From Isoetes taiwanensis (Eukaryota; Streptophyta; Lycopodiopsida; Isoetales; Isoetaceae), in NCBI GenBank assembly GCA_021234155.1, contig JAJEKV010000040.1:188001-252000 (forward strand): a stretch of 64,000 bases of DNA, in the 5' to 3' direction. A program made the translations under genes and the position numbers. Under the pieces are notes generated by a model. It was not told the origin of the DNA and did not search any database. It saw only the letters and a program-made list of their open reading frames with translations. Every line of letters begins with the position of its first letter. Positions within the stretch are counted from its first letter, which is position 1. Positions 1 to 64,000 of this stretch are shown piece after piece.

Positions 1-1267
1 TTCTTACAAAGAGAACAAGTCAACTTTGGACGGACTTGAAGTTTCCCCTAATCATATTGGTATTACTAAGAAGAGGATTATGTAGCACAATCCAAGAGAA
101 AGCTTTGATCTTAGGGCAGGAGAATGATTTTCAGCTAGAGCACAAAGTTTTTTTTTTTTAAATGAAGAGAGGTCCTGCAAAGAAACATGTTTGGACCCTT
201 TAGCAGAAGACAAGCATGGTAAATTTTGGAAACCCTATAGCTCCTCTTCACTTTGAAGAACCAGGTTGAGAGGGGAATAACTCTCTCCGCCCAATCCTTA
301 TCAAGGTGAGAAGAGTAGGTCTCGACCACATGCTTATGAATAGATCGGTGAGTAGAACTCCCTCCCAGCCTCTTCTTTACATCTCTCCAAGGGAGCCATT
401 GGTCGTTATCATCATTGACACATATATTAGCATTATGCCACTTCTTGTAATAGGTGGAGTGACAAACAGCCATAGAAATGGAAGAGGAAGGGGCCATAAT
501 AGGGGAACAAAAAATGGAAGTGTCTTAAAATAATTAGTCATCTTGTCATGTTGAAACTTTGGGGCCACTAGCTTCCAGGCTTTAAAGAGGTTTCTCATGA
601 GAGGAGAGGTGTTGGCAACACAATCAAAATCATAGAAAGCAGAATCTGGCTGTTGTTGCTTCATATGGTGGAACTGCCTAATGGTCAGCTGATAAAGTCC
701 ATAACTGGAGATTGAAAACCTGAAATGGCTTTCCACACGTTCTTTGCTCCCAATATTTGGGCTTCCAGATAGAGAGAATTACACCCTAGGCCCCTCCCTA
801 CCTACTATGAGCCAATTCTTCCCATAAGACCAAACGCGTTCCCTGTCAGATGTACTCTCTGATACGCTGCTCAATTTTGTTGTATGTGGCCTTATCTGCA
901 ATCAAAGCAGAGGAGAAGTAAACATGACTACTGGCTAAAACAAAATTAGAATAAAGGTTCTACCAGCCAGAGACAAGGAACCTTTGAGAAGAAGACGCTT
1001 TTTCCGTATCATATTAATCAAAGGTTGCCAGCAACTTTAAGAGATATATGTACAGCAAGGGAGAGCCTAAGAAGGGTCAAAAAGTGGCCATTAGGAACAT
1101 ACTTAATTCCATGTGTATCTAAATCAGGATACGAAGCATCAGTGAGAATAGAGCACTTAGGAAAAGTTAGGTTGAATCCCAGAGGCCATGCCAAGCTTAT
1201 GAATGCAGTCCATAAAGTTGGGGAAATTGCTATTATCAGCCTTGATCATGACAAAGGTGTCATTAAC
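1..1267 (-). mobile_element. LINE (non-LTR retrotransposon) fragment A, 3' part
   Basis: Minus-strand translation gives pieces typical of the region after the LINE reverse transcriptase palm: around 1150-1267 a VNDTFVMIKADNS stretch (the catalytic YxDD-type motif, here degenerate), then SGIQPNFS, then downstream peptides such as FKAWKLVAPKFQH. Stops and frameshifts break it throughout, so it is a dead copy. Bases 424-1267 are a near-identical direct duplicate of 4671-5508 in LINE fragment B. The fragment starts abruptly at 1267, where unrelated DNA begins, and runs out of the window at base 1. The family call rests on motif recognition only. Confidence 0.7.
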
Positions 1268-2379
1268 GGGTGAAAGCATGTTGTAGTGGAACACCCTGGG
1301 TGTCCCCCCTGTCCCCCCTAAAAATGTGGTGGGAGATATCAAATTTGTGGTGCGATTTTAAATTTGGCGCCTAGTGCATGTACCGCCTCGGATTCAATCA
1401 TTTCTTGAACGCAACAACCCAATTCCTACGCCACCCCGCCCCATTCCAATTTCCCGCCCACCCATCCCATTCCAATCTCCCTTTTAACCGATTTCTAAAC
1501 CCATCGACCCACCGGGCGCTTTCTTTCCCTAAGCACACGCTATGTTATGCTTTAATCCAGGTTTTGTGGATCAATCCGGTTCATACCTTCAATCATTTAA
1601 TTTGGAAGCAAATGGCCTAAAATCTCAAAACCGAGCACGTGTAAGAGAAAGAGAACTCCGTAACAAGAACGGATCATAAAAGACGCCAAAGGAAAAGACA
1701 AAGGGAAGCTAAAGAAGAATTAGCAAAAATTGCATCAAATAGGGAGGATCCACGTAACGGCCTCCTACTAGGCGCCGGATGGTATTAAAATTGTTATCTT
1801 CATTTCATAGCACCACTAAAGGCTTGTCTAACAAAATGATAAGAAAGATGTTTTACTAGATTATCTCCAGGATGACACAATGGATGGACTTGGCTTAAGA
1901 GTCGAAAGATTTGCAAGCCAAGAGCATTGTGGTCAACAACCCCGTGGCTTCCATTCAACTTGTGAAGAAGTCTAACACAAATTTGAATGCTTTAGCGCCT
2001 AAGAGTAGTTGCCTTGCTATGGGCCGTGAAGAGGAAGCATTAATACCGAAAAGTGCTAATCCCGCCGCTCTGGTTTTGGTAAACCTACTGGTGTTCATCC
2101 TAGGAATCTTACCAAAGCAAAATTGAAGAGGGAAGAGATAGATTGCAAAGGGGGGGAAATGGGTTTTGTACAAAAGAGTTAGAAGAGCGATGCAATTCCC
2201 AATTCCCATTATAGAACTTGTGAAAAGAATTTTGGACCGAAAACAAGAGGGTCTCTCCAAATGCAAAGGATGTTAAGTTCTAAGATTGGAACTAAATGTA
2301 AGAGAGGATCATGCCACTCACTATCCGGGAAGAATCATGTGTTATTTCATTTCTTCATCTTCACCCACATTTTTTATGT

Positions 2380-2920
2380 TAATGTGGTATGTGGTATGTG
2401 GTTAGTGATTGCTTGTGATATGGTTGCCGCGGGTGAGGCACGTGGTGTGAAATAAATGTCGGCCAATATATGCTTTGTGGTGCCTAGTGTGGTGAATAAC
2501 ATGGTGTAAAAATACATGCCGTAATATATGCTATGTGGTGCCTAGTGTGGTGAATAACATGGTGTAAAATAAATGCCGTGAATATATGCTATGTGGTCCC
2601 TAGTGGTGAATAACATGGTGTGGTGCCTAGTGTGGTGCCCAGTGTGGTGCCGTTGTGGTGCCTAGTGTGGTGAAAAATATGGTGTAAAAATGATATTCTA
2701 TGTGGTGCCTAGTGTGGTGAATAACGAGGTGTAAGATGAATGTCCCAGAATATATGCTATGTGGTGCCTAGTGTGGTGAAAAAATATGGTGTACAATAAA
2801 TTATGTAATATATGCTTTTGTGGTGCCCAGTGTGGTGAATAAGGAGGTGTAAGATGAATGTCCCAGAATATATGCTATGTGGTGCCTAGTGTGGTGGAAA
2901 ATGTAGTGTGCAATAAATAT
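2380..2920. repeat. Minisatellite built on GTGGTGCCTAGTGTGGTGAA
   Basis: The phrase GTGGTGCCTAGTGTGGTGAA recurs about every 60-85 bp, each time preceded by an 'atatatgctat' segment and followed by 'taacatggtgtaaaa' or 'taacgaggtgtaagatgaatg'. About seven imperfect units are visible. A shorter GTGGTGCC register around 2610-2660 suggests replication slippage inside a unit. No coding potential. Confidence 0.85.
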
Positions 2921-4066
2921 GTCGATCACCTTTGTTATCTTCCTTGCATTTTGCAATTGTTCAAAGAAATTCAAGACGAACATCCTAGTGTTATGATCAA
3001 ACGAGGATGTTTGAAAAGTGAAACCATGGTTTGTTGTAAAATTAAAGGACTTCAATAGTTGCTGCCTGATATACCATGTTAGAATGCGATGCTAATAGAT
3101 GGCTTCAATAGTATGAGAACTAAGCACCCAAAAAGCTGCAAATGCACTTGTCGGGCCTTTGCGTGTCGCATACATATATGGTGAATGTATGCCTCAATAC
3201 AAAATAAGTAGCACAAGAAGTCCGCGGGCGGTGGAATTTTATGTGAGAAAACTAGCTTCCAACCTTACCATAAGAGGGAATGCATTCCGGTGAGTGTAAA
3301 GAGTGTGGGATTAAGAAGTTCCCTATCGGGCCCACATGAACAATCTAGTGATAGTGGCATGGTGAAGTGGGAATATTTGTAGACTATGAAAAATCAGATT
3401 CGTGAGATGGCGCAAGAAGTCTAAGCCTGCTCACCAACACAATGAAACCGCAAGTCTTCCATCGGTGAACAAAATGTTGGAGAAGCTTCCAAATTTTCTT
3501 TACACAACTTCGTGATATATGGCAAAGTGGTGCCAAGACAAAGAACTCCTTGATAACTTGCCCGAGATGCTTACCTATCCGTGGTTGACTTCGCAGAGAA
3601 TTATACTTTTTAAGGAGCAGTAATGAAGTTCAAAGCCCATGCGTTGGGTCAACAACCGTGATAACTATATTTGTTCAAATAACCCATCGTTGGATCCACG
3701 CATTTGCACACCATTGAGAAGGAAACACACTACTATGTGTCTGATGATAGGGAACTCCTAATACACTTTTGTTCAACATTGTTTTATGAAACATTTTGAG
3801 TACTTAAATGTAAAGGCAATGTCCCCAAACAAAGACTATGTATTTTCGTGATGAAAGCCGCATCACAATTCAAAGCGGCTTGAGATCATTTTATTTTGTT
3901 GGAAGGTACGCTTGTGATACGAGGTCAACATGATGTGGAACTTCTTTGATCAAACCATGGAAAAGGTGAACATGATGGGAAGGCGTTAATTGAAAAGATG
4001 GATAATGAGGTTCATGCCTTAAACATCCCGACATTAAACTAGATAATGCCCATGATGTGGTGAAAA

Positions 4067-4378
4067 TTGCAGAGAAACAATTTCAATGTGGTACATCCGA
4101 AAGTGGACTCCAAAATGGAAGAAAAGTTCTGGAGATACTTCCGGGAAATAAAACCCGAGGATATCAACAGAAAAGGCTTGGGGTGCAAGAGACAATTCCG
4201 TAAACCAGCAAATTCATTCACCCATGGATTCAAAGACAGAAATCCAAACACGCCTACATACCGTAAAAGCTATCATGTTTTTGCAAAAGAATTGTTTGAT
4301 GGAAAATGGGACATGTGTGAGAACGGATTGTATGTAGATGAATGGGACCTTGTAGTCGTTGAACCATTACCAACTTAA
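4067..4378 (+). CDS. Hypothetical 103-aa ORF, probably a remnant of a transposon gene
   Basis: An open frame of 103 codons inside the 3.4-kb insertion. The product is basic and hydrophilic in the middle (KGLGCKRQFRKPANS) and ends with an acidic/aromatic stretch (ENGLYVDEWDLVVVEPLPT). No signal peptide, membrane segment or familiar motif is visible. Upstream sequence in the same orientation has many stops, so this may be the last surviving exon of a longer gene. I do not recognise the family and the reading frame may be chance. Confidence 0.3.
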   Translation: MQRNNFNVVHPKVDSKMEEKFWRYFREIKPEDINRKGLGCKRQFRKPANSFTHGFKDRNPNTPTYRKSYHVFAKELFDGKWDMCENGLYVDEWDLVVVEPLPT

Positions 4379-4499
4379 TAACCGATGTTGTATCAATAAA
4401 CTAACAAGAAAACCATGCTAGAAACCATTATCAACTTAATAACCGATGTTGTATCAATAAACTAACAAGAAAACCATGCTAGAAACCATTATCAATTTA
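4363..4499. repeat. 61-bp tandem duplication
   Basis: The segment starting 'accgatgttgtatcaataaa' occurs at 4381 and again at 4442 with almost no differences (period 61 bp), directly after the stop codon of the anonymous ORF. Confidence 0.85.
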
Positions 4500-4670
4500 A
4501 ATAAACCATGTTGCAACAAAAACTAGCATGAAAAACCACATCCTGCTTATAAAAACCACTATAATATGTGGTTTCTATTAAGATTATTATTTTTTGCGTA
4601 AGTAACCACATGTATAGTGGTTCCTTAGTGGTTAATTATGACAGTTAAATTTTAGCTTGCCTTGTGTAGG

Positions 4671-6558
4671 ATATTAGCATTATGCCATTTCTTGTAATAG
4701 GTGGAGTGACAAACAGCCATAGAAATGGAAGAGGAAGGGGCCATAATAGGGGAACAAAAAATGGAAGTGTCTTAAAATAATTAGTCATCTTGTCATGTTG
4801 AAACTTTGGGGCCACTAGCTTCCAGGCTTTAAAGAGGTTTCTCATGAGCGGAGAGGTGTTGGCAACACAATCAAAATCATAGAAAGCGAATCCGGCCGTT
4901 GTTGCTTCATATGATGGAACTGCCTAATGGTCAGCCGATAAAGTCCATAACCGAGATTGAAAACCGGGAAATGGCTTTCCACACGTTCTTTGCTCCCAAT
5001 ATTTGGGCTTCCAGATAGAGAGAATTACACCCTAGCCCCTCCCTACCTACTATGAGCCAATTCTTCCCATAAGACCAAACGCTCCCCCGGCCGATATACC
5101 GATACGCTGCTCAATTTTGTTGTATGTGGCCTTATCTGCAATCAAGGCAGAGGAGAAGTAAACATGACTACTGGCTAAAACAGAATTAGGAATAAGGGTT
5201 CTACTAGCCAGAGACAAGGAACCTTTGAGAAGAAGACGCTTTTTCCGTATCATATTAATCAAAGGTTGCCAGCAACTTTAAGAGATATATGTACATCAAG
5301 GGAGAGCCTAAGAAGGGTCAAAAAGTGGCCATTATGAACATACTTAATTCCATGTGTATCTAAATCAGGATACGAAGCATCAGTGAGAATAGAGCACTTA
5401 GGAAAAGTTAAGTTGAATCCCAGAGGCCATGCCAAGCTTATGAATGCAGTCCATAAAGTTGGGGAAACTGCTATTATCAGCCTTGATCATGACAAAGGTG
5501 TCATTAACATATTCGAGAATAAAAAGCTGCTTATTGGAATCAGGCATATAGAGACCTTGAAGAAGCCCTTTAGTTTGATAACAAAGGTTACAGGGCAATT
5601 TTCAACATCTCGAGCTCTCTAGTCTTCAGGCAGATGAAAATTTTATTTATGCTTAATGACTAAATAGTTTATAATATACTTCTATTGAATTGTGGCTTTA
5701 TGATCATTTTTCTTTGTGTACTTATTTTCCATAATTAATGACTAAAAAGCTTCACTTTTTCAAAAAAAAAGTTTGATAACAAAGCACCATTTTGGTGAGG
5801 ATTTCTGCAGCAGTAATGAAGATTTAAGGGGCGAGGAGACATCCCTGCCTCACCCCCCTTTTGATAGGGAAACAAATCACTCGGAGAACCATTAATGAGG
5901 ATACATGAAGTGGCATTTGGATTGAGACCCATAATGAGCTTAATAAGGCGAGGATGAATGCCGATATGAGCTAAAGATCTCTCCAAGAAGGACCAAGAGA
6001 TGCAGTCATAAGCATGCTTAAAATCAAGTTTAAGAAGAAAAGCTTCATTTGCAGCAGTATCATTATCAAGAATGAACCTATTAGGCAGAAAGGTTGATTG
6101 GCAGGCATTATGTTTGTCTTGGAGGTGAACCATTATTTTGCCAGAGATAATTTTGGCCACAAGTTTATACATAGTTGTGGTCAAAGAGATAGGTCGCCAT
6201 TCATCAATCTTGATGGGGGCTTCCGCTTTAGGAATTAGAGAGATACCTCCAACATTAAAGATAGGATAAAGATACTGTGCATGCGAAACCCCTTGAACAA
6301 AGTGTACAATATCATCTTTCACAATGGATCAAAATTCCACAAAGAATTCTGGTTGAAACCCATCAATACCTGGGCTGTTACCATGCTTCATCTTTTTAAG
6401 GGTCTCAAAGATTTCAGGCAGGCTAGGGACCTCAGTCCACTCATCTTCCATACTCTCATTAGGGGGGCAATCATATCAAGAACTATCTTCTACATTTGAT
6501 TCTTGGAAAAGCTTTGTATAGAACTTTTGAAAGGCAGAGGCAATACTCTTCTCATCTA
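4671..6558 (-). mobile_element. LINE fragment B with reverse transcriptase domain
   Basis: Read on the minus strand, 6558 to 4671 runs through a LINE ORF2. Near 6555-6480 is LLDEKSIASAFQKFY-like pre-RT sequence. At 6322-5735 is the RT fingers/palm (ISLIPKAEAPIKIDEWRPIS, then FILDND, then LLKLDFKHAYDCISWSFLE). At about 5510-5400 is a palm motif reading EYVNDTFVMIKAD, followed by SGIQLNFSK. At 5262-5050 is the conserved SLSLASRTLIPNSVLASSHVYFSSA segment. Frameshifts separate these blocks and YVNDT replaces the catalytic Y-x-D-D, so it is inactive. Element copy 1 begins at about 6564, inside or at the edge of this LINE. Confidence 0.85.
5735..6322 (-). pseudogene. LINE reverse transcriptase (partial)
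   Basis: The longest intact piece of LINE B, 195 codons. It contains the classic plant LINE RT order: SLIPK, WRPISL, the LDFKHAYD block with the first catalytic Asp, a serine-rich hinge and INGSPSDLFPYQKGGEAG in place of the usual GVRQGCPLSP. The last block is degenerate and the frame is lost after it. The role would have been target-primed reverse transcription of the element RNA. Confidence 0.85.
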
Positions 6559-6779
6559 ACAAGATTGCATATTAAACAGGAGCAAATCGTCGAAATGAGA
6601 GCAGAAGGAATATTCCTTAAAGATTCCTTTTTTTTTTTAAACAAAAAACGGGGGTAAAATGAGGTTATAAAAAAAAGGGTGCATGAAATTGTATTTTGAC
6701 CTCCCCAAATGACTAATTTTTTTATGCAACGGAATTGATTTTTTTTAAATGACACTTTTGGGCAAAAGTATGCTGGTTT

Positions 6780-7652
6780 GGGCAAAAGTATGCTGGTGGA
6801 CGCATGCTTTTAGCACCCCTCCTTCCGCTTTTTTTGGGTGCTGATGGGCGCATTTTTTTTACGCCCTAAGAGGATTCTTCGGTCAAGAATCATTCTTCAC
6901 AGCCGAATTTTCCATCAAATTAGCATCAATTTCTTCAGATTGGAGACTGACTTATGCGCAGAAATGATCCAAACTCCAAATTGGCATGTAAATCTCCAAT
7001 TAGTTGCTCAATCCATCAGATCTTTTCATAAAACTTTTCCAGCAAAGTAGGATTGTCATTTCGACCATATTCAGCCTAAAAGCCCCATCTACTTTAGCTT
7101 ACTTTGTGCTAATTTAAGATATTCTTCACTGTTTTACCAAAACTATTGCAAGATTGGCTTTTCTCTAATTATTCACTCAATATCCCAAATTGGGTTCTGA
7201 AATTTTGCATGTAGGGTCAAATTGCATGGTCGATTATGGAAATCTGAAAAGCCCCATCTGATTTTGCTTAATTCGTGTTGAATTAAAAAATTCTTCACTG
7301 TACCAAAACTGCTGCAGAAATCGTTTTTTCTAATTACTCACATAATATCCCAAATTAGGTCCTGAAATTTTGCATGTAGGATCAATTTACATGGCCGATT
7401 ATGGAAATCTGAAAAGCCCTATTTGATTTAGCTTAGTTTGGGCTGAATTAAGAAATTCTTCATTGTTTTACCAAAACTGATGCAGAAATGGATTTCTCTA
7501 ATTGCTCACTCAATATCCTAGATTAGGCCCTGAAATATTGCATGTGGGATCGAATTGCATGGCCGATTATGAGAAAAACAAAAGTGATGGAAACTGCTAG
7601 GTGCTTGGTGCGGCGTCGCGTTTTTTTATACCCCACCAGCATACTTTTGCCC
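6780..7652. mobile_element. Nested 873-bp non-autonomous DNA transposon with 20-bp perfect TIRs
   Basis: GGGCAAAAGTATGCTGGTGG at 6780-6799 is matched by its exact reverse complement at 7633-7652. A third, direct copy of the first 17 bases lies at 6760-6776 immediately before the left end. Comparison with copy 3 shows this block is absent there: sequence goes from 'tttatgcaac' almost directly to 'tttcttcaagtatgtttt'-like DNA. The flanks are T-rich (TTT/TTTT), so a 3-bp TSD is possible but ambiguous. The interior contains no ORF of note and is largely a 168-bp tandem repeat. PIF/Harbinger is one possible superfamily; this is not proven. Confidence 0.75.
7055..7570. repeat. 168-bp tandem repeat inside the nested TIR element
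   Basis: Three units are visible. The landmark 'ctgaaattttgcatgtagg' occurs at about 7195, 7363 and (as 'ctgaaatattgcatgtggg') 7530, and 'gaaaagcccca/ta' also recurs at the same spacing. No coding potential. Confidence 0.85.
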
Positions 7653-7779
7653 TTTTCCTTGCAAATAGAATTTTCTTCAAGTATGTTTTCAGAGAAAACC
7701 CCTGAAATTGTAGTATTCTCAAAATGTGAAGATAAACTCTTCATATTCACATGCAAAATTTACAGTCTTTTTCTAAGAT

Positions 7780-10700
7780 TCAGTTATGTACAAAAGTGTG
7801 AGAAGTGATGAAGGAGGGATCCAGCACGTCATCATGTTCATTTATGCCATCCTCATCATCTTCATTTCTTTCACTGTCACTCGAGGAAGTGCTTAAATTA
7901 TCTTCCTCATCACTATCAACAGATAGTGAAGCATTGCCACCACCACTCCTTTCTTCATCCTCTTCTTCGTAATTACAAGCCTTTTTAAGCAAATTGATAG
8001 TCCTCTGATGTAGACGATTGTCAGATTTCAATTTGAAATCATAGCACAATATAGTCACGTCACTTAGGTTCAGCTCATTCCTACAACCCACTTTCTTGGA
8101 CTTTCTTCCTTTTCCTTGACTTCTCATTTCTAACTCATACCTACCTTCAAAACTATTTTCTGAGCATGTTGCAAGCCAAATTAATCTTGCGTTTAGTGAC
8201 TAAGCCTTCCTCCTTGATTGTATCAAGTACTTTTGCTATCCAAAAAGGTCGACCTTTGTCATCCTCCTCAGTTGGAAGAGCAATCAGCATACCTTTGGCA
8301 ATTTCTGTGATATTACCTTGAGGCTCATTCCTGCGTCTTCGTACGAGGTACATGACTCGGTCCTCGTCTTCCTCTAGTGCAGGTGCTATTGTAGCATTGC
8401 TTGCTGGGGTTGATAGACGGTGTTAGGCCATTGAAATGGTTCTCGCAACTGTCTTAGAGCTAGGTTTTACATAACAATTTTCTGTTCAAGAAAGAAATTT
8501 CTCCACCACATCTGATCTTCTTCTAAGAAGTACTTAAAGCCTGAGGAAATTCCATTTTCAATGGCTTTTAAGGATGTCACTGGGTATTTTTCTTCTACTT
8601 GGACTCCTTAGAATTTTTTAGAGGAAGTTGCTCAGCAGGTTCTATGAAGCAAGTGTCTGGAATAGATTTAAGGAAACACAATTCCTCTGGTGGACTCCAG
8701 TCCTTAGTTGTGGTGTACTTCTTCCCCTGTAAGAAGCTTTGTCCATCCTTCAAGTAGAACTTGATATGATGTCAGATGAAATCATTCAACTTGTTCACAA
8801 CTTGTTCTCTATTTGGACATTGAGAGAAACCAAACTCTCTGAAGTCAGCAGTCTCTTTAAGAAGCTCAACTACTGGAATGGGAGTGTAAAAATCTTCAAT
8901 AATTCGAATTAAAGTAGGAAGACAAAAAGCCTTCTTTCGTCTAAGGCGCACGAAAAATCTGCTGAACATTTGGTCAATTTGATCATGGGTGTGGCCTACA
9001 AGTAAAAATTCGAGCTTTACTAAAGATCCCTAGCTCCACTAACATGGAAGAGTAAGCAAAGAGTGTTTAATTCTTGTTCTCCCTTGTAGTATTGTCAAGT
9101 TGTAGGTACTGGTGGTAATTGCTCGTGCTCGCATAGGACCTTGTTAAGAATTGTAATTGTGAGGTTCGAGTCACCGTACAAGTTTGGATACATCAAATAC
9201 TTTGCACTTTAGACTTCCTTTGAAGACCATAGCTCCTACAAGGTGGAGCTTAACAAAACATTCCTCTGGCACATCTTTAGGAATATTTAACAAATGGGGT
9301 AGAGTAGTTTTTTTATTTATCCATTCCATCAATTACAACAGACATATATTGCAGTGGACGTTCGGGAGCTTTTTTTCGGTGCTTGGCAACCTTTGTTCTC
9401 TCTGCTGCTTGTTCACAATATCTGGCAAGGTTCTGTTGCACATTACCTGTTGAAGAAATCAGGTCAAAATATTTCTTTAAACAAGTGAGAGAGAAGAGAA
9501 CTTGAGCTTACTTCTTTCGACCCTGTCTTTGCAGTTTCTCATTGACTCTTTAATTCCGCACACTTTGAGCAAACAGACATTCTATGTCTCCTGGAAATTT
9601 TCACAAGACCGAATTCACTTTTCCACAGTCTAGTGAAGTGTGAGTAAGACATGTGCTGAAACTGAATGCAAGTCTCTTTGTATTCATTGAAGACATCTTT
9701 TTTTGTGATGTTGTCTGTCAAATGATACATGTTGCTGTTAGACAATTTCTCACATGTTTCTCTAAAATGTTACTCCATCCATGACACAACAGCAAGGGTA
9801 TGCATTGTTACAACTCTTCTTGGTCCAACAATGATCATCAATTGCTGGGTTTTTATCCAGTCTTCTGTGTATTCGAGACATTCTGGTGGACCCTAAACGG
9901 TGGACAACCATAAAGCATTTTTGGCAGACTTGTTCACGGTTAATATAGTGCAAGAAGATGTTGCAGTCTGGTCTTACATGATAAGACAAGTAGGCATTCT
10001 GGTCTGCCAATGTCATTGAACTGTAGTTGTCTCTAACTGCTCGTAATTTAGACATGTTAAATTTGTTGATGCAACCCAATGAGCAGTATTTAGTTCTTAG
10101 AAGTCTCCTCATTTTGTGTTCGTCCATAAGATTTCTTCTTCTTATAGAGGAGCATGCTCTCGAACTAAAATCCACCTTGGATTTCTTGGAGGACTGGCTG
10201 GAGAATGTGTAATCTTGTTGCATCTCGTTGGTGTTTTTATCTTCTGATGAGAGTTCTACTCTAGGGGTGACCTCCTCTGCCCTTGTGGTATGCTTATAGA
10301 GGAAAATAAACCACGTGAAGCTGTACCCGGATAAGTCGGAGGCACAGTGTTGAATGGAGGAGATGGGCCATAAGATGTTGTGCCAGCAAATGTTGTTGCA
10401 GCTTCCTCACTAGGAGTTCGCTCAAATATGTCCATTACAGCTGACTGAAATCATGCAAACCCATGTGTCACTACGGTCGTGTGAAGAGGAGTAGATGCTG
10501 CGAGGTCATCTTCATTTGTAGTGAAGTCGTGGTGGAAGAAGCAGTGAAGAATCTCACAGTCTTTTGAGCGTCCGTGTTGCAGTCCTTGTTTGTCTAAGTG
10601 AAGAAGGAGAAACTACAAATAGTTGGGGTAGTATGTTCCCAAAACTTGCTGAGATTGAGCCTCTGTAGTTTCGTGGGATGGAACAAAAGGTGGTGGAAGA

Positions 10701-10942
10701 TTGTTACGTACAACTGATAAGGCAATGAAAGGAGGGAGCAGCCTGTTTCTTACTGGACTTGGAGAGGATTGGAAAGGTGGTGGTAGTCTACTAGTTACTG
10801 GAATCGGAGTGTCTTCGAGGAGCAACAAGGATCTCGTCGAGGTAGGAGTCGGAGAAGCATCTACGTCACGTATTCCATCTGAAGTAGAGGTACTAGAGGA
10901 AACAAAAGGTGGTGGAAGTTTGTTCACGATGCGGTTAACCAT
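7780..10942 (-). pseudogene. RNase H-fold (DDE-like) transposase-type gene, copy 1
   Basis: A decayed multi-exon gene, read from right to left. The N-terminal exon starts after a 'tttgcag' acceptor and encodes five [RK/N]LPPPF-type repeats in a Ser/Thr/Pro-rich region (about 10942-10613). Next comes a basic, Cys-rich block (10223-9762) with YCSLGCINKF and VCQKCFMVVHRLG, then SVCSKCAELKSQ (about 9560). The presumed catalytic core follows: VVIDGMD near 9340-9316, LDNTTRENKN near 9099-9067 and VGHTHDQIDQMFSRF near 8999-8955. After that are KGMLIALPTEEDDKGRPFWI (about 8290-8230) and an acidic tail ending HTFVHN (stop near 7780). This D/DN/H-x-H-D layout is found in large uncharacterised transposase-like families of plants and animals. 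In-frame stops and frameshifts interrupt the core. It probably mediated movement of the element. Confidence 0.72.
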
Positions 10943-11274
10943 CTTAAACAACTGCAAAACAATGGGGACATGTAAGTAACTCACTGGACAGTTGTGTAAT
11001 TGCTATTCGGGAATACAAAAAGCTATTCTGGAATATAGTTTGGTGTGATGCATTTGCTAAGTGAGTGCAGAAAACCTATTCTAGAATACACTAGTCTAGC
11101 CTGTCTGGACAAGTTATATTCCACTTTACATAGAAAAAGAGAGCGGACCATTGTCTATCTTTAGAAAGGAAAATTGAGCGCCTCAGTTGCGTATTCTGGT
11201 TTCACAGCTTTAGTCGCCAGACCGAGCGCCTTCTATTCTATTCAGAGTTGCTATAGGGTCACATAGAGAAAATC
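10943..11274. promoter_or_regulatory. Divergent promoter region of copy 1 with palindromic sites
   Basis: About 330 bp separate the first recognisable coding sequence of the transposase-type gene from the ATG of the ParB-type gene. It holds three variants of the element palindrome (11003-11016, 11023-11036 and 11076-11089) and a stretch (about 11178-11232) matching the same position in copy 3 ('gcgcctca..t...gtattc' through 'gtcgccag'). Its position between head-to-head genes implies shared control; no TATA box was assigned with confidence. Confidence 0.55.
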
Positions 11275-13653
11275 ATGGACAGGTAAGCATGTGAAGTACA
11301 TTGTACGGGTTTTAGATCTGTTAGATCCTATTTCTTATTCCAGAATAAGCATTTAGAACTATATGGTGGGCTAAAGTGTATTCCGGAATACACTTTGTAT
11401 AAAGACAAATGGCAAAGTCCGAAATAAGAATTTGTTAGCTATGGTAGATTTAGGCCTTAAGTTTGTTATTTTCTAGTCTTTAACAATCCCTTTCTAGTTA
11501 GTTTAGTGTCTTTCTGAAATACGTCTTTCTTTCTTTTTTTTACTCTTGACAGTGTTGTTTAAAACATTACTTTGCAGGCAAGAAGGAAGCAAGAGGGCAC
11601 CCAAGAAAGTGCTAAAGCTTGTCAAACGGCCACACCCACAGGGAAAGTCGCAGGACACTTAGGAGCCTGCAATTTACGAAAACTTTCAAACTCAGTGGTT
11701 TGTAACCAAAGGTGCAGGTAGAAAGTATAGCACATTGACATTTCTCCATGTTTACAAAAGCCCTGGACAAAAAACGCTACGACGACACCGAGTTCGTCAA
11801 CCTCGGAACAATCAAAGATGTTTCTGAGGTTGCCGGGCAAGATGGACAAGTGGGCAGGCTATCTTTTACGACATCCCAAGGCTTCATTGTGATTGACATT
11901 GCATTTTTTAGAATCGTCAGTGTGCAACCAGAAAACTTGTACGAGTATACCTCACATTACAGGAACAAACAAAGCTTCCATCATTAGGAAGGTTTGTTCT
12001 AGTCATAGCGAGGACTTTGTTGTTAACGAGTCCGAGCATGAGAAAGAAGAAAGTGGGTCTCCTGTTGCTAGCACTTCTGGGCAGGACAAGGAGGACGAAA
12101 GTTCACAGGAAGAGGAAGAGGATCACCACAAAGCTTAGCAGGCCAAGAGCCACTATAGTTGCTAAGGAACCCAAAAAAAAAAAAGGGTAGAGCAGCTTGA
12201 TATAGTGAAAGTCCTCGAGGAAACCAAAAAGAAAAGAAAAGAAAAAGGAAAAGCACCCGGGATTGCTATAAAGGAGAAGAAAGTGGATAAAACTTCCAAA
12301 AGAATGGGGGCAATAAACAGAGAGAAGTTTTTACAAGGGGTCATATATCTTCCAGTAACTTGCATGAGGCTACCCCCTAAAAATGAAGCTGGTGAAAGGC
12401 CACTTCAGGTTCGAAAAATCTACGCAGACCATTTGAGGAACTTGAAAGACAGAATAAGGAGCAATCCAAATGCTCATGTGGCCCCAATTGTTGTCCTTCT
12501 TGACATGGAGCAGTGCACAGACCCCCAAGACTATGGCAGAGAAAATGCAGATACCTACACACATTATGTCTTGGGAGGTAATCACAGCTTTAACTACAAA
12601 GAAAAAAAGAACCAAAGGTACCTTTCTGTCCTGTGTGTTGTTTACTGTGGTCTTACCGATGAAGAAGCGAAGATCATTGCCAACACCCACAATGCTGACA
12701 ACGAGTACAAATTGAAGATGAGCTTCGTCGACAAGATCAGGTTCATGCACAGAGAATATGTTATTTTCAAGGAAAAGTACGGTGAGGACCTAAAGAAGCC
12801 AGCGTACTCCTTGGAGCTTAAGGAGGCGTGCGCCATTGAATGCTGCCTAAAATATGATGAAGCTAACAAAAGGCAGTCACTCATTGGCCATGACAACTGG
12901 TTCCAGTTGGCATTCAGAGATAGCAAGGTATGCATGATCCATATTCCGAAATAAGAAATCGTGCTAAAGTTTTTTTTAGCTTTTTCGTGTTTGATTTTAC
13001 TGGTCCACAAAGTGACATACAATTTTCCTGAACAGATATGGGAACTCCAGAATGAAATATTCACTATGTTCGAACGTGGGGAGTTGAAGAGCAAAGGCAA
13101 GGAGACAGCCAAGAAGAAAACCTCCGACGTGCCGAAGAAAGAAATGACAATTATCATCTGGATGGAAATGCAGGGCTTTTCCGACACCGAGTTATTAGAA
13201 CGGCTGCTTTAGAAGGTTGTCGACAAGGAGTTTACCCTTGAAGAAATGTCCAAGGAATTGCACAAATAAGTTCTCCGTTAAGATTAATGATGTGACAATT
13301 GTAGATCTAGTAGCAGCGGTGTATTCTGGAATACATTATGCTGTGCTGTTGTGTAAATTTTGTATTCTAGAATACACATGATGTAGTGTAGTCCAACAGT
13401 GTCTACAATATTCTTTAGTAATTTGTATTCCAGAACACGTTCATGTCTTCGAGCAGAAGAAGCTTTTAAAACTTCAAATTTGTGTTTCAGAACACTCACT
13501 CACTCACACGACCAAACAAAACAGTATTCCGGAATACACAATCATTTCCTTGAAGCAGCACATTTCTTTTCAAGATAGCAACTCCGGGGAGCAGTTGTGT
13601 ATTCCGGAATACAACTTGCTTTACTGTGAAAGCATGCGTGTATTCCAGAATGC
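11003..13653. repeat. Dispersed 14-bp palindromes GTATTCCGGAATAC in copy 1
   Basis: Sites: 11003 (CGGG core), 11023 (CTGG), 11076 (CTAG), 11334 (CCAG), 11378 (CCGG), 13321 (CTGG), 13362 (CTAG), 13425 (CCAG), 13482 (TCAG), 13524 (CCGG), 13599 (CCGG) and 13640 (CCAG). All lie in the promoter region, intron 1, or the DNA after exon 3 where copy 3 has its next intron. None lies in recognised exons. Outer bases are mostly GTATT...AATAC; most changes are in the central CpG. Confidence 0.9.
11275..13268 (+). pseudogene. ParB-domain gene, copy 1 (methyltransferase part missing)
   Basis: Exon 1 is tiny: ATG GAC AG at 11275-11282, then GTAAGC, the same design as copy 3. Exon 2 (11578-12927) holds the conserved block EPAIYENFQTQWFVTKGAG...RYDDTEFVNLG, an acidic/Lys-rich linker, and a ParB/sulfiredoxin-like domain (about 12415-12720) with IYADHLRNLKDRI, HVAPIVVLLD, YVLGGNHSFN and LTDEEAKIIANTHNAD. 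Exon 3 (13036-13268) encodes IWELQNEIFTMFERGEL up to KELHK. Defects: TAG near 11657, a 1-nt frameshift near 11765, TAG near 12136, TAG at 13210-13212 (CAG in copy 3), and a lost splice donor after KELHK (AAATAAG for AAGTAAG). No methyltransferase exons follow before the (AAT)n array. Confidence 0.72.
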
Positions 13654-13799
13654 ATTTGTGGCTTGTTGTATTTTTCTTATTTCCTAACACAGTATTTTCT
13701 TATTTCTTTGGCGTATCCTACTTGATCATTTCAAGGAATTCTTATCAAATTGTTTCTCTTGTGATGTGGTGCATGCGAAGTGATGTACAAAATTATTAA

Positions 13800-13820
13800 A
13801 AAAAAAACAAAAAATAAATA

Positions 13821-13914
<94 letters not shown>

Positions 13915-13916
13915 GT
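13800..13916. repeat. (AAT)n microsatellite
   Basis: A nearly pure run of AAT/ATA trinucleotides about 95 bp long (13822-13915), preceded by A-rich sequence. It sits just past the point where copy 1 loses similarity to copy 3 and may mark the deletion or insertion breakpoint. Confidence 0.95.
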
Positions 13917-14715
13917 TAATTACAATATCATATTGTATTGTATTGACTTGTATTGTATTTTTATACTATATATCCCACATACATTGATATTCCCGTGATG
14001 TGGGACGGTTCCCTCATTGTATAACTGTGTATATATGTGAGCAACTCCATGGGTATTGGCTATCTTTGCGTGCTCCCTGTCAGGGAGAAACTCGTATAGC
14101 CAATTCTATGACAATACGACCAATATTAGACAATGACATTGAAAGTTCTCATTACAATTATAAAACGTGGACTAAGAGTTTATAGCACTTATAAATCTAT
14201 GTAAAAACCATTTCCGGTCACTGGAGCCCAAGTACCGTCCATTCTGTATGTTTTTTCTTGGGATCCCTTGCACGTTCGAACGAGATCTGATTGCAAAGAA
14301 CACAACATGACAAGTTAAATGTCTTATTTCGAATTCAATGAATGGCAACAAAATAACAAATACCTTGATATCTTTCCTTATAAAGATTAAGTGGTTTAGG
14401 GACCTTTGACCAATCGCCTCCCAATTTTTGGCATCCGACTTCAATTTCGCAATCATTCTTTGCCTTTGCTATAAATCGATAGATTAATAAAATAAAAATA
14501 AGACTATGACTATGAATAGGTGATGTACTTCCTTTTTCGAAGAAGCTCACACGTCTCGCCTCTCTCTCCCCTTTCCCCCCTTGCTCTCCCCACCTCCCCC
14601 TCGCGCCCGTTGGATCAAAAGCTAGATTTGGTTAGATCTAGACAGAGGAGGCTTTAAGGTGATGGAATAGGCTAGATAGAATAGGCTGGGTTGGCTGGAT
14701 TAGGCTAGAAACCCC
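13917..14715. other. Non-coding stretch with LTR-like features
   Basis: AT-rich DNA with 'tatatatcccacat' and 'gatgtgggacgg' forming an imperfect inverted pair around 13970-14010, then a 'ttggctat...atagccaa' inverted pair (about 14057-14103). Such ends are common near plant LTR retrotransposon LTRs, but no PBS, polypurine tract or paired LTR was found. No credible ORF. Confidence 0.3.
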
Positions 14716-15290
14716 AACATTTCGTCCTCTCCACCACTCATGGTGAAGTCGACCATGCCCTTGCCCTAGCCATCTTTACCTAAAAATGACAAGAAATGTG
14801 GGATTAGGGCCCGAACACCTGGTCCCCTCCACTTATGGTGGAGCTGTCCATGTCCTTGTCCTAGCCACCTCTACCTAAAACCGACAATAAATGTGAACTA
14901 GGGCCTAAACACCTGGTCCTCCCTGCTTGTGGTGGAGCCGACCATGTCCTTGCCATAGCCACTTCTACCTAAGAATAACAAGAAAGGTGGACTTGGACCC
15001 GGACACCCAGTCCTCTCCACTCATCATGGAGTCGACCGTGCCCTTGAACAAGCCACTACAATTTTATTTTAGACCTAAAAAATAGCAAGTGGAAGCGGAC
15101 TTGAACCCGGGTATGTGGCCCTCTCCACTCTTCTAGGTAGAGCTGACCGTGCCCTTGAACAAGCCACTCCTTGACCTAGAAAAAATATATGATCATAGTG
15201 AAGTGGACTTTGAATCCGGGTACATGGTCCTCTCCATTCTAGGTGGAGCCGACCCGTCCCCTTGAACAAGCCACTCCATCAAATTTTTTT
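14716..15290. repeat. Minisatellite of 95-110-bp units, six copies
   Basis: The landmark 'tgcccttg..(c/a)(t/a)agcca' recurs at about 14755, 14850, 14945, 15040, 15150 and 15255. Each is preceded by 'gtcc/ccctctccac...tggag..gacc' and followed by 'tctacctaaaa...aagtggac'. Units diverge 10-20 % by eye. No coding potential. Confidence 0.85.
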
Positions 15291-15389
15291 AACCTACTTA
15301 AAACTATAAAAATAGAATGCAAGTGCCATCAACTTACCAAAAAAAGGATATGTGTAGACAAGATCCTGCCGGGTCTAAATTGAAATAGA

Positions 15390-16340
15390 AAGCTTCAAAA
15401 GAAGCAACAAAGAGTTAAAAGAATAAGAACATTGAAGAAAGGGATTGAAGAAGAAAGAATATAAAGAAAGAAAAAAGAATCAAAGGAATTAAAAAAGAAG
15501 AGAAGGGTGGGAGAAAGAAGAGAAGGGGGAAGAGAAGAGAAAAAAGAATTTAGAAGAAGAAAGAGAAGAAGGGAAGAAATAAGAGAATAGAAGGAGGAAG
15601 AAGGAAAGAAATAAGAGAAGAAAGAAAATGAGTAAAGAGAAGAAAGAAAGAAGGAACAAGAAGAAAAAAGGAAGAAATAAGAGAGGGATGGGAAAAATAA
15701 AAAAAGAATAAGGAAGAAAGAATTAGGAAGAAAATAGAATACGGGTTAAGTACATGTTCAAGAAATTGAATGAGGAAGGGAAGGGAAAGAACGAGGAAGA
15801 AAGAGAAATAAGGAAGGGAAGAGAAGAATGAAATAAAATGGAAGAAATGGAAGAATGAAAGGAGGGAAGAATGGAAGAAAGAATGAAGAATGGAAGAAAT
15901 GGAAGAATGGAAGCATGAAATAGGAAAAAAATAGAAGAATGAAAGAAATGGAGGAGGAGGAGGAGGAGGAGAAGGAGCAGCTACCCTAAACCATTCAATC
16001 CAAAGACCCATTCACCCAAAAACCATGATCTGAGGAGGAGGAGGAGGAGGAGGAGGAGGAGGAGGAGGAGGAGGAGGAGGAGGAGGAGGAGGAGGAGGAG
16101 GAGGAGGAGGAGGAGGGAGGAGGAGGAGGAGGAGGAGGAGGAGGAGGAGGAGGAGGAGGAGGAGGAGGAGGAGGAGGAGGAGGAGGAGGAGGAGGAGGAG
16201 GAGGAGGAGGAGGAGGAGGAGGAGGAGGAGGAGGAGGAGGAGGAGGAGGAGGAGGAGAGGAGGAGGAGGAGGAGGAGGAGCCGCCGCCGCCGCCACCCTA
16301 AACCATTCAATCCAAAACCCATTCACCAAAACCATGATCT
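15390..16340. repeat. Purine tract and (GGA)n array with a duplicated 50-bp flank
   Basis: From about 15390 to 15950 the plus strand is almost pure purine (GAA, GAAA, GGAA). A short (GGA)n at 15950-15972 and a 250-bp (GGA)n at about 16033-16281 follow. The phrase 'ccctaaaccattcaatccaaa' plus about 25 further bases ending 'accatgatct' occurs right after the first tract (about 15983-16031) and right after the second (about 16294-16340). One flank-plus-array unit was therefore duplicated. Apparent poly-Ser/poly-Leu minus-strand ORFs here are artefacts of the repeat. Confidence 0.95.
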
Positions 16341-16977
16341 ACTAACCTTAAGAAGAGTGTCGAAGTCGATCAAGGTCGAAGCGCCGAAGATTGCCCAAAA
16401 TAGTCAATAGAAGGAAGCGTCTTGGAATGGTTCCGGAGAAGCCTACCGCTGGCCAAGGACCAGAAAATGTAATAATAATGTCACGCCCGGACGCCACGCC
16501 GCATGTGACGTAATTTTGAAATCGATATACGGTTTGACATCGCGACGTGACGATTCCGCGAACATATTTTGTTATGTTTATCGCCCGGCACTTTTTTAAA
16601 TTTTTGGGTGCCTTTTTTTTATCTGACGGTCACCCGGAGAGTGCACTTATGGCATCTGCGTTCGGAGGGTAGCAAAAGATCCACGAAAAGATCCCCCTTG
16701 TATACGCAATTTTAAATGGCAATTTGACCTCTCTGTGTATAAATGTTGCTTCAAATCAATTCCTAAAAACACCCCTAAGTATCGTGACGCAAATGGTCCA
16801 AAAACACCCATCCGTTGAACTCTCATGGGTTATAACGCTGATCAAAGGTGAATCCCCAGGATGGTCATCAAAGTCTGTCTTTATGTTAATTTGGACATTC
16901 TCGAGCCATGTATGCAGTCAAAATAACATTCCGGATTTAGCCAATCTTTTAATGCTACTACTTAGAAATGTAAGCGG
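16341..16977. other. Non-coding spacer left of element copy 2
   Basis: No convincing gene. It contains a CG-rich patch ('tgtcacgcccggacgccacg' near 16480), which looks like a plant repeat end, and ordinary AT-rich sequence. A short open frame at 16724-17023 has no recognisable motif and runs into the copy 2 terminus. Confidence 0.4.
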
Positions 16978-17014
16978 GATGTTTGAGCCAAGGGTGGCAT
17001 GTTTGAGCCACAAT

Positions 17015-17080
17015 AAAGTTTAAAATGAAACGACTTATTTCTTTTGAAACGACTTCAAAAGGAATCTTTGAAAGATTCCT
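17015..17080. repeat. Left terminal inverted repeat of copy 2
   Basis: GTTTAAAATGAAACG plus neighbouring bases (17015-17040) pair with 25551-25576. 'aggaatctttgaaagattcct' at 17060-17080 is itself almost a perfect palindrome, and a similar 'aaggaatattccttaaagattcct' occurs at the left ends of copies 1 and 3 (about 6607 and 28806). Confidence 0.75.
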
Positions 17081-17454
17081 AAAATTCCCTTTTAAAAAAG
17101 TCCATTTTAAGATTTTTTGTGACAGTGTGACAATTTAAGTAATTTAGGTACCATTTTGAGGGGTTGATTGAACATAACTTTTCATGCAAAAATTTCAAAT
17201 AGCAATTTTCATCCTCCTAAACTAGAACAAAAATAATTACTTTTATAAAGTGTAGCAAAAAAAGGGCAATTAAAAATAGCAAAGGGTAATAGAGTGACAA
17301 AGAAGTGATATATTCATGGTTGTGAAAAATTGTACAAAATTATGAACAAAATTGTCAAAAATATAGAACATTTTTGACGGCAAATCATCACCGCTCTTTT
17401 CGCTTTTTTTTACATGTTTGAGTCATCGGACAAACTTACATTTTGTGCAAGATC

Positions 17455-20400
17455 GAGGATGCATCTCATCCTCCGACTCATTTAATCCCCACGATCACTT
17501 GAGCCTTCATCCTCGGCTTCACTCTCAAACCGGATGTACTTAAGCGATCTTCTTCCTCATCGTCTACAAGTGAGTCCTCATCATCATCTTTTTTGGCCAC
17601 CTTTCTAGGTTGTTTGTCTAATCCACTTGACCTTATTAAAGTTTGGTGACCATCGTAACTTATTAGCGGAAATGTACAAAGTCATATGCAAGAACCTTTC
17701 ACGTGATAGATCTATGGCAAAGTATTTTGCTTTGGACTTTGCTCTCTTTCCCTCTCTGTTTTTACCATCTCCAAAGTATAACTCCCCATCGAAAAGCCCC
17801 GGCAAAGATTTGTTCTCATCCGGTGCACTTTTAGTTGAGTGGGAATTCCATCCCTCTTGTTACCTCCGGTATTTTAGCTAGCGTAAGCGGCTTCCCGGAC
17901 TCATCATTATCGGTTGGGACAGCTATGAGCATTCCTTTTACGAATCTCGAGATCGAACCGGATACTCGAAAGCAACTTGTTGTGTTTGTGCGTCTGGGGG
18001 CGATGTACATGACTCTGTCATCTTCATCCGAAGCTAGCCAATATCTCTACATGTTCCTCTTGATTATCAACTTGCACAGGGAGAGTTTGCCTAGATGGCC
18101 AGTTGAATGTGGCGGTCTTCGACCTTGTAATGAAGCTTGCAAAATATCACGTTGTCGAGAAAAAACCGGGGCCACCATAAAGCATCCGCCTCCCAAAGTG
18201 GTTAGGAAAACGACCGAATACTTGTCTCAATAAAATCCAATGATTTGCTTGAGTCAAATGCTCTTCCCCTTTTTTACTCTTTGTGATTTCTTTCAAGCTT
18301 TTTAGAGGCATTTGCTTTCTCTGAGAGAGCATGGAACTAGTATTGGGGATGGTGCGAATGAATTGAATACTGGCGGCCGCCATACGCAAAGATGTGGCAT
18401 ATTTCTTTCCTTGTAAGATGGCCCTGCCATCTACAAGTGAAATTTTGATCGATCTTTGAAATGTAATATTTCTCAAGGGCTCAGCTAGCGGTGACCCAGT
18501 TGATCTCTTGAAAAATCCATTCTTTGAAATCATAAGTTTCTTCCAACAACTCGATGTCCGGGGCGAGGATTGCCAGGAATCTTGGATAATCTCAATCATT
18601 GCTGGTAGGTTGAGAGCTTTTTAGATTGCAAGGCGTTTAGAGAACCTACTGAACATCCGATCAATTTGGTGGGTATATGACCAACAAGCTGGTGAAACCA
18701 ATCTTCACCTTCTTGAAGATTTGTTTCTCTACTAGCATAGCATGTAAGCAAACAACGATTCTTATTTTCCCTTGTCGTGTTGTCTAGTGAAGATACTGAA
18801 CCCGGTGGTATATGTTCTAGATTGGAAAGAAGCTTATTCAATATTGTGATAGTGAGATTTGGATCAGCATGAATGTTTGGATAATTCAAAAATGCCTTGC
18901 AAGATAGTTTTCCATTAAATACCATAGCACCAACAACATGCAGGATGTATGAAATCTTCTTCAGAAACATCCTTAGGCACATTGACAAAATGTGGTAGGG
19001 TGGTCTTCTTCTGGTCCATTCCATCAATAACAAACATCGAAGTTGAGTGGTTGTTCGGTCTTTCTTCCTATGTTTTGTCAATTTTCTCCTTTCCAAAGAT
19101 TGTTGTTCTCAGGTTTGTTCGATTTCTCCTTCAATGCATCCGAAATGAAAATATGTTTAGGAAAAAACCTACTTTTAAGTAGAACTAGGCAAGAACACGC
19201 CCCGAAGCTTACTTTTTAGTGTGAAGTGTCCTTGCATTTTGTCTCTCGAAGCTTTTAATTGAGCATGTAGCACAAACAGACATCCTATGCTTTCTAGGAA
19301 TGGCCACGCTGAGAAAACTCTTTTTCCGTGAGCACGCGAAAGTAAGAGTAGCGCATAAAGCGTTCTCCAAATTTCAACACACATCTCCTTATAATTATCA
19401 GAGACTTCTTGTTTCGTGGAAATTGTCACTCAAGTGGTACATAGGGCTATTAGGGAGTTTCTCACAAGACTCTTAAAGAAACCTTCCATCGGGAGACACA
19501 TTGAAGGGCATGAATTCCGGTTATGCCTCCCGAATGGCGAGTCATTAATGCCCGGATTCTTGTCAAGCCTTTTCTTTAGGGCGGTCAAGTCGTCTGTAAA
19601 GCATGAATCAATTTGAAGGCCGTTTGACAGACGGTGTGGCCACCATTTGTGTAAGTAAACTTTCACCATCATCCGCCTAATATTGAAGGCTAAGTAGCCC
19701 CTTTGGTCTAGCGAGTCATTGAACCGTGAACTATCACGAATCAACCTCAATTCCTTTAGTCCAATCTTAAGCAAACAACGTTGAGAACAACGATTGATGC
19801 TGTATGTGTTGCCCGCAAGTGAGCCCTGAATCCATGAGTTTCTTTCTTCTGGTTGTACATGCTTTCTTGTGTAAGTTACGCTTTAAGATTCTTACTTGCG
19901 GGGGGCTTTGAATTCGAACATAGAGTCTTGTGGCTTTGGTAGGTCCTCGCGTCTAAGACATCAACATGAGGTGTTTCTTCGTCTAAGAGATCAACTTGAG
20001 GTGTACTTGTAGATGCTGATGATAGGTTTGGTGTGTGCAAGTCCCGAGGAGAGGCTTTCCCTCTCCCTAGGAAAAAGTAATCGAGGTTGGTGGCGAGTTG
20101 ACCAGCTCCTAAGTGTAAGAAAAATGGGGGGTTGCATGTTGACTTGCTCCCACTTGTTGTAGTACCATTTAGCGAAATTGATGGAGTTGGCGTGATTTGC
20201 CTCAGGGGATTTAGCTATGGTGGACTAAGGGCGACGTGCTAAAATGAAGTGGAGGAGGTAGTCTGGACCTCTAGGGCGTGGTGGAGTAAAACGCATTGGT
20301 GGGGGCAAACGGCACGCTCGTGAGGGTGTGGTGGGATGAACCCGGGTGGTGGAAGCCGTGCGTCCGAGTAAGATCAACACTTATGAGCTGGGGGTTTGAA

Positions 20401-20524
20401 TATCCGCAGGCGTAATTTCCGAGGCTACTTGTGTGTCAGTTGAGGGGTGTGAGAATGTCATCGCGAGGAGGGAAGCCCCGCGAACAGGGAGTTGGAGGCT
20501 CTCGCAGTTCTTTTTCCGAGCCAT
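17455..20524 (-). pseudogene. RNase H-fold (DDE-like) transposase-type gene, copy 2
   Basis: Probable start MARKKNCESL at 20524. An N-terminal low-complexity region includes CRLPPPMRFTPP (about 20310-20275), the diverged counterpart of the LPPPF repeats. Later blocks match copy 1: a Cys-rich/basic region (19774-19430) with LRLIRDSSRFNDSLDQRGYL and LDKNPGINDS; MDGMDQKKTTLPHFVNVP (about 19030-18975); VGAMVFNGKLSC; DPNLTITILNKLL; LDNTTRENKNRCLLTCYA (about 18790-18735); a VGH..HQIDRMFSRF block (about 18690-18640) broken by a small deletion; KGMLIAVPTDNDESGKP (about 17930-17880); and an acidic tail ending near 17455. Compared with copy 1 the catalytic-type residues D, D-N and the QIDRMFSRF block are kept, but frameshifts separate them. 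Confidence 0.7.
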
Positions 20525-20898
20525 ACCGAAAGGTAGCGTCAAATCGTATAAATTTATACGACCGTAATAGCAGACGGTAAAATTTATTAGGGATGGTATA
20601 AATTTATCTGAGAAGGCAAACTTGTAAATTGCCGAATCGTATAAATTTATATAGATGGTATAAATTTATACAGAGGAGAAGACACTGTGATAAATTTATA
20701 CGAAAACTCCGCGTAACACTTGTATTGGAATCTTTATGGAGAAACGCTATACCTAAACGGCAGACTTAGCAGGGGTACTTAAGCGGGCCTGGCCAATTCT
20801 ATTTTCCATATGCGGCTAGAGTAGGAGTCGGCCGCCGGTCCGCCTTTATATACCCTCTTATTTGCTCTCCGGAACCTCTATCGCTAGTTCATACGGTC
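20525..20898. promoter_or_regulatory. Divergent promoter region of copy 2 with palindrome cluster
   Basis: 374 bp lie between the two start codons. Five GTATAAATTTATAC-type sites (20546, 20596, 20639, 20658 and 20687) occupy its left half. A possible TATA-like 'tttatataccctc' near 20846-20858 precedes the ParB-type gene start by about 45 bp. The palindromes sit where operators controlling both genes would be expected. Confidence 0.5.
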
Positions 20899-23800
20899 AT
20901 GCGGCCACGTAAGTCTACTTTCCCCGCATTGTTTTAGTTTCTCTTTTTTTAATCATTAGAGTGTAAGCCCCACCGGTGTAAATTTATACCGAGATGATTA
21001 CGGATGGGGTATAAATTTATACGCCTTGTCTTCGAGCCGTATAAATTTATTATACCGTATAAATTTATACGTTTCGAAAGCTACCAACTTTATAAATTTA
21101 TATATACCGACCGTGCTTTTGAGGCGGTATAAATTTATACGGCTCGAGCACGAGCGGTATAAATTTATACCGTTTCAGAATTATTTCAGATTTTTGATGT
21201 CCAGTGCTCAACGAATGGTCCCAAACCTTAATATTTTCGTAATATTGTTGTGTTTCCAGCTTAAATGACACAAATAAAGTGTTAATTTAGTGTGGATTTT
21301 ATGCCCTTTCATCCTCTTTTTCTACTGTTTTTGTGTTTCAAAAACTCGAAAAAGGTTAATATTCTTGTGTAAAATGGTTTTTAAGCGTTTTCCAGCCCTA
21401 AGATCAAGTTTGTTGCTTTCATGGTCATCATCAAAGGCTGCACCACCGAGCCTGAGACTTATGAACTAAGGATCGAGACTTGGTACGTCCACGTGGGCTG
21501 CTAAAGAGAGCAAACCCATCGATAATGCACCTTTACTTGTGCAATAAATCGAGGGAAGGGCAAGTTCAAGTCGATGATTATTACTACCTATTTGGCGAAA
21601 TTATGAAACTTGTTTGCTCAGAGAGCGATGATGAAGTTCTAATGCAGTGCAACCATGACAAGGGCCCCGTCTACTATGTTCTGAATACTAGAATGTTTAG
21701 AATAAGCATGTGCAAGCCTAAAGACGTGCACGATTACATTTCGGACAATTACAAGAACGGCTTTGTAAGTTATTCTTAGGTGCTTTTCAGATAAATTTAT
21801 ACCGTCAGTCTCTTAACATAACCCTGCATTACAGGACGTAGTAGAAATTTTGATGTCAATAGTGCTGTGCGACGAAAAAGTGTTGGTCAAGGGTCTATGG
21901 TACCCCCGTAGTATCGAAGAGGAAGTAGTAGAGGAAGAGGTAGAGGAAGAGGAAGAGGAAGAGGAAGAGGAAGAAGGAAGAGGAAGAGGAAGAGGAAGAG
22001 GAAGAGGAAGAGGAAGAGGAAGAGGAAGAGGAAGAGGAGGAACCAGTCAACACAAAGGGAAAGGGTAGGAAGCATTCCCGGTACTAGATACAAGCCTCCT
22101 ACCAAGAAAAATCTAGAAAAAAAAAGCCCTTGACTATAGAGGAGTCGCCAGAAGCTCTTCGGGAAGGCTCCCGAGGAACATCGTAGAAGCCCGCAGATAA
22201 GTCAAGTGCTATTTCCAAAGCGGGGTTAATGAAACCAAACGCTCAAACAAACCATTTCTTTGACACTAAGCACTATCAAGAGGCCACCAAAAATGAAGAT
22301 GGGGTCGAGTCTGCGCAGGTCCGAAAAGTTATACTGCGGCACATGTAGCCATTCTTAAGCAAAGAATGAGAAGAAATCCTCATGCGCATGTGTCGCCTCT
22401 AGTTGTTATGGTTGATAGAAGTCAATGCAATCGACAGGGGATTACAAAAAGGAACTTGAAGATTACACCTACTAGATCCTTGGAGGCACACACGGCTACA
22501 AGGCTAGAAAAGAACTCTCAAAGGAGGAAACCCGAATTCCAGGTGTGGAAAAGCGTGGGAAGCCCATATTTACGTGGGTATCCGCAGACTAAGAGGCAAA
22601 AGTCATTGCCGTAAGTCACAATCTTGACAATGACTTTCGGTTAAAAAATGAGCCTAATAGATAAGATCCGATTCATGCATCGAGAGTACGTGGAGTTCAA
22701 ACAAATGCATGGGAGGACTTCAAAAAGCAGGAAGAATAAGCTTCAAGAGCTTGAGAAGCCGGTGGTGACCAGTGTTGCCCGAGCTATGATTCCGATAAGA
22801 AGCCCATTATGGTTTGTCAAACAATACGATAACTACTTTTCATTTCGCTTTTCGAGGAGATGGTCAAGTGAGTAAAAGATTCAATTCAATCTTTTGTAGT
22901 ATGTTTAGCGTGGTTAGAATCTTGTAGTAGCCTATCGACGGTATAAATTCATAAAAATTGCTGGCCGCGGTATAAATTTATACCGGTGCGGCAAGTATAA
23001 ATTTATACCGTGAATCATGGTATAAATTTATACATGGTGCTGGTCTCATGATAAATTTATCATGAGCTCAGCTAGGTAGTATAAATTTATACTGCCGCCG
23101 GTGCGGTATAAATTTATACCGTGTTGAGTCGCCGTGCCCATCCTCTTTTCGCCATTCGGCACTAAACTTCGTTTGACCGTTTACGGTGTGGGATCTTCAA
23201 GAAAGAATTTTTTGTATGTTCGAAGATGGGGAGCTCAAAAGAACAAGCTAAAGACGCAGGGAAAGAAACCAAAAGAAAGGTGGTGAATCAAAACCAAAAA
23301 TATGAGCATTGTACCTTGACGCCAGATTCTGTGGTCTTAAAAAGCAAAGAAATATTTGTTCACCTGTTGGAAAAAGTAGTTGCCAAAGAATTCACATTAG
23401 ACGAGATGGCCAAGGAAGCTAAAAGCGTAAGCCTCACTTGCTATGCCATGTTTTTTTCTACCTTTTTTGTCTTACAATATTTTTCCTTTTGATCAGTCGA
23501 AGACATTGTCACTTGCCGTGCCGAGTTAATGAAGCAACTCAACCTAGAAGGCGGGAGGAGTGCAAACTTTTGTACCCAAGTTGTACCACCGACGGTATCA
23601 TCGAGAGCACGCTGATTAACCCGGTACGGGTAAGTTTTGCAAAAATATGTTATGTGTTTTGTGCCTTTGTCTCACATTACTCTTCTGAGAACAAGAAGAA
23701 GGGGCTACCTTTGGATTTTTGAACCTGGTTCGTAGGGCCAAGGAAGAGAGGCAAAGGTTAAAGGCAATTGAGCAGGGTAGAGAGGTCGCCACTTCGATTT

Positions 23801-25107
23801 TTTTTGTACATATGAGAGATTTACCACATTTGGTCGGGGCGCCCAATACTGAGGGTTGTTGAGGGTGATTGTACAAAGGTGGGGACTCTTTTAAACAAGC
23901 AACATTTTACATTATGCATTGCAGATATTCATATGGATTTAAAATAAAGGATAGCTTTTTGATGAGGAGGCTTTCACCACGTGCAAGTCCGGTCTTTCCT
24001 GGATGGCCTCAAAGAAGTCACGACATCCCCGAAAACCTGAGGGTCATCATTTTCATTCGACCTTTGGATGATGTCGGTGCTTAAACCTATGGGAGCGTCC
24101 TGTAACGCCGCTTCGAAAACAGCTAGCGTTTGGTAAGCTTCACAATTAACGCTTTTTGTTTTTCACGGTAACTCCACGGTATAAATTTATACCACATCGT
24201 CTTAAGGTTTAAATTTTAAAGGTTTGGAACAAACCGTGGTATAAATTTATCTGACAAGGCAATGTGCAGATAAATTTATACTGGCTTGTAGATGGTATAA
24301 ATTTATACACAAGGCAACCGTGGTATAAGTTTATACCGGCCACACCTTTTGGGCTAACTTATTTTCCTTGTTTTTTTTTTTTACTAATTTCTAATTTCTA
24401 TATTGCTTGGCGGGGCTTAAAACAAACGTCAAGGGTCATGGTGGTGGTCCGCGCTTAGTGAGCTGTTTCGAGCATTTTCATATAGGTTTTACGGCGGACG
24501 CCAAAAAAACCATGGTTCATTTTAACACGCTAATGAAAAAGACTCCTCCCCGCAATGCATTTCGGTTCAATTTGCTTTTGCGTAATTAAGAGACCCACAG
24601 CGACAAGGCGCTGTGGTGTCCCATTATCAGAAGCCACAGCGGCTTATTAATAATTTGATACAGTGGTTTTCTCGGCCTCGAGACTGGATCCTAGATGCCT
24701 TTTCCGGATCGAGCACCGGCCCGGTTTCGCCCTTAAGCGGGGCGCAATGTCAAATCTCCGTCGACATAGACCCGGATAAAGTAAGCTTCATCGGGACCGG
24801 GATAAGCTCTTGCGAATCCTTTCCTGATGAAAACGAGGAACTGGGAGCAAAGAACGGTGCCAACATGATGCTAAGGGCACTTACACGTAAATACTGACCT
24901 CCACTTATAGTTATAGGAAGAAGAGATGAGGAGGTGGAGTTTGTTGACTTGGAGCCTGTGGTGCCCGAGCCAGAGAAACCGCCTGTGCCAATAGGTTTGG
25001 AATCAGAAGGAGGCGTCTTAGCTGTTGTAAGCTCGCAAGAGCCAGATCTCAAAGGGTACGAGAGTCCTGTGGACTGGGAAGAGCCACCTCTCGTATAAAT
25101 TTATCGC
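20546..25107. repeat. Dispersed 14-bp palindromes GTATAAATTTATAC in copy 2 (about 26 sites)
   Basis: Clusters: promoter (20546, 20596, 20639, 20658, 20687), intron 1 (20976, 21009, 21039, 21057, 21091, 21127, 21157), intron 2 (21790), a middle intron (22941, 22970, 22995, 23020, 23049, 23079, 23106), a late intron (24179, 24239, 24268, 24295, 24323) and the stop codon region (25093). Many extend to 16-18 bp as CGGTAT...ATACCG. None was found in recognised exons or in the transposase-type gene. Confidence 0.93.
20899..25098 (+). pseudogene. ParB-domain DNA methyltransferase gene, copy 2
   Basis: Exon 1 is ATG CGG CCA C (20899-20908) followed by GTAAGT. Exon 2 (about 21430-21764) encodes IMHLYLCNKSREG...VHDYISDNYKNGF. 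Exon 3 starts at 21835 and runs into a (GAGGAA)n acidic/GR repeat. The ParB-like domain (about 22340-22700) reads MRRNPHAHVSPLVVMVDRSQC, then GGTHGYKA in another frame, then MSLIDKIRFMHREYVEFK. The next exon (about 23188-23427) encodes WDLQERIFCMFEDGELK. The methyltransferase half has motif IV DI(P)YGF at about 23923-23940 with one base missing, and motif I DAFSGSSTG (24694-24717), altered from DAFSGSGTT. The tail is acidic and stops at 25096-25098. Several frameshifts; not functional as it stands. Confidence 0.72.
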
Positions 25108-25519
25108 ATGAGCGAGTTCTTAACCACTTTCATTGTAAACTATGTGCTAAGTAATATTATAATTTATTTTTGATGAAGATTTTTAAACCGAAAAGCTTTG
25201 TCTCTCTAACAATGCTTAATTGAAACAACTCTTTCTTGCTCCAGGATTTCACACTCTTTGTCTTTCCAATGTTTGACTTTTTTAGTACTTCTATTAAGCT
25301 TGCAAAAAAACAATCTATATTTTCTTCTGTTTTTAACAATAAATACTTACTGAAGTTATCAAAGTTAATGTCTCTCCTTAAAACAAGCATTTTTTTTTTG
25401 CCCTTCTTTTAAAATGAAAAAGCTTTAAAAATGTTGCTTTTTTAGGGGTATCCCGAATGCTAATTGCTCAACAATCTATTTTGCTCCCTATTTTGTGTGT
25501 TTTTTTAAGTTTTCAATTT

Positions 25520-25576
25520 TTATAAAGGAATCTTTCAAACACACTTCTTAAATAAGTGCGTTTCATTTTAAACCTT
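25520..25576. repeat. Right terminal inverted repeat of copy 2
   Basis: Reverse complement of the left end: 'cgtttcattttaaac' near 25559-25573 with 'aataagtg' just inside, then 'aaggaatctttc' near 25525. After the repeat come 11-12 unrelated bases and the direct-repeat flank ATGTTTGATCC (about 25589). Confidence 0.75.
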
Positions 25577-25589
25577 GTTCCACGTGTCA

Positions 25590-28500
25590 TGTTTGATCCT
25601 GGGTGATATGTTTGAGCCCAAGTGAAGAAGACCAAAACTCGCTCCCCAAAACGTAAACCCTATAAGAACCTGGCAACCCACAAGGCTTACAAAACACTTC
25701 GGTTACTACACGGTCGCCCACAAGACGCTTCGCGGTTTGATAAGTTCTTGCAAGCCGATCTTGGATTTTTTTGATCATGCTCGAAGCAGGGGCCTTGAAC
25801 GGATGAATCAATGGTCGGAGAGGGGAAACGATGTCTGGAAGGGTGGTCATTAACGTACGGCCCCCCAACGGAGTGCTGCTAGGACAAGCTGCCTCGGGAA
25901 CTTTGTTAGGGTCTGTCTCCTAGGGACGGGACTTTCCCCTCTAGTGAGGTGGCCGTGCAAAGTCCTGGCCTTGTTTGACTTGGGGAAGGGTGCCAGTCAT
26001 GCTTGCCCAACAACAGGCTGCCCGGACCGTTCTAATGCCAACTCTTTGCTCTGAACCTTATCCAGAAATTCAAAAAATTGGCCTGTATGCTTGTCATGAC
26101 CTAGGAAGCCAACAAACAGAAAATTAGAGTATAATTCATTACGAATTTATTAAGCATAAATGCAATAAAATGCATAACTAAAAAAGCATGCATCAAAAAA
26201 GGCGAGTCTTGACAGGGGAAAGCCAAATGGCAGTGCAGACACATGAAAAAAATTCTCACTAGGATATGCAGTATTGGTGCATGAGAAATTCTCACAATGT
26301 CTTGCTACTGCAAAAGCAGCCCTTGATGACTTCTAATTGCCACATTGGGAGGAGGACGGATTCGAACTCCATTCCGTCAGGTTCCTATTGCTTCATGTTC
26401 TTAACTACAGCATTTTGGCTATGTCCCAAGCGAAGAAGACTAAAACTCGCCCCCCAAACGTAAACCCTACGAGAACCTGACAACCCAAAAAGGGTTTACG
26501 TTTCGGAGGCCGAAACATGATTTCTTTCATGGGTAACTCGGTGGACCATCTCTAAGTATGCATGCATGGCCATGGCAACCAAAAAAATGGGGTTCGGATC
26601 TATCTGCAATTCAGAATGATCGCAAATCGTGTCCTGCTACTGCAAAAGCGGCGGTCGGCTTCTAATTGCCACTTCGGAAGTAGGGCATATTCAAACTCCG
26701 TTCCGTCAGTTCTCATTGCTTCGCATTCTCAACCGCAACTTCTCGGCCACGTCCCAAGTGCAATAGATGAAAACTCGGCCTCTGAAACGTAAACACTTCA
26801 AGAACTAGGCAACTCACAAGGTTTATATTTTGGAGGCCCTATCATTGTCAGATTCAACCAGAACCTTGTGCAGTATCCTCACGTAAAAAGGGGGTATTGA
26901 GCCAGAGCATGGACCTTAAAATCCCTCCGGAAGCTACTTGCCCCAAAAGTCCTCTCCAAAGGCCCTGAGGACGGACGGGCAACCTCCCCTCTCCAGAACC
27001 GTGATTTGGCTCTGCCAATGGACTCCACACGTCGACATTGCCCTGGGGACCAAGTTTCGTGGCCAGAAGACTGCCCCTCCTCCAAGAATCGCCAAAGTAG
27101 CTCATGTCCAGCACACTCGTAGTCGATTGGCCTAGGATGTGGATGCCGGATACTGCCATGTAGGCGTGAGTTTTTCTTTCTTTTGCAAAACTGACCTTGT
27201 AACTTGCTCCCTAAGGTAATTTCGCCATTCACAGGATGACTTGACAAAGTCGAATTGCCATTCCGGAGCCTCCGTTGTGCAGAATGACAAAACACTCCGG
27301 TTTTACACGGTCACTTTAGACGCTCCATGGTTTGACAAGTTTTGGACCCGATCTTGGAATCTTTTGGACCTTCCCGAAGAAGGGCCCTTGAACGGAGGAT
27401 TCAACTGTCAGATAGGGGAATTGGGCTCCGGGAGGGTGGTCATTAGCGCATCGTCCCTTGGTGGGGAGCGCTGCCGAGAAAGGTTTTGCCTGGGGAACTT
27501 TTTGATCCCGCCTCCGGGTCCAGGACTCTCCCCTCTTGTGAGGCGCCCCGTGCAAGGTCCCGGCCTTGTTTGACTTGGGAAAGAGTGCGGCTTGGTTTGC
27601 CCCACAAGGGGCTGCCCGGACCGTTCTAATGCTAATCCTTTGATCTAGATCTTCTCAAAATTCGAAAATTGACTGTGTCTTGATGATGACTTAGGAATCT
27701 AGCCGGCAAAAATCAGAATTTAATTTCGTACAATCGTTAATTCGAATTTATGAATGTCTTGCCAGCGCAAAAGTGCTCCCGACTTCTAATTGCCACATCG
27801 GGAGGAGGACAGGCCCAAACTCCGTTCGATCGGTTTCCCTTGCTCCGCGTTCTCAAGCTGCGGCTTCTTGGCCGCGTCCCAAGCTGCAACAGACCAAAAT
27901 TTGAGTGCGCCAAAATGCAAATCCTTCTAGAACCTTGCAACCCATGGGGTTTACATTTGAGGAGGCCGTCTCCTTGTCGATTCGCCCGGACCTTGGCGCT
28001 TGCGTGTCTTGACGTGGGGGGGGGGAGGATGGGGGGAGGTATTGGCGCCCGAGCATGGACCCTAAAATCCCCCGAAGCCGGGCTTGCCACAAAAGTCCTC
28101 TCCTCAAAGCCCTGCGGATGGACGGACAACCTCCCTCTCCAGAATCGTGACTTGGCTCTGCCAATAGACTCAAAACGTCGACATTGCATTGGGGACCAAG
28201 TTTTGTGACCACCCCTCCTCGAGAATCGCCAAAGTAGCTCATGTCCAGCACACTCGTAGTCAATTGGCCTAGGATGTGGATGCTGGATACTGTCGTGTAG
28301 GGCGTGAGTATTTCTTTCTTTTGCAAAACTGACCTTGTAACTTGCTCCTTAGAGTAATTTCGCATTCCGGATGACTTGGCAAAGTCGAATTGCCATTCCG
28401 GAGCCTCCGCGGTGCCCGAACAACAAAACACTCCGGTTTTCTGTGGTCGAGTCCTCGGGGCGCTCCGCCGTTTTGCACGAGTTTCCCGCACGGTGCGGGA

Positions 28501-28755
28501 ATCTTTTGGACCTTCCCGAAGAAGGGCCCTTGAACGGAGGATTCAATGGTCGGATAGGGGAACCGAGCTCCGGGAGGATGGTTATTAACGTACTGCCCAC
28601 CGTGGGAGCGCTGCCAGGAAAGGCTGCCTTTGATCTAGACCTTCTCCGAAAATTCCGAAAATTGGGCTGTGTGCTAGTGATGAATTAGGACTCCAGCTAG
28701 CAAAAAATCAGAATTTAATTTCGTACAATGCATTAATTACAAATTTATGAATGCC
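25590..28755. repeat. Tandem array of about 1.1-kb repeat units
   Basis: Landmarks recur at about 1120-1140 bp. 'cgccaaagtagctcatgtcc' occurs at 27088 and 28226. 'cttctaattgccac' occurs at about 26330, 26662 and 27781. 'aacgtaaaccct/c..aagaacct' occurs at about 25660, 26458 and 26787. 'ggaccttcccgaagaagggc' occurs at 27366 and 28508. GC content is higher than the surroundings. Long ORFs on both strands (up to 212 codons) have no recognisable motifs and are probably accidental in GC-rich sequence. Element copy 3 interrupts the last unit after 'gaatgcca'. Confidence 0.8.
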
Positions 28756-29136
28756 AACAATTGCGTATTAAATGGGAGCAGATCATCGAAACGGGAGTAA
28801 AAAGAATATTCCTTAAAGATTCCCCTTTTTTTTTACAAAAAAAGGGATAAAATGAGGTAAAAAAAGGGGTGCATAAAATTGTATTTTGACCCCTCCCCTC
28901 CCCCCCAAATGACTAATTTCTTTATGCAACAAGAAAATTGGCTTTGTGAAAGTGACTGTTTTTTATGCAACTAGATTTTTTCTGAAGTATGTTTTTAAAG
29001 AGAACCTCTAATGTAAAAGAATACAACATTTAACAAAAGATTGAAGTGAAGTCTGTAACTGGAATTGTAGTATTTTCAAAATTTGAAGATAAAATTTTCA
29101 TATTCGCATGCAAAATTTATAGTCTTTTTCTACGAC

Positions 29137-29910
29137 TCAGTTATGTGCAAAGGTGTGAGGAGTGATGAGGGAGGGATCTAGCATGTCATCATATTCATTT
29201 ATTCCATCCTCATCTCTGCCTTCAAGGTGTGCTTGAAGAGGAAAAAAAACCACGTGAAGTTGTACCCGAATATATCGGAGGCACAGTGTTAAATGTTGGT
29301 GAAGGACCATAAGAAGTTGTAGCAGCAGTTGTTGTAGCATCATGATGAGGAGTTCTTGCAAACATCTCCCTCACAGCGGACTAAAACTTTGCAAATCCAT
29401 GGGTCACAACGGTTGTATGAAGAGGAGTAGATGTTGTAAAATCATCTTCATTTGTAATGAAGTCTTGATGGGAGAAGTTATGAGGAATCTCGCATTCTTC
29501 TGATCGTAGTGTAGTCCTTGTCTGTCTACTTGAAGCAGGGGAAACTACAAATGGTGTGGGTAATCTGTTATGCAAAATCTGTTGATGTGGAGCATGTGTA
29601 GTTTCGGGCGACACAACAAAAGGTAGTGGAAGCTTGTTTTGTACGAGTGGTGATGGAATAAATGGTGGGGGCAATCTGTACCTAACTGGGCTTGGTGACG
29701 GTTCGAAAGGGGGTGGCAGTCTGTTAGTTGCTGGACTAGGAGTGTCATCGAGAAGCAAGAGAGACGTTGTTGAGGTTGGAGTTGGAGAAGCTTGAGCATC
29801 AGCATTTTGTTCTACAGCTCCATCCGATTAAGAGGAACTAGAGACAATAAATGGTGGTGGAAGATTGTTCATATTGCGTTTAAACATCTTCAACAACTGC
29901 AAAGAGCAAG
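29137..29910 (-). pseudogene. Transposase-type gene, copy 3, internally deleted
   Basis: The N-terminal exon after a 'ctttgcag' acceptor encodes MNNLPPPFIVSS (about 29880), then RLPPPFEPSPSPVRYRLPPP, NKLPLPF and NRLPTPF repeats (29758-29550), followed by SEECEIPHNFSHQDFITNED (about 29500-29440). The chain then jumps to GRDEDGINEYDDMLDPSLIT (about 29215-29150), which in copy 1 is the extreme C-terminus. The Cys-rich block and the whole D/DN/GHTH core, about 2 kb in copy 1, are missing. The copy cannot encode a transposase and would depend on another. Confidence 0.7.
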
Positions 29911-30029
29911 ATAACGTGAGGAAATATCGAGAAGAAGTTAGATTCCGTTGGACCTTGCTATTCGAAAATGCACGCCATGCACGAAGAAGAAGTATGTGGA
30001 AACAAAATGAGACAGAAGGAAACAAAATG

Positions 30030-31429
30030 CTATTCCAGAATAGACAGCAAACGGCAATATACAGAATCTGTATTCCACTACACATAGAATTGGTGAAGGG
30101 AATATGTGCAACTTTTAAACGAAAATTTTAGCGCCTCACTTTTGTATTCCGTTTCAGCAGCTCGAGTCGCCAGCGCCCTCGAATATATTAATATATTGCT
30201 GTATTCCGATTCGCAAAGACAAAATCATGGACAGGTGAGTCTGAAAGTACAGTGTACGTTCTTTTTTGCTTTTTAACTAAAAGATAGTGTATTCCGGAAT
30301 ACACTTCTCTCTTTCTAGAGAGGCAAAAGTGTATTCTAGAATACATTTCTTCTTCTCTGAAGAGGCAAAAGTGTTTTCCGGAATACACCTTCGCCTTCAG
30401 TTAAAACGAAAGTGTATTCCGGAATACACTTCGTTTTAACTTAGGTGTATGTCGCTTTTCTGGCCGAGGTGTATTCCTCGAATACACCCCGCTTCTTAAA
30501 CGCGAAAGTGTGTTCCGGAATACACTTTAGCGAAAGGCGAAAGTGTATTCCAGAATACACTTTCGCCTCTTCAGAGAGGAAGATGTGTATTCTGGAATAT
30601 AGTTGCTCTACTTTAAAGCTTGAGAAGTGTATTCTAGAATACATTTTTTGGTGATTTTTGATATTTTCATCGCACTTTAGACTTGTTTAGCCATGTTTTG
30701 TAGTCAAATCTCAAGACTTTTATTAGCCTTTTGGTCCCGTGTTGGCATGACATTTGGATCTTTTGTGTTCTGGAATAGTCTTTTTGCTTGTGTTTTGGCT
30801 AAAAAAGACGTGTTAAACACATGGTTTGTACAGGCAAACAGCAAGAAAGCACAGAAGAAGCCAATGAAAATGACTCAGAAGGCACATCCACAGAGAAGGG
30901 TAGACGACACCTCTGCACCTGCAATCTACGAGAACTTTCAAAGCAGTGGTTCTTCACAAGGGGTACAGCTCGAAAGTACAGCACCCTTACGTTTTTACAT
31001 GTTTGTCGCAGTCCTGGTGCAAAAAGATACGATGACAGAGAGTTTGTCTGCATGGGCCCCATACATGATGTGAGTGAGATAGCAGGGGAGTCTGGACAAT
31101 GAGGGAGACTCTCCTTTACGACATCCCAAGGTTTCATACAGGTTGATGAGTCCTTTTTTAAACTTGTCAAAGTGTAATCACCGGCACTTTACAAATATAT
31201 CTCCCACTACATCAACAAGAGAAAGCTCGGTGCCATTATAAGCTGGGTTTGAAGCACACAGAGCGAAGACTTTGCTTACAGTGAATCAGAGAGGGAAGAA
31301 GAGGAAGAACAAAGGAGCTTGGGTAGTCCATCAGGAGAGGAAGAGGATGAGAAAAGCACAGAAGGGTCAGAAGAGCACCAAGCACCACCTCCAAAGAAGC
31401 AGAGGCTGACTATTGCTGCTAAAGAGCCC

Positions 31430-31461
<32 letters not shown>

Positions 31462-33622
31462 AATTGCCATAGAAGATGCTCCTGAGGAAGTTCCCAAGAA
31501 GAGAAAAGGGGAAGGGCAAGGCACCTGGAGTTGCAATCAAGGAATAAAAGGTAGACAAAACTTCAGAGAAGATGGAAGAAATTAACCTGCACAAGTTTGT
31601 GCAATATGTCATCTATTTGCTTGTCACATCAATGAAGCTTCCACCTAAAAATGAAGCTGGAGAACGTCCGATTTACGCGGATCATTTGCGGAAGCTGAAG
31701 AATAGAATTCGGAGCAATCCCAATGCCCATGTTGCTCCAATTGTGGTTCTGGTTGATAGGAAGCAGTGCACAAACCCAGCCGAGTATGATAGGAAAAATG
31801 CGGACACATATACGCATTATATTTTGGGTGGGAACCACAGTTTCAAGGCAAGGAGGCAGTTGTATAAAGAAAAAAAGAATCCTAGCTACTTCTCTGTTCT
31901 CTGTGCAATCTACTGTGGGTTGACTGATGAAGAAGCCAAAATTGTTGACAATACGCATAACGCTGACAACGAATACAAGTTAAAAATGAGCTTCGTGGAT
32001 AAAATCAGATTCATGCACAGAGAATACGTCATCTTGAAAGACAAGTATGGGGAGGATTTGAAGAAGCCTCAATATTCACTTGAACTAAAAGAAGCTTGTG
32101 CCATTGAGTGTTGCCTGAAGTACGACGAGGCGAACAAAAGGGCATCACTCATTGGTCACGACAATTGGTTTCAGCTAGCATTCAGGGATGGCCGGGTACG
32201 TCTCCAACATATTCTAGAATATGATTTCGTGTACTGCAACCTTCTTTGTAGAAAACTAGCTAACGAGAATCTTGTTTTGTTTGCAGATCTGGGAACTTCA
32301 GAATGAAATATTTAATATGTTTGAGCATGGCGAACTAAAAAGCAAAGGCAAAGTTTTCAAGAAAAAGAAAGGCTCTGATGTGCCAAAGAAAGAAATGACT
32401 ATCATTGTCTGGAGGGAGATGCAGGGCTTCACTGATATAGATTTGTTGGAACGGCTCCTGCAGAAGGTCGTGGACAAAGAGTTCACTCTCGAAGAAATGT
32501 CGAAGGAGTTGCACAAGTAAGCGTTGCCATCATTGATTTCTTTTCTACCTGACAAACAAGAGATGTACTATTCCAGAATAGTACCCGTTTTAAAACAACT
32601 GCATATGGGTACTCCAAAAAACACTTTTGCCCTTCAAGTGGATCGAAAGTGTAGAATACACTTTCGCCCTCGATGAAGTGGAAAAGTGTATTCCGAAATA
32701 CACTTTCGCTCCTACGCAGCAGCTAAAGTGTATTTCAGAATACACTTCTGCAATTAATAAAAAATTAAGTTTAAGCCACTTGTATTCAAGAATACATTTT
32801 TTTCACAAGAAGTTGGTTGATTTTTTACCGTTGTGGTTGCCAACTTCTAAAACGTTTAAGGTTTTCTTCTCAGCCAAAAAAACGTCATCATATGCGAGAC
32901 TTGTTTGATGGAGCAACTTAACGTGGAGAAATGGGAGAGGTGCAAAGAACTTTATTCCATTGCTACATCAGATGAGCGTATTGTTCAGTACGCTCCAAAT
33001 TTCGAAGGATGGGTACGCTGACTAAACTTGTGACTCTTGTTTTATTTAGGTACTAAATTTTCCTTCTGATTGCAGAACAAGAAGAAAAATAAGGACCTTC
33101 CAGAAGGTTTTATGCACCTCGTGAGGTTGGCACGAGAGGAAAGAACATTGGCAGATAAAAGGACTCTAGAAGTGGAGCCTTCTGATTATGAAAAGTTCAG
33201 CTTGTACGATCAGAACAATTTGTTTTCTATCATCCACGGGGACTGCACTAAACTGGTTGGAACAGTAAAGCCACAGGATTTTACACTGGTCATGGACCTT
33301 CCTTATGGCTTTAACCTAAAGGATTGCCGTTACGACGATCAGCCATTCAAAAATTCAATTTTTCAATGCCTTCGTCGACGGTATTAAACAAATCACAACG
33401 ACTAAGCATTGGCTTGTCATGTTTCATTCCAGCATGCAAGCCGGCCTTGTGGAGTCCACGTTCAAGAATCATTTTGGATCCCCAGTGCAAGCAGGTTACG
33501 AGAAATGGTTTGGTAAGTATTTTATGTTGGAATACGTTAGCTTTTTCTTTGCATATGTTGATTTGTTCTTCAAGTTCCTTACATATTCATCTTTTGTGTT
33601 TTCGTTTTCTATTCCAGAATAT
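30030..33622. repeat. Dispersed 14-bp palindromes GTATTCCGGAATAC in copy 3
   Basis: Promoter: 30030 (CCAG core). Intron 1: 30289 (CCGG), 30331 (CTAG), 30373 (CCGG), 30414 (CCGG), 30471 (a CCTCG 15-mer), 30509 (CCGG), 30544 (CCAG), 30587 (CTGG), 30629 (CTAG). ParB-exon intron: 32209 (CTAG). Next intron: 32568 (CCAG), 32688 (CCGA), 32730 (TCAG), 32782 (CAAG). Late intron: 33609 (CCAG). In intron 1 most sites sit in a longer frame of the type 'gcgaaAGTGTATTCCGGAATACACTttcgc', with spacing of 30-45 bp. Confidence 0.93.
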
Positions 33623-34350
33623 GATTCTTTTCGACTTATTTTCTTTGTTGGTTTCTTGTTTTGTTTTCGTTAGTGACTCGACTTTTATTTCTATAGGTAC
33701 AAGACGAATATAAACTACCATGGTGGCGGGCCGAGGTTGTTGAGCAAGGTTGAATACCTCCATGTTGCTTACTGGAGTTTCGATGGGAAACGCACCATGG
33801 AGCATTTTAATACAGCAGCTTGCCAGAACTTTTCCAATGTCTTGGAATTTCCAGCAGTGCTTCAGAAGCTACAAGACCCATAGTTAATCACTACCAGAAG
33901 CCTCAAAAGCTAATCAACCATCTCCTAGACATGTTTTCACGTCTAGGAGATTGGGTGCTTGATGCCTTTTCTGGCTCTGGTACAACAATAGCTTGTGCAT
34001 TTAAGAAGGGCCACAATTGTGTAGAAGTGGACATAGATAAAGAAGCTGTGAACTTCATCAAGATGAGATTGGTTGCCTTACCTACCCTACCAGATGAGCA
34101 TCAAGAGTTAGGCGCCAGATCCTCATCCGATTTTGCCAAGCTGACCTCTTCAGAGATACAGCCTCCATTCACTAGCTCTTTAGATGATGAAGCTACCTTT
34201 GCAGAGCTGAAAGAAGTGGCTCTAGTTACTATTCCTGAAGACATTGTAGAAGTAGACAAGGCTAAGTCACCACAAAAGGAGCAGACCACAGAAATTGACA
34301 CAGCAGAGACAAGCAAAAGCAATGAAGAAGATTGCGAATTGGACCTTTAA
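30227..34350 (+). pseudogene. ParB-domain DNA N4/N6 methyltransferase gene, copy 3 (near-complete)
   Basis: Inferred exons: 30227-30234 (ATG GAC AG), 30842 to 32195, 32287-32516, 32874-33012, 33076-33512, and about 33700-34350, mostly with GT/AG borders. Order: basic N-terminus; SAPAIYENFQ block; KRYDDREFVCMG...GRLSFTTSQGF block; acidic linker with poly-Lys; ParB/sulfiredoxin-like domain (about 31672-31980: IYADHLRKLKNRI, HVAPIVVLVD, YILGGNHSF); a conserved helical region to KELHK; then a beta-type methyltransferase with FSIIHGDCTKL, motif IV DLPYGF (33295-33312), HYQKPQKLINHLL and motif I DAFSGSGTT (33961-33987). The C-terminus is acidic (EEDCELDL). Defects: a frameshift near 30950, TGA at about 31100, TAA at about 31177, a frameshift at the poly(A) run (31432-31458), and frameshifts near 33355 and 33870. 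Sequencing indels cannot be excluded. Confidence 0.78.
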
Positions 34351-36640
34351 TCTGTCTCATGCAAAAATATTTATTACTCACCTTCATGTGTTGTCGAAAT
34401 TGATGTTAATGAAATACTTTAATTATATAATGATTATTTTATTTAGGTCCGAGCAATCGCCACAGCGATTACCATTAAAAGATAGACAATTTTCTCCAAA
34501 AGATTGCTTATGCGATATGTTGGAGCTGGTTCTGGTTTTAAAGCTAGGCTAAAAACATAAGTTACTAGCTGCTCATTCAAGCTAGATCACAGCTATGATT
34601 GCCTCTAGCTGAGGGGCATCCTATTTCTGGTTAGCAAGATCGCAGCTGTAATTTGATCCAGCTCACGATCTTTATGGACAGATTGAGACCAATCAAGCAG
34701 AGGGTAGGGTCTAACAAATGGTTATTCTCTACATCTAAATCCAATAAAAAGGCCCTATACAACTTCCAAAGAAACAAAAGCCACCAACAGTAAGCAGCAC
34801 TAGTCATCTATTGAAGCTTTCTGAACAATTTAAACGTAAGGAGGAAGCATCTGAAAAGCGTGAACTCACCTTTACAAAAATCTTCTGGATGAATCGAGAA
34901 GAATGCCCAAGCGCCTGAGGAAATATATTGAGCGCCTAAAGAGAAATGCCCGAGCACTTGAGCGCCTGAGAAGATGGCCTGTGAAACGCCAAAGAAGAAT
35001 GTTGTAGGAGCACCTGCTTGATCAAGAATGGATCTAATGCCACATTCAAATTTCCCAAGTGCAAAATTTGAATTGTGCCAATACCTTGGCTGCCCTGAGA
35101 TATGTTGGTACAAGATTGTCTTGTACTCCACGATCTTTTCTGGTTTGCCGATTTGAATTTTTTTGAAAAAGTCATAATTAGTATTCAAAAGTGGATCATC
35201 ATTTCAAATTTGAATTTGAGGCGTACTGCATACTTCGGCTGGAAATCGTTACCTTCTTTTTTTGGAGACTAGCATCAGCGCAAAGTTTTCTGCCGGAAAT
35301 GTCTAGGCGCTTTTTGGTCAAACAATTATTTGTTGACGCATGCGCCTCTATTAAAGGCAGTTGCCTATATATAAGACCTATTCAAGAGATAGTGAGTGCC
35401 TCACCAACTCCACGATGCCTAATCGACTACATGAGCATCAAACTGATACAGATTTCACGAGCACCTGCCCATACCAGGTCCCAATGGCGCTAGGAAAAAA
35501 CACACGAAAAAGTTATGTTTCTTCTTTTTTCTTTTGTTAGTAGCTTAAAGCTTAGTTTGTAGCTGGCCGCTCCGTGTTTGAGCTCTGAAGGATCGCCATG
35601 GCGATTCTTCTGAATTCACCTCTGAAGTACCAAATAATCTTGCGCTATTTCACTGGCTCAAAAGGATCGCACTAGCGATTCTTCTGAATTCAGATAAGTG
35701 ATTTATTTCATTATTCAAGTCCACATGGAGATTGAGCTTGGACATCCTTTGCATTGTAGCAGGATTCATTAGAATCGTCTTTGCGTTTCTTCTAAGCTTG
35801 TTTAGGTTGTGCCTGAAATTATCCAAAACTTTCAGCCATCTATAATTAATGTGTCGACCGTATTTATGACATGTACATGCCATTATGGAGCATTAATTGC
35901 GACGCTTGTGTTAATGGCACTGGCGGCCCTGCCCACTTGAGCAACTTTGCCTGCATAGCATCCAGGCTGGTACTTTCCCATTGGCAAGATGCTGTAAGCC
36001 CTGGTCCACGTCTGCCTCCATGATTTCCAGCACTGAGCCTTCTTGCAGGGTAAAGCTACTTGTGCACCATAAGGATCGTATAGCTGCCGCAAGTATTGCC
36101 CCCACTGCTTAGGAGTGATGTTCCTTGAGATTGTACTGGCTTTCTGAGCACCCTTCACTAAAAGGTCCTGGGATGACGTTCAGAAGGTAGAACATTTTCC
36201 TTTGATGCATGCCTAGTTTTCTTAGCTTTAAGGAAAATGTGGCACTGTCTGACCACTTATGGGCGTAGAGCAAGGCCTGTGACCTGGCAAAAATAGCATT
36301 TGTGTTCCTTGCACTCCGCATCAAACCATTGATTATAAGGGAAGGTTGTTGTGACATTTCCCTAAAATATACGATATAAATACGTATATTTTGGACCACG
36401 TCACCATACAAGCCTACATTAGTAGCCTTGTATACCTTAGTGTGGAGAAGGGAGTATGGCTAAATCATTATATATAACTTAGCCAACCTTAGGTAGGGAA
36501 CCATTTCCACATGGCTCCATCCTATTAGAAACCCACGACATGGACGCATCCTATTGGAGCCACATGGCATGTCGTGGCAACCCTAATGTAGTAATGGCCA
36601 AACCCTAACCCTAGGCCATTTTCCGACTCCTATCGTCTTG
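34351..36640. other. Non-coding/decayed sequence right of copy 3
   Basis: Contains two 27-bp-like repeats of 'gatcgc-NNNN-gcgattcttctgaattca' (about 35590 and 35664), a related 'aatcgccacagcgatt' at 34449, a run of CTCAGGCGCT motifs on the minus strand (about 34905-34975), and a TATA-like 'gcctatatataag' near 35365. Minus-strand frames at 35883-36411 (for example KQWGQYLRQLYDPYGAQV) look like a very decayed retroelement pre-RT region, but I cannot confirm it. The minus-strand LINE relic starts near 36640. Confidence 0.35.
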
Positions 36641-36645
36641 GATCT

Positions 36646-38130
36646 CTATTCGTGCTCGAAATCCCGTTTCGAGGATCGTCTGCTGCAGCATATCATGACG
36701 TGCAGCCCCAGCAGCATGTACGTGATAGAGGGAGTGGGAGCTACCTCTATCACGTACGTGATAGAATACATGGTTACTTTGGAATTAACAAAAAACTTAA
36801 ACTTCCTTGGCAAGAACTCCCAATTCAATGTGCTTTGTACGGCACATGGCTTCATGAGGGAAAAGTATGTAGAGGATACAGGAATGTTGCCTAGCCTGCT
36901 AAAGTAAATAGTGGATCTGGTAGCATTTCTGCCATACATAAGAAGAGATAAGAAGCTAAAGAAAAACCCTGCTTGACACCTTATTCTGAGGGACAACCGT
37001 TAATCAGAACAGCGGAATTAGATCTAGAGTTAAGACATGAGTAAGAGATATCAGCTTAGGATGAAATCTTAGCTTTGTGAGAGCAAACCTGATAAAGTCC
37101 CACCTAACAATATCAATGGCCTTTTTAGAATCAAGTTTAAATAGCACAAAATTTTGCTTTAAAATTTTGTTCCAGTGCAAACCATCCATAGTTACAATAT
37201 AGCTGTCTAAAATAAAAAATTCGGAAGGAAAGCAGATTGGTTTTGACTTATATTTTTCTAAAGAGGGTTGATTCTAAGAGCAATAATTTGGCACAAAGTT
37301 TGTAAGTGGAATTGGTAAGAGAGAGTCTGCAGAGTTGTAGGATGCCCCACCTTTGAAATGAGAGTAATGAAGCCATCAGAGATTGAAGGATGCAAATCAT
37401 TTGAGAGCTGGAAGCCATAAACAAAAGAGATAATATCATTTTTAAGCAGGTCCCAAAAGTGTAAATAAAACTAAGGAGGAAGATTTACCCCTAAGAAGGA
37501 CCATTAAGAATTTCACATTCAAAGTGCAAAGTGATAATAGAATCATCCTTTGTCTTGATCAGATTTGGATAATTTTGTCAATAAGGGATTTAGAAATCCT
37601 TTGTCTTGATCAGATTTGGATAATTTTGTCAATAAGGGATTTAGAATTGTCAGCATCAGAGATGAAAGCTTGAGGAATAGGAGTGTTGGAAAAAGGATCT
37701 TTGAACCTGTCATGAATAAACTCAGCAATATTGGCTTGATTGGTGAGCATCTGACCTCTATCATTTTGCATTTGAGTGATAGAATTTCTCATCAGTCTAG
37801 TCTTAGCAACCGTGTAGAAAAAATTGGAGCTGCCATAATCCGTTTCATTATTATACTTGATTTTGCATCTAATAGCATTATCCTTAGCTTCATGTTCCTT
37901 CAATGTTCCTTCAATATTCCTGATATGATTCTCAATGATTTCATCTCCATGTTATAAGATAAGATTGTGAGGGTCATTTTGCAACAATTGTCTCATTTGT
38001 CTGAGGAAAATATCACTGGCATAAGTTTTGCTATTGTGCCTATTTTTAGACCAGGCTTTAATCCACTCTTTAATCTTTTTCACCTTAAGATAGAAGGTCT
38101 ACACTTGGAATGTGAATGATGTGAGAGGTA
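36646..38130 (-). mobile_element. LINE relic with pre-RT and RT blocks
   Basis: Read leftwards. NETDYGSSNFFYTVAKTRLMRNSI and MLTNQANIAEFIHDRF (37903-37610) are the usual LINE segment before RT. Then come HPSISDGFITLISK in a shifted frame (about 37400-37340), LFKLDSKKAIDIVRWDFI (about 37150-37090, the first catalytic Asp block) and GVKQG near 36975. The rest of the palm is lost. A 50-bp tandem duplication ('tcctttgtcttgatcagatt' at 37541 and 37598) lies inside it. Multiple frameshifts; inactive. Confidence 0.75.
36718..36770. repeat. Perfect 13-bp hairpin with palindromic tail
   Basis: 'tacgtgatagagg' is followed after 12 bases by 'cctctatcacgta', then 'cgtgatag' again. The arms can form a perfect stem, and the overlap CACGTACGTG is itself a palindrome. 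Confidence 0.8.
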
Positions 38131-41100
38131 TATAAGAATTGAGGTTGGCGATCGGGGGTAGAAGTTCAACACTTGTAACAAAGCAATTATCCTAGAAAGA
38201 AAGACTCAAAGAATCGGCAAAAAGAGAATTCATTTATAGTACAAAATTGGGCCAGGTTCATACTTTTTTGGCCCAAATGCGAATAGACTCATAAAGTATG
38301 CTCATATAAATCTAACAACTGTTTGAAATGGCCATCAAAATGGCCCTAGGAATGGCCATAAGTTGTTTGAAATGGCCCTAGAAAATGAAATGACAATAAG
38401 AATAATGTCATGGGCAAAATATGTATTCAATTCTTAACCTAAGGACTCCTAATTACATAATTTTTCTACTGCCTCTACCACCTCGTGTAGAAAAGAGAAA
38501 TTGTGGGCTTTCATCATGTCTTATATTTGCAGAGGTCTCCCTCAACCCAATGGTAAAGAGAATCTAGTTCTGCCGCACATAACTTGGAGGCCCAGACTGC
38601 ACAATCTGATTGGTAATAGCTCATAGAAGCCATCACCATCTTCGCCTGTGAACATGCCAAGAATATGCATCCTCTCTGTCATATCTCGGAATGTCTGTAC
38701 AGAACCATGAAACAAATTTTATAGTCCAGTATTCTCCACTTTGTATAAATCAACATCCTGCCATAAATATTCAATCAAGAACTCTATCTTCATATTTTCC
38801 GCTTTGTAGAAGGACGAAATTGTCCTGGCAATTTTTCTGGATTCCCCATGCAAATTTCTCAGGCCATTCATGGTCCTCTACTGTTAGTTTATTAGACAAA
38901 AGCCCTGAGTGGAAATGCCTCCACACTGAAATCCACAACTAAGCTCCTGATGTTTGCTTCCTTGCAGAACCCAAAAACGAAGACACTGGCTGAACTTCCA
39001 TCAATACTTAACAGCATATTAAAAATGTCAGCAAATGCTGCTAAGCCTGCCAGATTATTGATACTAATAAAGGTATTTGTAAAGCATAGTCTAACGCAGC
39101 ACACCACAACTCCATATTTGAATTCTATACATAGCAAAGACATAGAAGCAGGAAGGTGTTAAAACAGAAGTGAACCTTGAACCTGGATTATTTAAGAAAA
39201 CTCCGCCAAAAAAAGGAAGCATTATGTTCTATTGTCCTTAAGAAATATATGCCTTTCAAGGGGAAATGGAGAAAACAAGTGAAACGCAAATCAAATTCTA
39301 GAATATTGAAGGTGCTTATAACTTCTAGACTAACTAAATTAAAATAAGAAGACATTCAATCAAATACCTCTGTCCCCACAATCGCAGATCACACAAGCAT
39401 TGCAGCCCAAATAGCAAACTGTATGTGCATTGCAACCTTTGAATAACAGGGATAAGCTTCATTCGAAGGCTATGGTGACTTCTGCAGTTGCTCCTCGAGA
39501 ACAGGGTCTTCAACACAGTGGTTTTATGCAAAGTTACAGAGGATCAGGAATAAAACAACATATATGACATACTCTACTCTAATACTCCAAATCCAAATCC
39601 AGCCATGGAGCACGAAAATGTGGACTTCTTGTGGGAGAAGTAATGGCGCTATCTCACATTCTCTTTTGAATGGAAAGGTTTGAAAGTAATGGGAAGTGCC
39701 AGGCATGAAACCTCTCCCCCGGTTTGCAACTAGATAACACAGAGAGAAGATATGGATGTGACCTTGTACACTTCCTCGTGTCATACATGTATTTTTTTTA
39801 AAAAGGGTAACAGTGTCAATGCTGGGAAAAGAACCAACAACCCAAAATGCCCGGCAAAAGTGCCATTAAGCAGTACATGCTTGAGCACTTGGACCATCAA
39901 TAACCACAAAGTGGGCTCTATTTGGGATGAACAAACCATTCTTGATTACGCAACAGTCCCATTGGGGAAAGAAGGGCATAAACAGATAGCCAATTAAAGC
40001 AGAAACTAACTTATGTTGCCTGAAAATCAGGAAAAATTTAGAATTTGCACAAAAGAGAGATATAGATGCAGAAAGAAGAAAACAATTTGCACACACTGAA
40101 ATAGGAAGGGGACTGAGAAAGAAGTCACATTTGCACCAAATGAAAGAAAGAGCATAAGCAAATAGCTAAGGTTTTGAAAAGGTGTAAAATAACTTACCTT
40201 ACTGATGCAAAAAGAAGAAAGGAGAAACAGTAAATACTGACTTGTTGAGATCCATCACCTTTCCATGTCCTGCAGATGGGAATAGAACGAAAATTACTGC
40301 ACAGTTTCTAAACAACCAGCAGATTCAGGAAGGATACCAACTAACAGTAAAACAGCTCTAGGAATTTGGGAAAACATAAAAAAATAAATTACCTTGTCAG
40401 AAAAGCCAGATTTGGAGAACGAGATTAGAAAGATGGGGCATAACCCATCATACAACTAAGCCATCATACTTGGATGCGGTAAACTCGGCCGCATCACCGC
40501 TCCCTCTGCTGTTCCTTTGCTCCACACATAGAATTGAGGAAAAGTCAAAAGATAGGGGTATATATATGCATAAAAGAATCGAAATACTAACCACGCTTAT
40601 CTGCCACCGCCTTTTCCCCGTTCTACGGCCACATGAAAAGTAGTCTGTGCTCCTCTTCCGTGAATATAACAATGACTATAAAAGCAAAAGCATGCAGATC
40701 GCTGTCTAGAAGATAACTTTCTCGAATTCTCTTGAAAGATGAACTACTATTTTTTGCAGCTTCTTTCGTAATTCTAAACAGGAAGTTTCAAATCGAAAAA
40801 AGGTCGGGGCATCAATGCTGAGACATATGAGCCTTAAGAGGTGGCATATCTATATCTCTTAAAACTATACACATGTGGGTTGAGATAAAGAAGAGACCAA
40901 AATGAGCATCCACTTATTTGTGATTATGCCACGTGAAACGATTACCACTTGTGTACAATTTCAAAAGACAAAGTTATGCCATCTCCTAAGGCTCATTAAG
41001 AATTGGCCCCTCCTACTACAACTTTGAATTCCCCGCTGTGTCCTAAGAGATGTAGTCTCACGTCATCATCACTGCGAATAATGTGTAATGTAATTTAGCA

Positions 41101-41134
41101 GGTCTTTGAAGATATATTTTCTGCTAATAAATCC
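38131..41134. other. AT-rich intergenic region, no gene seen
   Basis: About 3 kb without a convincing ORF, RNA gene or repeat array. A 'cttgcag' near 38961 and several short frames (70-86 codons) have no family resemblance. It lies downstream of the PPR gene and could hold its 3' UTR. Confidence 0.4.
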
Positions 41135-41606
41135 TCAAACACTGATAGGAGGAAAATAGCAATATTGCAGCTCTGCTACAACATCTATCTTTTCCCAGCC
41201 TGCTCTATCTTTTTTTAGTCGGAGAGTTTCTGTTCTGGCATGCATCAGTCTTTCCTTTTCATGACCATATTTTCGCATTCTACTCTCACATCTCAAAATC
41301 TGCATAGATACTAGAAACCAGCACATAAGCTGAAGCATCCATTTCATCCAGTTCTAGAATAGACTCAAAAGAAATCCTTCCAGCCACTATGTTCTTCCAT
41401 TTTCGACAAGCACCTAACACTGTTCTCCATACTGACATGTTAGCTATAAAAGGCATTTTCTTTGTCACCACTATGCCGTCATCCAGATAATTGGCTCGAA
41501 CAAGAAGATCTACCATACAAGTATAATGTTTGATGTTAGGTATGATCATATGGCAGCAAACACATAGCCTGAAAATACTCTTTACCCTTGTGAACAAGGC
41601 CGGCAT
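41135..41606 (-). pseudogene. Out-of-frame E-motif continuation of the PPR gene
   Basis: Minus-strand frame 41606-41286 encodes HYTCMVDLLVRANYLDDGIV...MSVWRTVLGACRKWKNI and ASAYVLVSSIYADFEM, a standard PPR E/E+ region. Frame 41347-41135 then gives a basic tail (RMRKYGHEKERLMHARTETL) where an E+ or KKEPG-type segment is expected. Both are separated from the upstream PPR frame by single shifts. Confidence 0.7.
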
Positions 41607-43548
41607 GACTACATGCTGTTAGGACAGAAAGAAATGTGACGCCATCTGCATCAGAGCATTCATTTTGCATCCTATCAAACAGGTCAAAGAGATTGCCAGT
41701 ATCCCCTTGGGATGCATATCCTGCTAGCATGGCATTCCATGTCACCAAATCCCTTGTATGCATTCCATCAAAGACCTCCCTAGCATCAACCAGGCTTCCA
41801 CATTTACCATAAAAACCAACCAAACAACTTGCCAGAATTATATCATTTTGAAGTCCAGCAGAGCAAATTTGGACATGGATCTTTTTTCCAGTTTCCAAGG
41901 CCCCCAGATCTCCGCAGGCCTTTAGGGTAGCAAGATAAGTTCGAGCATCAGGCACAAAACCTTGATTCTGCATTTGAGCAAATAATTGGAGAACCAAATT
42001 GCATTCCCCAGTTTCTGCATATCCAAACATGATGGCATTCCAAGACACCACATCCTGAAATGGCATCCTGTCAAAGACCATGCGGGCATGTCCCATGCTC
42101 CCACATTTGGCATACATATCCAATAGGGAGCTTGCCACAAAAAGGTCTAACTCTTGACCACTCTTTGCAACTTGAGAGTGTATTGCTATAGCCTTCTGCA
42201 AGGACTCCATTTTCAAACGTTTTCCATCAACTTGTGTATACTCTTCACTGGCTGCACGAGTCATACATGCCTTGAGTACAGCAACATAGGTTTGCGGATA
42301 AGGCCTGAAACCTTCCTCTTGCATACACATAAGTGACTGCAGAGCTATGTTGCTTTCCCCACTGACTGCATATCCAAAAATCAAAGCATTCCATAAGACG
42401 ACATTGCAATGCTCTAAACTATCAAAGACTCTGCGCGCATGAAGCATGCTTCCACATTTGGCATAGATATCAACCAGGGTGCTTGCTACAAAAATATCAG
42501 ATTGAAGTCTGTGCTTTGCAAGCTGAGAGTGGATAGCCAAAGTCTTCTCAAGACATCCTATCTTCATGCATATCCCATCGACTTGCGCGCTTTCTTCTTT
42601 GGCTGCACAAAGAGCACATGCCTTCAGCGCAGCAACATAAGTTTGGGCATCTGGTTTAATGCCTTCATCTTGCATGCACGAAAATAGTTGCAGAGATAAC
42701 TCACTCTGACCGCCACCTGCGTAACCAAATATCATAGCAGTCCATGACACCAGATCATGACAAGGCATGTTGTCAAAGACATGACGAGCATGTGCTATGC
42801 TCCCACATTTAAAATACGTATCAATCAGAGTGTTTCCCACAAAAATATTTAACTTATGGACACTCTTCACAATTTGAGAACGGACTGCTATAGCATTCTC
42901 CAAATATTCTACGTTGACAAATTTGTCCGTAGATTGACTACTCTCTTCTATTGCTGCACAGTTAGCACATGCCTTAAGCACAGCAATGTAAGTTATAGAA
43001 TTTGGTATAAAACCTTCTTCCTGCATACGAAAACATAGTTGCATAGCGAACTTACAATCTCTATCCTCTGAATACCCAAATATTACAGCATTCCAAGACA
43101 CCAAATCGTGCTCCGGTATCCTGTTAAAGATTAGATGGGCATGTAACCTGCAACTACATTTCGTATACATATGCACTAGGGTATTAGCCACCACACCGCA
43201 TGCATGATCCCCACTATTGATCACAGCAGCATGAATTTTTGTTCCAGTATAAAGGTCTCTCAAACTACTACATTCCCTCAATGCAGCAACTAAGATGGAA
43301 ACATCAGGTCTCATTCCATTTTCAAGCAGCTTCCCGTACATTACAATGGCGTTTCTGTCTTCAAACCTGTCATTTGAAGGCTCAATTACATGGTTGAGCT
43401 TCTTATATTCGACATATGACTTTCTTCTATACTGTGTTATGGAGCTTTCTCCGCTCCTGTAATGAGAAGTTACATCCTGGCCAACATATTCTACCTTGCT
43501 TCTCGAATTACAGAAATAGCAATTATGAAGGCACGGGCTCTGAAACAT
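41536..43548 (-). CDS. Pentatricopeptide repeat (PPR) protein, PLS class, C-terminus frameshifted
   Basis: An intronless frame of 670 codons starting MFQSPCLHNCYF at 43548. After about 80 residues without clear repeats come successive P-L-S modules, each with DLVSWNA/TAMIFGYA, LQLF.CMQ.EG..PD..TY.A.LKAC, a long spacer (EES.QVDG...LEKAIAIHSQ), then DIFVASTLVDIYAKCGSM.HARRVFD. About five modules are present. The last readable repeat is DGVTFLSVLTACSHAGLVHKG. PPR proteins of this class bind organellar RNA and act in editing or processing. The continuation HYTCMVDLLVRANYLDD...WRTVLGACRKWKN (E-type motif) exists but lies in the next frame (41606-41286), and a further tail (41347-41135) in a third frame. 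No DYW domain is visible. Either a 3'-decayed gene or two sequence indels. Confidence 0.85.
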   Translation of the reverse strand: MFQSPCLHNCYFCNSRSKVEYVGQDVTSHYRSGESSITQYRRKSYVEYKKLNHVIEPSNDRFEDRNAIVMYGKLLENGMRPDVSILVAALRECSSLRDLYTGTKIHAAVINSGDHACGVVANTLVHMYTKCSCRLHAHLIFNRIPEHDLVSWNAVIFGYSEDRDCKFAMQLCFRMQEEGFIPNSITYIAVLKACANCAAIEESSQSTDKFVNVEYLENAIAVRSQIVKSVHKLNIFVGNTLIDTYFKCGSIAHARHVFDNMPCHDLVSWTAMIFGYAGGGQSELSLQLFSCMQDEGIKPDAQTYVAALKACALCAAKEESAQVDGICMKIGCLEKTLAIHSQLAKHRLQSDIFVASTLVDIYAKCGSMLHARRVFDSLEHCNVVLWNALIFGYAVSGESNIALQSLMCMQEEGFRPYPQTYVAVLKACMTRAASEEYTQVDGKRLKMESLQKAIAIHSQVAKSGQELDLFVASSLLDMYAKCGSMGHARMVFDRMPFQDVVSWNAIMFGYAETGECNLVLQLFAQMQNQGFVPDARTYLATLKACGDLGALETGKKIHVQICSAGLQNDIILASCLVGFYGKCGSLVDAREVFDGMHTRDLVTWNAMLAGYASQGDTGNLFDLFDRMQNECSDADGVTFLSVLTACSHAGLVHKGKEYFQAMCLLPYDHT

Positions 43549-45194
43549 GGATTACACTACACAAATGCTATAACGCTTGAATGGATGGCATCTACTCAGA
43601 GACGATTGAACGTACCCTGATTTTTTGTGGACAAATTTTAGTGCAAAGAGGGTACATTTTCAAATATTCTACAGTGCATGCTTATGTCCTTTTTAGTGCC
43701 GGAGGTATATTTTTTTCAAATATTTCTACAGTACAGTACATGCAAATGTCAAAAATAATATGCCACGTAGTATGCCATCTCAATCACATGTCTTCAATAA
43801 CAGCCAAACATGAGAAAACCTCGAAAATATCTCTTGCCTTGTCCATCTTCTGAAATTCCCTATGTGGTTATGGCGATCAAGTGGAGGTTGAAGAGAGAAT
43901 ACCAATGTTACGACTCGATCGAGCGCCTGAATTGGGTGCCTAGTGGATAGCTAATACTTGCAAATTTCGAATGGATCTTCTCCCTCCTAAGGGATGAAGC
44001 AGAGACTATCACCTCCACTACTCTCCAGGATTTGGAAATAAGCTCGAGATCCTTTCATTGTAGTTTCTTGGTCTACACTACTGGAAGAATTAGATTCATT
44101 AGAACAGTGGGGTTCTTACGAGAAGGATCGAGTAATATCTTCTTGGTGGTTCTCTCTTTTGAACCAGGGTTTGAAGAATTCATCAGAGACATAAACTACA
44201 GCTTCTTATTTTCTTATGTGTTTTGTGTACGCGAAGTGGCATCATAACTGTCTAATGTCGAAAAGGTGAAGGTGATGAAAAGGCTTACCTTCTTAAACAT
44301 CTAACGGGATCGATACTTGATGTGGCTGGTGGATGTTACGTTGATGGGGTGTGAATGATAGTGTACATAGTTGGCAACTGTATCTTTATAATCCTAGACT
44401 TTGAAGGTTTGCAAATAATCAGTCTAAATTGCGGCTTCGATAAAGAATAAGTATATGTACAACTACAAGCCCCTCAATAGCTCTTCTTCAGCTGCTAAAT
44501 GTTAGTTCTTCAATATCGCTGCTAAATTAATGTTACTATGTTATTCCCTAGCACAAATTGCAACTGTCTATTTAGGAAAGCTAAGGAAAGAAGTCTTAAT
44601 CATTAACAAAGATCTCGAGAAAAAGGTAATGGCTCAAACATGTTACTGTACAATCAGATGCTCGTCCTTAGGACCAAGTAGCTAGTTAGAAATATAGGTG
44701 TTCTGAAGCTACTTTGGCTGCTACTGGCAGGATGCCCGCTGGATTAGAGTAAATTAGCAATCGCTTTCAGACATAAAGCCATCGCGGTAAATGTTGGACG
44801 TGGGCATATTATAGCCAGCCTTAAATGGAAAAAAATTCGCTAAATCCACAAAAACGCTGTGTAATTTTTTTTGGACATGGCTATAACATGTCAAAGACAC
44901 AGATATATCACGGATATTCCCATGGCTATAACATGACGGCGTCCGATATATACCATTCCTTGACATAAAGTCCGATTGATAAAAAAACCACAATAACAGA
45001 GAGATAGATTTCTATTCCTGCTGAGTTTGAACATGTCCAATGCTATCTTCATCTGGTTCTATAGACATGGAAGGACTGCCAACTCTGGAATCATTCCCTG
45101 ATAGAAGAAAGTGGAATTTTACGGCAATCACACAGCTAGGAGAAGGGCAGATTCATGTCATGTTTCCTACCTCTCTGCCTTTAGCAGCGGACGT
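43549..45194. other. Upstream region of the PPR gene, no other gene seen
   Basis: AT-rich, with short frames only. Contains a duplicated phrase 'atattctacagtgcatgc' / 'atatttctacagtacagtac' (43661 and 43720). No promoter element assigned. Confidence 0.35.
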
Positions 45195-45639
45195 CCGTAT
45201 TTAGAGTCCGGGATGTAGTATTTCCGGACTTTCTTGGTGGTATTTCTGGACATCCGTTATCAGCCAAGTGGTATTTCCGGCCAAAAAAGTGGTATTTTCG
45301 GCCAAAAAGGGTGGTATTTCCAGCAAAAAAGTGGTATTTCTGGCCAAAAACCAAGTGCGAAACTGCGCGGTGGAGCTGAAATCTTTGGTCGGATCGTTCT
45401 TGCAGCTCCGTGGACGGCTTGAACTGCTTCAAAAGCCCTTCTAATCACTTTGTCTGCCTCTTTAATGTTAGTTTGATGAAGAGGAAGCAATTTGAGTCCA
45501 GATAGAGCCGGATTGATCCAAAAATGTCCCAAAACAGTTGATTCTCGGGCTTGAAACCGAAGTTACAGATGGTCGATAATCCGTGGCCTGAAATACCAAA
45601 AAAAGTCCGGAAATACCACATCCCGGACTCTAAATACGG
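45195..45639. mobile_element. 445-bp foldback/MITE-like element with about 50-bp inverted ends
   Basis: The left arm 'ccgtatttagagtccgggatg' and about 30 further bases (45195-45246) pair with 45588-45639 with only a few mismatches. Just inside the left arm the motif GTGGTATTTCCGGCCAAAAA is repeated four times (45270-45350). The interior has no ORF of note. The TSD is unclear. Confidence 0.8.
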
Positions 45640-46125
45640 CGGTTTTTTACCAGCAGACTAATTTTGGCTGGGCACTGGGCCTACAATGTTTCTTGCAATT
45701 CTAGACTTAACATCTACAAACAGGGCAGAAAAAGAAGCTGGATCAAACAGGTCGCTGAGAGGTTTTGAAGTAATTTAGTGAAAAGAAGATTGGAAGCTAT
45801 GCCCTAGAATAGCTTCTTATGCAAATATTGTGTCTTTTTCAGCCCGAGATGGAGTATCTTTGGTTGGTACAGGTTAGATAGCTTTCATATTTTAGATAGG
45901 AGGTCTCCATTTGAGCGTACCTGGTGGACGAAGAAATGGAAGAATATCTTCCGCTTCTGAATCCGTTGCAAATTTGCCAGATCCTTCTTCAGCGTCAGTT
46001 AGCTCAAAATTTCGTAGCTAAAGGCCTTTCTTAAGATGATCTTATTACTCTCTTTGGTAATCTAGGAACCCTAGAAAGCATTTAGAACAAGCTGGAAAAT
46101 CTTTCATTTGTTCATAATGAAGCAC

Positions 46126-46306
<181 letters not shown>

Positions 46307-46541
46307 TACAGTTTTTAAGCATTTAGATCAAGCAAGATGGAAACGAAAAACCGACTCCTACATGCTTCTATGTTAATATAAGAGAGAGAGAGAGCTTCAG
46401 ACGAAGAACGATACTGAACTCAAGAAAAAGATAAGCAAGATTCGTTCCAAGTTTTCTGTAACTAATCTGTAACAAAAACTAAAGAAGGAAAGCAAAGATT
46501 CTGGTTCTAATCTATACTTTTTATTTCTTAAAATATGGCAT

Positions 46542-46555
46542 TGGCTCTGATGCCA
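46542..46555 (-). other. Possible LTR-retrotransposon primer-binding site (copia-like)
   Basis: On the minus strand the sequence reads 'gtgcataatatTTGGCATCAGAGCCAatg', one mismatch from the initiator-Met tRNA binding site TGGTATCAGAGCCA that follows the 5' LTR of many plant Ty1/copia elements. The LTR would then lie at higher coordinates (46560 upward) and end in 'gtgca'. No matching second LTR or pol gene is visible in the window, so this may be a remnant. Confidence 0.35.
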
Positions 46556-46899
46556 AATATTATGCACTAGCATACCTAGTGATAACCAACACATCAAAAG
46601 GGCGGATCCTTCAAGGAAATCGTTATCCAATGGGCCCCAAACTTTCCAGGCTTTATCCCATACCCCATTATAGACCATATCACAAATACCATAGGGCAAG
46701 CACATTGCACAAACGTTTCCAGAAGCTTATATAGATTCAACTTCATTGATATGGATCCAACGTTGGATCCCTTTCTGACCCAAATTTTAAAGCAGCAACG
46801 TCCTAGAGATAATCCAATGCCAAATGTTGCGGTTAATCTAGATCCATTTATGTCGAATACATTTTGATAATATTTACGGCACAAATCTACAAGGGGACG

Positions 46900-49800
46900 A
46901 GGCATTCTTCAGTCCAATCAGGTGTTATTTTTTGCCGGACCTACTATGATGCCAAATGTGGCCTTGAATTCCTTCGGATCATCTCCGTCGACTTGCGCCT
47001 CCTCTCATCTCTGTTAGAATTTTCTTCGCATTTTCTAATTTTGATAGCCGTTGATTTTTTAAACCCAGGATATAACAATGTATACTAAAGCCATCTCAAA
47101 TTTTGCAGCGGTGGAGGTGCTACGTGGATAGGCTAGAATTGCAAGAAAGGTTGTAGGCTCGATAGGGCTGGGGTGGTAAAAAAACCGTCTTGAACTAGTT
47201 AAACCTAGCACAAGCATCAGCATTGGTTAATTCCTCTGTTGTCTTATCTAGCCATAGAAGGACTTTTTAATCCAAGATGGTACCATAAATCTAGGGAAAA
47301 CAGTTAACTACGTACTAATAATCATAGTATGTTCATACCCAAACAAGACTTCAAGTTCATGTACCATAAAATGCCAAATGAACCATGTTCCCTAAGGCCC
47401 AATAGATAAAGTAGAACCATGGTCAAGATTACAAAGTTACATGAGTAACAACCACTCTAAATTATGCTCAAAGGAACATAGGAAAACATAACCTTTATTA
47501 CTAACATAGAGAATCTTTCTTACAGATATGTTTTCACTAACATAAATAATATCTTTCATTTTCTATTGACATGGTTTTTCAGTCCTATTTTCAATCACAT
47601 TACTTTATATAACATGCATATCGTGAAATCAGAGTAGCATATTGCAATGATAAAAACAATTCTAATATTCCCTATCATAGAATAATACCATTTAGCATAC
47701 GAAACCAACTGTAACCAGTTCAAAAAGTGGAGAAACACTATTATATAATATGAGCTTTAGTGCAAAAGGTGATACTGCCAGTATGGTACTTCCAGTCATA
47801 CAAATGCATAGTTGAAATTCAGTAGGAAACTTAGAAAAAGTTGAGAGTACTACTCAAGACAATTACAGGAGATCCAAGCCACCACAAAACAACAATATAT
47901 AAAGCTTGCACTATAGAAAAATACAACCAAACAAGATATATCAGACTATGCCTTAGATAATTTGGACATCTAATTTTCAAAGTCAGGGATAGGCCATTCA
48001 GATATTATGGCAATTAAAGGAGGAATTAGTTGTTTCCAAAATAAATTATAAACCGAATGGAGTACCATAATTGTGAGATATCGAAAAACATTATCAGAGA
48101 GTTTTAGTACAGGCCCCAGCCATCTCATATGAGCAGTAATCAATATTTTCTTGTAACCATCTAAAAAGCCTTCAGCCTTGACTAGCTCCAGTCTCATTCA
48201 TATGCCAAACTCCCAAGAACTCCTAAAACATACTGGACAAAAGAAACTTCCAAGAACTCCTAAATCATACTCAGATCCATACATATTACTTCTCAGCTTA
48301 GTAATTATTCACGGCACATAAGTCTGATGGAATCTGAGCCTTCCTAACTTGGCAAAGCAGAGTAGTTAATCACGTGTCTAGGCCTTAGAATTACCTGTCC
48401 AAAGCCAATATATATATCCTGAATTTTCCTTTTATTTCAATATTGGAAATACTTCAATTTTCGTGTACATCTACTTCTTTAATTTATAGAGCAACAATGG
48501 GTTTAATATTCTTGTCATTCAGTCAGCATATGCAAAGACCATTAATCTTAGACTTAAATTCGGCTCATCTTATTAATCTCTTATCTCCTATGTTATATGA
48601 CAGCCCTTTAGTCCTGCTACAGAGCCCCATACCACAGCATGAACCCATTGTAATGCCTTCAATTATCAAAGAAAATTCAATATGTTCTGCTCATTTTCCA
48701 CGACCAGAAATACTACGTGTTAAGTTGTGTGGATTTATCCTTTATTATGTCCACTCTGTAAGATTAATGATGTTAAAAAATTCTAGCAGAAGCACATGAA
48801 CATTCAATAAACAATAAGCTATCCATTTAGCGAATGCAAGGTGCATGGATTCAAGCCATGCAAAGTAGATTAACGATAGATTCAATATGTGACCAATTTT
48901 AATGTTAAGAAACTCGCTTAATATTCTGTTGGCACTGCTATCATGTGATTATATGCTCATTTTTAATAAGCTTGTTGGTCAAAGGAACATCAGACAAAAG
49001 CCTAATATTGCATTACCGAACCTGATTAGTTCGAGTTGATTGCCTTTTGTGTTCGTCGTTTTGATTTTCCACATGGAATATACTTGGTACTTTTCTCCAC
49101 ATTATCAGACTCTTGCATAGATCTAGAATTTTCAGCAACATCTTGAGCTATATGCAATGAGGACACTTTCTTCAATGATAAAGTTGGATCTATAATTGCA
49201 TTAGTACACATTCTTCAATGCCAAAGCTGGATCTAAATTCCCCTCAGGAGTTGTCATTGTGTTATGGAATGAACAAATCAACATATCCAACATATTCGGC
49301 ACTCTTTTTCTCATCTACATGTTCTTCCACAGATCTTGAATTTCTTGCTAGACCTTTTGCATTGCTAGGTTGATCTGCATGTTCCAGCAATTTTAAGATA
49401 GATTTACGCTTAAATACTCTATACTTCCTTTAAAAGCCAAAATCATTACTGAGCATCAACCTGTACATGTCTTTATTTCTACTCAAAGAGCATTCAACAA
49501 AATTTAAGAAAGAAAATAATGTACAGCTTCCAGACCTGGTGAGCTTGATTTTGAGAGCCAATGCCTTATGTAGCTGTGCCGGAGTTGGTTCCGCCATAGT
49601 TGGATCCACATTTGCCTCAGGGGCCACCATAGTTTTGCGGAATTGACAGCCCATATGAGGCCGAAAAGCCACTGCCAACAAGCAGAAGATAGCAAGCTTC
49701 AAAACAAAACCTTAACTCTGCTCATACCTAAATAGGTCGGATAGTTATAGTCCGAAAATGCCTTCTATTTTTTCTTCTGTTACATTCTCTTGGAAAATCC

Positions 49801-50580
49801 GACCAAAACCCTAAGTAGTTGAATATACAACCTGTAAACATTTTCCTGCTAATGTTCTTCATTTATGCTTGTAAACCTAACCATTGCATATACTGAAAGT
49901 GGTATTTTCTTACCACGATTTGTATATCTGCCTAACACTTCTGCGCACAAGAAATACAATTTCAAGTATTAGAATTGCACACATTTGCTCAAGTTATATT
50001 CCATTGCATCACTATTATATTGCAATGGTTGACATCGTTTAGCAATTATGCCAACATCATTCCATATCACATTTAATCTTGAGAAAGTTGCTAATCGAGC
50101 AAGATGACTCCAGATAAGTGTATGCCAAATAGGCCATCATCGACAAGTCATTCTATTCTTGCAGAATCAGTTAGCAAGCTTGTGTGTCCGTTAGGGTTGA
50201 AGATGACTTATGTTTCCAATGGCATGCCATGAAACGGTAGTCCAGTAGTGTATACCTTGTCAAAATATTTTAGCCCGTTCACTAGTAGTACACGTTAGTA
50301 TTTTCAAACAAGGCATAATGCCCATGCACTCAAGACGAAAGATGCAAAGTGATTCTGCTAATATCCCTGCATGAATTTTATTCCCACTATGTGCTAGTTG
50401 CTGAATCATAATTCATGCTTATACATTGCATAACAACCTACATATCATCATTTTAAAAAAAAAAAAAAAAAAACAAGTTATCATATTTCAAACATCAACT
50501 ACAAAGTTAACAAAAATGGTTACATACAACATTCTAAGGCTAAGAATATTAATTCTCCTTACCTATTGAGCCAAAACTTA
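46900..50580. other. AT-rich intergenic region, no gene seen
   Basis: About 3.7 kb with only short, motif-free frames. A 20-bp poly(A) run lies at about 50455-50474. A 90-codon minus-strand frame (49702-49430, MKLAIFCLLAVAF start) has a hydrophobic beginning resembling a signal peptide but no supporting features. Confidence 0.35.
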
Positions 50581-50586
50581 TTTACG

Positions 50587-52571
50587 ATTGTGGCGGAGGC
50601 ACTGTCTCAGTTATTTTTAGCTGCAGTGGAGGAGGGAGTGGTGGATGGGCTTCGGATGCAGGATGGTAGCCAGCAGATTATTAACCAGTTTGCCGATGAC
50701 ACTTTCCTCTTCTTGGTGGCAGAAGAGATAAGATAAGATAAGATGATTTTTTACGTCCACGGGAACCCAACGGGTTATGGGATAAGAGAGGAATTTGCGG
50801 AATGTGAAGGGTTTGTTGGATACTTTCTCCTTGGCCTCAGGCATTCTTCTCAATTGGGGTAAGTGCCCGCATTATGGGCCCAAAGTGACTCGCCTCCCCC
50901 ATGTTTGGCTCTATTCCCTTGGAAGGTGCTTCCGTGTAATGTGTGTACTAAGTCGTTGGGTATTCCCTTTGGAGGGGATGTTTCCATGGGGAGGGTGTGG
51001 GATGAGATTTTGCGGTGGGTTGCGTGAAAAACACCTCAATTGGTGGAAGGGTAGCAAGTTGTCCATGGCAGGTAGGATCACTATTGCCAAGTCAGTACTT
51101 TGTAGCACTCGTGTGTATACAGCATCTGCGATGCTAGCTCCTGAGGGTAAGATACAGGCTTTGGATAAGATTGTTCGAAATTTTGTGTGGGGCGGGATGA
51201 TGAAGGGGCGGTTGTTAAAGTGGCTTGGTGGAGTGTCTCGCCGGGCGGATGGGGGGCTTGGCCATTCGGATTTGGTATTTTGCATAGTAAGGTGTTGGTC
51301 TCCAAGTTTGTTTGGAGCATTCGGCAGATGGAGCATCTTCTCACAGTGCTTGGTATTTGTTTGCGGTCTCTTAGCCATTGTGTGGCGTTTGGGAAGCCGT
51401 CTGTGCATGTGGAGTTGCCCTCGGCACTGTTGTATGGTCTCCGGCCTTTCCCACATGCATCCCCTTTTCTCACGGGAGTGTTGGGGCTTGGGATCATGTC
51501 GTGTGCTCTTCCAGCCTAGATTATGCCTTAGTTTATCACCACTCTTCTCCTTTCTTGTGGGTTCCTCTACCCCACAAGACTTGCCCTTGGCTACCACTTG
51601 TGCATGCTCTGACCTTGAGGCCGCTTGGAGGCGAAATGTGTGCTCACCTTGGAGGATTGGTATTGGGGTGGTCAGCTAGCTTCGTGGGAGTTCTTCGAGC
51701 TCGCTTCGCTCGAGGCGATGGCCAAGGCTATCGGGAACACGTATGGGGAGTATTCGCTACACATACCTATAGTCCCTCGTGATGATGTGGTGGTGCGGGG
51801 TTTGGAAGGTTCATCAGGATGTTGTGTCTTCTTGCTTTGTGCGGTCTTCTTAACGGGTCGGCGGCTATTCATGACACACGCCCCTTCGTGCAAGTGGTCT
51901 GTAGCTTCGGGTTCTCGATGGCGGTTTGGACGTGGACATAGAGCTCACTTCCCCCCGGAAGGTTAGGGTGCTTCGTGGCGGTGGTGCACCGGCCAGATCG
52001 TGGGTGAATGCCCTTGTGAGTCGGGCTTTTAGGCGGGTGTGAGCCCTCTCCGCCCCTTGTTGTGGCCTTCATTGTGAGACCGCGTGGAGCATTGTCTTGT
52101 TTTATGCCCTCACTTGCGTGCTGCCTGGGATTGGGTTAGGGCTCTGTTTCGTGAGATTGACTAGCCGCCAGCTTGCCGCTTCATGTGTATCCTCGGTGCT
52201 TGGCCGCTCTTTATGAAGCAAGCCTTTGCATTTGTGCGTGGCTTGGTTGGTGTGGCTGATTTGGAGGCGGCGGGTTGTGGATCTTTCGGGGGGATTCTGC
52301 CTGCGGCCTCTCACGATTCCTCGACTTCAGTACAAGCTATTTCAAAGCTTTCGGGTGTTCCGGGAGTAGTAGAGCGGAAGTTTGCCATTTGGCGGGACTT
52401 CTTGGGTGTTGTAGATGGTGATGGTCAGTTTTAGGCAGTGATGGGGAGTTGATTTTTTCCGCGGAGTTTGTTGTGGAGTGTCGAGGTATCGCTGTCTCTT
52501 TGGGGCAGTTCTCCTTCCTCCTCACTTGCTATATATATTGATGACACAGTTCTTCAAAAAAAAAAAAAAAA
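50587..52571 (+). mobile_element. LINE 3' half with poly(A) tail
   Basis: Plus strand. VAEALSQLFLAAVEEGVVDG then QFADDTFLFL (50686-50703, the catalytic FADD motif). After a short inserted segment come LLDTFSLASGILLNWGKC, LNWWKGSKLSMAGRITIAKSV, FVWGGMMKGRLLKW and GGLGHSDL (50795 to about 51280), then a long frame-shifted C-terminal region. It ends in a run of about 16 A at 52556-52571, the expected 3' end of a LINE. The 5' part is missing (5' truncation). GC content is clearly higher than the flanks, suggesting a fairly young insertion. Confidence 0.85.
50728..50787 (-). mobile_element. 60-bp truncated retroposon tail inserted in the LINE
   Basis: The segment 'ataagataagataagatgatt' through 'acgggttatgggataag' interrupts the LINE reading frame between FLVAEE and the following block. 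The same sequence type occurs at 59281-59349. On the minus strand it ends in pentanucleotide repeats (ATCTT), like the 3' tail of a SINE or LINE. Confidence 0.6.
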
Positions 52572-53230
52572 CTTATAAAAAAATTTATCAATCAACCTGC
52601 CCATATCACTAGAGTTTTCCCTTGATGGGTCGAAAATGGTTCATTCACACTGTTCACTTTAAAATTCACATAAAATCAACGACTCAATTTTCTACCAAAC
52701 CCTTTCTACCAAGTAATACGCTTGCTGCACCTTCTATTTGGGTCCCATATGCCATCTGTGAACGGTAAAAACTCTATTCTAGAGCTATAGTGACAAGGTG
52801 GACAAAATGGCCCTTGTGAGCATCTCCATAAACAGAACACATGCCTTGTGAGCATCTCCATAAACAGAACATATGCTACAGAACACATGCTATGCTGCAT
52901 GCTAAAGTATCTCTAAGAAGGGAGCTTATCCCCGGGATGAAAACCTCGCCCTTTCGGGTTTTCGAGGAAACCCTAAAGATAAACAACCATCTAAGAGACA
53001 CTATACACAACTGAAGAGGGAAAAGGGACCCTCATGCCTACAGGCCTTTTTGGGTTTACAGATACATTCTAAAAGGAAACCACAAGCTGGCATGAGCTAC
53101 CCGCTAGAAGCCTGATCGAAACCCACCGCTCCACCAGCCAAAATCCTAAGACATGATTGTGTTTTCCTGCAAAAGAAAAAAACTCACAAGTAAGACAAAC
53201 CCCCGGGCCCACCGGCACCAGAGGCTACCA
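52572..53230. other. Intergenic stretch with a 36-bp tandem duplication
   Basis: 'cttgtgagcatctccataaa' plus 'cagaaca' occurs at 52812 and 52848, and again at 53711. The larger phrase 'tctagagctatagtgacaag' with about 50 following bases occurs at 52779 and 53679, so a segment was duplicated around the 53.2-53.7 kb block. No gene. Confidence 0.6.
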
Positions 53231-53234
53231 ACAT

Positions 53235-53395
53235 AAGCCACCAAGGCTCCAAAGCCACAAAACAACCACCAAGGTTTTCAACTCAAACAAGCCACCAAGG
53301 CTCTACCACCACGTAATTCCATATCAGTATATGCCACCAATGCTCCAAACCATAGACTAAAACCCATACTGAAATAAGCCACCAAGGCTCCATAC
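53235..53395. repeat. Short interspersed GCCACCAAGGCTC motifs
   Basis: GCCACCAAGGCTC or a close variant occurs at about 53239, 53268, 53291, 53332 and 53377 with 25-45-bp spacing. Probably a decayed minisatellite. Spacers are not uniform, so it is not CRISPR-like. Confidence 0.65.
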
Positions 53396-53502
53396 GCCTA
53401 ATCCACCAAACAGCAATAACTAAAGCAGGCATACTGGTGAGGTCAAACATGAAACTGAAGCAGGTAGGCAATATATCAGTAGAGGAAGGGTGGGGGGGAA
53501 GA

Positions 53503-53681
53503 GGCCTCGGAAGAAATCTAGCATGGAGATGCGCACAACAGCGCTGATGGGAGAAACATCTAAACCAAACTACAAATAGAACGAGGGGCTGGCAGTTGCT
53601 AACTGCCCGTGACACATGTCCCTTAGCTCTAGAAGTTCATTTACCTTCTATTCGTTGCAAACGAAGGTAAATGAGACTTCT
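53503..53681. repeat. 179-bp direct repeat, left copy (retroelement terminal repeat?)
   Basis: Nearly identical to 57751-57929. Both contain 'catttaccttc...gaaggtaaatg', an 11-bp hairpin, at their right side. They flank a block with an RT fragment and a gag-like ORF, both on the minus strand, so they may be LTRs or split direct repeats of a decayed retroelement. Confidence 0.75.
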
Positions 53682-54049
53682 AGAGCTATAGTGACAAGGT
53701 GGACAAAATGGCCCTTGTGAGCATCTCCATAAACAGAACACATGCTGACAAAGAGGCAGAAAATAGGATAATACCATTCAGGGTCTTCAGCATGGCAACA
53801 ACGAATAAGGTCAAGGATCAAGCGGAACTTATTATTAGCCTTTGGGACCACACTAAGGGGAGCAGACGAATCCAGGGATGTAGAAGATATGGCGCACGAG
53901 AATCTAATCAAGCAGCCACGGATAGCGTAATCCGCACATAAAACGGCATGCATAGAAGCAAGTTTATGGTTGGGTTGGCACCAAGGAAAAGGAGGAGGGC
54001 CATTGGACCAAGACAATTTATACCCATTAGCCACCCAGTCTAAAACCAT
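53648..54049 (-). pseudogene. Reverse transcriptase fragment of a retroelement (DIRS/Ty3-like)
   Basis: A 133-codon frame with SSAPLSVVPKANNKFRLILD, the start of an RT domain in DIRS- and Ty3-type elements ('PLsvVpKk.gk.RliLDlr'), preceded by a GYKLSWSNGPPPFPW segment as in DIRS-type RT N-termini. Sequence after LDLIRCC departs from RT and runs into the direct repeat, so the catalytic palm is absent. Confidence 0.6.
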
Positions 54050-54148
54050 GGCGTAAGAGCAAAATGACCGCCAAAAAGGAAAGATGCTTTTCGAGTCCTG
54101 TTTTTAAAAAAAGCGGACATTAGGGTGCAGTTGTGTCTCATAGGGGGT

Positions 54149-54362
54149 GAAAGCATGTGGTGCAAAAGTTCTTTTTTAGGGAAAAATGCCAAAAAACCCA
54201 AAAACTTGCATAAATTCTCAATGAACAATAAGTTTGAGAGTTGATTCATTAATTTTAGTCTTTAATATATTGTTATCCTCTAATACTATATAAAATTCAA
54301 AAGTTTTTACATGTACTTTTGAGGGTTCCAAAAGTGGTACAATCAGAAAGCATGCTTTCACC
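54149..54362. mobile_element. 214-bp MITE-like element, TIR GGTGAAAGCATG
   Basis: GGTGAAAGCATG at about 54149-54160 is matched by CATGCTTTCACC at about 54351-54362. The phrase 'tggtgcaaaa' lies just inside the left end and just outside the right end. The interior is AT-rich and non-coding. The same 12 bases occur at about 1269-1280, at the left edge of the 3.4-kb insertion. Confidence 0.5.
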
Positions 54363-54365
54363 TGT

Positions 54366-56940
54366 GGTGTGGTGCAAAACTCTAAAAATGCCAAGCAAAA
54401 ACGTTTTAGATTATTGTTAGGCCAATTATAAAAATTATTTATTCACCACATCACGGTACCATAATACCCGTGGCCTTGCATAAATAAACATCTTCCAATT
54501 ACTGATAACAAAACACTAAAAAAGCAAGAATAAACATCAAATAAATCTACCAAGAAGGTGAAGGAAAAAAGAACTTAAACGGCAAGTACCCATTTACCAT
54601 TGTAAGGGCGTGCCCAAAGCTAGTTCAAATGGAAAACAATAGTTCAAAAAATAATGCAACGGGCACAAAGAAGTAGAAACTATTCTACCATGGTGTGAAA
54701 TAATCAAAATGCATGCCGAAAGTTGTACACTACGAACAAACGGTAAGATAAAGCATCTTGTAGACCGTGCAATGGATGAATTATGTAAGAGTAATGAATA
54801 GCAAAACTAAATCTTGCACCAACATGAAGCTTAGAGAACGCTCAACGTGGCCAATCATGGAAATTGCTGAAAAATGACAAAGAAGCTAATTAAATGAATG
54901 GGCTTGCAACGATTAACACATGGCCTACGTGGAAATAGATGGAAATGGATGCAACAATCTGTCTACTAAACAAACAATCAACCATCCCAAAATGCCGAAA
55001 AACCACTAAACAAAATGCAGCAGGAAAGAGCACTGCCCAAAATGGCCACAATTATAGCAAACGACAGTTTTATCAGTGCGGTACTACCACAGGGTTACCA
55101 GAGCACTTCTGGAACAACCCCATACAGATTCGGCACCCTGGCCTACAACCAGCTCTGAAACGCAGCCTGCAAAATGCCCGTCTACAATAACAACCGGACT
55201 AGTTTTCATTCAAACAGCACCACAGTGATCAGATGAACAGTTTCAGGTTCCAGAAGACTCGCACCAAACCTTGACGCATAACCAGCCAGAGAACAGCCAA
55301 AATCCACCTGTTAAAGGCATAACTGCATTGAAAATCCAACCGAGAAAAAAAATGCATAGGCACTATAACCCAAGAGTCACAACAAAAGAAAGATGCATGC
55401 AACAGGTCATTCAGGAGAGGACTACAACTTACTGGAAATAACAAATGATCCTTGTTATAAGATCTAGACTAACTAAGCATAAGTCTTGAACTGAAGAACA
55501 GGCAGAAAGGCAAACAAATGCAAACTAACTGAGCATAAGTTTATGACTGAACATGCAGAAAGGCAAGCATCTGGAAAGAAACAATGGAGATGAAAGGGAC
55601 AAGTAGAGACAAATTAGTGAACCAAAGTCACAGTCTGGAGTCCTATGTCCACCAAATTGATGAGCTCAAAACCCAGCCACCATGGTATAAAATGTCTACT
55701 TCCATGCATCCTGCTCCACAAGGCAAAATTTAAGTAGGAATCCATGTTCATAAGCCTCATGAACCAAAATCCGCTGAAATTGACATAGAATGCTCTCCTT
55801 AGTTTTCTATTAATCTGTTCAGCTGTAGTCTATATCTGAAGATAATTTTCCAGCCAAAATGTACGTTATTTGCACTTCAGTTGGTTTACTCACTATCATA
55901 ATTATGACAGTCTGAAGACTAACACCTTTGGCATAATGCTATCAAACAAGTGCTGTCTAAGCTGCTTGTTGAATAACAACACATCCAGATCAAGCTGAAA
56001 CACAGAACTGGGAACAAGACAAAGCAATATCTTTCTACATTGGTACACCAAGACAATATTCAATAGAGCTTTCTACTGGTGTATGTAGACAAAAGTTTAA
56101 TGAAACATATCTAGAACTTGACTGCAAAAACTCAAGGAAAAAATACTCTTTGGCATTCCCATAACAGGGGACGAAAATAGTGCATGGGCATGTCTCTTTC
56201 TGTTTTAAAACTTAAACCATAGATGAATAACATACAACTGAGGAAAACATGACCCTAACAAAATTTTTGTTCAACACACTGGTAGATTTGGGCAACTAAA
56301 AAAAAAAAAAAGTTTACGGTTGGAAACATATCTGAAATAGAACTTACATGACCGCCACAAAAACGCTCAAGCTAAAGAACAAAAAAGACTCTTGATTTGA
56401 GCAACTAAAGTAAATTCCCATAGAAAGATCAAAGGCAAATGGACAAATCAAATATGGATTAGGTAGTGAACACAAAGAGGCAAGATGTCTCTGAGTTAAA
56501 CATAAGCCTTTACTATACAAAACTTAAACATCATAGATGAATAACATACAGTCCCGACAGAACTAAAATGGAACATGAAATGATAAGGAGCTCCTGAAAA
56601 ACCTCGAACAAAGAAGCTTTAAGGACAAGCATAAACCAAATATAAATCCAGAGCACGGAAGTTAGATCTGAATGTCATCAAACATAGCAATCCAAACCTG
56701 ATCCAAAGCAAGCATGTGCTGGAACAAAAAATTGCAACAAAAACTCATGCAACTAAAATATGACGCAACTACCATACATAAAAATCAGCATAATACAAAG
56801 GAAATATGACAGTACAAACTGGCAGAGACCGTCCAAAAGTGCATTGAGCATTCAAGCAGGCTTATAAAATAATGCATTCGCATTAGCAGCAATTGGAAGG
56901 TGAAGTTATTGAGGTGCCAGAGAAAGCAAATTCTTGGCTG
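54366..56940. other. AT-rich, gene-poor interior between retroelement pieces
   Basis: About 2.6 kb with no recognisable coding sequence. Several phrases recur loosely ('aacatacaactga/cagtc', 'catagatgaataacataca' at 56218 and 56531), pointing to old internal duplication. Confidence 0.35.
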
Positions 56941-57614
56941 GACAAGTGGCTGCCAAGTGTTCAGGACTCTGGCAAGTAAAACAATTAAGCTGCTTCTTGC
57001 TGCCAAAACTTTTAGTTTGCGAAGAACCCTTCAACTAGCCATCCTTCTAGCTTCCCTAAGTTTCTTATCACCATCACCCATCACCCGGATTAAGATGGCC
57101 AAACTCATAACATTCTGCAACAACCGGGCCCTCCCTCTCCCTTATCCAAATTAAATTCAACAGACATACCTTTATCAATTTTTGCCTTGGCTATCAGATC
57201 CAGGATCTTGGACAACCGGAGATGGCTCTCTAAATCAGAAAAAGCATCCTCAATGTTGTTGAGACTGTCCCACAACTTGATATTGCTTGGATATTTGAGC
57301 ATTGGAGTTCTCGATTTCTTGCTTTTGCGCTCTATCTCCTCCTGTAATGCTGCAATCTTGGACTCAAGTGCCGTCAAATCCTCTGTCTTAGGCTGCGACT
57401 GTAATTGAGCCACGATCCTTGCTTCCAAAGAAGATAATTGGTCTGCTCTATCAGAGGCGAATTCCATAATTTCCTTAGCCCAGGCCGGGGCTTGCAAATT
57501 AGATTGAGGCTCTCCAGAGGCACCATTAAGAGCTCCAGATAAGGAAGCAAATCCATGAATGGCAGGTTGTTTGCCTAGTCTACCAGAATCGCTCCGAGGT
57601 GCCATTCCTTGCAA
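56940..57614 (-). pseudogene. Gag-like ORF with coiled coil and CCHC zinc knuckle
   Basis: The frame 57614-57105 (169 codons) starts MQGMAPRSDSG. It has an Ala/Gln-rich N-terminus, then a heptad-like segment (LSSLEARIVAQLQSQPKTED, LESKIAALQEEIERKSKK), and ends after the conserved VEFNLDKGEGGPGCC. In a neighbouring frame, about 56985-56944, a zinc knuckle CFTCQSPEHLAATC (C-x2-C-x4-H-x4-C) follows. This layout fits a retroelement nucleocapsid/gag protein that packages element RNA. A frameshift separates the two parts. It lies in the same orientation as the RT fragment at 54 kb. Confidence 0.6.
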
Positions 57615-57750
57615 CTAAAGAGCTCCCTAAGATGTGAGAGAAAGAAACGATGGTCGAGAACGGAGCAACAACCCGAGGTATGAGAAGAAATGTCGATGGA
57701 ATGGATGCAATAGGAAAGGGAAACCTATCCCCAAAAAGACCGATTGTAAG

Positions 57751-57929
57751 AGGCGTCGGAAGAAATCTAGCATGGAGATGCGCACAACAGCGCTGATGGG
57801 AGAAACATCTAAACCAAACTACAAATAGAACGAGGGGCTGGCAGTTGTTAACTCCCCATGACACGTGTCCCTTAGCTCTAGAAGTTCATTTACCTTCTAT
57901 TCGTTGCAAACGAAGGTAAATGAGACTTC
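57751..57929. repeat. 179-bp direct repeat, right copy
   Basis: Matches 53503-53681 with few differences and is followed at once by an (ATTCT)n array. See the left copy. Confidence 0.75.
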
Positions 57930-57967
57930 TATTCTATTCTATTCTATTCTATTCTATTCTATTCTAT
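57922..57967. repeat. (ATTCT)n pentanucleotide microsatellite
   Basis: About nine units directly after the right 179-bp repeat. The left copy has a single related 'acttctaga' instead. Confidence 0.95.
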
Positions 57968-60100
57968 AAGTTGACATATGATAATAATATTACACAAGGA
58001 AAATACTTAAAAATCTATCAATTCCCATACTTGAAAGTTATGCTTAGGTGAAGTTTGGATTAAGTCAAAATTGTCTTATGTTAAAATAAGGTAAAACTAT
58101 CTCGACAAATAGAATTTTTTATTTGTTTTCATTATTTTGTTATTTTTCTAGATGAGATAAAGAGTAAAACCCAAAAACAGGAGTTCTGGGAAGGGAGATA
58201 AGACCATTCAAACATGACAAGGTCAAAACTGTCTTGTGTCTTTTGTGAACCAATACTGGTTCCCAGAATGTTGTAGTCAAATCAAATCAATAACGTTTAC
58301 CAAGAAATCAATTTTAATCTAAATTTTGGACTACAAGTAGTAGACAAGTCGATTCATCCAAGAAACATATTCATTGGCTTTTACTTGGAAGTTTTGGATT
58401 TTTGTTATAATTTCTAGTGCAAGAGACTTTTAATCTACTCTCTATTGAAGAAAAAATGTTCAAGGTTCCCTCTAAAGTTGTTACTTCCATGCGTCTGTGT
58501 GGTAACATATATCTGACTTCTCATGCTTCATATTTTAAAATACAGCCAATCATGTTGCCAACTACATTTGTATACGACGATTTTATCATTACCACATTAG
58601 TTTCCCATTTGAATTTTCGTAAAAAGTAGTTGTTATATGCTCTCACTTTCCTTCCTCCAGCATCCAATGTTTCTTCGGTGATGATTGCGATTGATTTTTT
58701 TTCGCTTCGCAGCTGTGCGTGATTAATCGATCGTCTACTAATAACTACTCCCTTTTAAAACCTATGCTCCTGAGAGTTGCTCCGCACTCTATATTGCCAC
58801 AGTCTGTTCCAAACAATTAATCTAATGAATCAGAAATATTTATTAACCTCAATCTAGAAGCTGATTATTGTCCACTTCGCCCATCGCCCCATCGCCCATC
58901 CACTATGTTATCGCCCCATTGCCCATTGCCCCATCGCCCATCCATTATGTTATCTTGTTTGGATTGAAGCAGCTTAAATTGTATGGGATTAGGATACCAG
59001 GTTCCACCTTGGAGATGTCCGGACCTACCATTAGAGTCTATCCGTCAGAAAGTTTAATTTGATTGTAGTTTACAACAAATAGCTTGGTCCCCATCTCCTA
59101 TATAATTTATGCAAAACCCCATGATATGATGTTCATGCAAGAGGTGCATTAGGGTGTCATGGAGATCATTCTTCCCTCACACCAATCATGAATTTTGACA
59201 TTTACACTAATTCTGAACTATTTGACCTCTAATTCTCTAAGTTTGAAAATTCTTGACTTCTATCATTCTTTCAACTACATAAGATTAGATTAGATTAGAT
59301 TAGATTTAATTTTTATGTCCACGGAGACCATAATGGACTATGGGACAACTTCCATCATTCTTTCAATTGTATAGAAAGTTCATTAATGAAATCATGAACA
59401 ATCCAGTTTTATTGGGCCTAGAGGAAAAGAAATCAAGTGCAAGATATGCTTTTAGAAGCTGAGAATGGATTGGACTAAATACATCTGTAACCATTTCCTT
59501 GCTTGAGAGATAGATATAATCAATTAAACCTTCGTATCTATATTTTTGTTGCTTGAGAGGTGAATGGAAGTCCATTTATTTGACAACATATATTTGTTTG
59601 AGGAAAGTATAATAGCCTTTGAGACATTATAAAAATAAATTCTACTCATGCCTATGACTATGCATTCAAATATTGGACCAAAAAGGAACCTGATATACAT
59701 TTATTTTATCTTCATCTATAGCAAACCTTATGGTTGCTCGATTTCAAAAAGTAGTTCATTGGGAAGTGTAAATACAAATTGTTATCATATTCTATATAAA
59801 ACTAGCTTACAATGCCATGAACATGTACCTTGGATGCAGACTTTGCCATAGCCTGCAGCTATCCAGCTTCTGTCAGCTTAATATAAACAAGAGACTATGA
59901 TTAAACTGCCATTTGAAATATGCACAGAAGGTTGGGACACAAATTGCATTTTAAGCTTCCTATCATGCTAGATACATATCTGCCAATACCAACTTCGATT
60001 TCCATGCTAGGATTGGCAAGCTTAAAAATAAATTCCAATGTACACCTTATCTCATTGCCTAATCTGTCTGGGGTAAAATTTTGGCATGGCAGATGTTCCT
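57968..60100. other. AT-rich intergenic region downstream of the Rab gene
   Basis: No convincing ORF. Contains a CGCCCCATCGCCCAT decamer-type repeat at about 58878-58943 and a 69-bp retroposon tail (59281-59349). The last few hundred bases probably include the Rab 3' UTR. Confidence 0.4.
59281..59349 (-). mobile_element. 69-bp truncated retroposon tail with about 22-bp target-site duplication
   Basis: '(gatta)n' followed by 'atttttatgtccacggagac' and 'tggactatgggacaa', the same family as 50728-50787. It is flanked by 'ttctatcattctttcaacta' (about 59257) and 'ttccatcattctttcaattg' (about 59351), an imperfect direct repeat of about 22 bp. This fits target-primed insertion of an extremely 5'-truncated LINE or SINE, oriented leftwards with a pentanucleotide 3' tail. 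Confidence 0.65.
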
Positions 60101-60966
60101 CTACCAGCAGCAAGCAGAGGTCTTTGGCTTAGCAGATGAAGACTTGGGATGATCTGCAACCTCAGCCAAAGGGTTTAAAATTTGACCTTTAGGAAGCACA
60201 GTTTTCTTAGGGCTGTCAGGAGCTGTAATTCTTCTGCTACTTAGCTGAAATATCTCCTCTACCACCATCTGAAATGCAGTATTGACGTTGGTGGAATCTA
60301 AAGCCGAAGTCTCGACGAAAAATAAATCCTGAGCCTTTGAAAGAGCCGTGGCCTCCTCAGTCGTCACTTGCCTCAGATCCTCCAAATCACGCTTATTACC
60401 TACCAACATGGTGACCACACTTCCAGAAGAGTATGCTGCAATTAGGTCATGTTATCAAATTACCTCAGAAAGTGATAGCCACAGGAAGAAATCAATAAAT
60501 CAGCAAATAAATAAATAAACCTAAGGAAACAACAAAACAAAGAAATAGAAATACAAACAAAAATGAACAAAAGTAGGAAAAAAACAAACAAACAATTGAA
60601 CAAACAAGAGAAAGAAAAAGCAAATTATACAAACTTACTCCGAAGTTCGTCTATCCATCTCTTTACATTTTCAAATGTTTCCCTTCTGCTGATATCGTAA
60701 ACAACCAGTGCACCATGAGCTCCTCTGTAATAGGCAGATGTTACGGCCCTAAACCTTTCCTGCCCTGCAGTGTCCCATATCTGCGCCCTGACATCTTTTC
60801 CATTTATTTCTAAGTTCTGTGTTTGGAACTCCACTCCAATAGTACTCTTAGAATTAGAATTGAATTCATTCCTGATATATTTGGATAACAGATTTGACTT
60901 GCCTACAGCAGAATCTCCAATCAGTACTACCTTGAATAAGTAATGTTCTTCGTCTTCATAAGCCAT
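60101..60966 (-). CDS. Rab GTPase, RABA (Rab11) group; exons 60639-60966 and 60101-60435
   Basis: Two coding exons joined by a 203-bp GT/AG intron (donor GTAAGT after CGG-A; acceptor TTGCAG) give 220 residues, the usual length. Seen: P-loop [14 protein letters not shown] (about residues 16-29), effector loop with [30 protein letters not shown] (G3 plus the Rab-specific RabF region), NKRDL (G4) and [10 protein letters not shown] (G5). The hypervariable tail ends SACCW, a double-cysteine prenylation site of the CCX type. The [19 protein letters not shown] stretch and [15 protein letters not shown] fit plant RABA proteins, which direct trans-Golgi/recycling-endosome traffic to the plasma membrane and cell plate. 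All catalytic motifs are intact, so the gene is probably functional. Subgroup not assigned. Confidence 0.93.
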
Positions 60967-61600
60967 GTTCTAGCTTTACAAAGTAATATGGATCTTTTCT
61001 TCCAACAGATCTGATCTCTCTTGCTGTATAAAAGCAAATTCAACTAGCATGGAAGAAGTCTGTAAAGATCACGAACCACCTGTTGGGTACGCGCCATGAA
61101 AGCGACTATACACCAAACCATTAGTTTAGAAGGAAGGAATGGGCAAAGCTATAAGATTCGACTTCAATTTACCCTAAAAGCAGCCTCAAATCTTCAAGGT
61201 CGACTATAGAAAGATAATTCCGGCAGAGGAGGCAAAGAAAGGCACAAAACATGTCTGGGCATACATGGTGGAGTCGTGGAACTAAAGCGGAAACTGTGGA
61301 TCGGACGCAACAAGCGGCATATACCTGCTCCACTAAGGGCAGCATGCCATTTTCATGATCGCATAAGAAAATCAGAGAAAATGCATGATGTGTGTGCAGC
61401 TTTAAAAAATTGAACCGCTTTCTGACCTGGAAAGCCTTCTCACGATTGCCGTATTGTAAGCGCCATAGCCAGCTTTCTACCTACGTTCTTTGCATAGACA
61501 TTGTGTCATGTTTACCAATTAGGTAGATGCCATAATACTTCCTTTTACTTACGTACTCAATAGTTAAAAAGTATAAAAATCTTAAACAATAAATGTTACA
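60967..61600. promoter_or_regulatory. 5' region of the Rab gene
   Basis: The sequence upstream (higher coordinates) of the Rab ATG probably contains the 5' UTR, perhaps with an intron, and the promoter. No TATA box was assigned with confidence. No other gene is visible. Confidence 0.3.
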
Positions 61601-61610
61601 AGAAATTTAT

Positions 61611-61634
61611 CGCGGCGGCCAAGGCCGCCGCGAA
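61611..61634. repeat. GC-rich perfect inverted repeat
   Basis: TCGCGGCGGCC-AA-GGCCGCCGCGA: 11-bp perfect arms with a 2-base centre, standing alone in strongly AT-rich DNA. Confidence 0.9.
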
Positions 61635-63937
61635 CATTTCTTTAGTTCTAACCCTATAAAGTTGGCCCGAGTCTAAATTCTAGTCTTGTTTAGTAATGGA
61701 TTTATCATAGTTTGCATTTGCGCAAAAGGCTTTCTTGAACGTATTGAATATCATAATTCGCATTTGCGCAAAAGACTGTCTTGAACGTATTGAATATATG
61801 AAACGCGTGTCCTTATCATAAGATAGACCATATAATTTTAGAGTATTGCTCAAAATTTAAATGCTACCTGCATAGTACTAACTAGTTGAGCACAAAATTT
61901 AAATGCTACATGCCATGCCAACACTTTAGGTTATGTTGTGGGTGTTCAAGAAAATGAAGAAACATAAAGTGGCTGCGCTTTCGCATGCAATTAACAGCGC
62001 TATTACCTGACAATTTCACACATGCAACTGCTCTTTGTGCATGTTATGGTATGTCTGCACAATTTAATGGACGAGGATGGAATGTCATTAATATGTATAA
62101 CAAATGTGCAATGCTACGCCTCAATGCACATCCATGCTTGCAAAGATATGCTCAAGGATAATGATGTTAATGCACATCCATGCTTGCAAAAGATATGCTC
62201 AAGGATAATGATGTTTCGAAGTTTTGAAGCACATGACACCGTACAAACAATGTTTGTTAGCATTATCTTTGCATGTCAAGATTATCTTTGCTCACAAACA
62301 TTGTTGCGCATAATGTTCAAATATTAGAATCATTCAATGCCTTACAATATTTGTTTAGTCTTATAAGAATGCAAACGCTTTCGCTATCTTGAAAGTAATT
62401 TCTTCCAAGACTCACCAAGACACTTAGCTATGGAACAAATGTCAGTCAAGGTTGCCATTATATGTTTCAAATAGTGAAGCCTCATGGCATCACCCTTTAC
62501 AATGCAACATTGTCACATAATGTTGGACCTACGGGGAGGAGCTTGAAAGTCTGAAAAGGCGTAAGAAATAATTAGCAAAGATGGGCTTCATTCCAATCCT
62601 ACATCCGATAACTTTGTTCGCGCTTGCAGACTTCATCTTGCAACCTCGTGACGCCAATATTTACCATTGGCTCAGCCGTTGATTTCCATCTAAGGATTTG
62701 CAAACGACGTTTCTATGAACTCAAAGGCCTCGTGTTAACATGTATAGAACTAGAAATGCGCCCAATGCACTACAACAGAAGCATCTCGGCCAGCACCAGA
62801 AAAGTGAATATACCAGCAAAAGTGAGAAGGGCGCGGCCATAATGCAACAGAGGCAATAAGGTCGTCGTAATACGGCGAAACAGAGCCAAGAGCTTGATTC
62901 ATTTGGCCCGATACAAAGGAAGTCATGCATAAATATAAGTAAATAATGTTAGCCACAAATAAAAAGCCACAAACGCGGAAGCAATCACTTGCATTGCACT
63001 TATCTGAGATTAACATGAGCTATTTCTGTCATATCTCAGGGAACTGCCTAATGTCAAGGAAGCAGCTTACTATTGGCAACCCAATTAAAGTAAATACAAT
63101 GTAAATGTGCACTTTGGTCTTACCTTATCCCGACAAATCATGAAGTTGTTCAAGAAACATAGAAGCCGAAGAAGAGGAAAGGAACATCTCCCCGCCGCAA
63201 GCATTTGATGCCGAGTAGAGACACGCCAATCGCAAGTAGTTGGTAAATCGACATGCCATAAAGAAAAGCCCAAACCGATAAACTCCAAAATGCTATTGGC
63301 CTATCGATACCGATCCCGTGGAAAAAAAAACATGGATATTGAGCCGATCCTCCTCGCCGTGATCTCGCCTCATACATGGTGCACGACGGCACAGGATTCA
63401 AACTCGCCACACAAGAAACCTAAACCCGAGCCCAACGATCTTCATATGCTTCCAATACTTGCCCTCTTGTGGCAAGCAAGAGCTTTAAAACGGATTTAAG
63501 GTGCCGTAATCCGTAGAGGGCGAACCCAAGGGAAAAGAGCTCCTTCCCGCTTAAAAGAGCTTTACAGAATCACCTCCGCACCAAGGATGGAGCTGTTCGA
63601 TTAGGGTACCCAAAATATTTAGAAGTAAATTATCGTATGATCAAACCTAGACTCTTCTCCCTCGCCGGCGCGCGGAAAGCAAAAAGAGGGGAAAAAAATA
63701 TGGTTTTCAAAGGAGCACCGCCATTTATAACCGCAGCCCCGCCTCGGGCAAAGCAATTGTGCTCCAACCTCTACCTTGGCCTCTTTTTAAACCGCTTATT
63801 TTGGTTCCACTCCTCCAAGAACCATGGAAGCAATCCCAGGCCGCTAATCTCCTCGTTAAAATTCGGATGGTTATCATATCCCTTCTTCGCTTCAAATCTC
63901 TAAGCATTAGACGAATTTAATTGCGATCTACTTATTA
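61635..63937. other. Intergenic region with small tandem duplications, no gene seen
   Basis: Contains a 46-bp tandem duplication ('gcatttgcgcaaaag' at 61714 and 61760), a repeated 'caaaatttaaatgctac' (about 61853 and 61893), and a 47-bp duplication ('gcacatccatgcttgcaaa' at about 62126 and 62172). GC rises beyond 63.1 kb, where short frames appear, but none is recognisable. An ATG at 63938 opens a frame that runs out of the window; too short to judge. Confidence 0.4.
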
Positions 63938-64000
63938 ATGGTGGAAGAAGAGTCGAGGCGGAGAGGAAGAAGAGTCGAGAGCCGGAGATGGAGTTGGATC

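Follow-up and report, generated by a model that had tools for sequence, protein, structure and literature searches.

A 64-kb stretch of the Isoetes taiwanensis genome (contig JAJEKV010000040.1; referred to below, as a whole, as the window) raises the question of why a gene with a ParB-like part and a bacterial-type DNA methyltransferase should lie head-to-head with a transposase-type gene, and on which DNA its product might act. Three such head-to-head two-gene elements (A, B and C) are present, each with the divergent layout originally predicted, i.e. a minus-strand transposase-type gene, a shared promoter and a plus-strand gene with a tiny first exon (8 bases in A, 10 in B, 8 in C). The predicted extent, 6564..34560, was correct as to place, but A starts at 6558 and the last exon of C ends at 34350. 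Exon borders in all copies are our own reading, made without transcripts:

6558-13800 (end approximate), unstranded: element copy A, family 1; the A/C alignment begins at 6558/28756
7780-10942, minus strand: transposase-type gene of A, with the last stop at 7780 and the start codon near 10942 (sequence reading, DUF7869)
11275-13268, plus strand: ParB-like gene of A; exons 11275-11282, 11578-12927 and 13036-13268 (GT..AG by eye)
17012-25579, unstranded: element copy B, length 8568 bp, family 2 (terminal inverted repeat, imperfect)
About 17480-20530, minus strand: broken transposase-type gene of B, with DUF7869 in ORF 18596-19108 (Pfam)
20899-25096, plus strand: broken ParB-like and methyltransferase gene of B (matches to C); seven proposed exons, 20899-20908, 21396-21763, 21835-22862, 23190-23426, 23497-23623, 23690-24130 and 24409-25096
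28756-34400, unstranded: element copy C, family 1 (A/C alignment); 34400 is a guess just beyond the last exon
29059-29887, minus strand: transposase gene remnant of C, start near 29887 (self-alignment, sequence)
30227-34350, plus strand: broken ParB-like and methyltransferase gene of C (PF01555, TIGR03764); exons 30227-30234, 30834-32195, 32287-32516, 32874-33012, 33076-33511 and 33697-34350
33295-33309, plus strand: motif IV (DLPYG) of the C methyltransferase (sequence)

Stops or frameshifts occur in 3/3 copies, and the suggested search for intact copies met, within the window, with broken ones throughout. The transposase-type gene of A carries several stops and frameshifts; its plus-strand partner has a stop within exon 2 and frame changes, and lacks methyltransferase exons. 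Scanning the window for Rfam families and for tRNAs gave no matches.

The minus-strand gene of A holds LPPPF repeats, a Cys-rich block, DGMD, LDNTTRENKN, VGHTHDQIDQMFSRF and an acidic tail. A reading of this gene hand-joined across the breaks matched Pfam DUF7869 with E=3.2e-32 (112.1 bits, cut-off 26), and an unaltered ORF of B matched the same family with E=9.6e-10 (38.8 bits). A transposase-type gene had been predicted for all three copies; A and B bear this out, but the gene of C is a remnant lacking the stretch that corresponds to about 7861-10275 of A, i.e. with the DUF7869 core deleted. A search of solved structures with the DUF7869 protein returned a single match, attributable to chance (E=1), and a literature search for DUF7869 and the core peptides found nothing. 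Viral contigs, scanned with short exact peptides, an approach that misses distant relatives, yielded no confirmed relative of the transposase, the ParB-like part or the methyltransferase.

The original prediction treated the three copies as one element. While the layout is shared, sequence comparison places A and C, with 72-77% DNA identity over coding parts, in one family and B in a second, distant one: B and C share 28% identity in the ParB-like part (E=9e-15) and 39% over 113 aa in the methyltransferase part (E=6e-23). That the three look like copies of a mobile element, as predicted, is supported by the ends of B:

17012-17099, unstranded: left terminal inverted repeat of B, gapped, tip AATAAAGTTTAAAATGAAACG
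25501-25579, unstranded: right terminal inverted repeat of B, gapped, its tip reading AACAAGGTTTAAAATGAAACG on the reverse complement
17008-17011, unstranded: possible target-site duplication CCAC, left (printed sequence)
25580-25583, unstranded: possible target-site duplication CCAC, right (printed sequence)

The inverted repeat is imperfect, 20 of the 25 left-tip bases pairing with the right end, and the flanking CCAC is a possible target-site duplication that, at 4 bp, is weak evidence taken alone. For A and C the left ends were located, that of A reading AACAAGATTGC..., whereas searches for their right ends found none (in A, no convincing inverted match). A appears to be cut off beyond its palindrome zone (see below) and ahead of the methyltransferase exons, and its methyltransferase was probably lost by truncation.

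The plus-strand genes of B and C, the two copies predicted to do so, encode a C-terminal N6/N4 DNA methyltransferase; A gave no methyltransferase match. PF01555 matched the hand-joined reading of C with E=6.7e-14 (52.8 bits, cut-off 26.7) and its unaltered last ORF (33811-34350) with E=2.7e-13 (50.9 bits). Motif I of C, DAFSGSGT, sits in exon 6. Among the 11 solved sequences matched at E up to 1, the adenine-specific MboIIA ranked best, followed by CcrM, with RsrI in fourth and fifth place; CcrM and RsrI are adenine enzymes as well, and two cytosine-N4 entries came last. These matches lie at the motif I end and leave out motif IV, and hence do not settle adenine versus cytosine. Motif IV of C, DLPYG, opens with D as in the DPPY of N6A enzymes, not with S as in the SPPY of N4C enzymes (PMC8885841). 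Together, the sequences point to a beta-type DNA amino-methyltransferase, with adenine-N6 more likely than cytosine-N4 as the target.

For the N-terminal part of the plus-strand gene, the predicted ParB domain stood as to its GGNHS signature, found in A and C, but B reads GGTHG and profile matches were weak: TIGR03764 matched one of the three proteins (C, E=0.002; none for A or B) and DUF6551 matched A (E=0.034-0.049; none for B or C). In a profile comparison (hhalign) with eight phage ParB-methyltransferases the signature was aligned, with Ser opposite Arg, at a probability of 1.3%. The signature Arg is replaced by Ser in A and C and by Gly in B, so that none of the three carries the Arg (box II/P motif) of the NTP-dependent ParB clamp. 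As this Arg is required for nucleotide binding (PMC12704722), a CTP clamp is not expected. Neither solved structures nor phage records (tblastn, E up to 1) matched the ParB-like part, and 0 of 64 pattern matches in genome contigs were confirmed, in a scan with short exact peptides that misses distant relatives. Among plasmids (E up to 10) three records were hit, led by an ATP-binding protein (E=3), with two proteins of the ParB family behind it (E=7 and E=9); PHROGs returned, for C, a single family, whose function is unknown (E=0.014 and 0.0075). Structure prediction, proposed along with the original prediction, was carried out for this part, and the AlphaFold (AF2) model, built from two input sequences, had a pLDDT of 35.6 and was unusable. 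Assignment of this region to a ParB-like domain is thus weakly supported.

To which DNA, then, might such a protein be directed? Each family carries its own palindrome within its own non-coding DNA, and this is what is new here. With up to two mismatches, all 27 window matches to GTATTCYRGAATAC (family 1) lie inside A and C, and all 25 window matches to GTATAAATTTATAC (family 2) lie inside B:

11003-11391, unstranded: five palindromes of A, the divergent promoter holding three and intron 1 two
13321-13653, unstranded: six palindromes of A, past the last exon, in the place equal to intron 3 of C
20546-25106, unstranded: 25 palindromes GTATAAATTTATAC of B, five in the promoter, 7/1/6/5 in introns 1/2/3/6 and one at the stop codon
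30030-33622, unstranded: 16 palindromes GTATTCYRGAATAC of C, one in the promoter and 9/1/4/1 in introns 1/2/3/5

Fifty-one of the 52 sites fall outside proposed exons, although such exons take up about 56% of the ParB side in A and about 63% in both B and C; the remaining one straddles the stop codon of B. Introns of the ParB-methyltransferase gene hold 36/52 and the shared promoter 9/52; the transposase side holds none. A chance origin in AT-rich sequence was rejected, since 30 shuffles each gave on average 0.47 matches to the B motif and 0.73 to the A/C motif (maxima 3 and 4), against 25 and 27 observed. Allowing three mismatches added no match to the B motif and 12 to the A/C motif, six of them beyond the elements and one in an exon of C. 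In counts of dispersed 10-mers per element, words of the motif ranked top in B and C and level with AAT-repeat words in A. Tandem arrays found by TRF (C, 30286-30432, period 42; B, 22970-23033, period 25) cover part of the palindromes only. Longer hairpins were rejected as the common unit: in C, arms past the core can pair at some of the sites, while in B such pairing is inconsistent, which leaves the core palindrome as the common feature. In family 1 this core is TTCYRGAA, with the closest two sites 20 bp apart and CG (8), CA (8), TA (5), TG (4), GG (1) and AA (1) at the centres of the 27 sites; the C/T and G/A variation is suggestive, and no more than that, of CpG decay. Copy A has palindromes and lacks the methyltransferase.

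In our best explanation, which taken as a whole we consider evenly balanced, A, B and C would be decayed copies of a single kind of DNA transposon that is represented here by two families. The ParB-like part, probably dimeric, would bind the palindromes of its own family and thereby concentrate the methyltransferase on that family's promoter and gene, where the methyl mark would block host silencing, or else tune transposase expression and transposition. Being private to a family, the palindromes would allow action in trans on the element's own copies while the rest of the genome is spared. That the second protein binds and marks element DNA was part of the original prediction; the own-family palindromes add an argument for it, whereas binding and methylation are inferred from sequence, and that the protein recognises and marks its own family, countering silencing or controlling transposition, seems to us about equally likely to hold or to fail. 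A bolder form, possible but short of probable, is a self-recognition code, in which the ParB-methyltransferase would read a family-private palindrome, multiplied in the promoter and introns of the family's own genes, and write a bacterial-type mark there, probably 6mA, by which the family could evade host silencing or keep count of its copies, the specificity of protein and palindrome switching together between families in convergence with VANC; as just two families were compared, this joint divergence of protein and palindrome rests on n=2.

The palindromes might instead be bound by the DUF7869 transposase, or by the Cys-rich domain in it, as an operator or enhancer in autoregulation or transpososome assembly, with the ParB-methyltransferase acting elsewhere. 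Family-specific sites are normal for transposases, and 9/52 palindromes do lie in the promoter common to both genes. However, a transposase usually binds at or just inside the ends of its element, and here about 470 bp at each known end (A left, C left, both ends of B) are empty of palindromes, on which ground terminal transposase sites were rejected; with the transposase side equally empty and 36 of the sites in introns of the other gene, we consider this reading unlikely. Absence from the known termini also bears on a role in gating transposition rather than in anti-silencing, whereby the methylation state of promoter and ends would couple transposition to replication or limit copy number. 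Dam gates Tn10/IS10 transposition in bacteria, and by analogy an amino-methyltransferase of bacterial type together with palindromes in the shared promoter could do likewise, but no protein that would read hemimethylated DNA was recognised in the elements, and we doubt this alternative to a similar degree.

Recognition by a host transcription factor would fit the family 1 core: TTCnnGAA resembles a heat-shock element, so that the transposon would be stress-induced. Yet the family 2 palindrome is unrelated and occupies the same kinds of place, the family 1 sites are single palindromes at least 20 bp apart rather than contiguous nGAAn units, and 17/27 of them are intronic, making a host factor distinctly improbable. 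Least credible, to the point of being barely worth entertaining, is that two host genes were copied by segmental duplication, with no transposon involved; three copies do lie within 28 kb, but B has a terminal inverted repeat and a possible target-site duplication, the distance between the B and A/C families speaks against recent duplication, and a similar gene pair is reported in the Sola1 transposon of Ectocarpus (PMC12477816).

Should recognition and marking of the own family hold true, plants would host transposons that use bacterial-type parts both to read an epigenetic identity of their own and to write it, with a bearing on whether 6mA or 4mC plays a targeted part in plants and on the repeated evolution of family-private anti-silencing by transposons. 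The family palindromes make the published idea that accessory proteins bind and modify their own transposon directly testable by experiment.

Several known systems share features with these elements. As in bacterial ParB-parS, a ParB-like domain occurs with clustered palindromic sites; unlike there, no ParA was recognised, the nucleotide-binding Arg is absent, the sites vary with the transposon family and the setting is a eukaryotic nucleus. Phage fusions of a ParB-like part with an N6_N4 methyltransferase, as described in PMC12704722, have the same domain order and PF01555, but they are prokaryotic, and the ParB Arg, replaced here, is invariant in 8/8 of those aligned; methyltransferase identity to phage records was 22-27% among the 20 of 140 records listed. 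The bdelloid N4CMT, in the account of PMC8885841, is likewise a bacterial amino-methyltransferase acting on transposons in a eukaryote, but it is a host gene with a chromodomain, tied to transposon silencing and bearing SPPY (4mC), whereas the enzyme here is transposon-encoded and has DLPY.

In Arabidopsis VANDAL21 and VANDAL6, the transposon's own VANC protein is described as binding family-specific non-coding motifs (PMC5735166, PMC10398659). Both systems combine an accessory gene with short motifs that are repeated in introns and in intergenic or other non-coding parts and that differ between related families. This likeness is drawn from motif layout, the Pfam families in the A, B and C genes being DUF7869 and the methyltransferase. 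To our knowledge, VANC has been described neither as a ParB nor as a methyltransferase; the anti-silencing would work in the same way in our proposal, but with a bacterial-type writer. For VANC, binding has been shown, while here it is inferred, and the word palindrome is absent from the main text of PMC5735166.

The closest parallel is Sola1-1_Ec32 of Ectocarpus, for which Dinatale et al. (2025; PMC12477816) describe an opposite-strand gene for a ParB-like part and an N4C/N6A methyltransferase, propose that the protein binds and modifies its own transposon sequence, and cite green and red algal cases (Iyer 2011; Petroll 2025). The original view that such transposons are not an established class is thereby outdated. 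B and C likewise pair a transposase gene with an opposite-strand ParB-like/methyltransferase gene, though the ParB-like call is weak and the transposase of C a remnant; A departs from this arrangement in having the ParB-like part without a methyltransferase. Sola1-1_Ec32 comes from a brown alga, spans 21.5 kb and is assigned to Sola1, whereas B, from a plant, spans 8.6 kb and its transposase-type gene is known by a DUF7869 match. A transposon with a ParB-methyltransferase gene was thus already known; the palindromes go unmentioned for the Ectocarpus element in the parts of PMC12477816 drawn on here, and what the present elements add is two families, each with a palindrome of its own.

Reading both strands bore out the three divergent two-gene elements that the original prediction had placed within 28 kb:

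Copy A: 6558 to ~13800, both strands read
Copy B: 17012-25579, both strands read
Copy C: 28756 to ~34400, both strands read

In each copy, a minus-strand transposase-type gene and a plus-strand gene start from one common promoter. The plus gene opens with a tiny first exon (8 bases in A and C, 10 bases in B, by exon borders proposed from GT..AG), followed by a ParB-like part and, in B and C, by a DNA methyltransferase at the end, as had been claimed for two copies; A lacks the methyltransferase because it appears to be cut beyond plus-gene exon 3. A and C are one family (family 1), with DNA identities of 72-77% in the compared coding parts and 66-73% in introns and promoter; the relationship of B (family 2) to them is visible at the protein level. 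The transposase gene of C has an internal deletion corresponding to ~7861-10275 of A. Stops or frameshifts are present in all three copies; these are fossils, and function therefore has to be inferred from layout.

Each family carries its own palindrome, GTATTCYRGAATAC in family 1 and GTATAAATTTATAC in family 2. With up to two mismatches across the whole 64-kb window, the family 1 palindrome matched 27 times (11 in A, 16 in C, none elsewhere) and the family 2 palindrome 25 times, all 25 in B; 30 dinucleotide shuffles for each gave means of 0.73 and 0.47 matches and maxima of 4 and 3, respectively. A third mismatch added nothing for the family 2 palindrome and brought family 1 to 39 matches, of which six belonged to none of the elements and one fell within a C exon; at four mismatches, the counts (91 for family 1, 68 for family 2) were swamped by background. 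When dispersed 10-mers were counted in each element blind to the palindromes, motif words came top in both B and C; for A, palindrome words tied with AAT-repeat words.

Palindrome sites (up to two mismatches), placed by proposed exon borders

Copy A: promoter 3, intron 1 2, after the last exon 6
Copy B: promoter 5, intron 1 7, intron 2 1, intron 3 6, intron 6 5, over the stop codon 1
Copy C: promoter 1, intron 1 9, intron 2 1, intron 3 4, intron 5 1

All but one of the 52 sites lie outside the proposed exons, which make up about 56%, 63% and 63% of the ParB side of A, B and C, respectively. None of the 52 falls in the transposase genes, and none lies closer than about 470 bp to the four known element ends. 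Spacing is 41-42 bp in 6 of the 15 gaps of C and 25-33 bp in 12 of the 24 gaps of B, and TRF reported short arrays with periods of 42 and 25. Some sites probably arose by local duplication; the sites are thus not independent, and we therefore give no combined P value. At 30286-30640 in C, several family 1 palindromes sit within longer imperfect hairpins, the arms of which vary from site to site.

The Pfam family DUF7869 was recognized in the minus gene of A (E=3.2e-32, 112 bits vs a cut-off of 26, on a reading hand-joined across stops and frameshifts) and in an unaltered ORF of B (E=9.6e-10). The terminal inverted repeat of B is imperfect and gapped, with 20 of 25 tip bases pairing, and CCAC flanks the copy at both ends as a possible 4-bp target duplication. 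A and C have a common left terminus, which starts AACAA and resembles the right tip of B; their right ends were searched for and not found. The ends of B and the left terminus common to A and C support a reading as mobile elements rather than as host genes that were duplicated. Within A, close to its left end, 7078-7576 holds three copies of a tandem repeat of period 165 (TRF), for which the matching stretch of C is too short. In the transposase tail of A (~8200-8370, minus strand), the stretch GMLIALPTEEDDKGRPFWIAKVLD resembles by eye a chromatin-reader type domain, with no Pfam match.

Just left of A, direct repeats of ~840 bp (424-1267 and 4671-5508, 96% identical) are probably LTRs that belong to a young retrotransposon, and a reverse transcriptase fragment (5735-6328, minus strand; PF00078, 3e-11) lies between this element and A. 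The stretch between B and C (25689-28629) contains internal direct repeats (26890-27483 vs 28034-28623, 83%). Elsewhere, 41536-43551 (minus strand) is a long open PPR frame of plant-typical kind (PF13041, 1e-58), which makes a plant host likely, and a direct repeat pair (53499-53682 and 57748-57931, 97% identical) possibly represents short LTRs.

For the ParB domain of the original prediction, there were weak profile matches in A (DUF6551, E=0.034-0.049; no match in B or C) and C (TIGR03764, ICE ParB, E=0.002; no match in A or B) and none in B. The signature of this part is GGNHS in the two family 1 copies and GGTHG in B (hand-joined). Comparison with a profile of eight phage ParB-methyltransferases placed GGNHS on AGHGR, with Ser opposite Arg, at a probability of only 1.3%. 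A plasmid search (E up to 10) returned three matches, the top one an ATP-binding protein (E=3) and the other two annotated as ParB family protein (E 7 and 9); an AlphaFold model of this part from two sequences was useless. Excerpts of PMC12704722 describe the Arg of the ParB signature as binding nucleotide. This Arg is absent from the signatures of A, B and C; we therefore propose no CTP clamp and use the wording "ParB-like". Upstream of this part, a second stretch appears conserved by eye (plus strand, 30834-31250 in C and 21396-21763 in B); Pfam gave no match for the C piece.

PF01555 matched C with E=6.7e-14 (hand-joined) and 2.7e-13 for the unaltered last ORF, and the methyltransferase parts of B and C are 39% identical over 113 residues. 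In C, motif IV (DLPYG) precedes motif I (DAFSGSGT), the order of beta-type amino-methyltransferases. Among 11 distinct solved sequences (E up to 1), all matching over the motif I end only, adenine-specific MboIIA ranked best (3.2e-5), followed by CcrM, a putative methylase and RsrI, and two cytosine-N4 entries came last (E about 0.7). Excerpts of Rodriguez et al. (PMC8885841) give SPPY for most bacterial N4C enzymes and DPPY for N6A enzymes. As DLPY begins with Asp, the predicted enzyme is more likely adenine-N6-specific.

As the simplest model for the observed layout, motif specificity and domains, of which the ParB-like one is weakly seen, we infer self-recognition by palindrome coupled to methylation. 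The palindromic form suggests a dimer, and the ParB-like methyltransferase is the candidate binder, because it is the only recognized protein of the element besides the transposase and because the sites are arranged around its gene as well as the common promoter. It would recognize its own family via that family's palindrome and methylate at those palindromes, and the outcome may be anti-silencing or control of transposition.

The two-gene layout was confirmed as an observation and its interpretation partly supported, but the suggestion that such elements are not an established class did not hold, as they are already in print for algae in the available excerpts of Dinatale et al. 2025 (PMC12477816). 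There, a Sola1 transposon of Ectocarpus (Sola1-1_Ec32) has a ParB-methyltransferase gene on the opposite strand, green and red algal cases are cited, and binding and modification of the element's own sequence is put forward as the model. Among the matches listed from the open-licence literature, no such element had DUF7869, came from a land plant or carried family-specific palindromes. New here is the family-specific palindrome code, which renders the self-marking idea testable.

Functionally, the nearest precedent is VANC from the Arabidopsis VANDAL transposons. In the available excerpts of PMC5735166 and PMC10398659, the motif bound by VANC21 (YAGTATTAY) lies in introns and in non-coding DNA between genes and at the termini, VANC motifs occur in tandem repeats, those of VANC6 differ, and VANC proteins cause DNA methylation loss over their own families. 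The layout is alike, whereas the parts are different.
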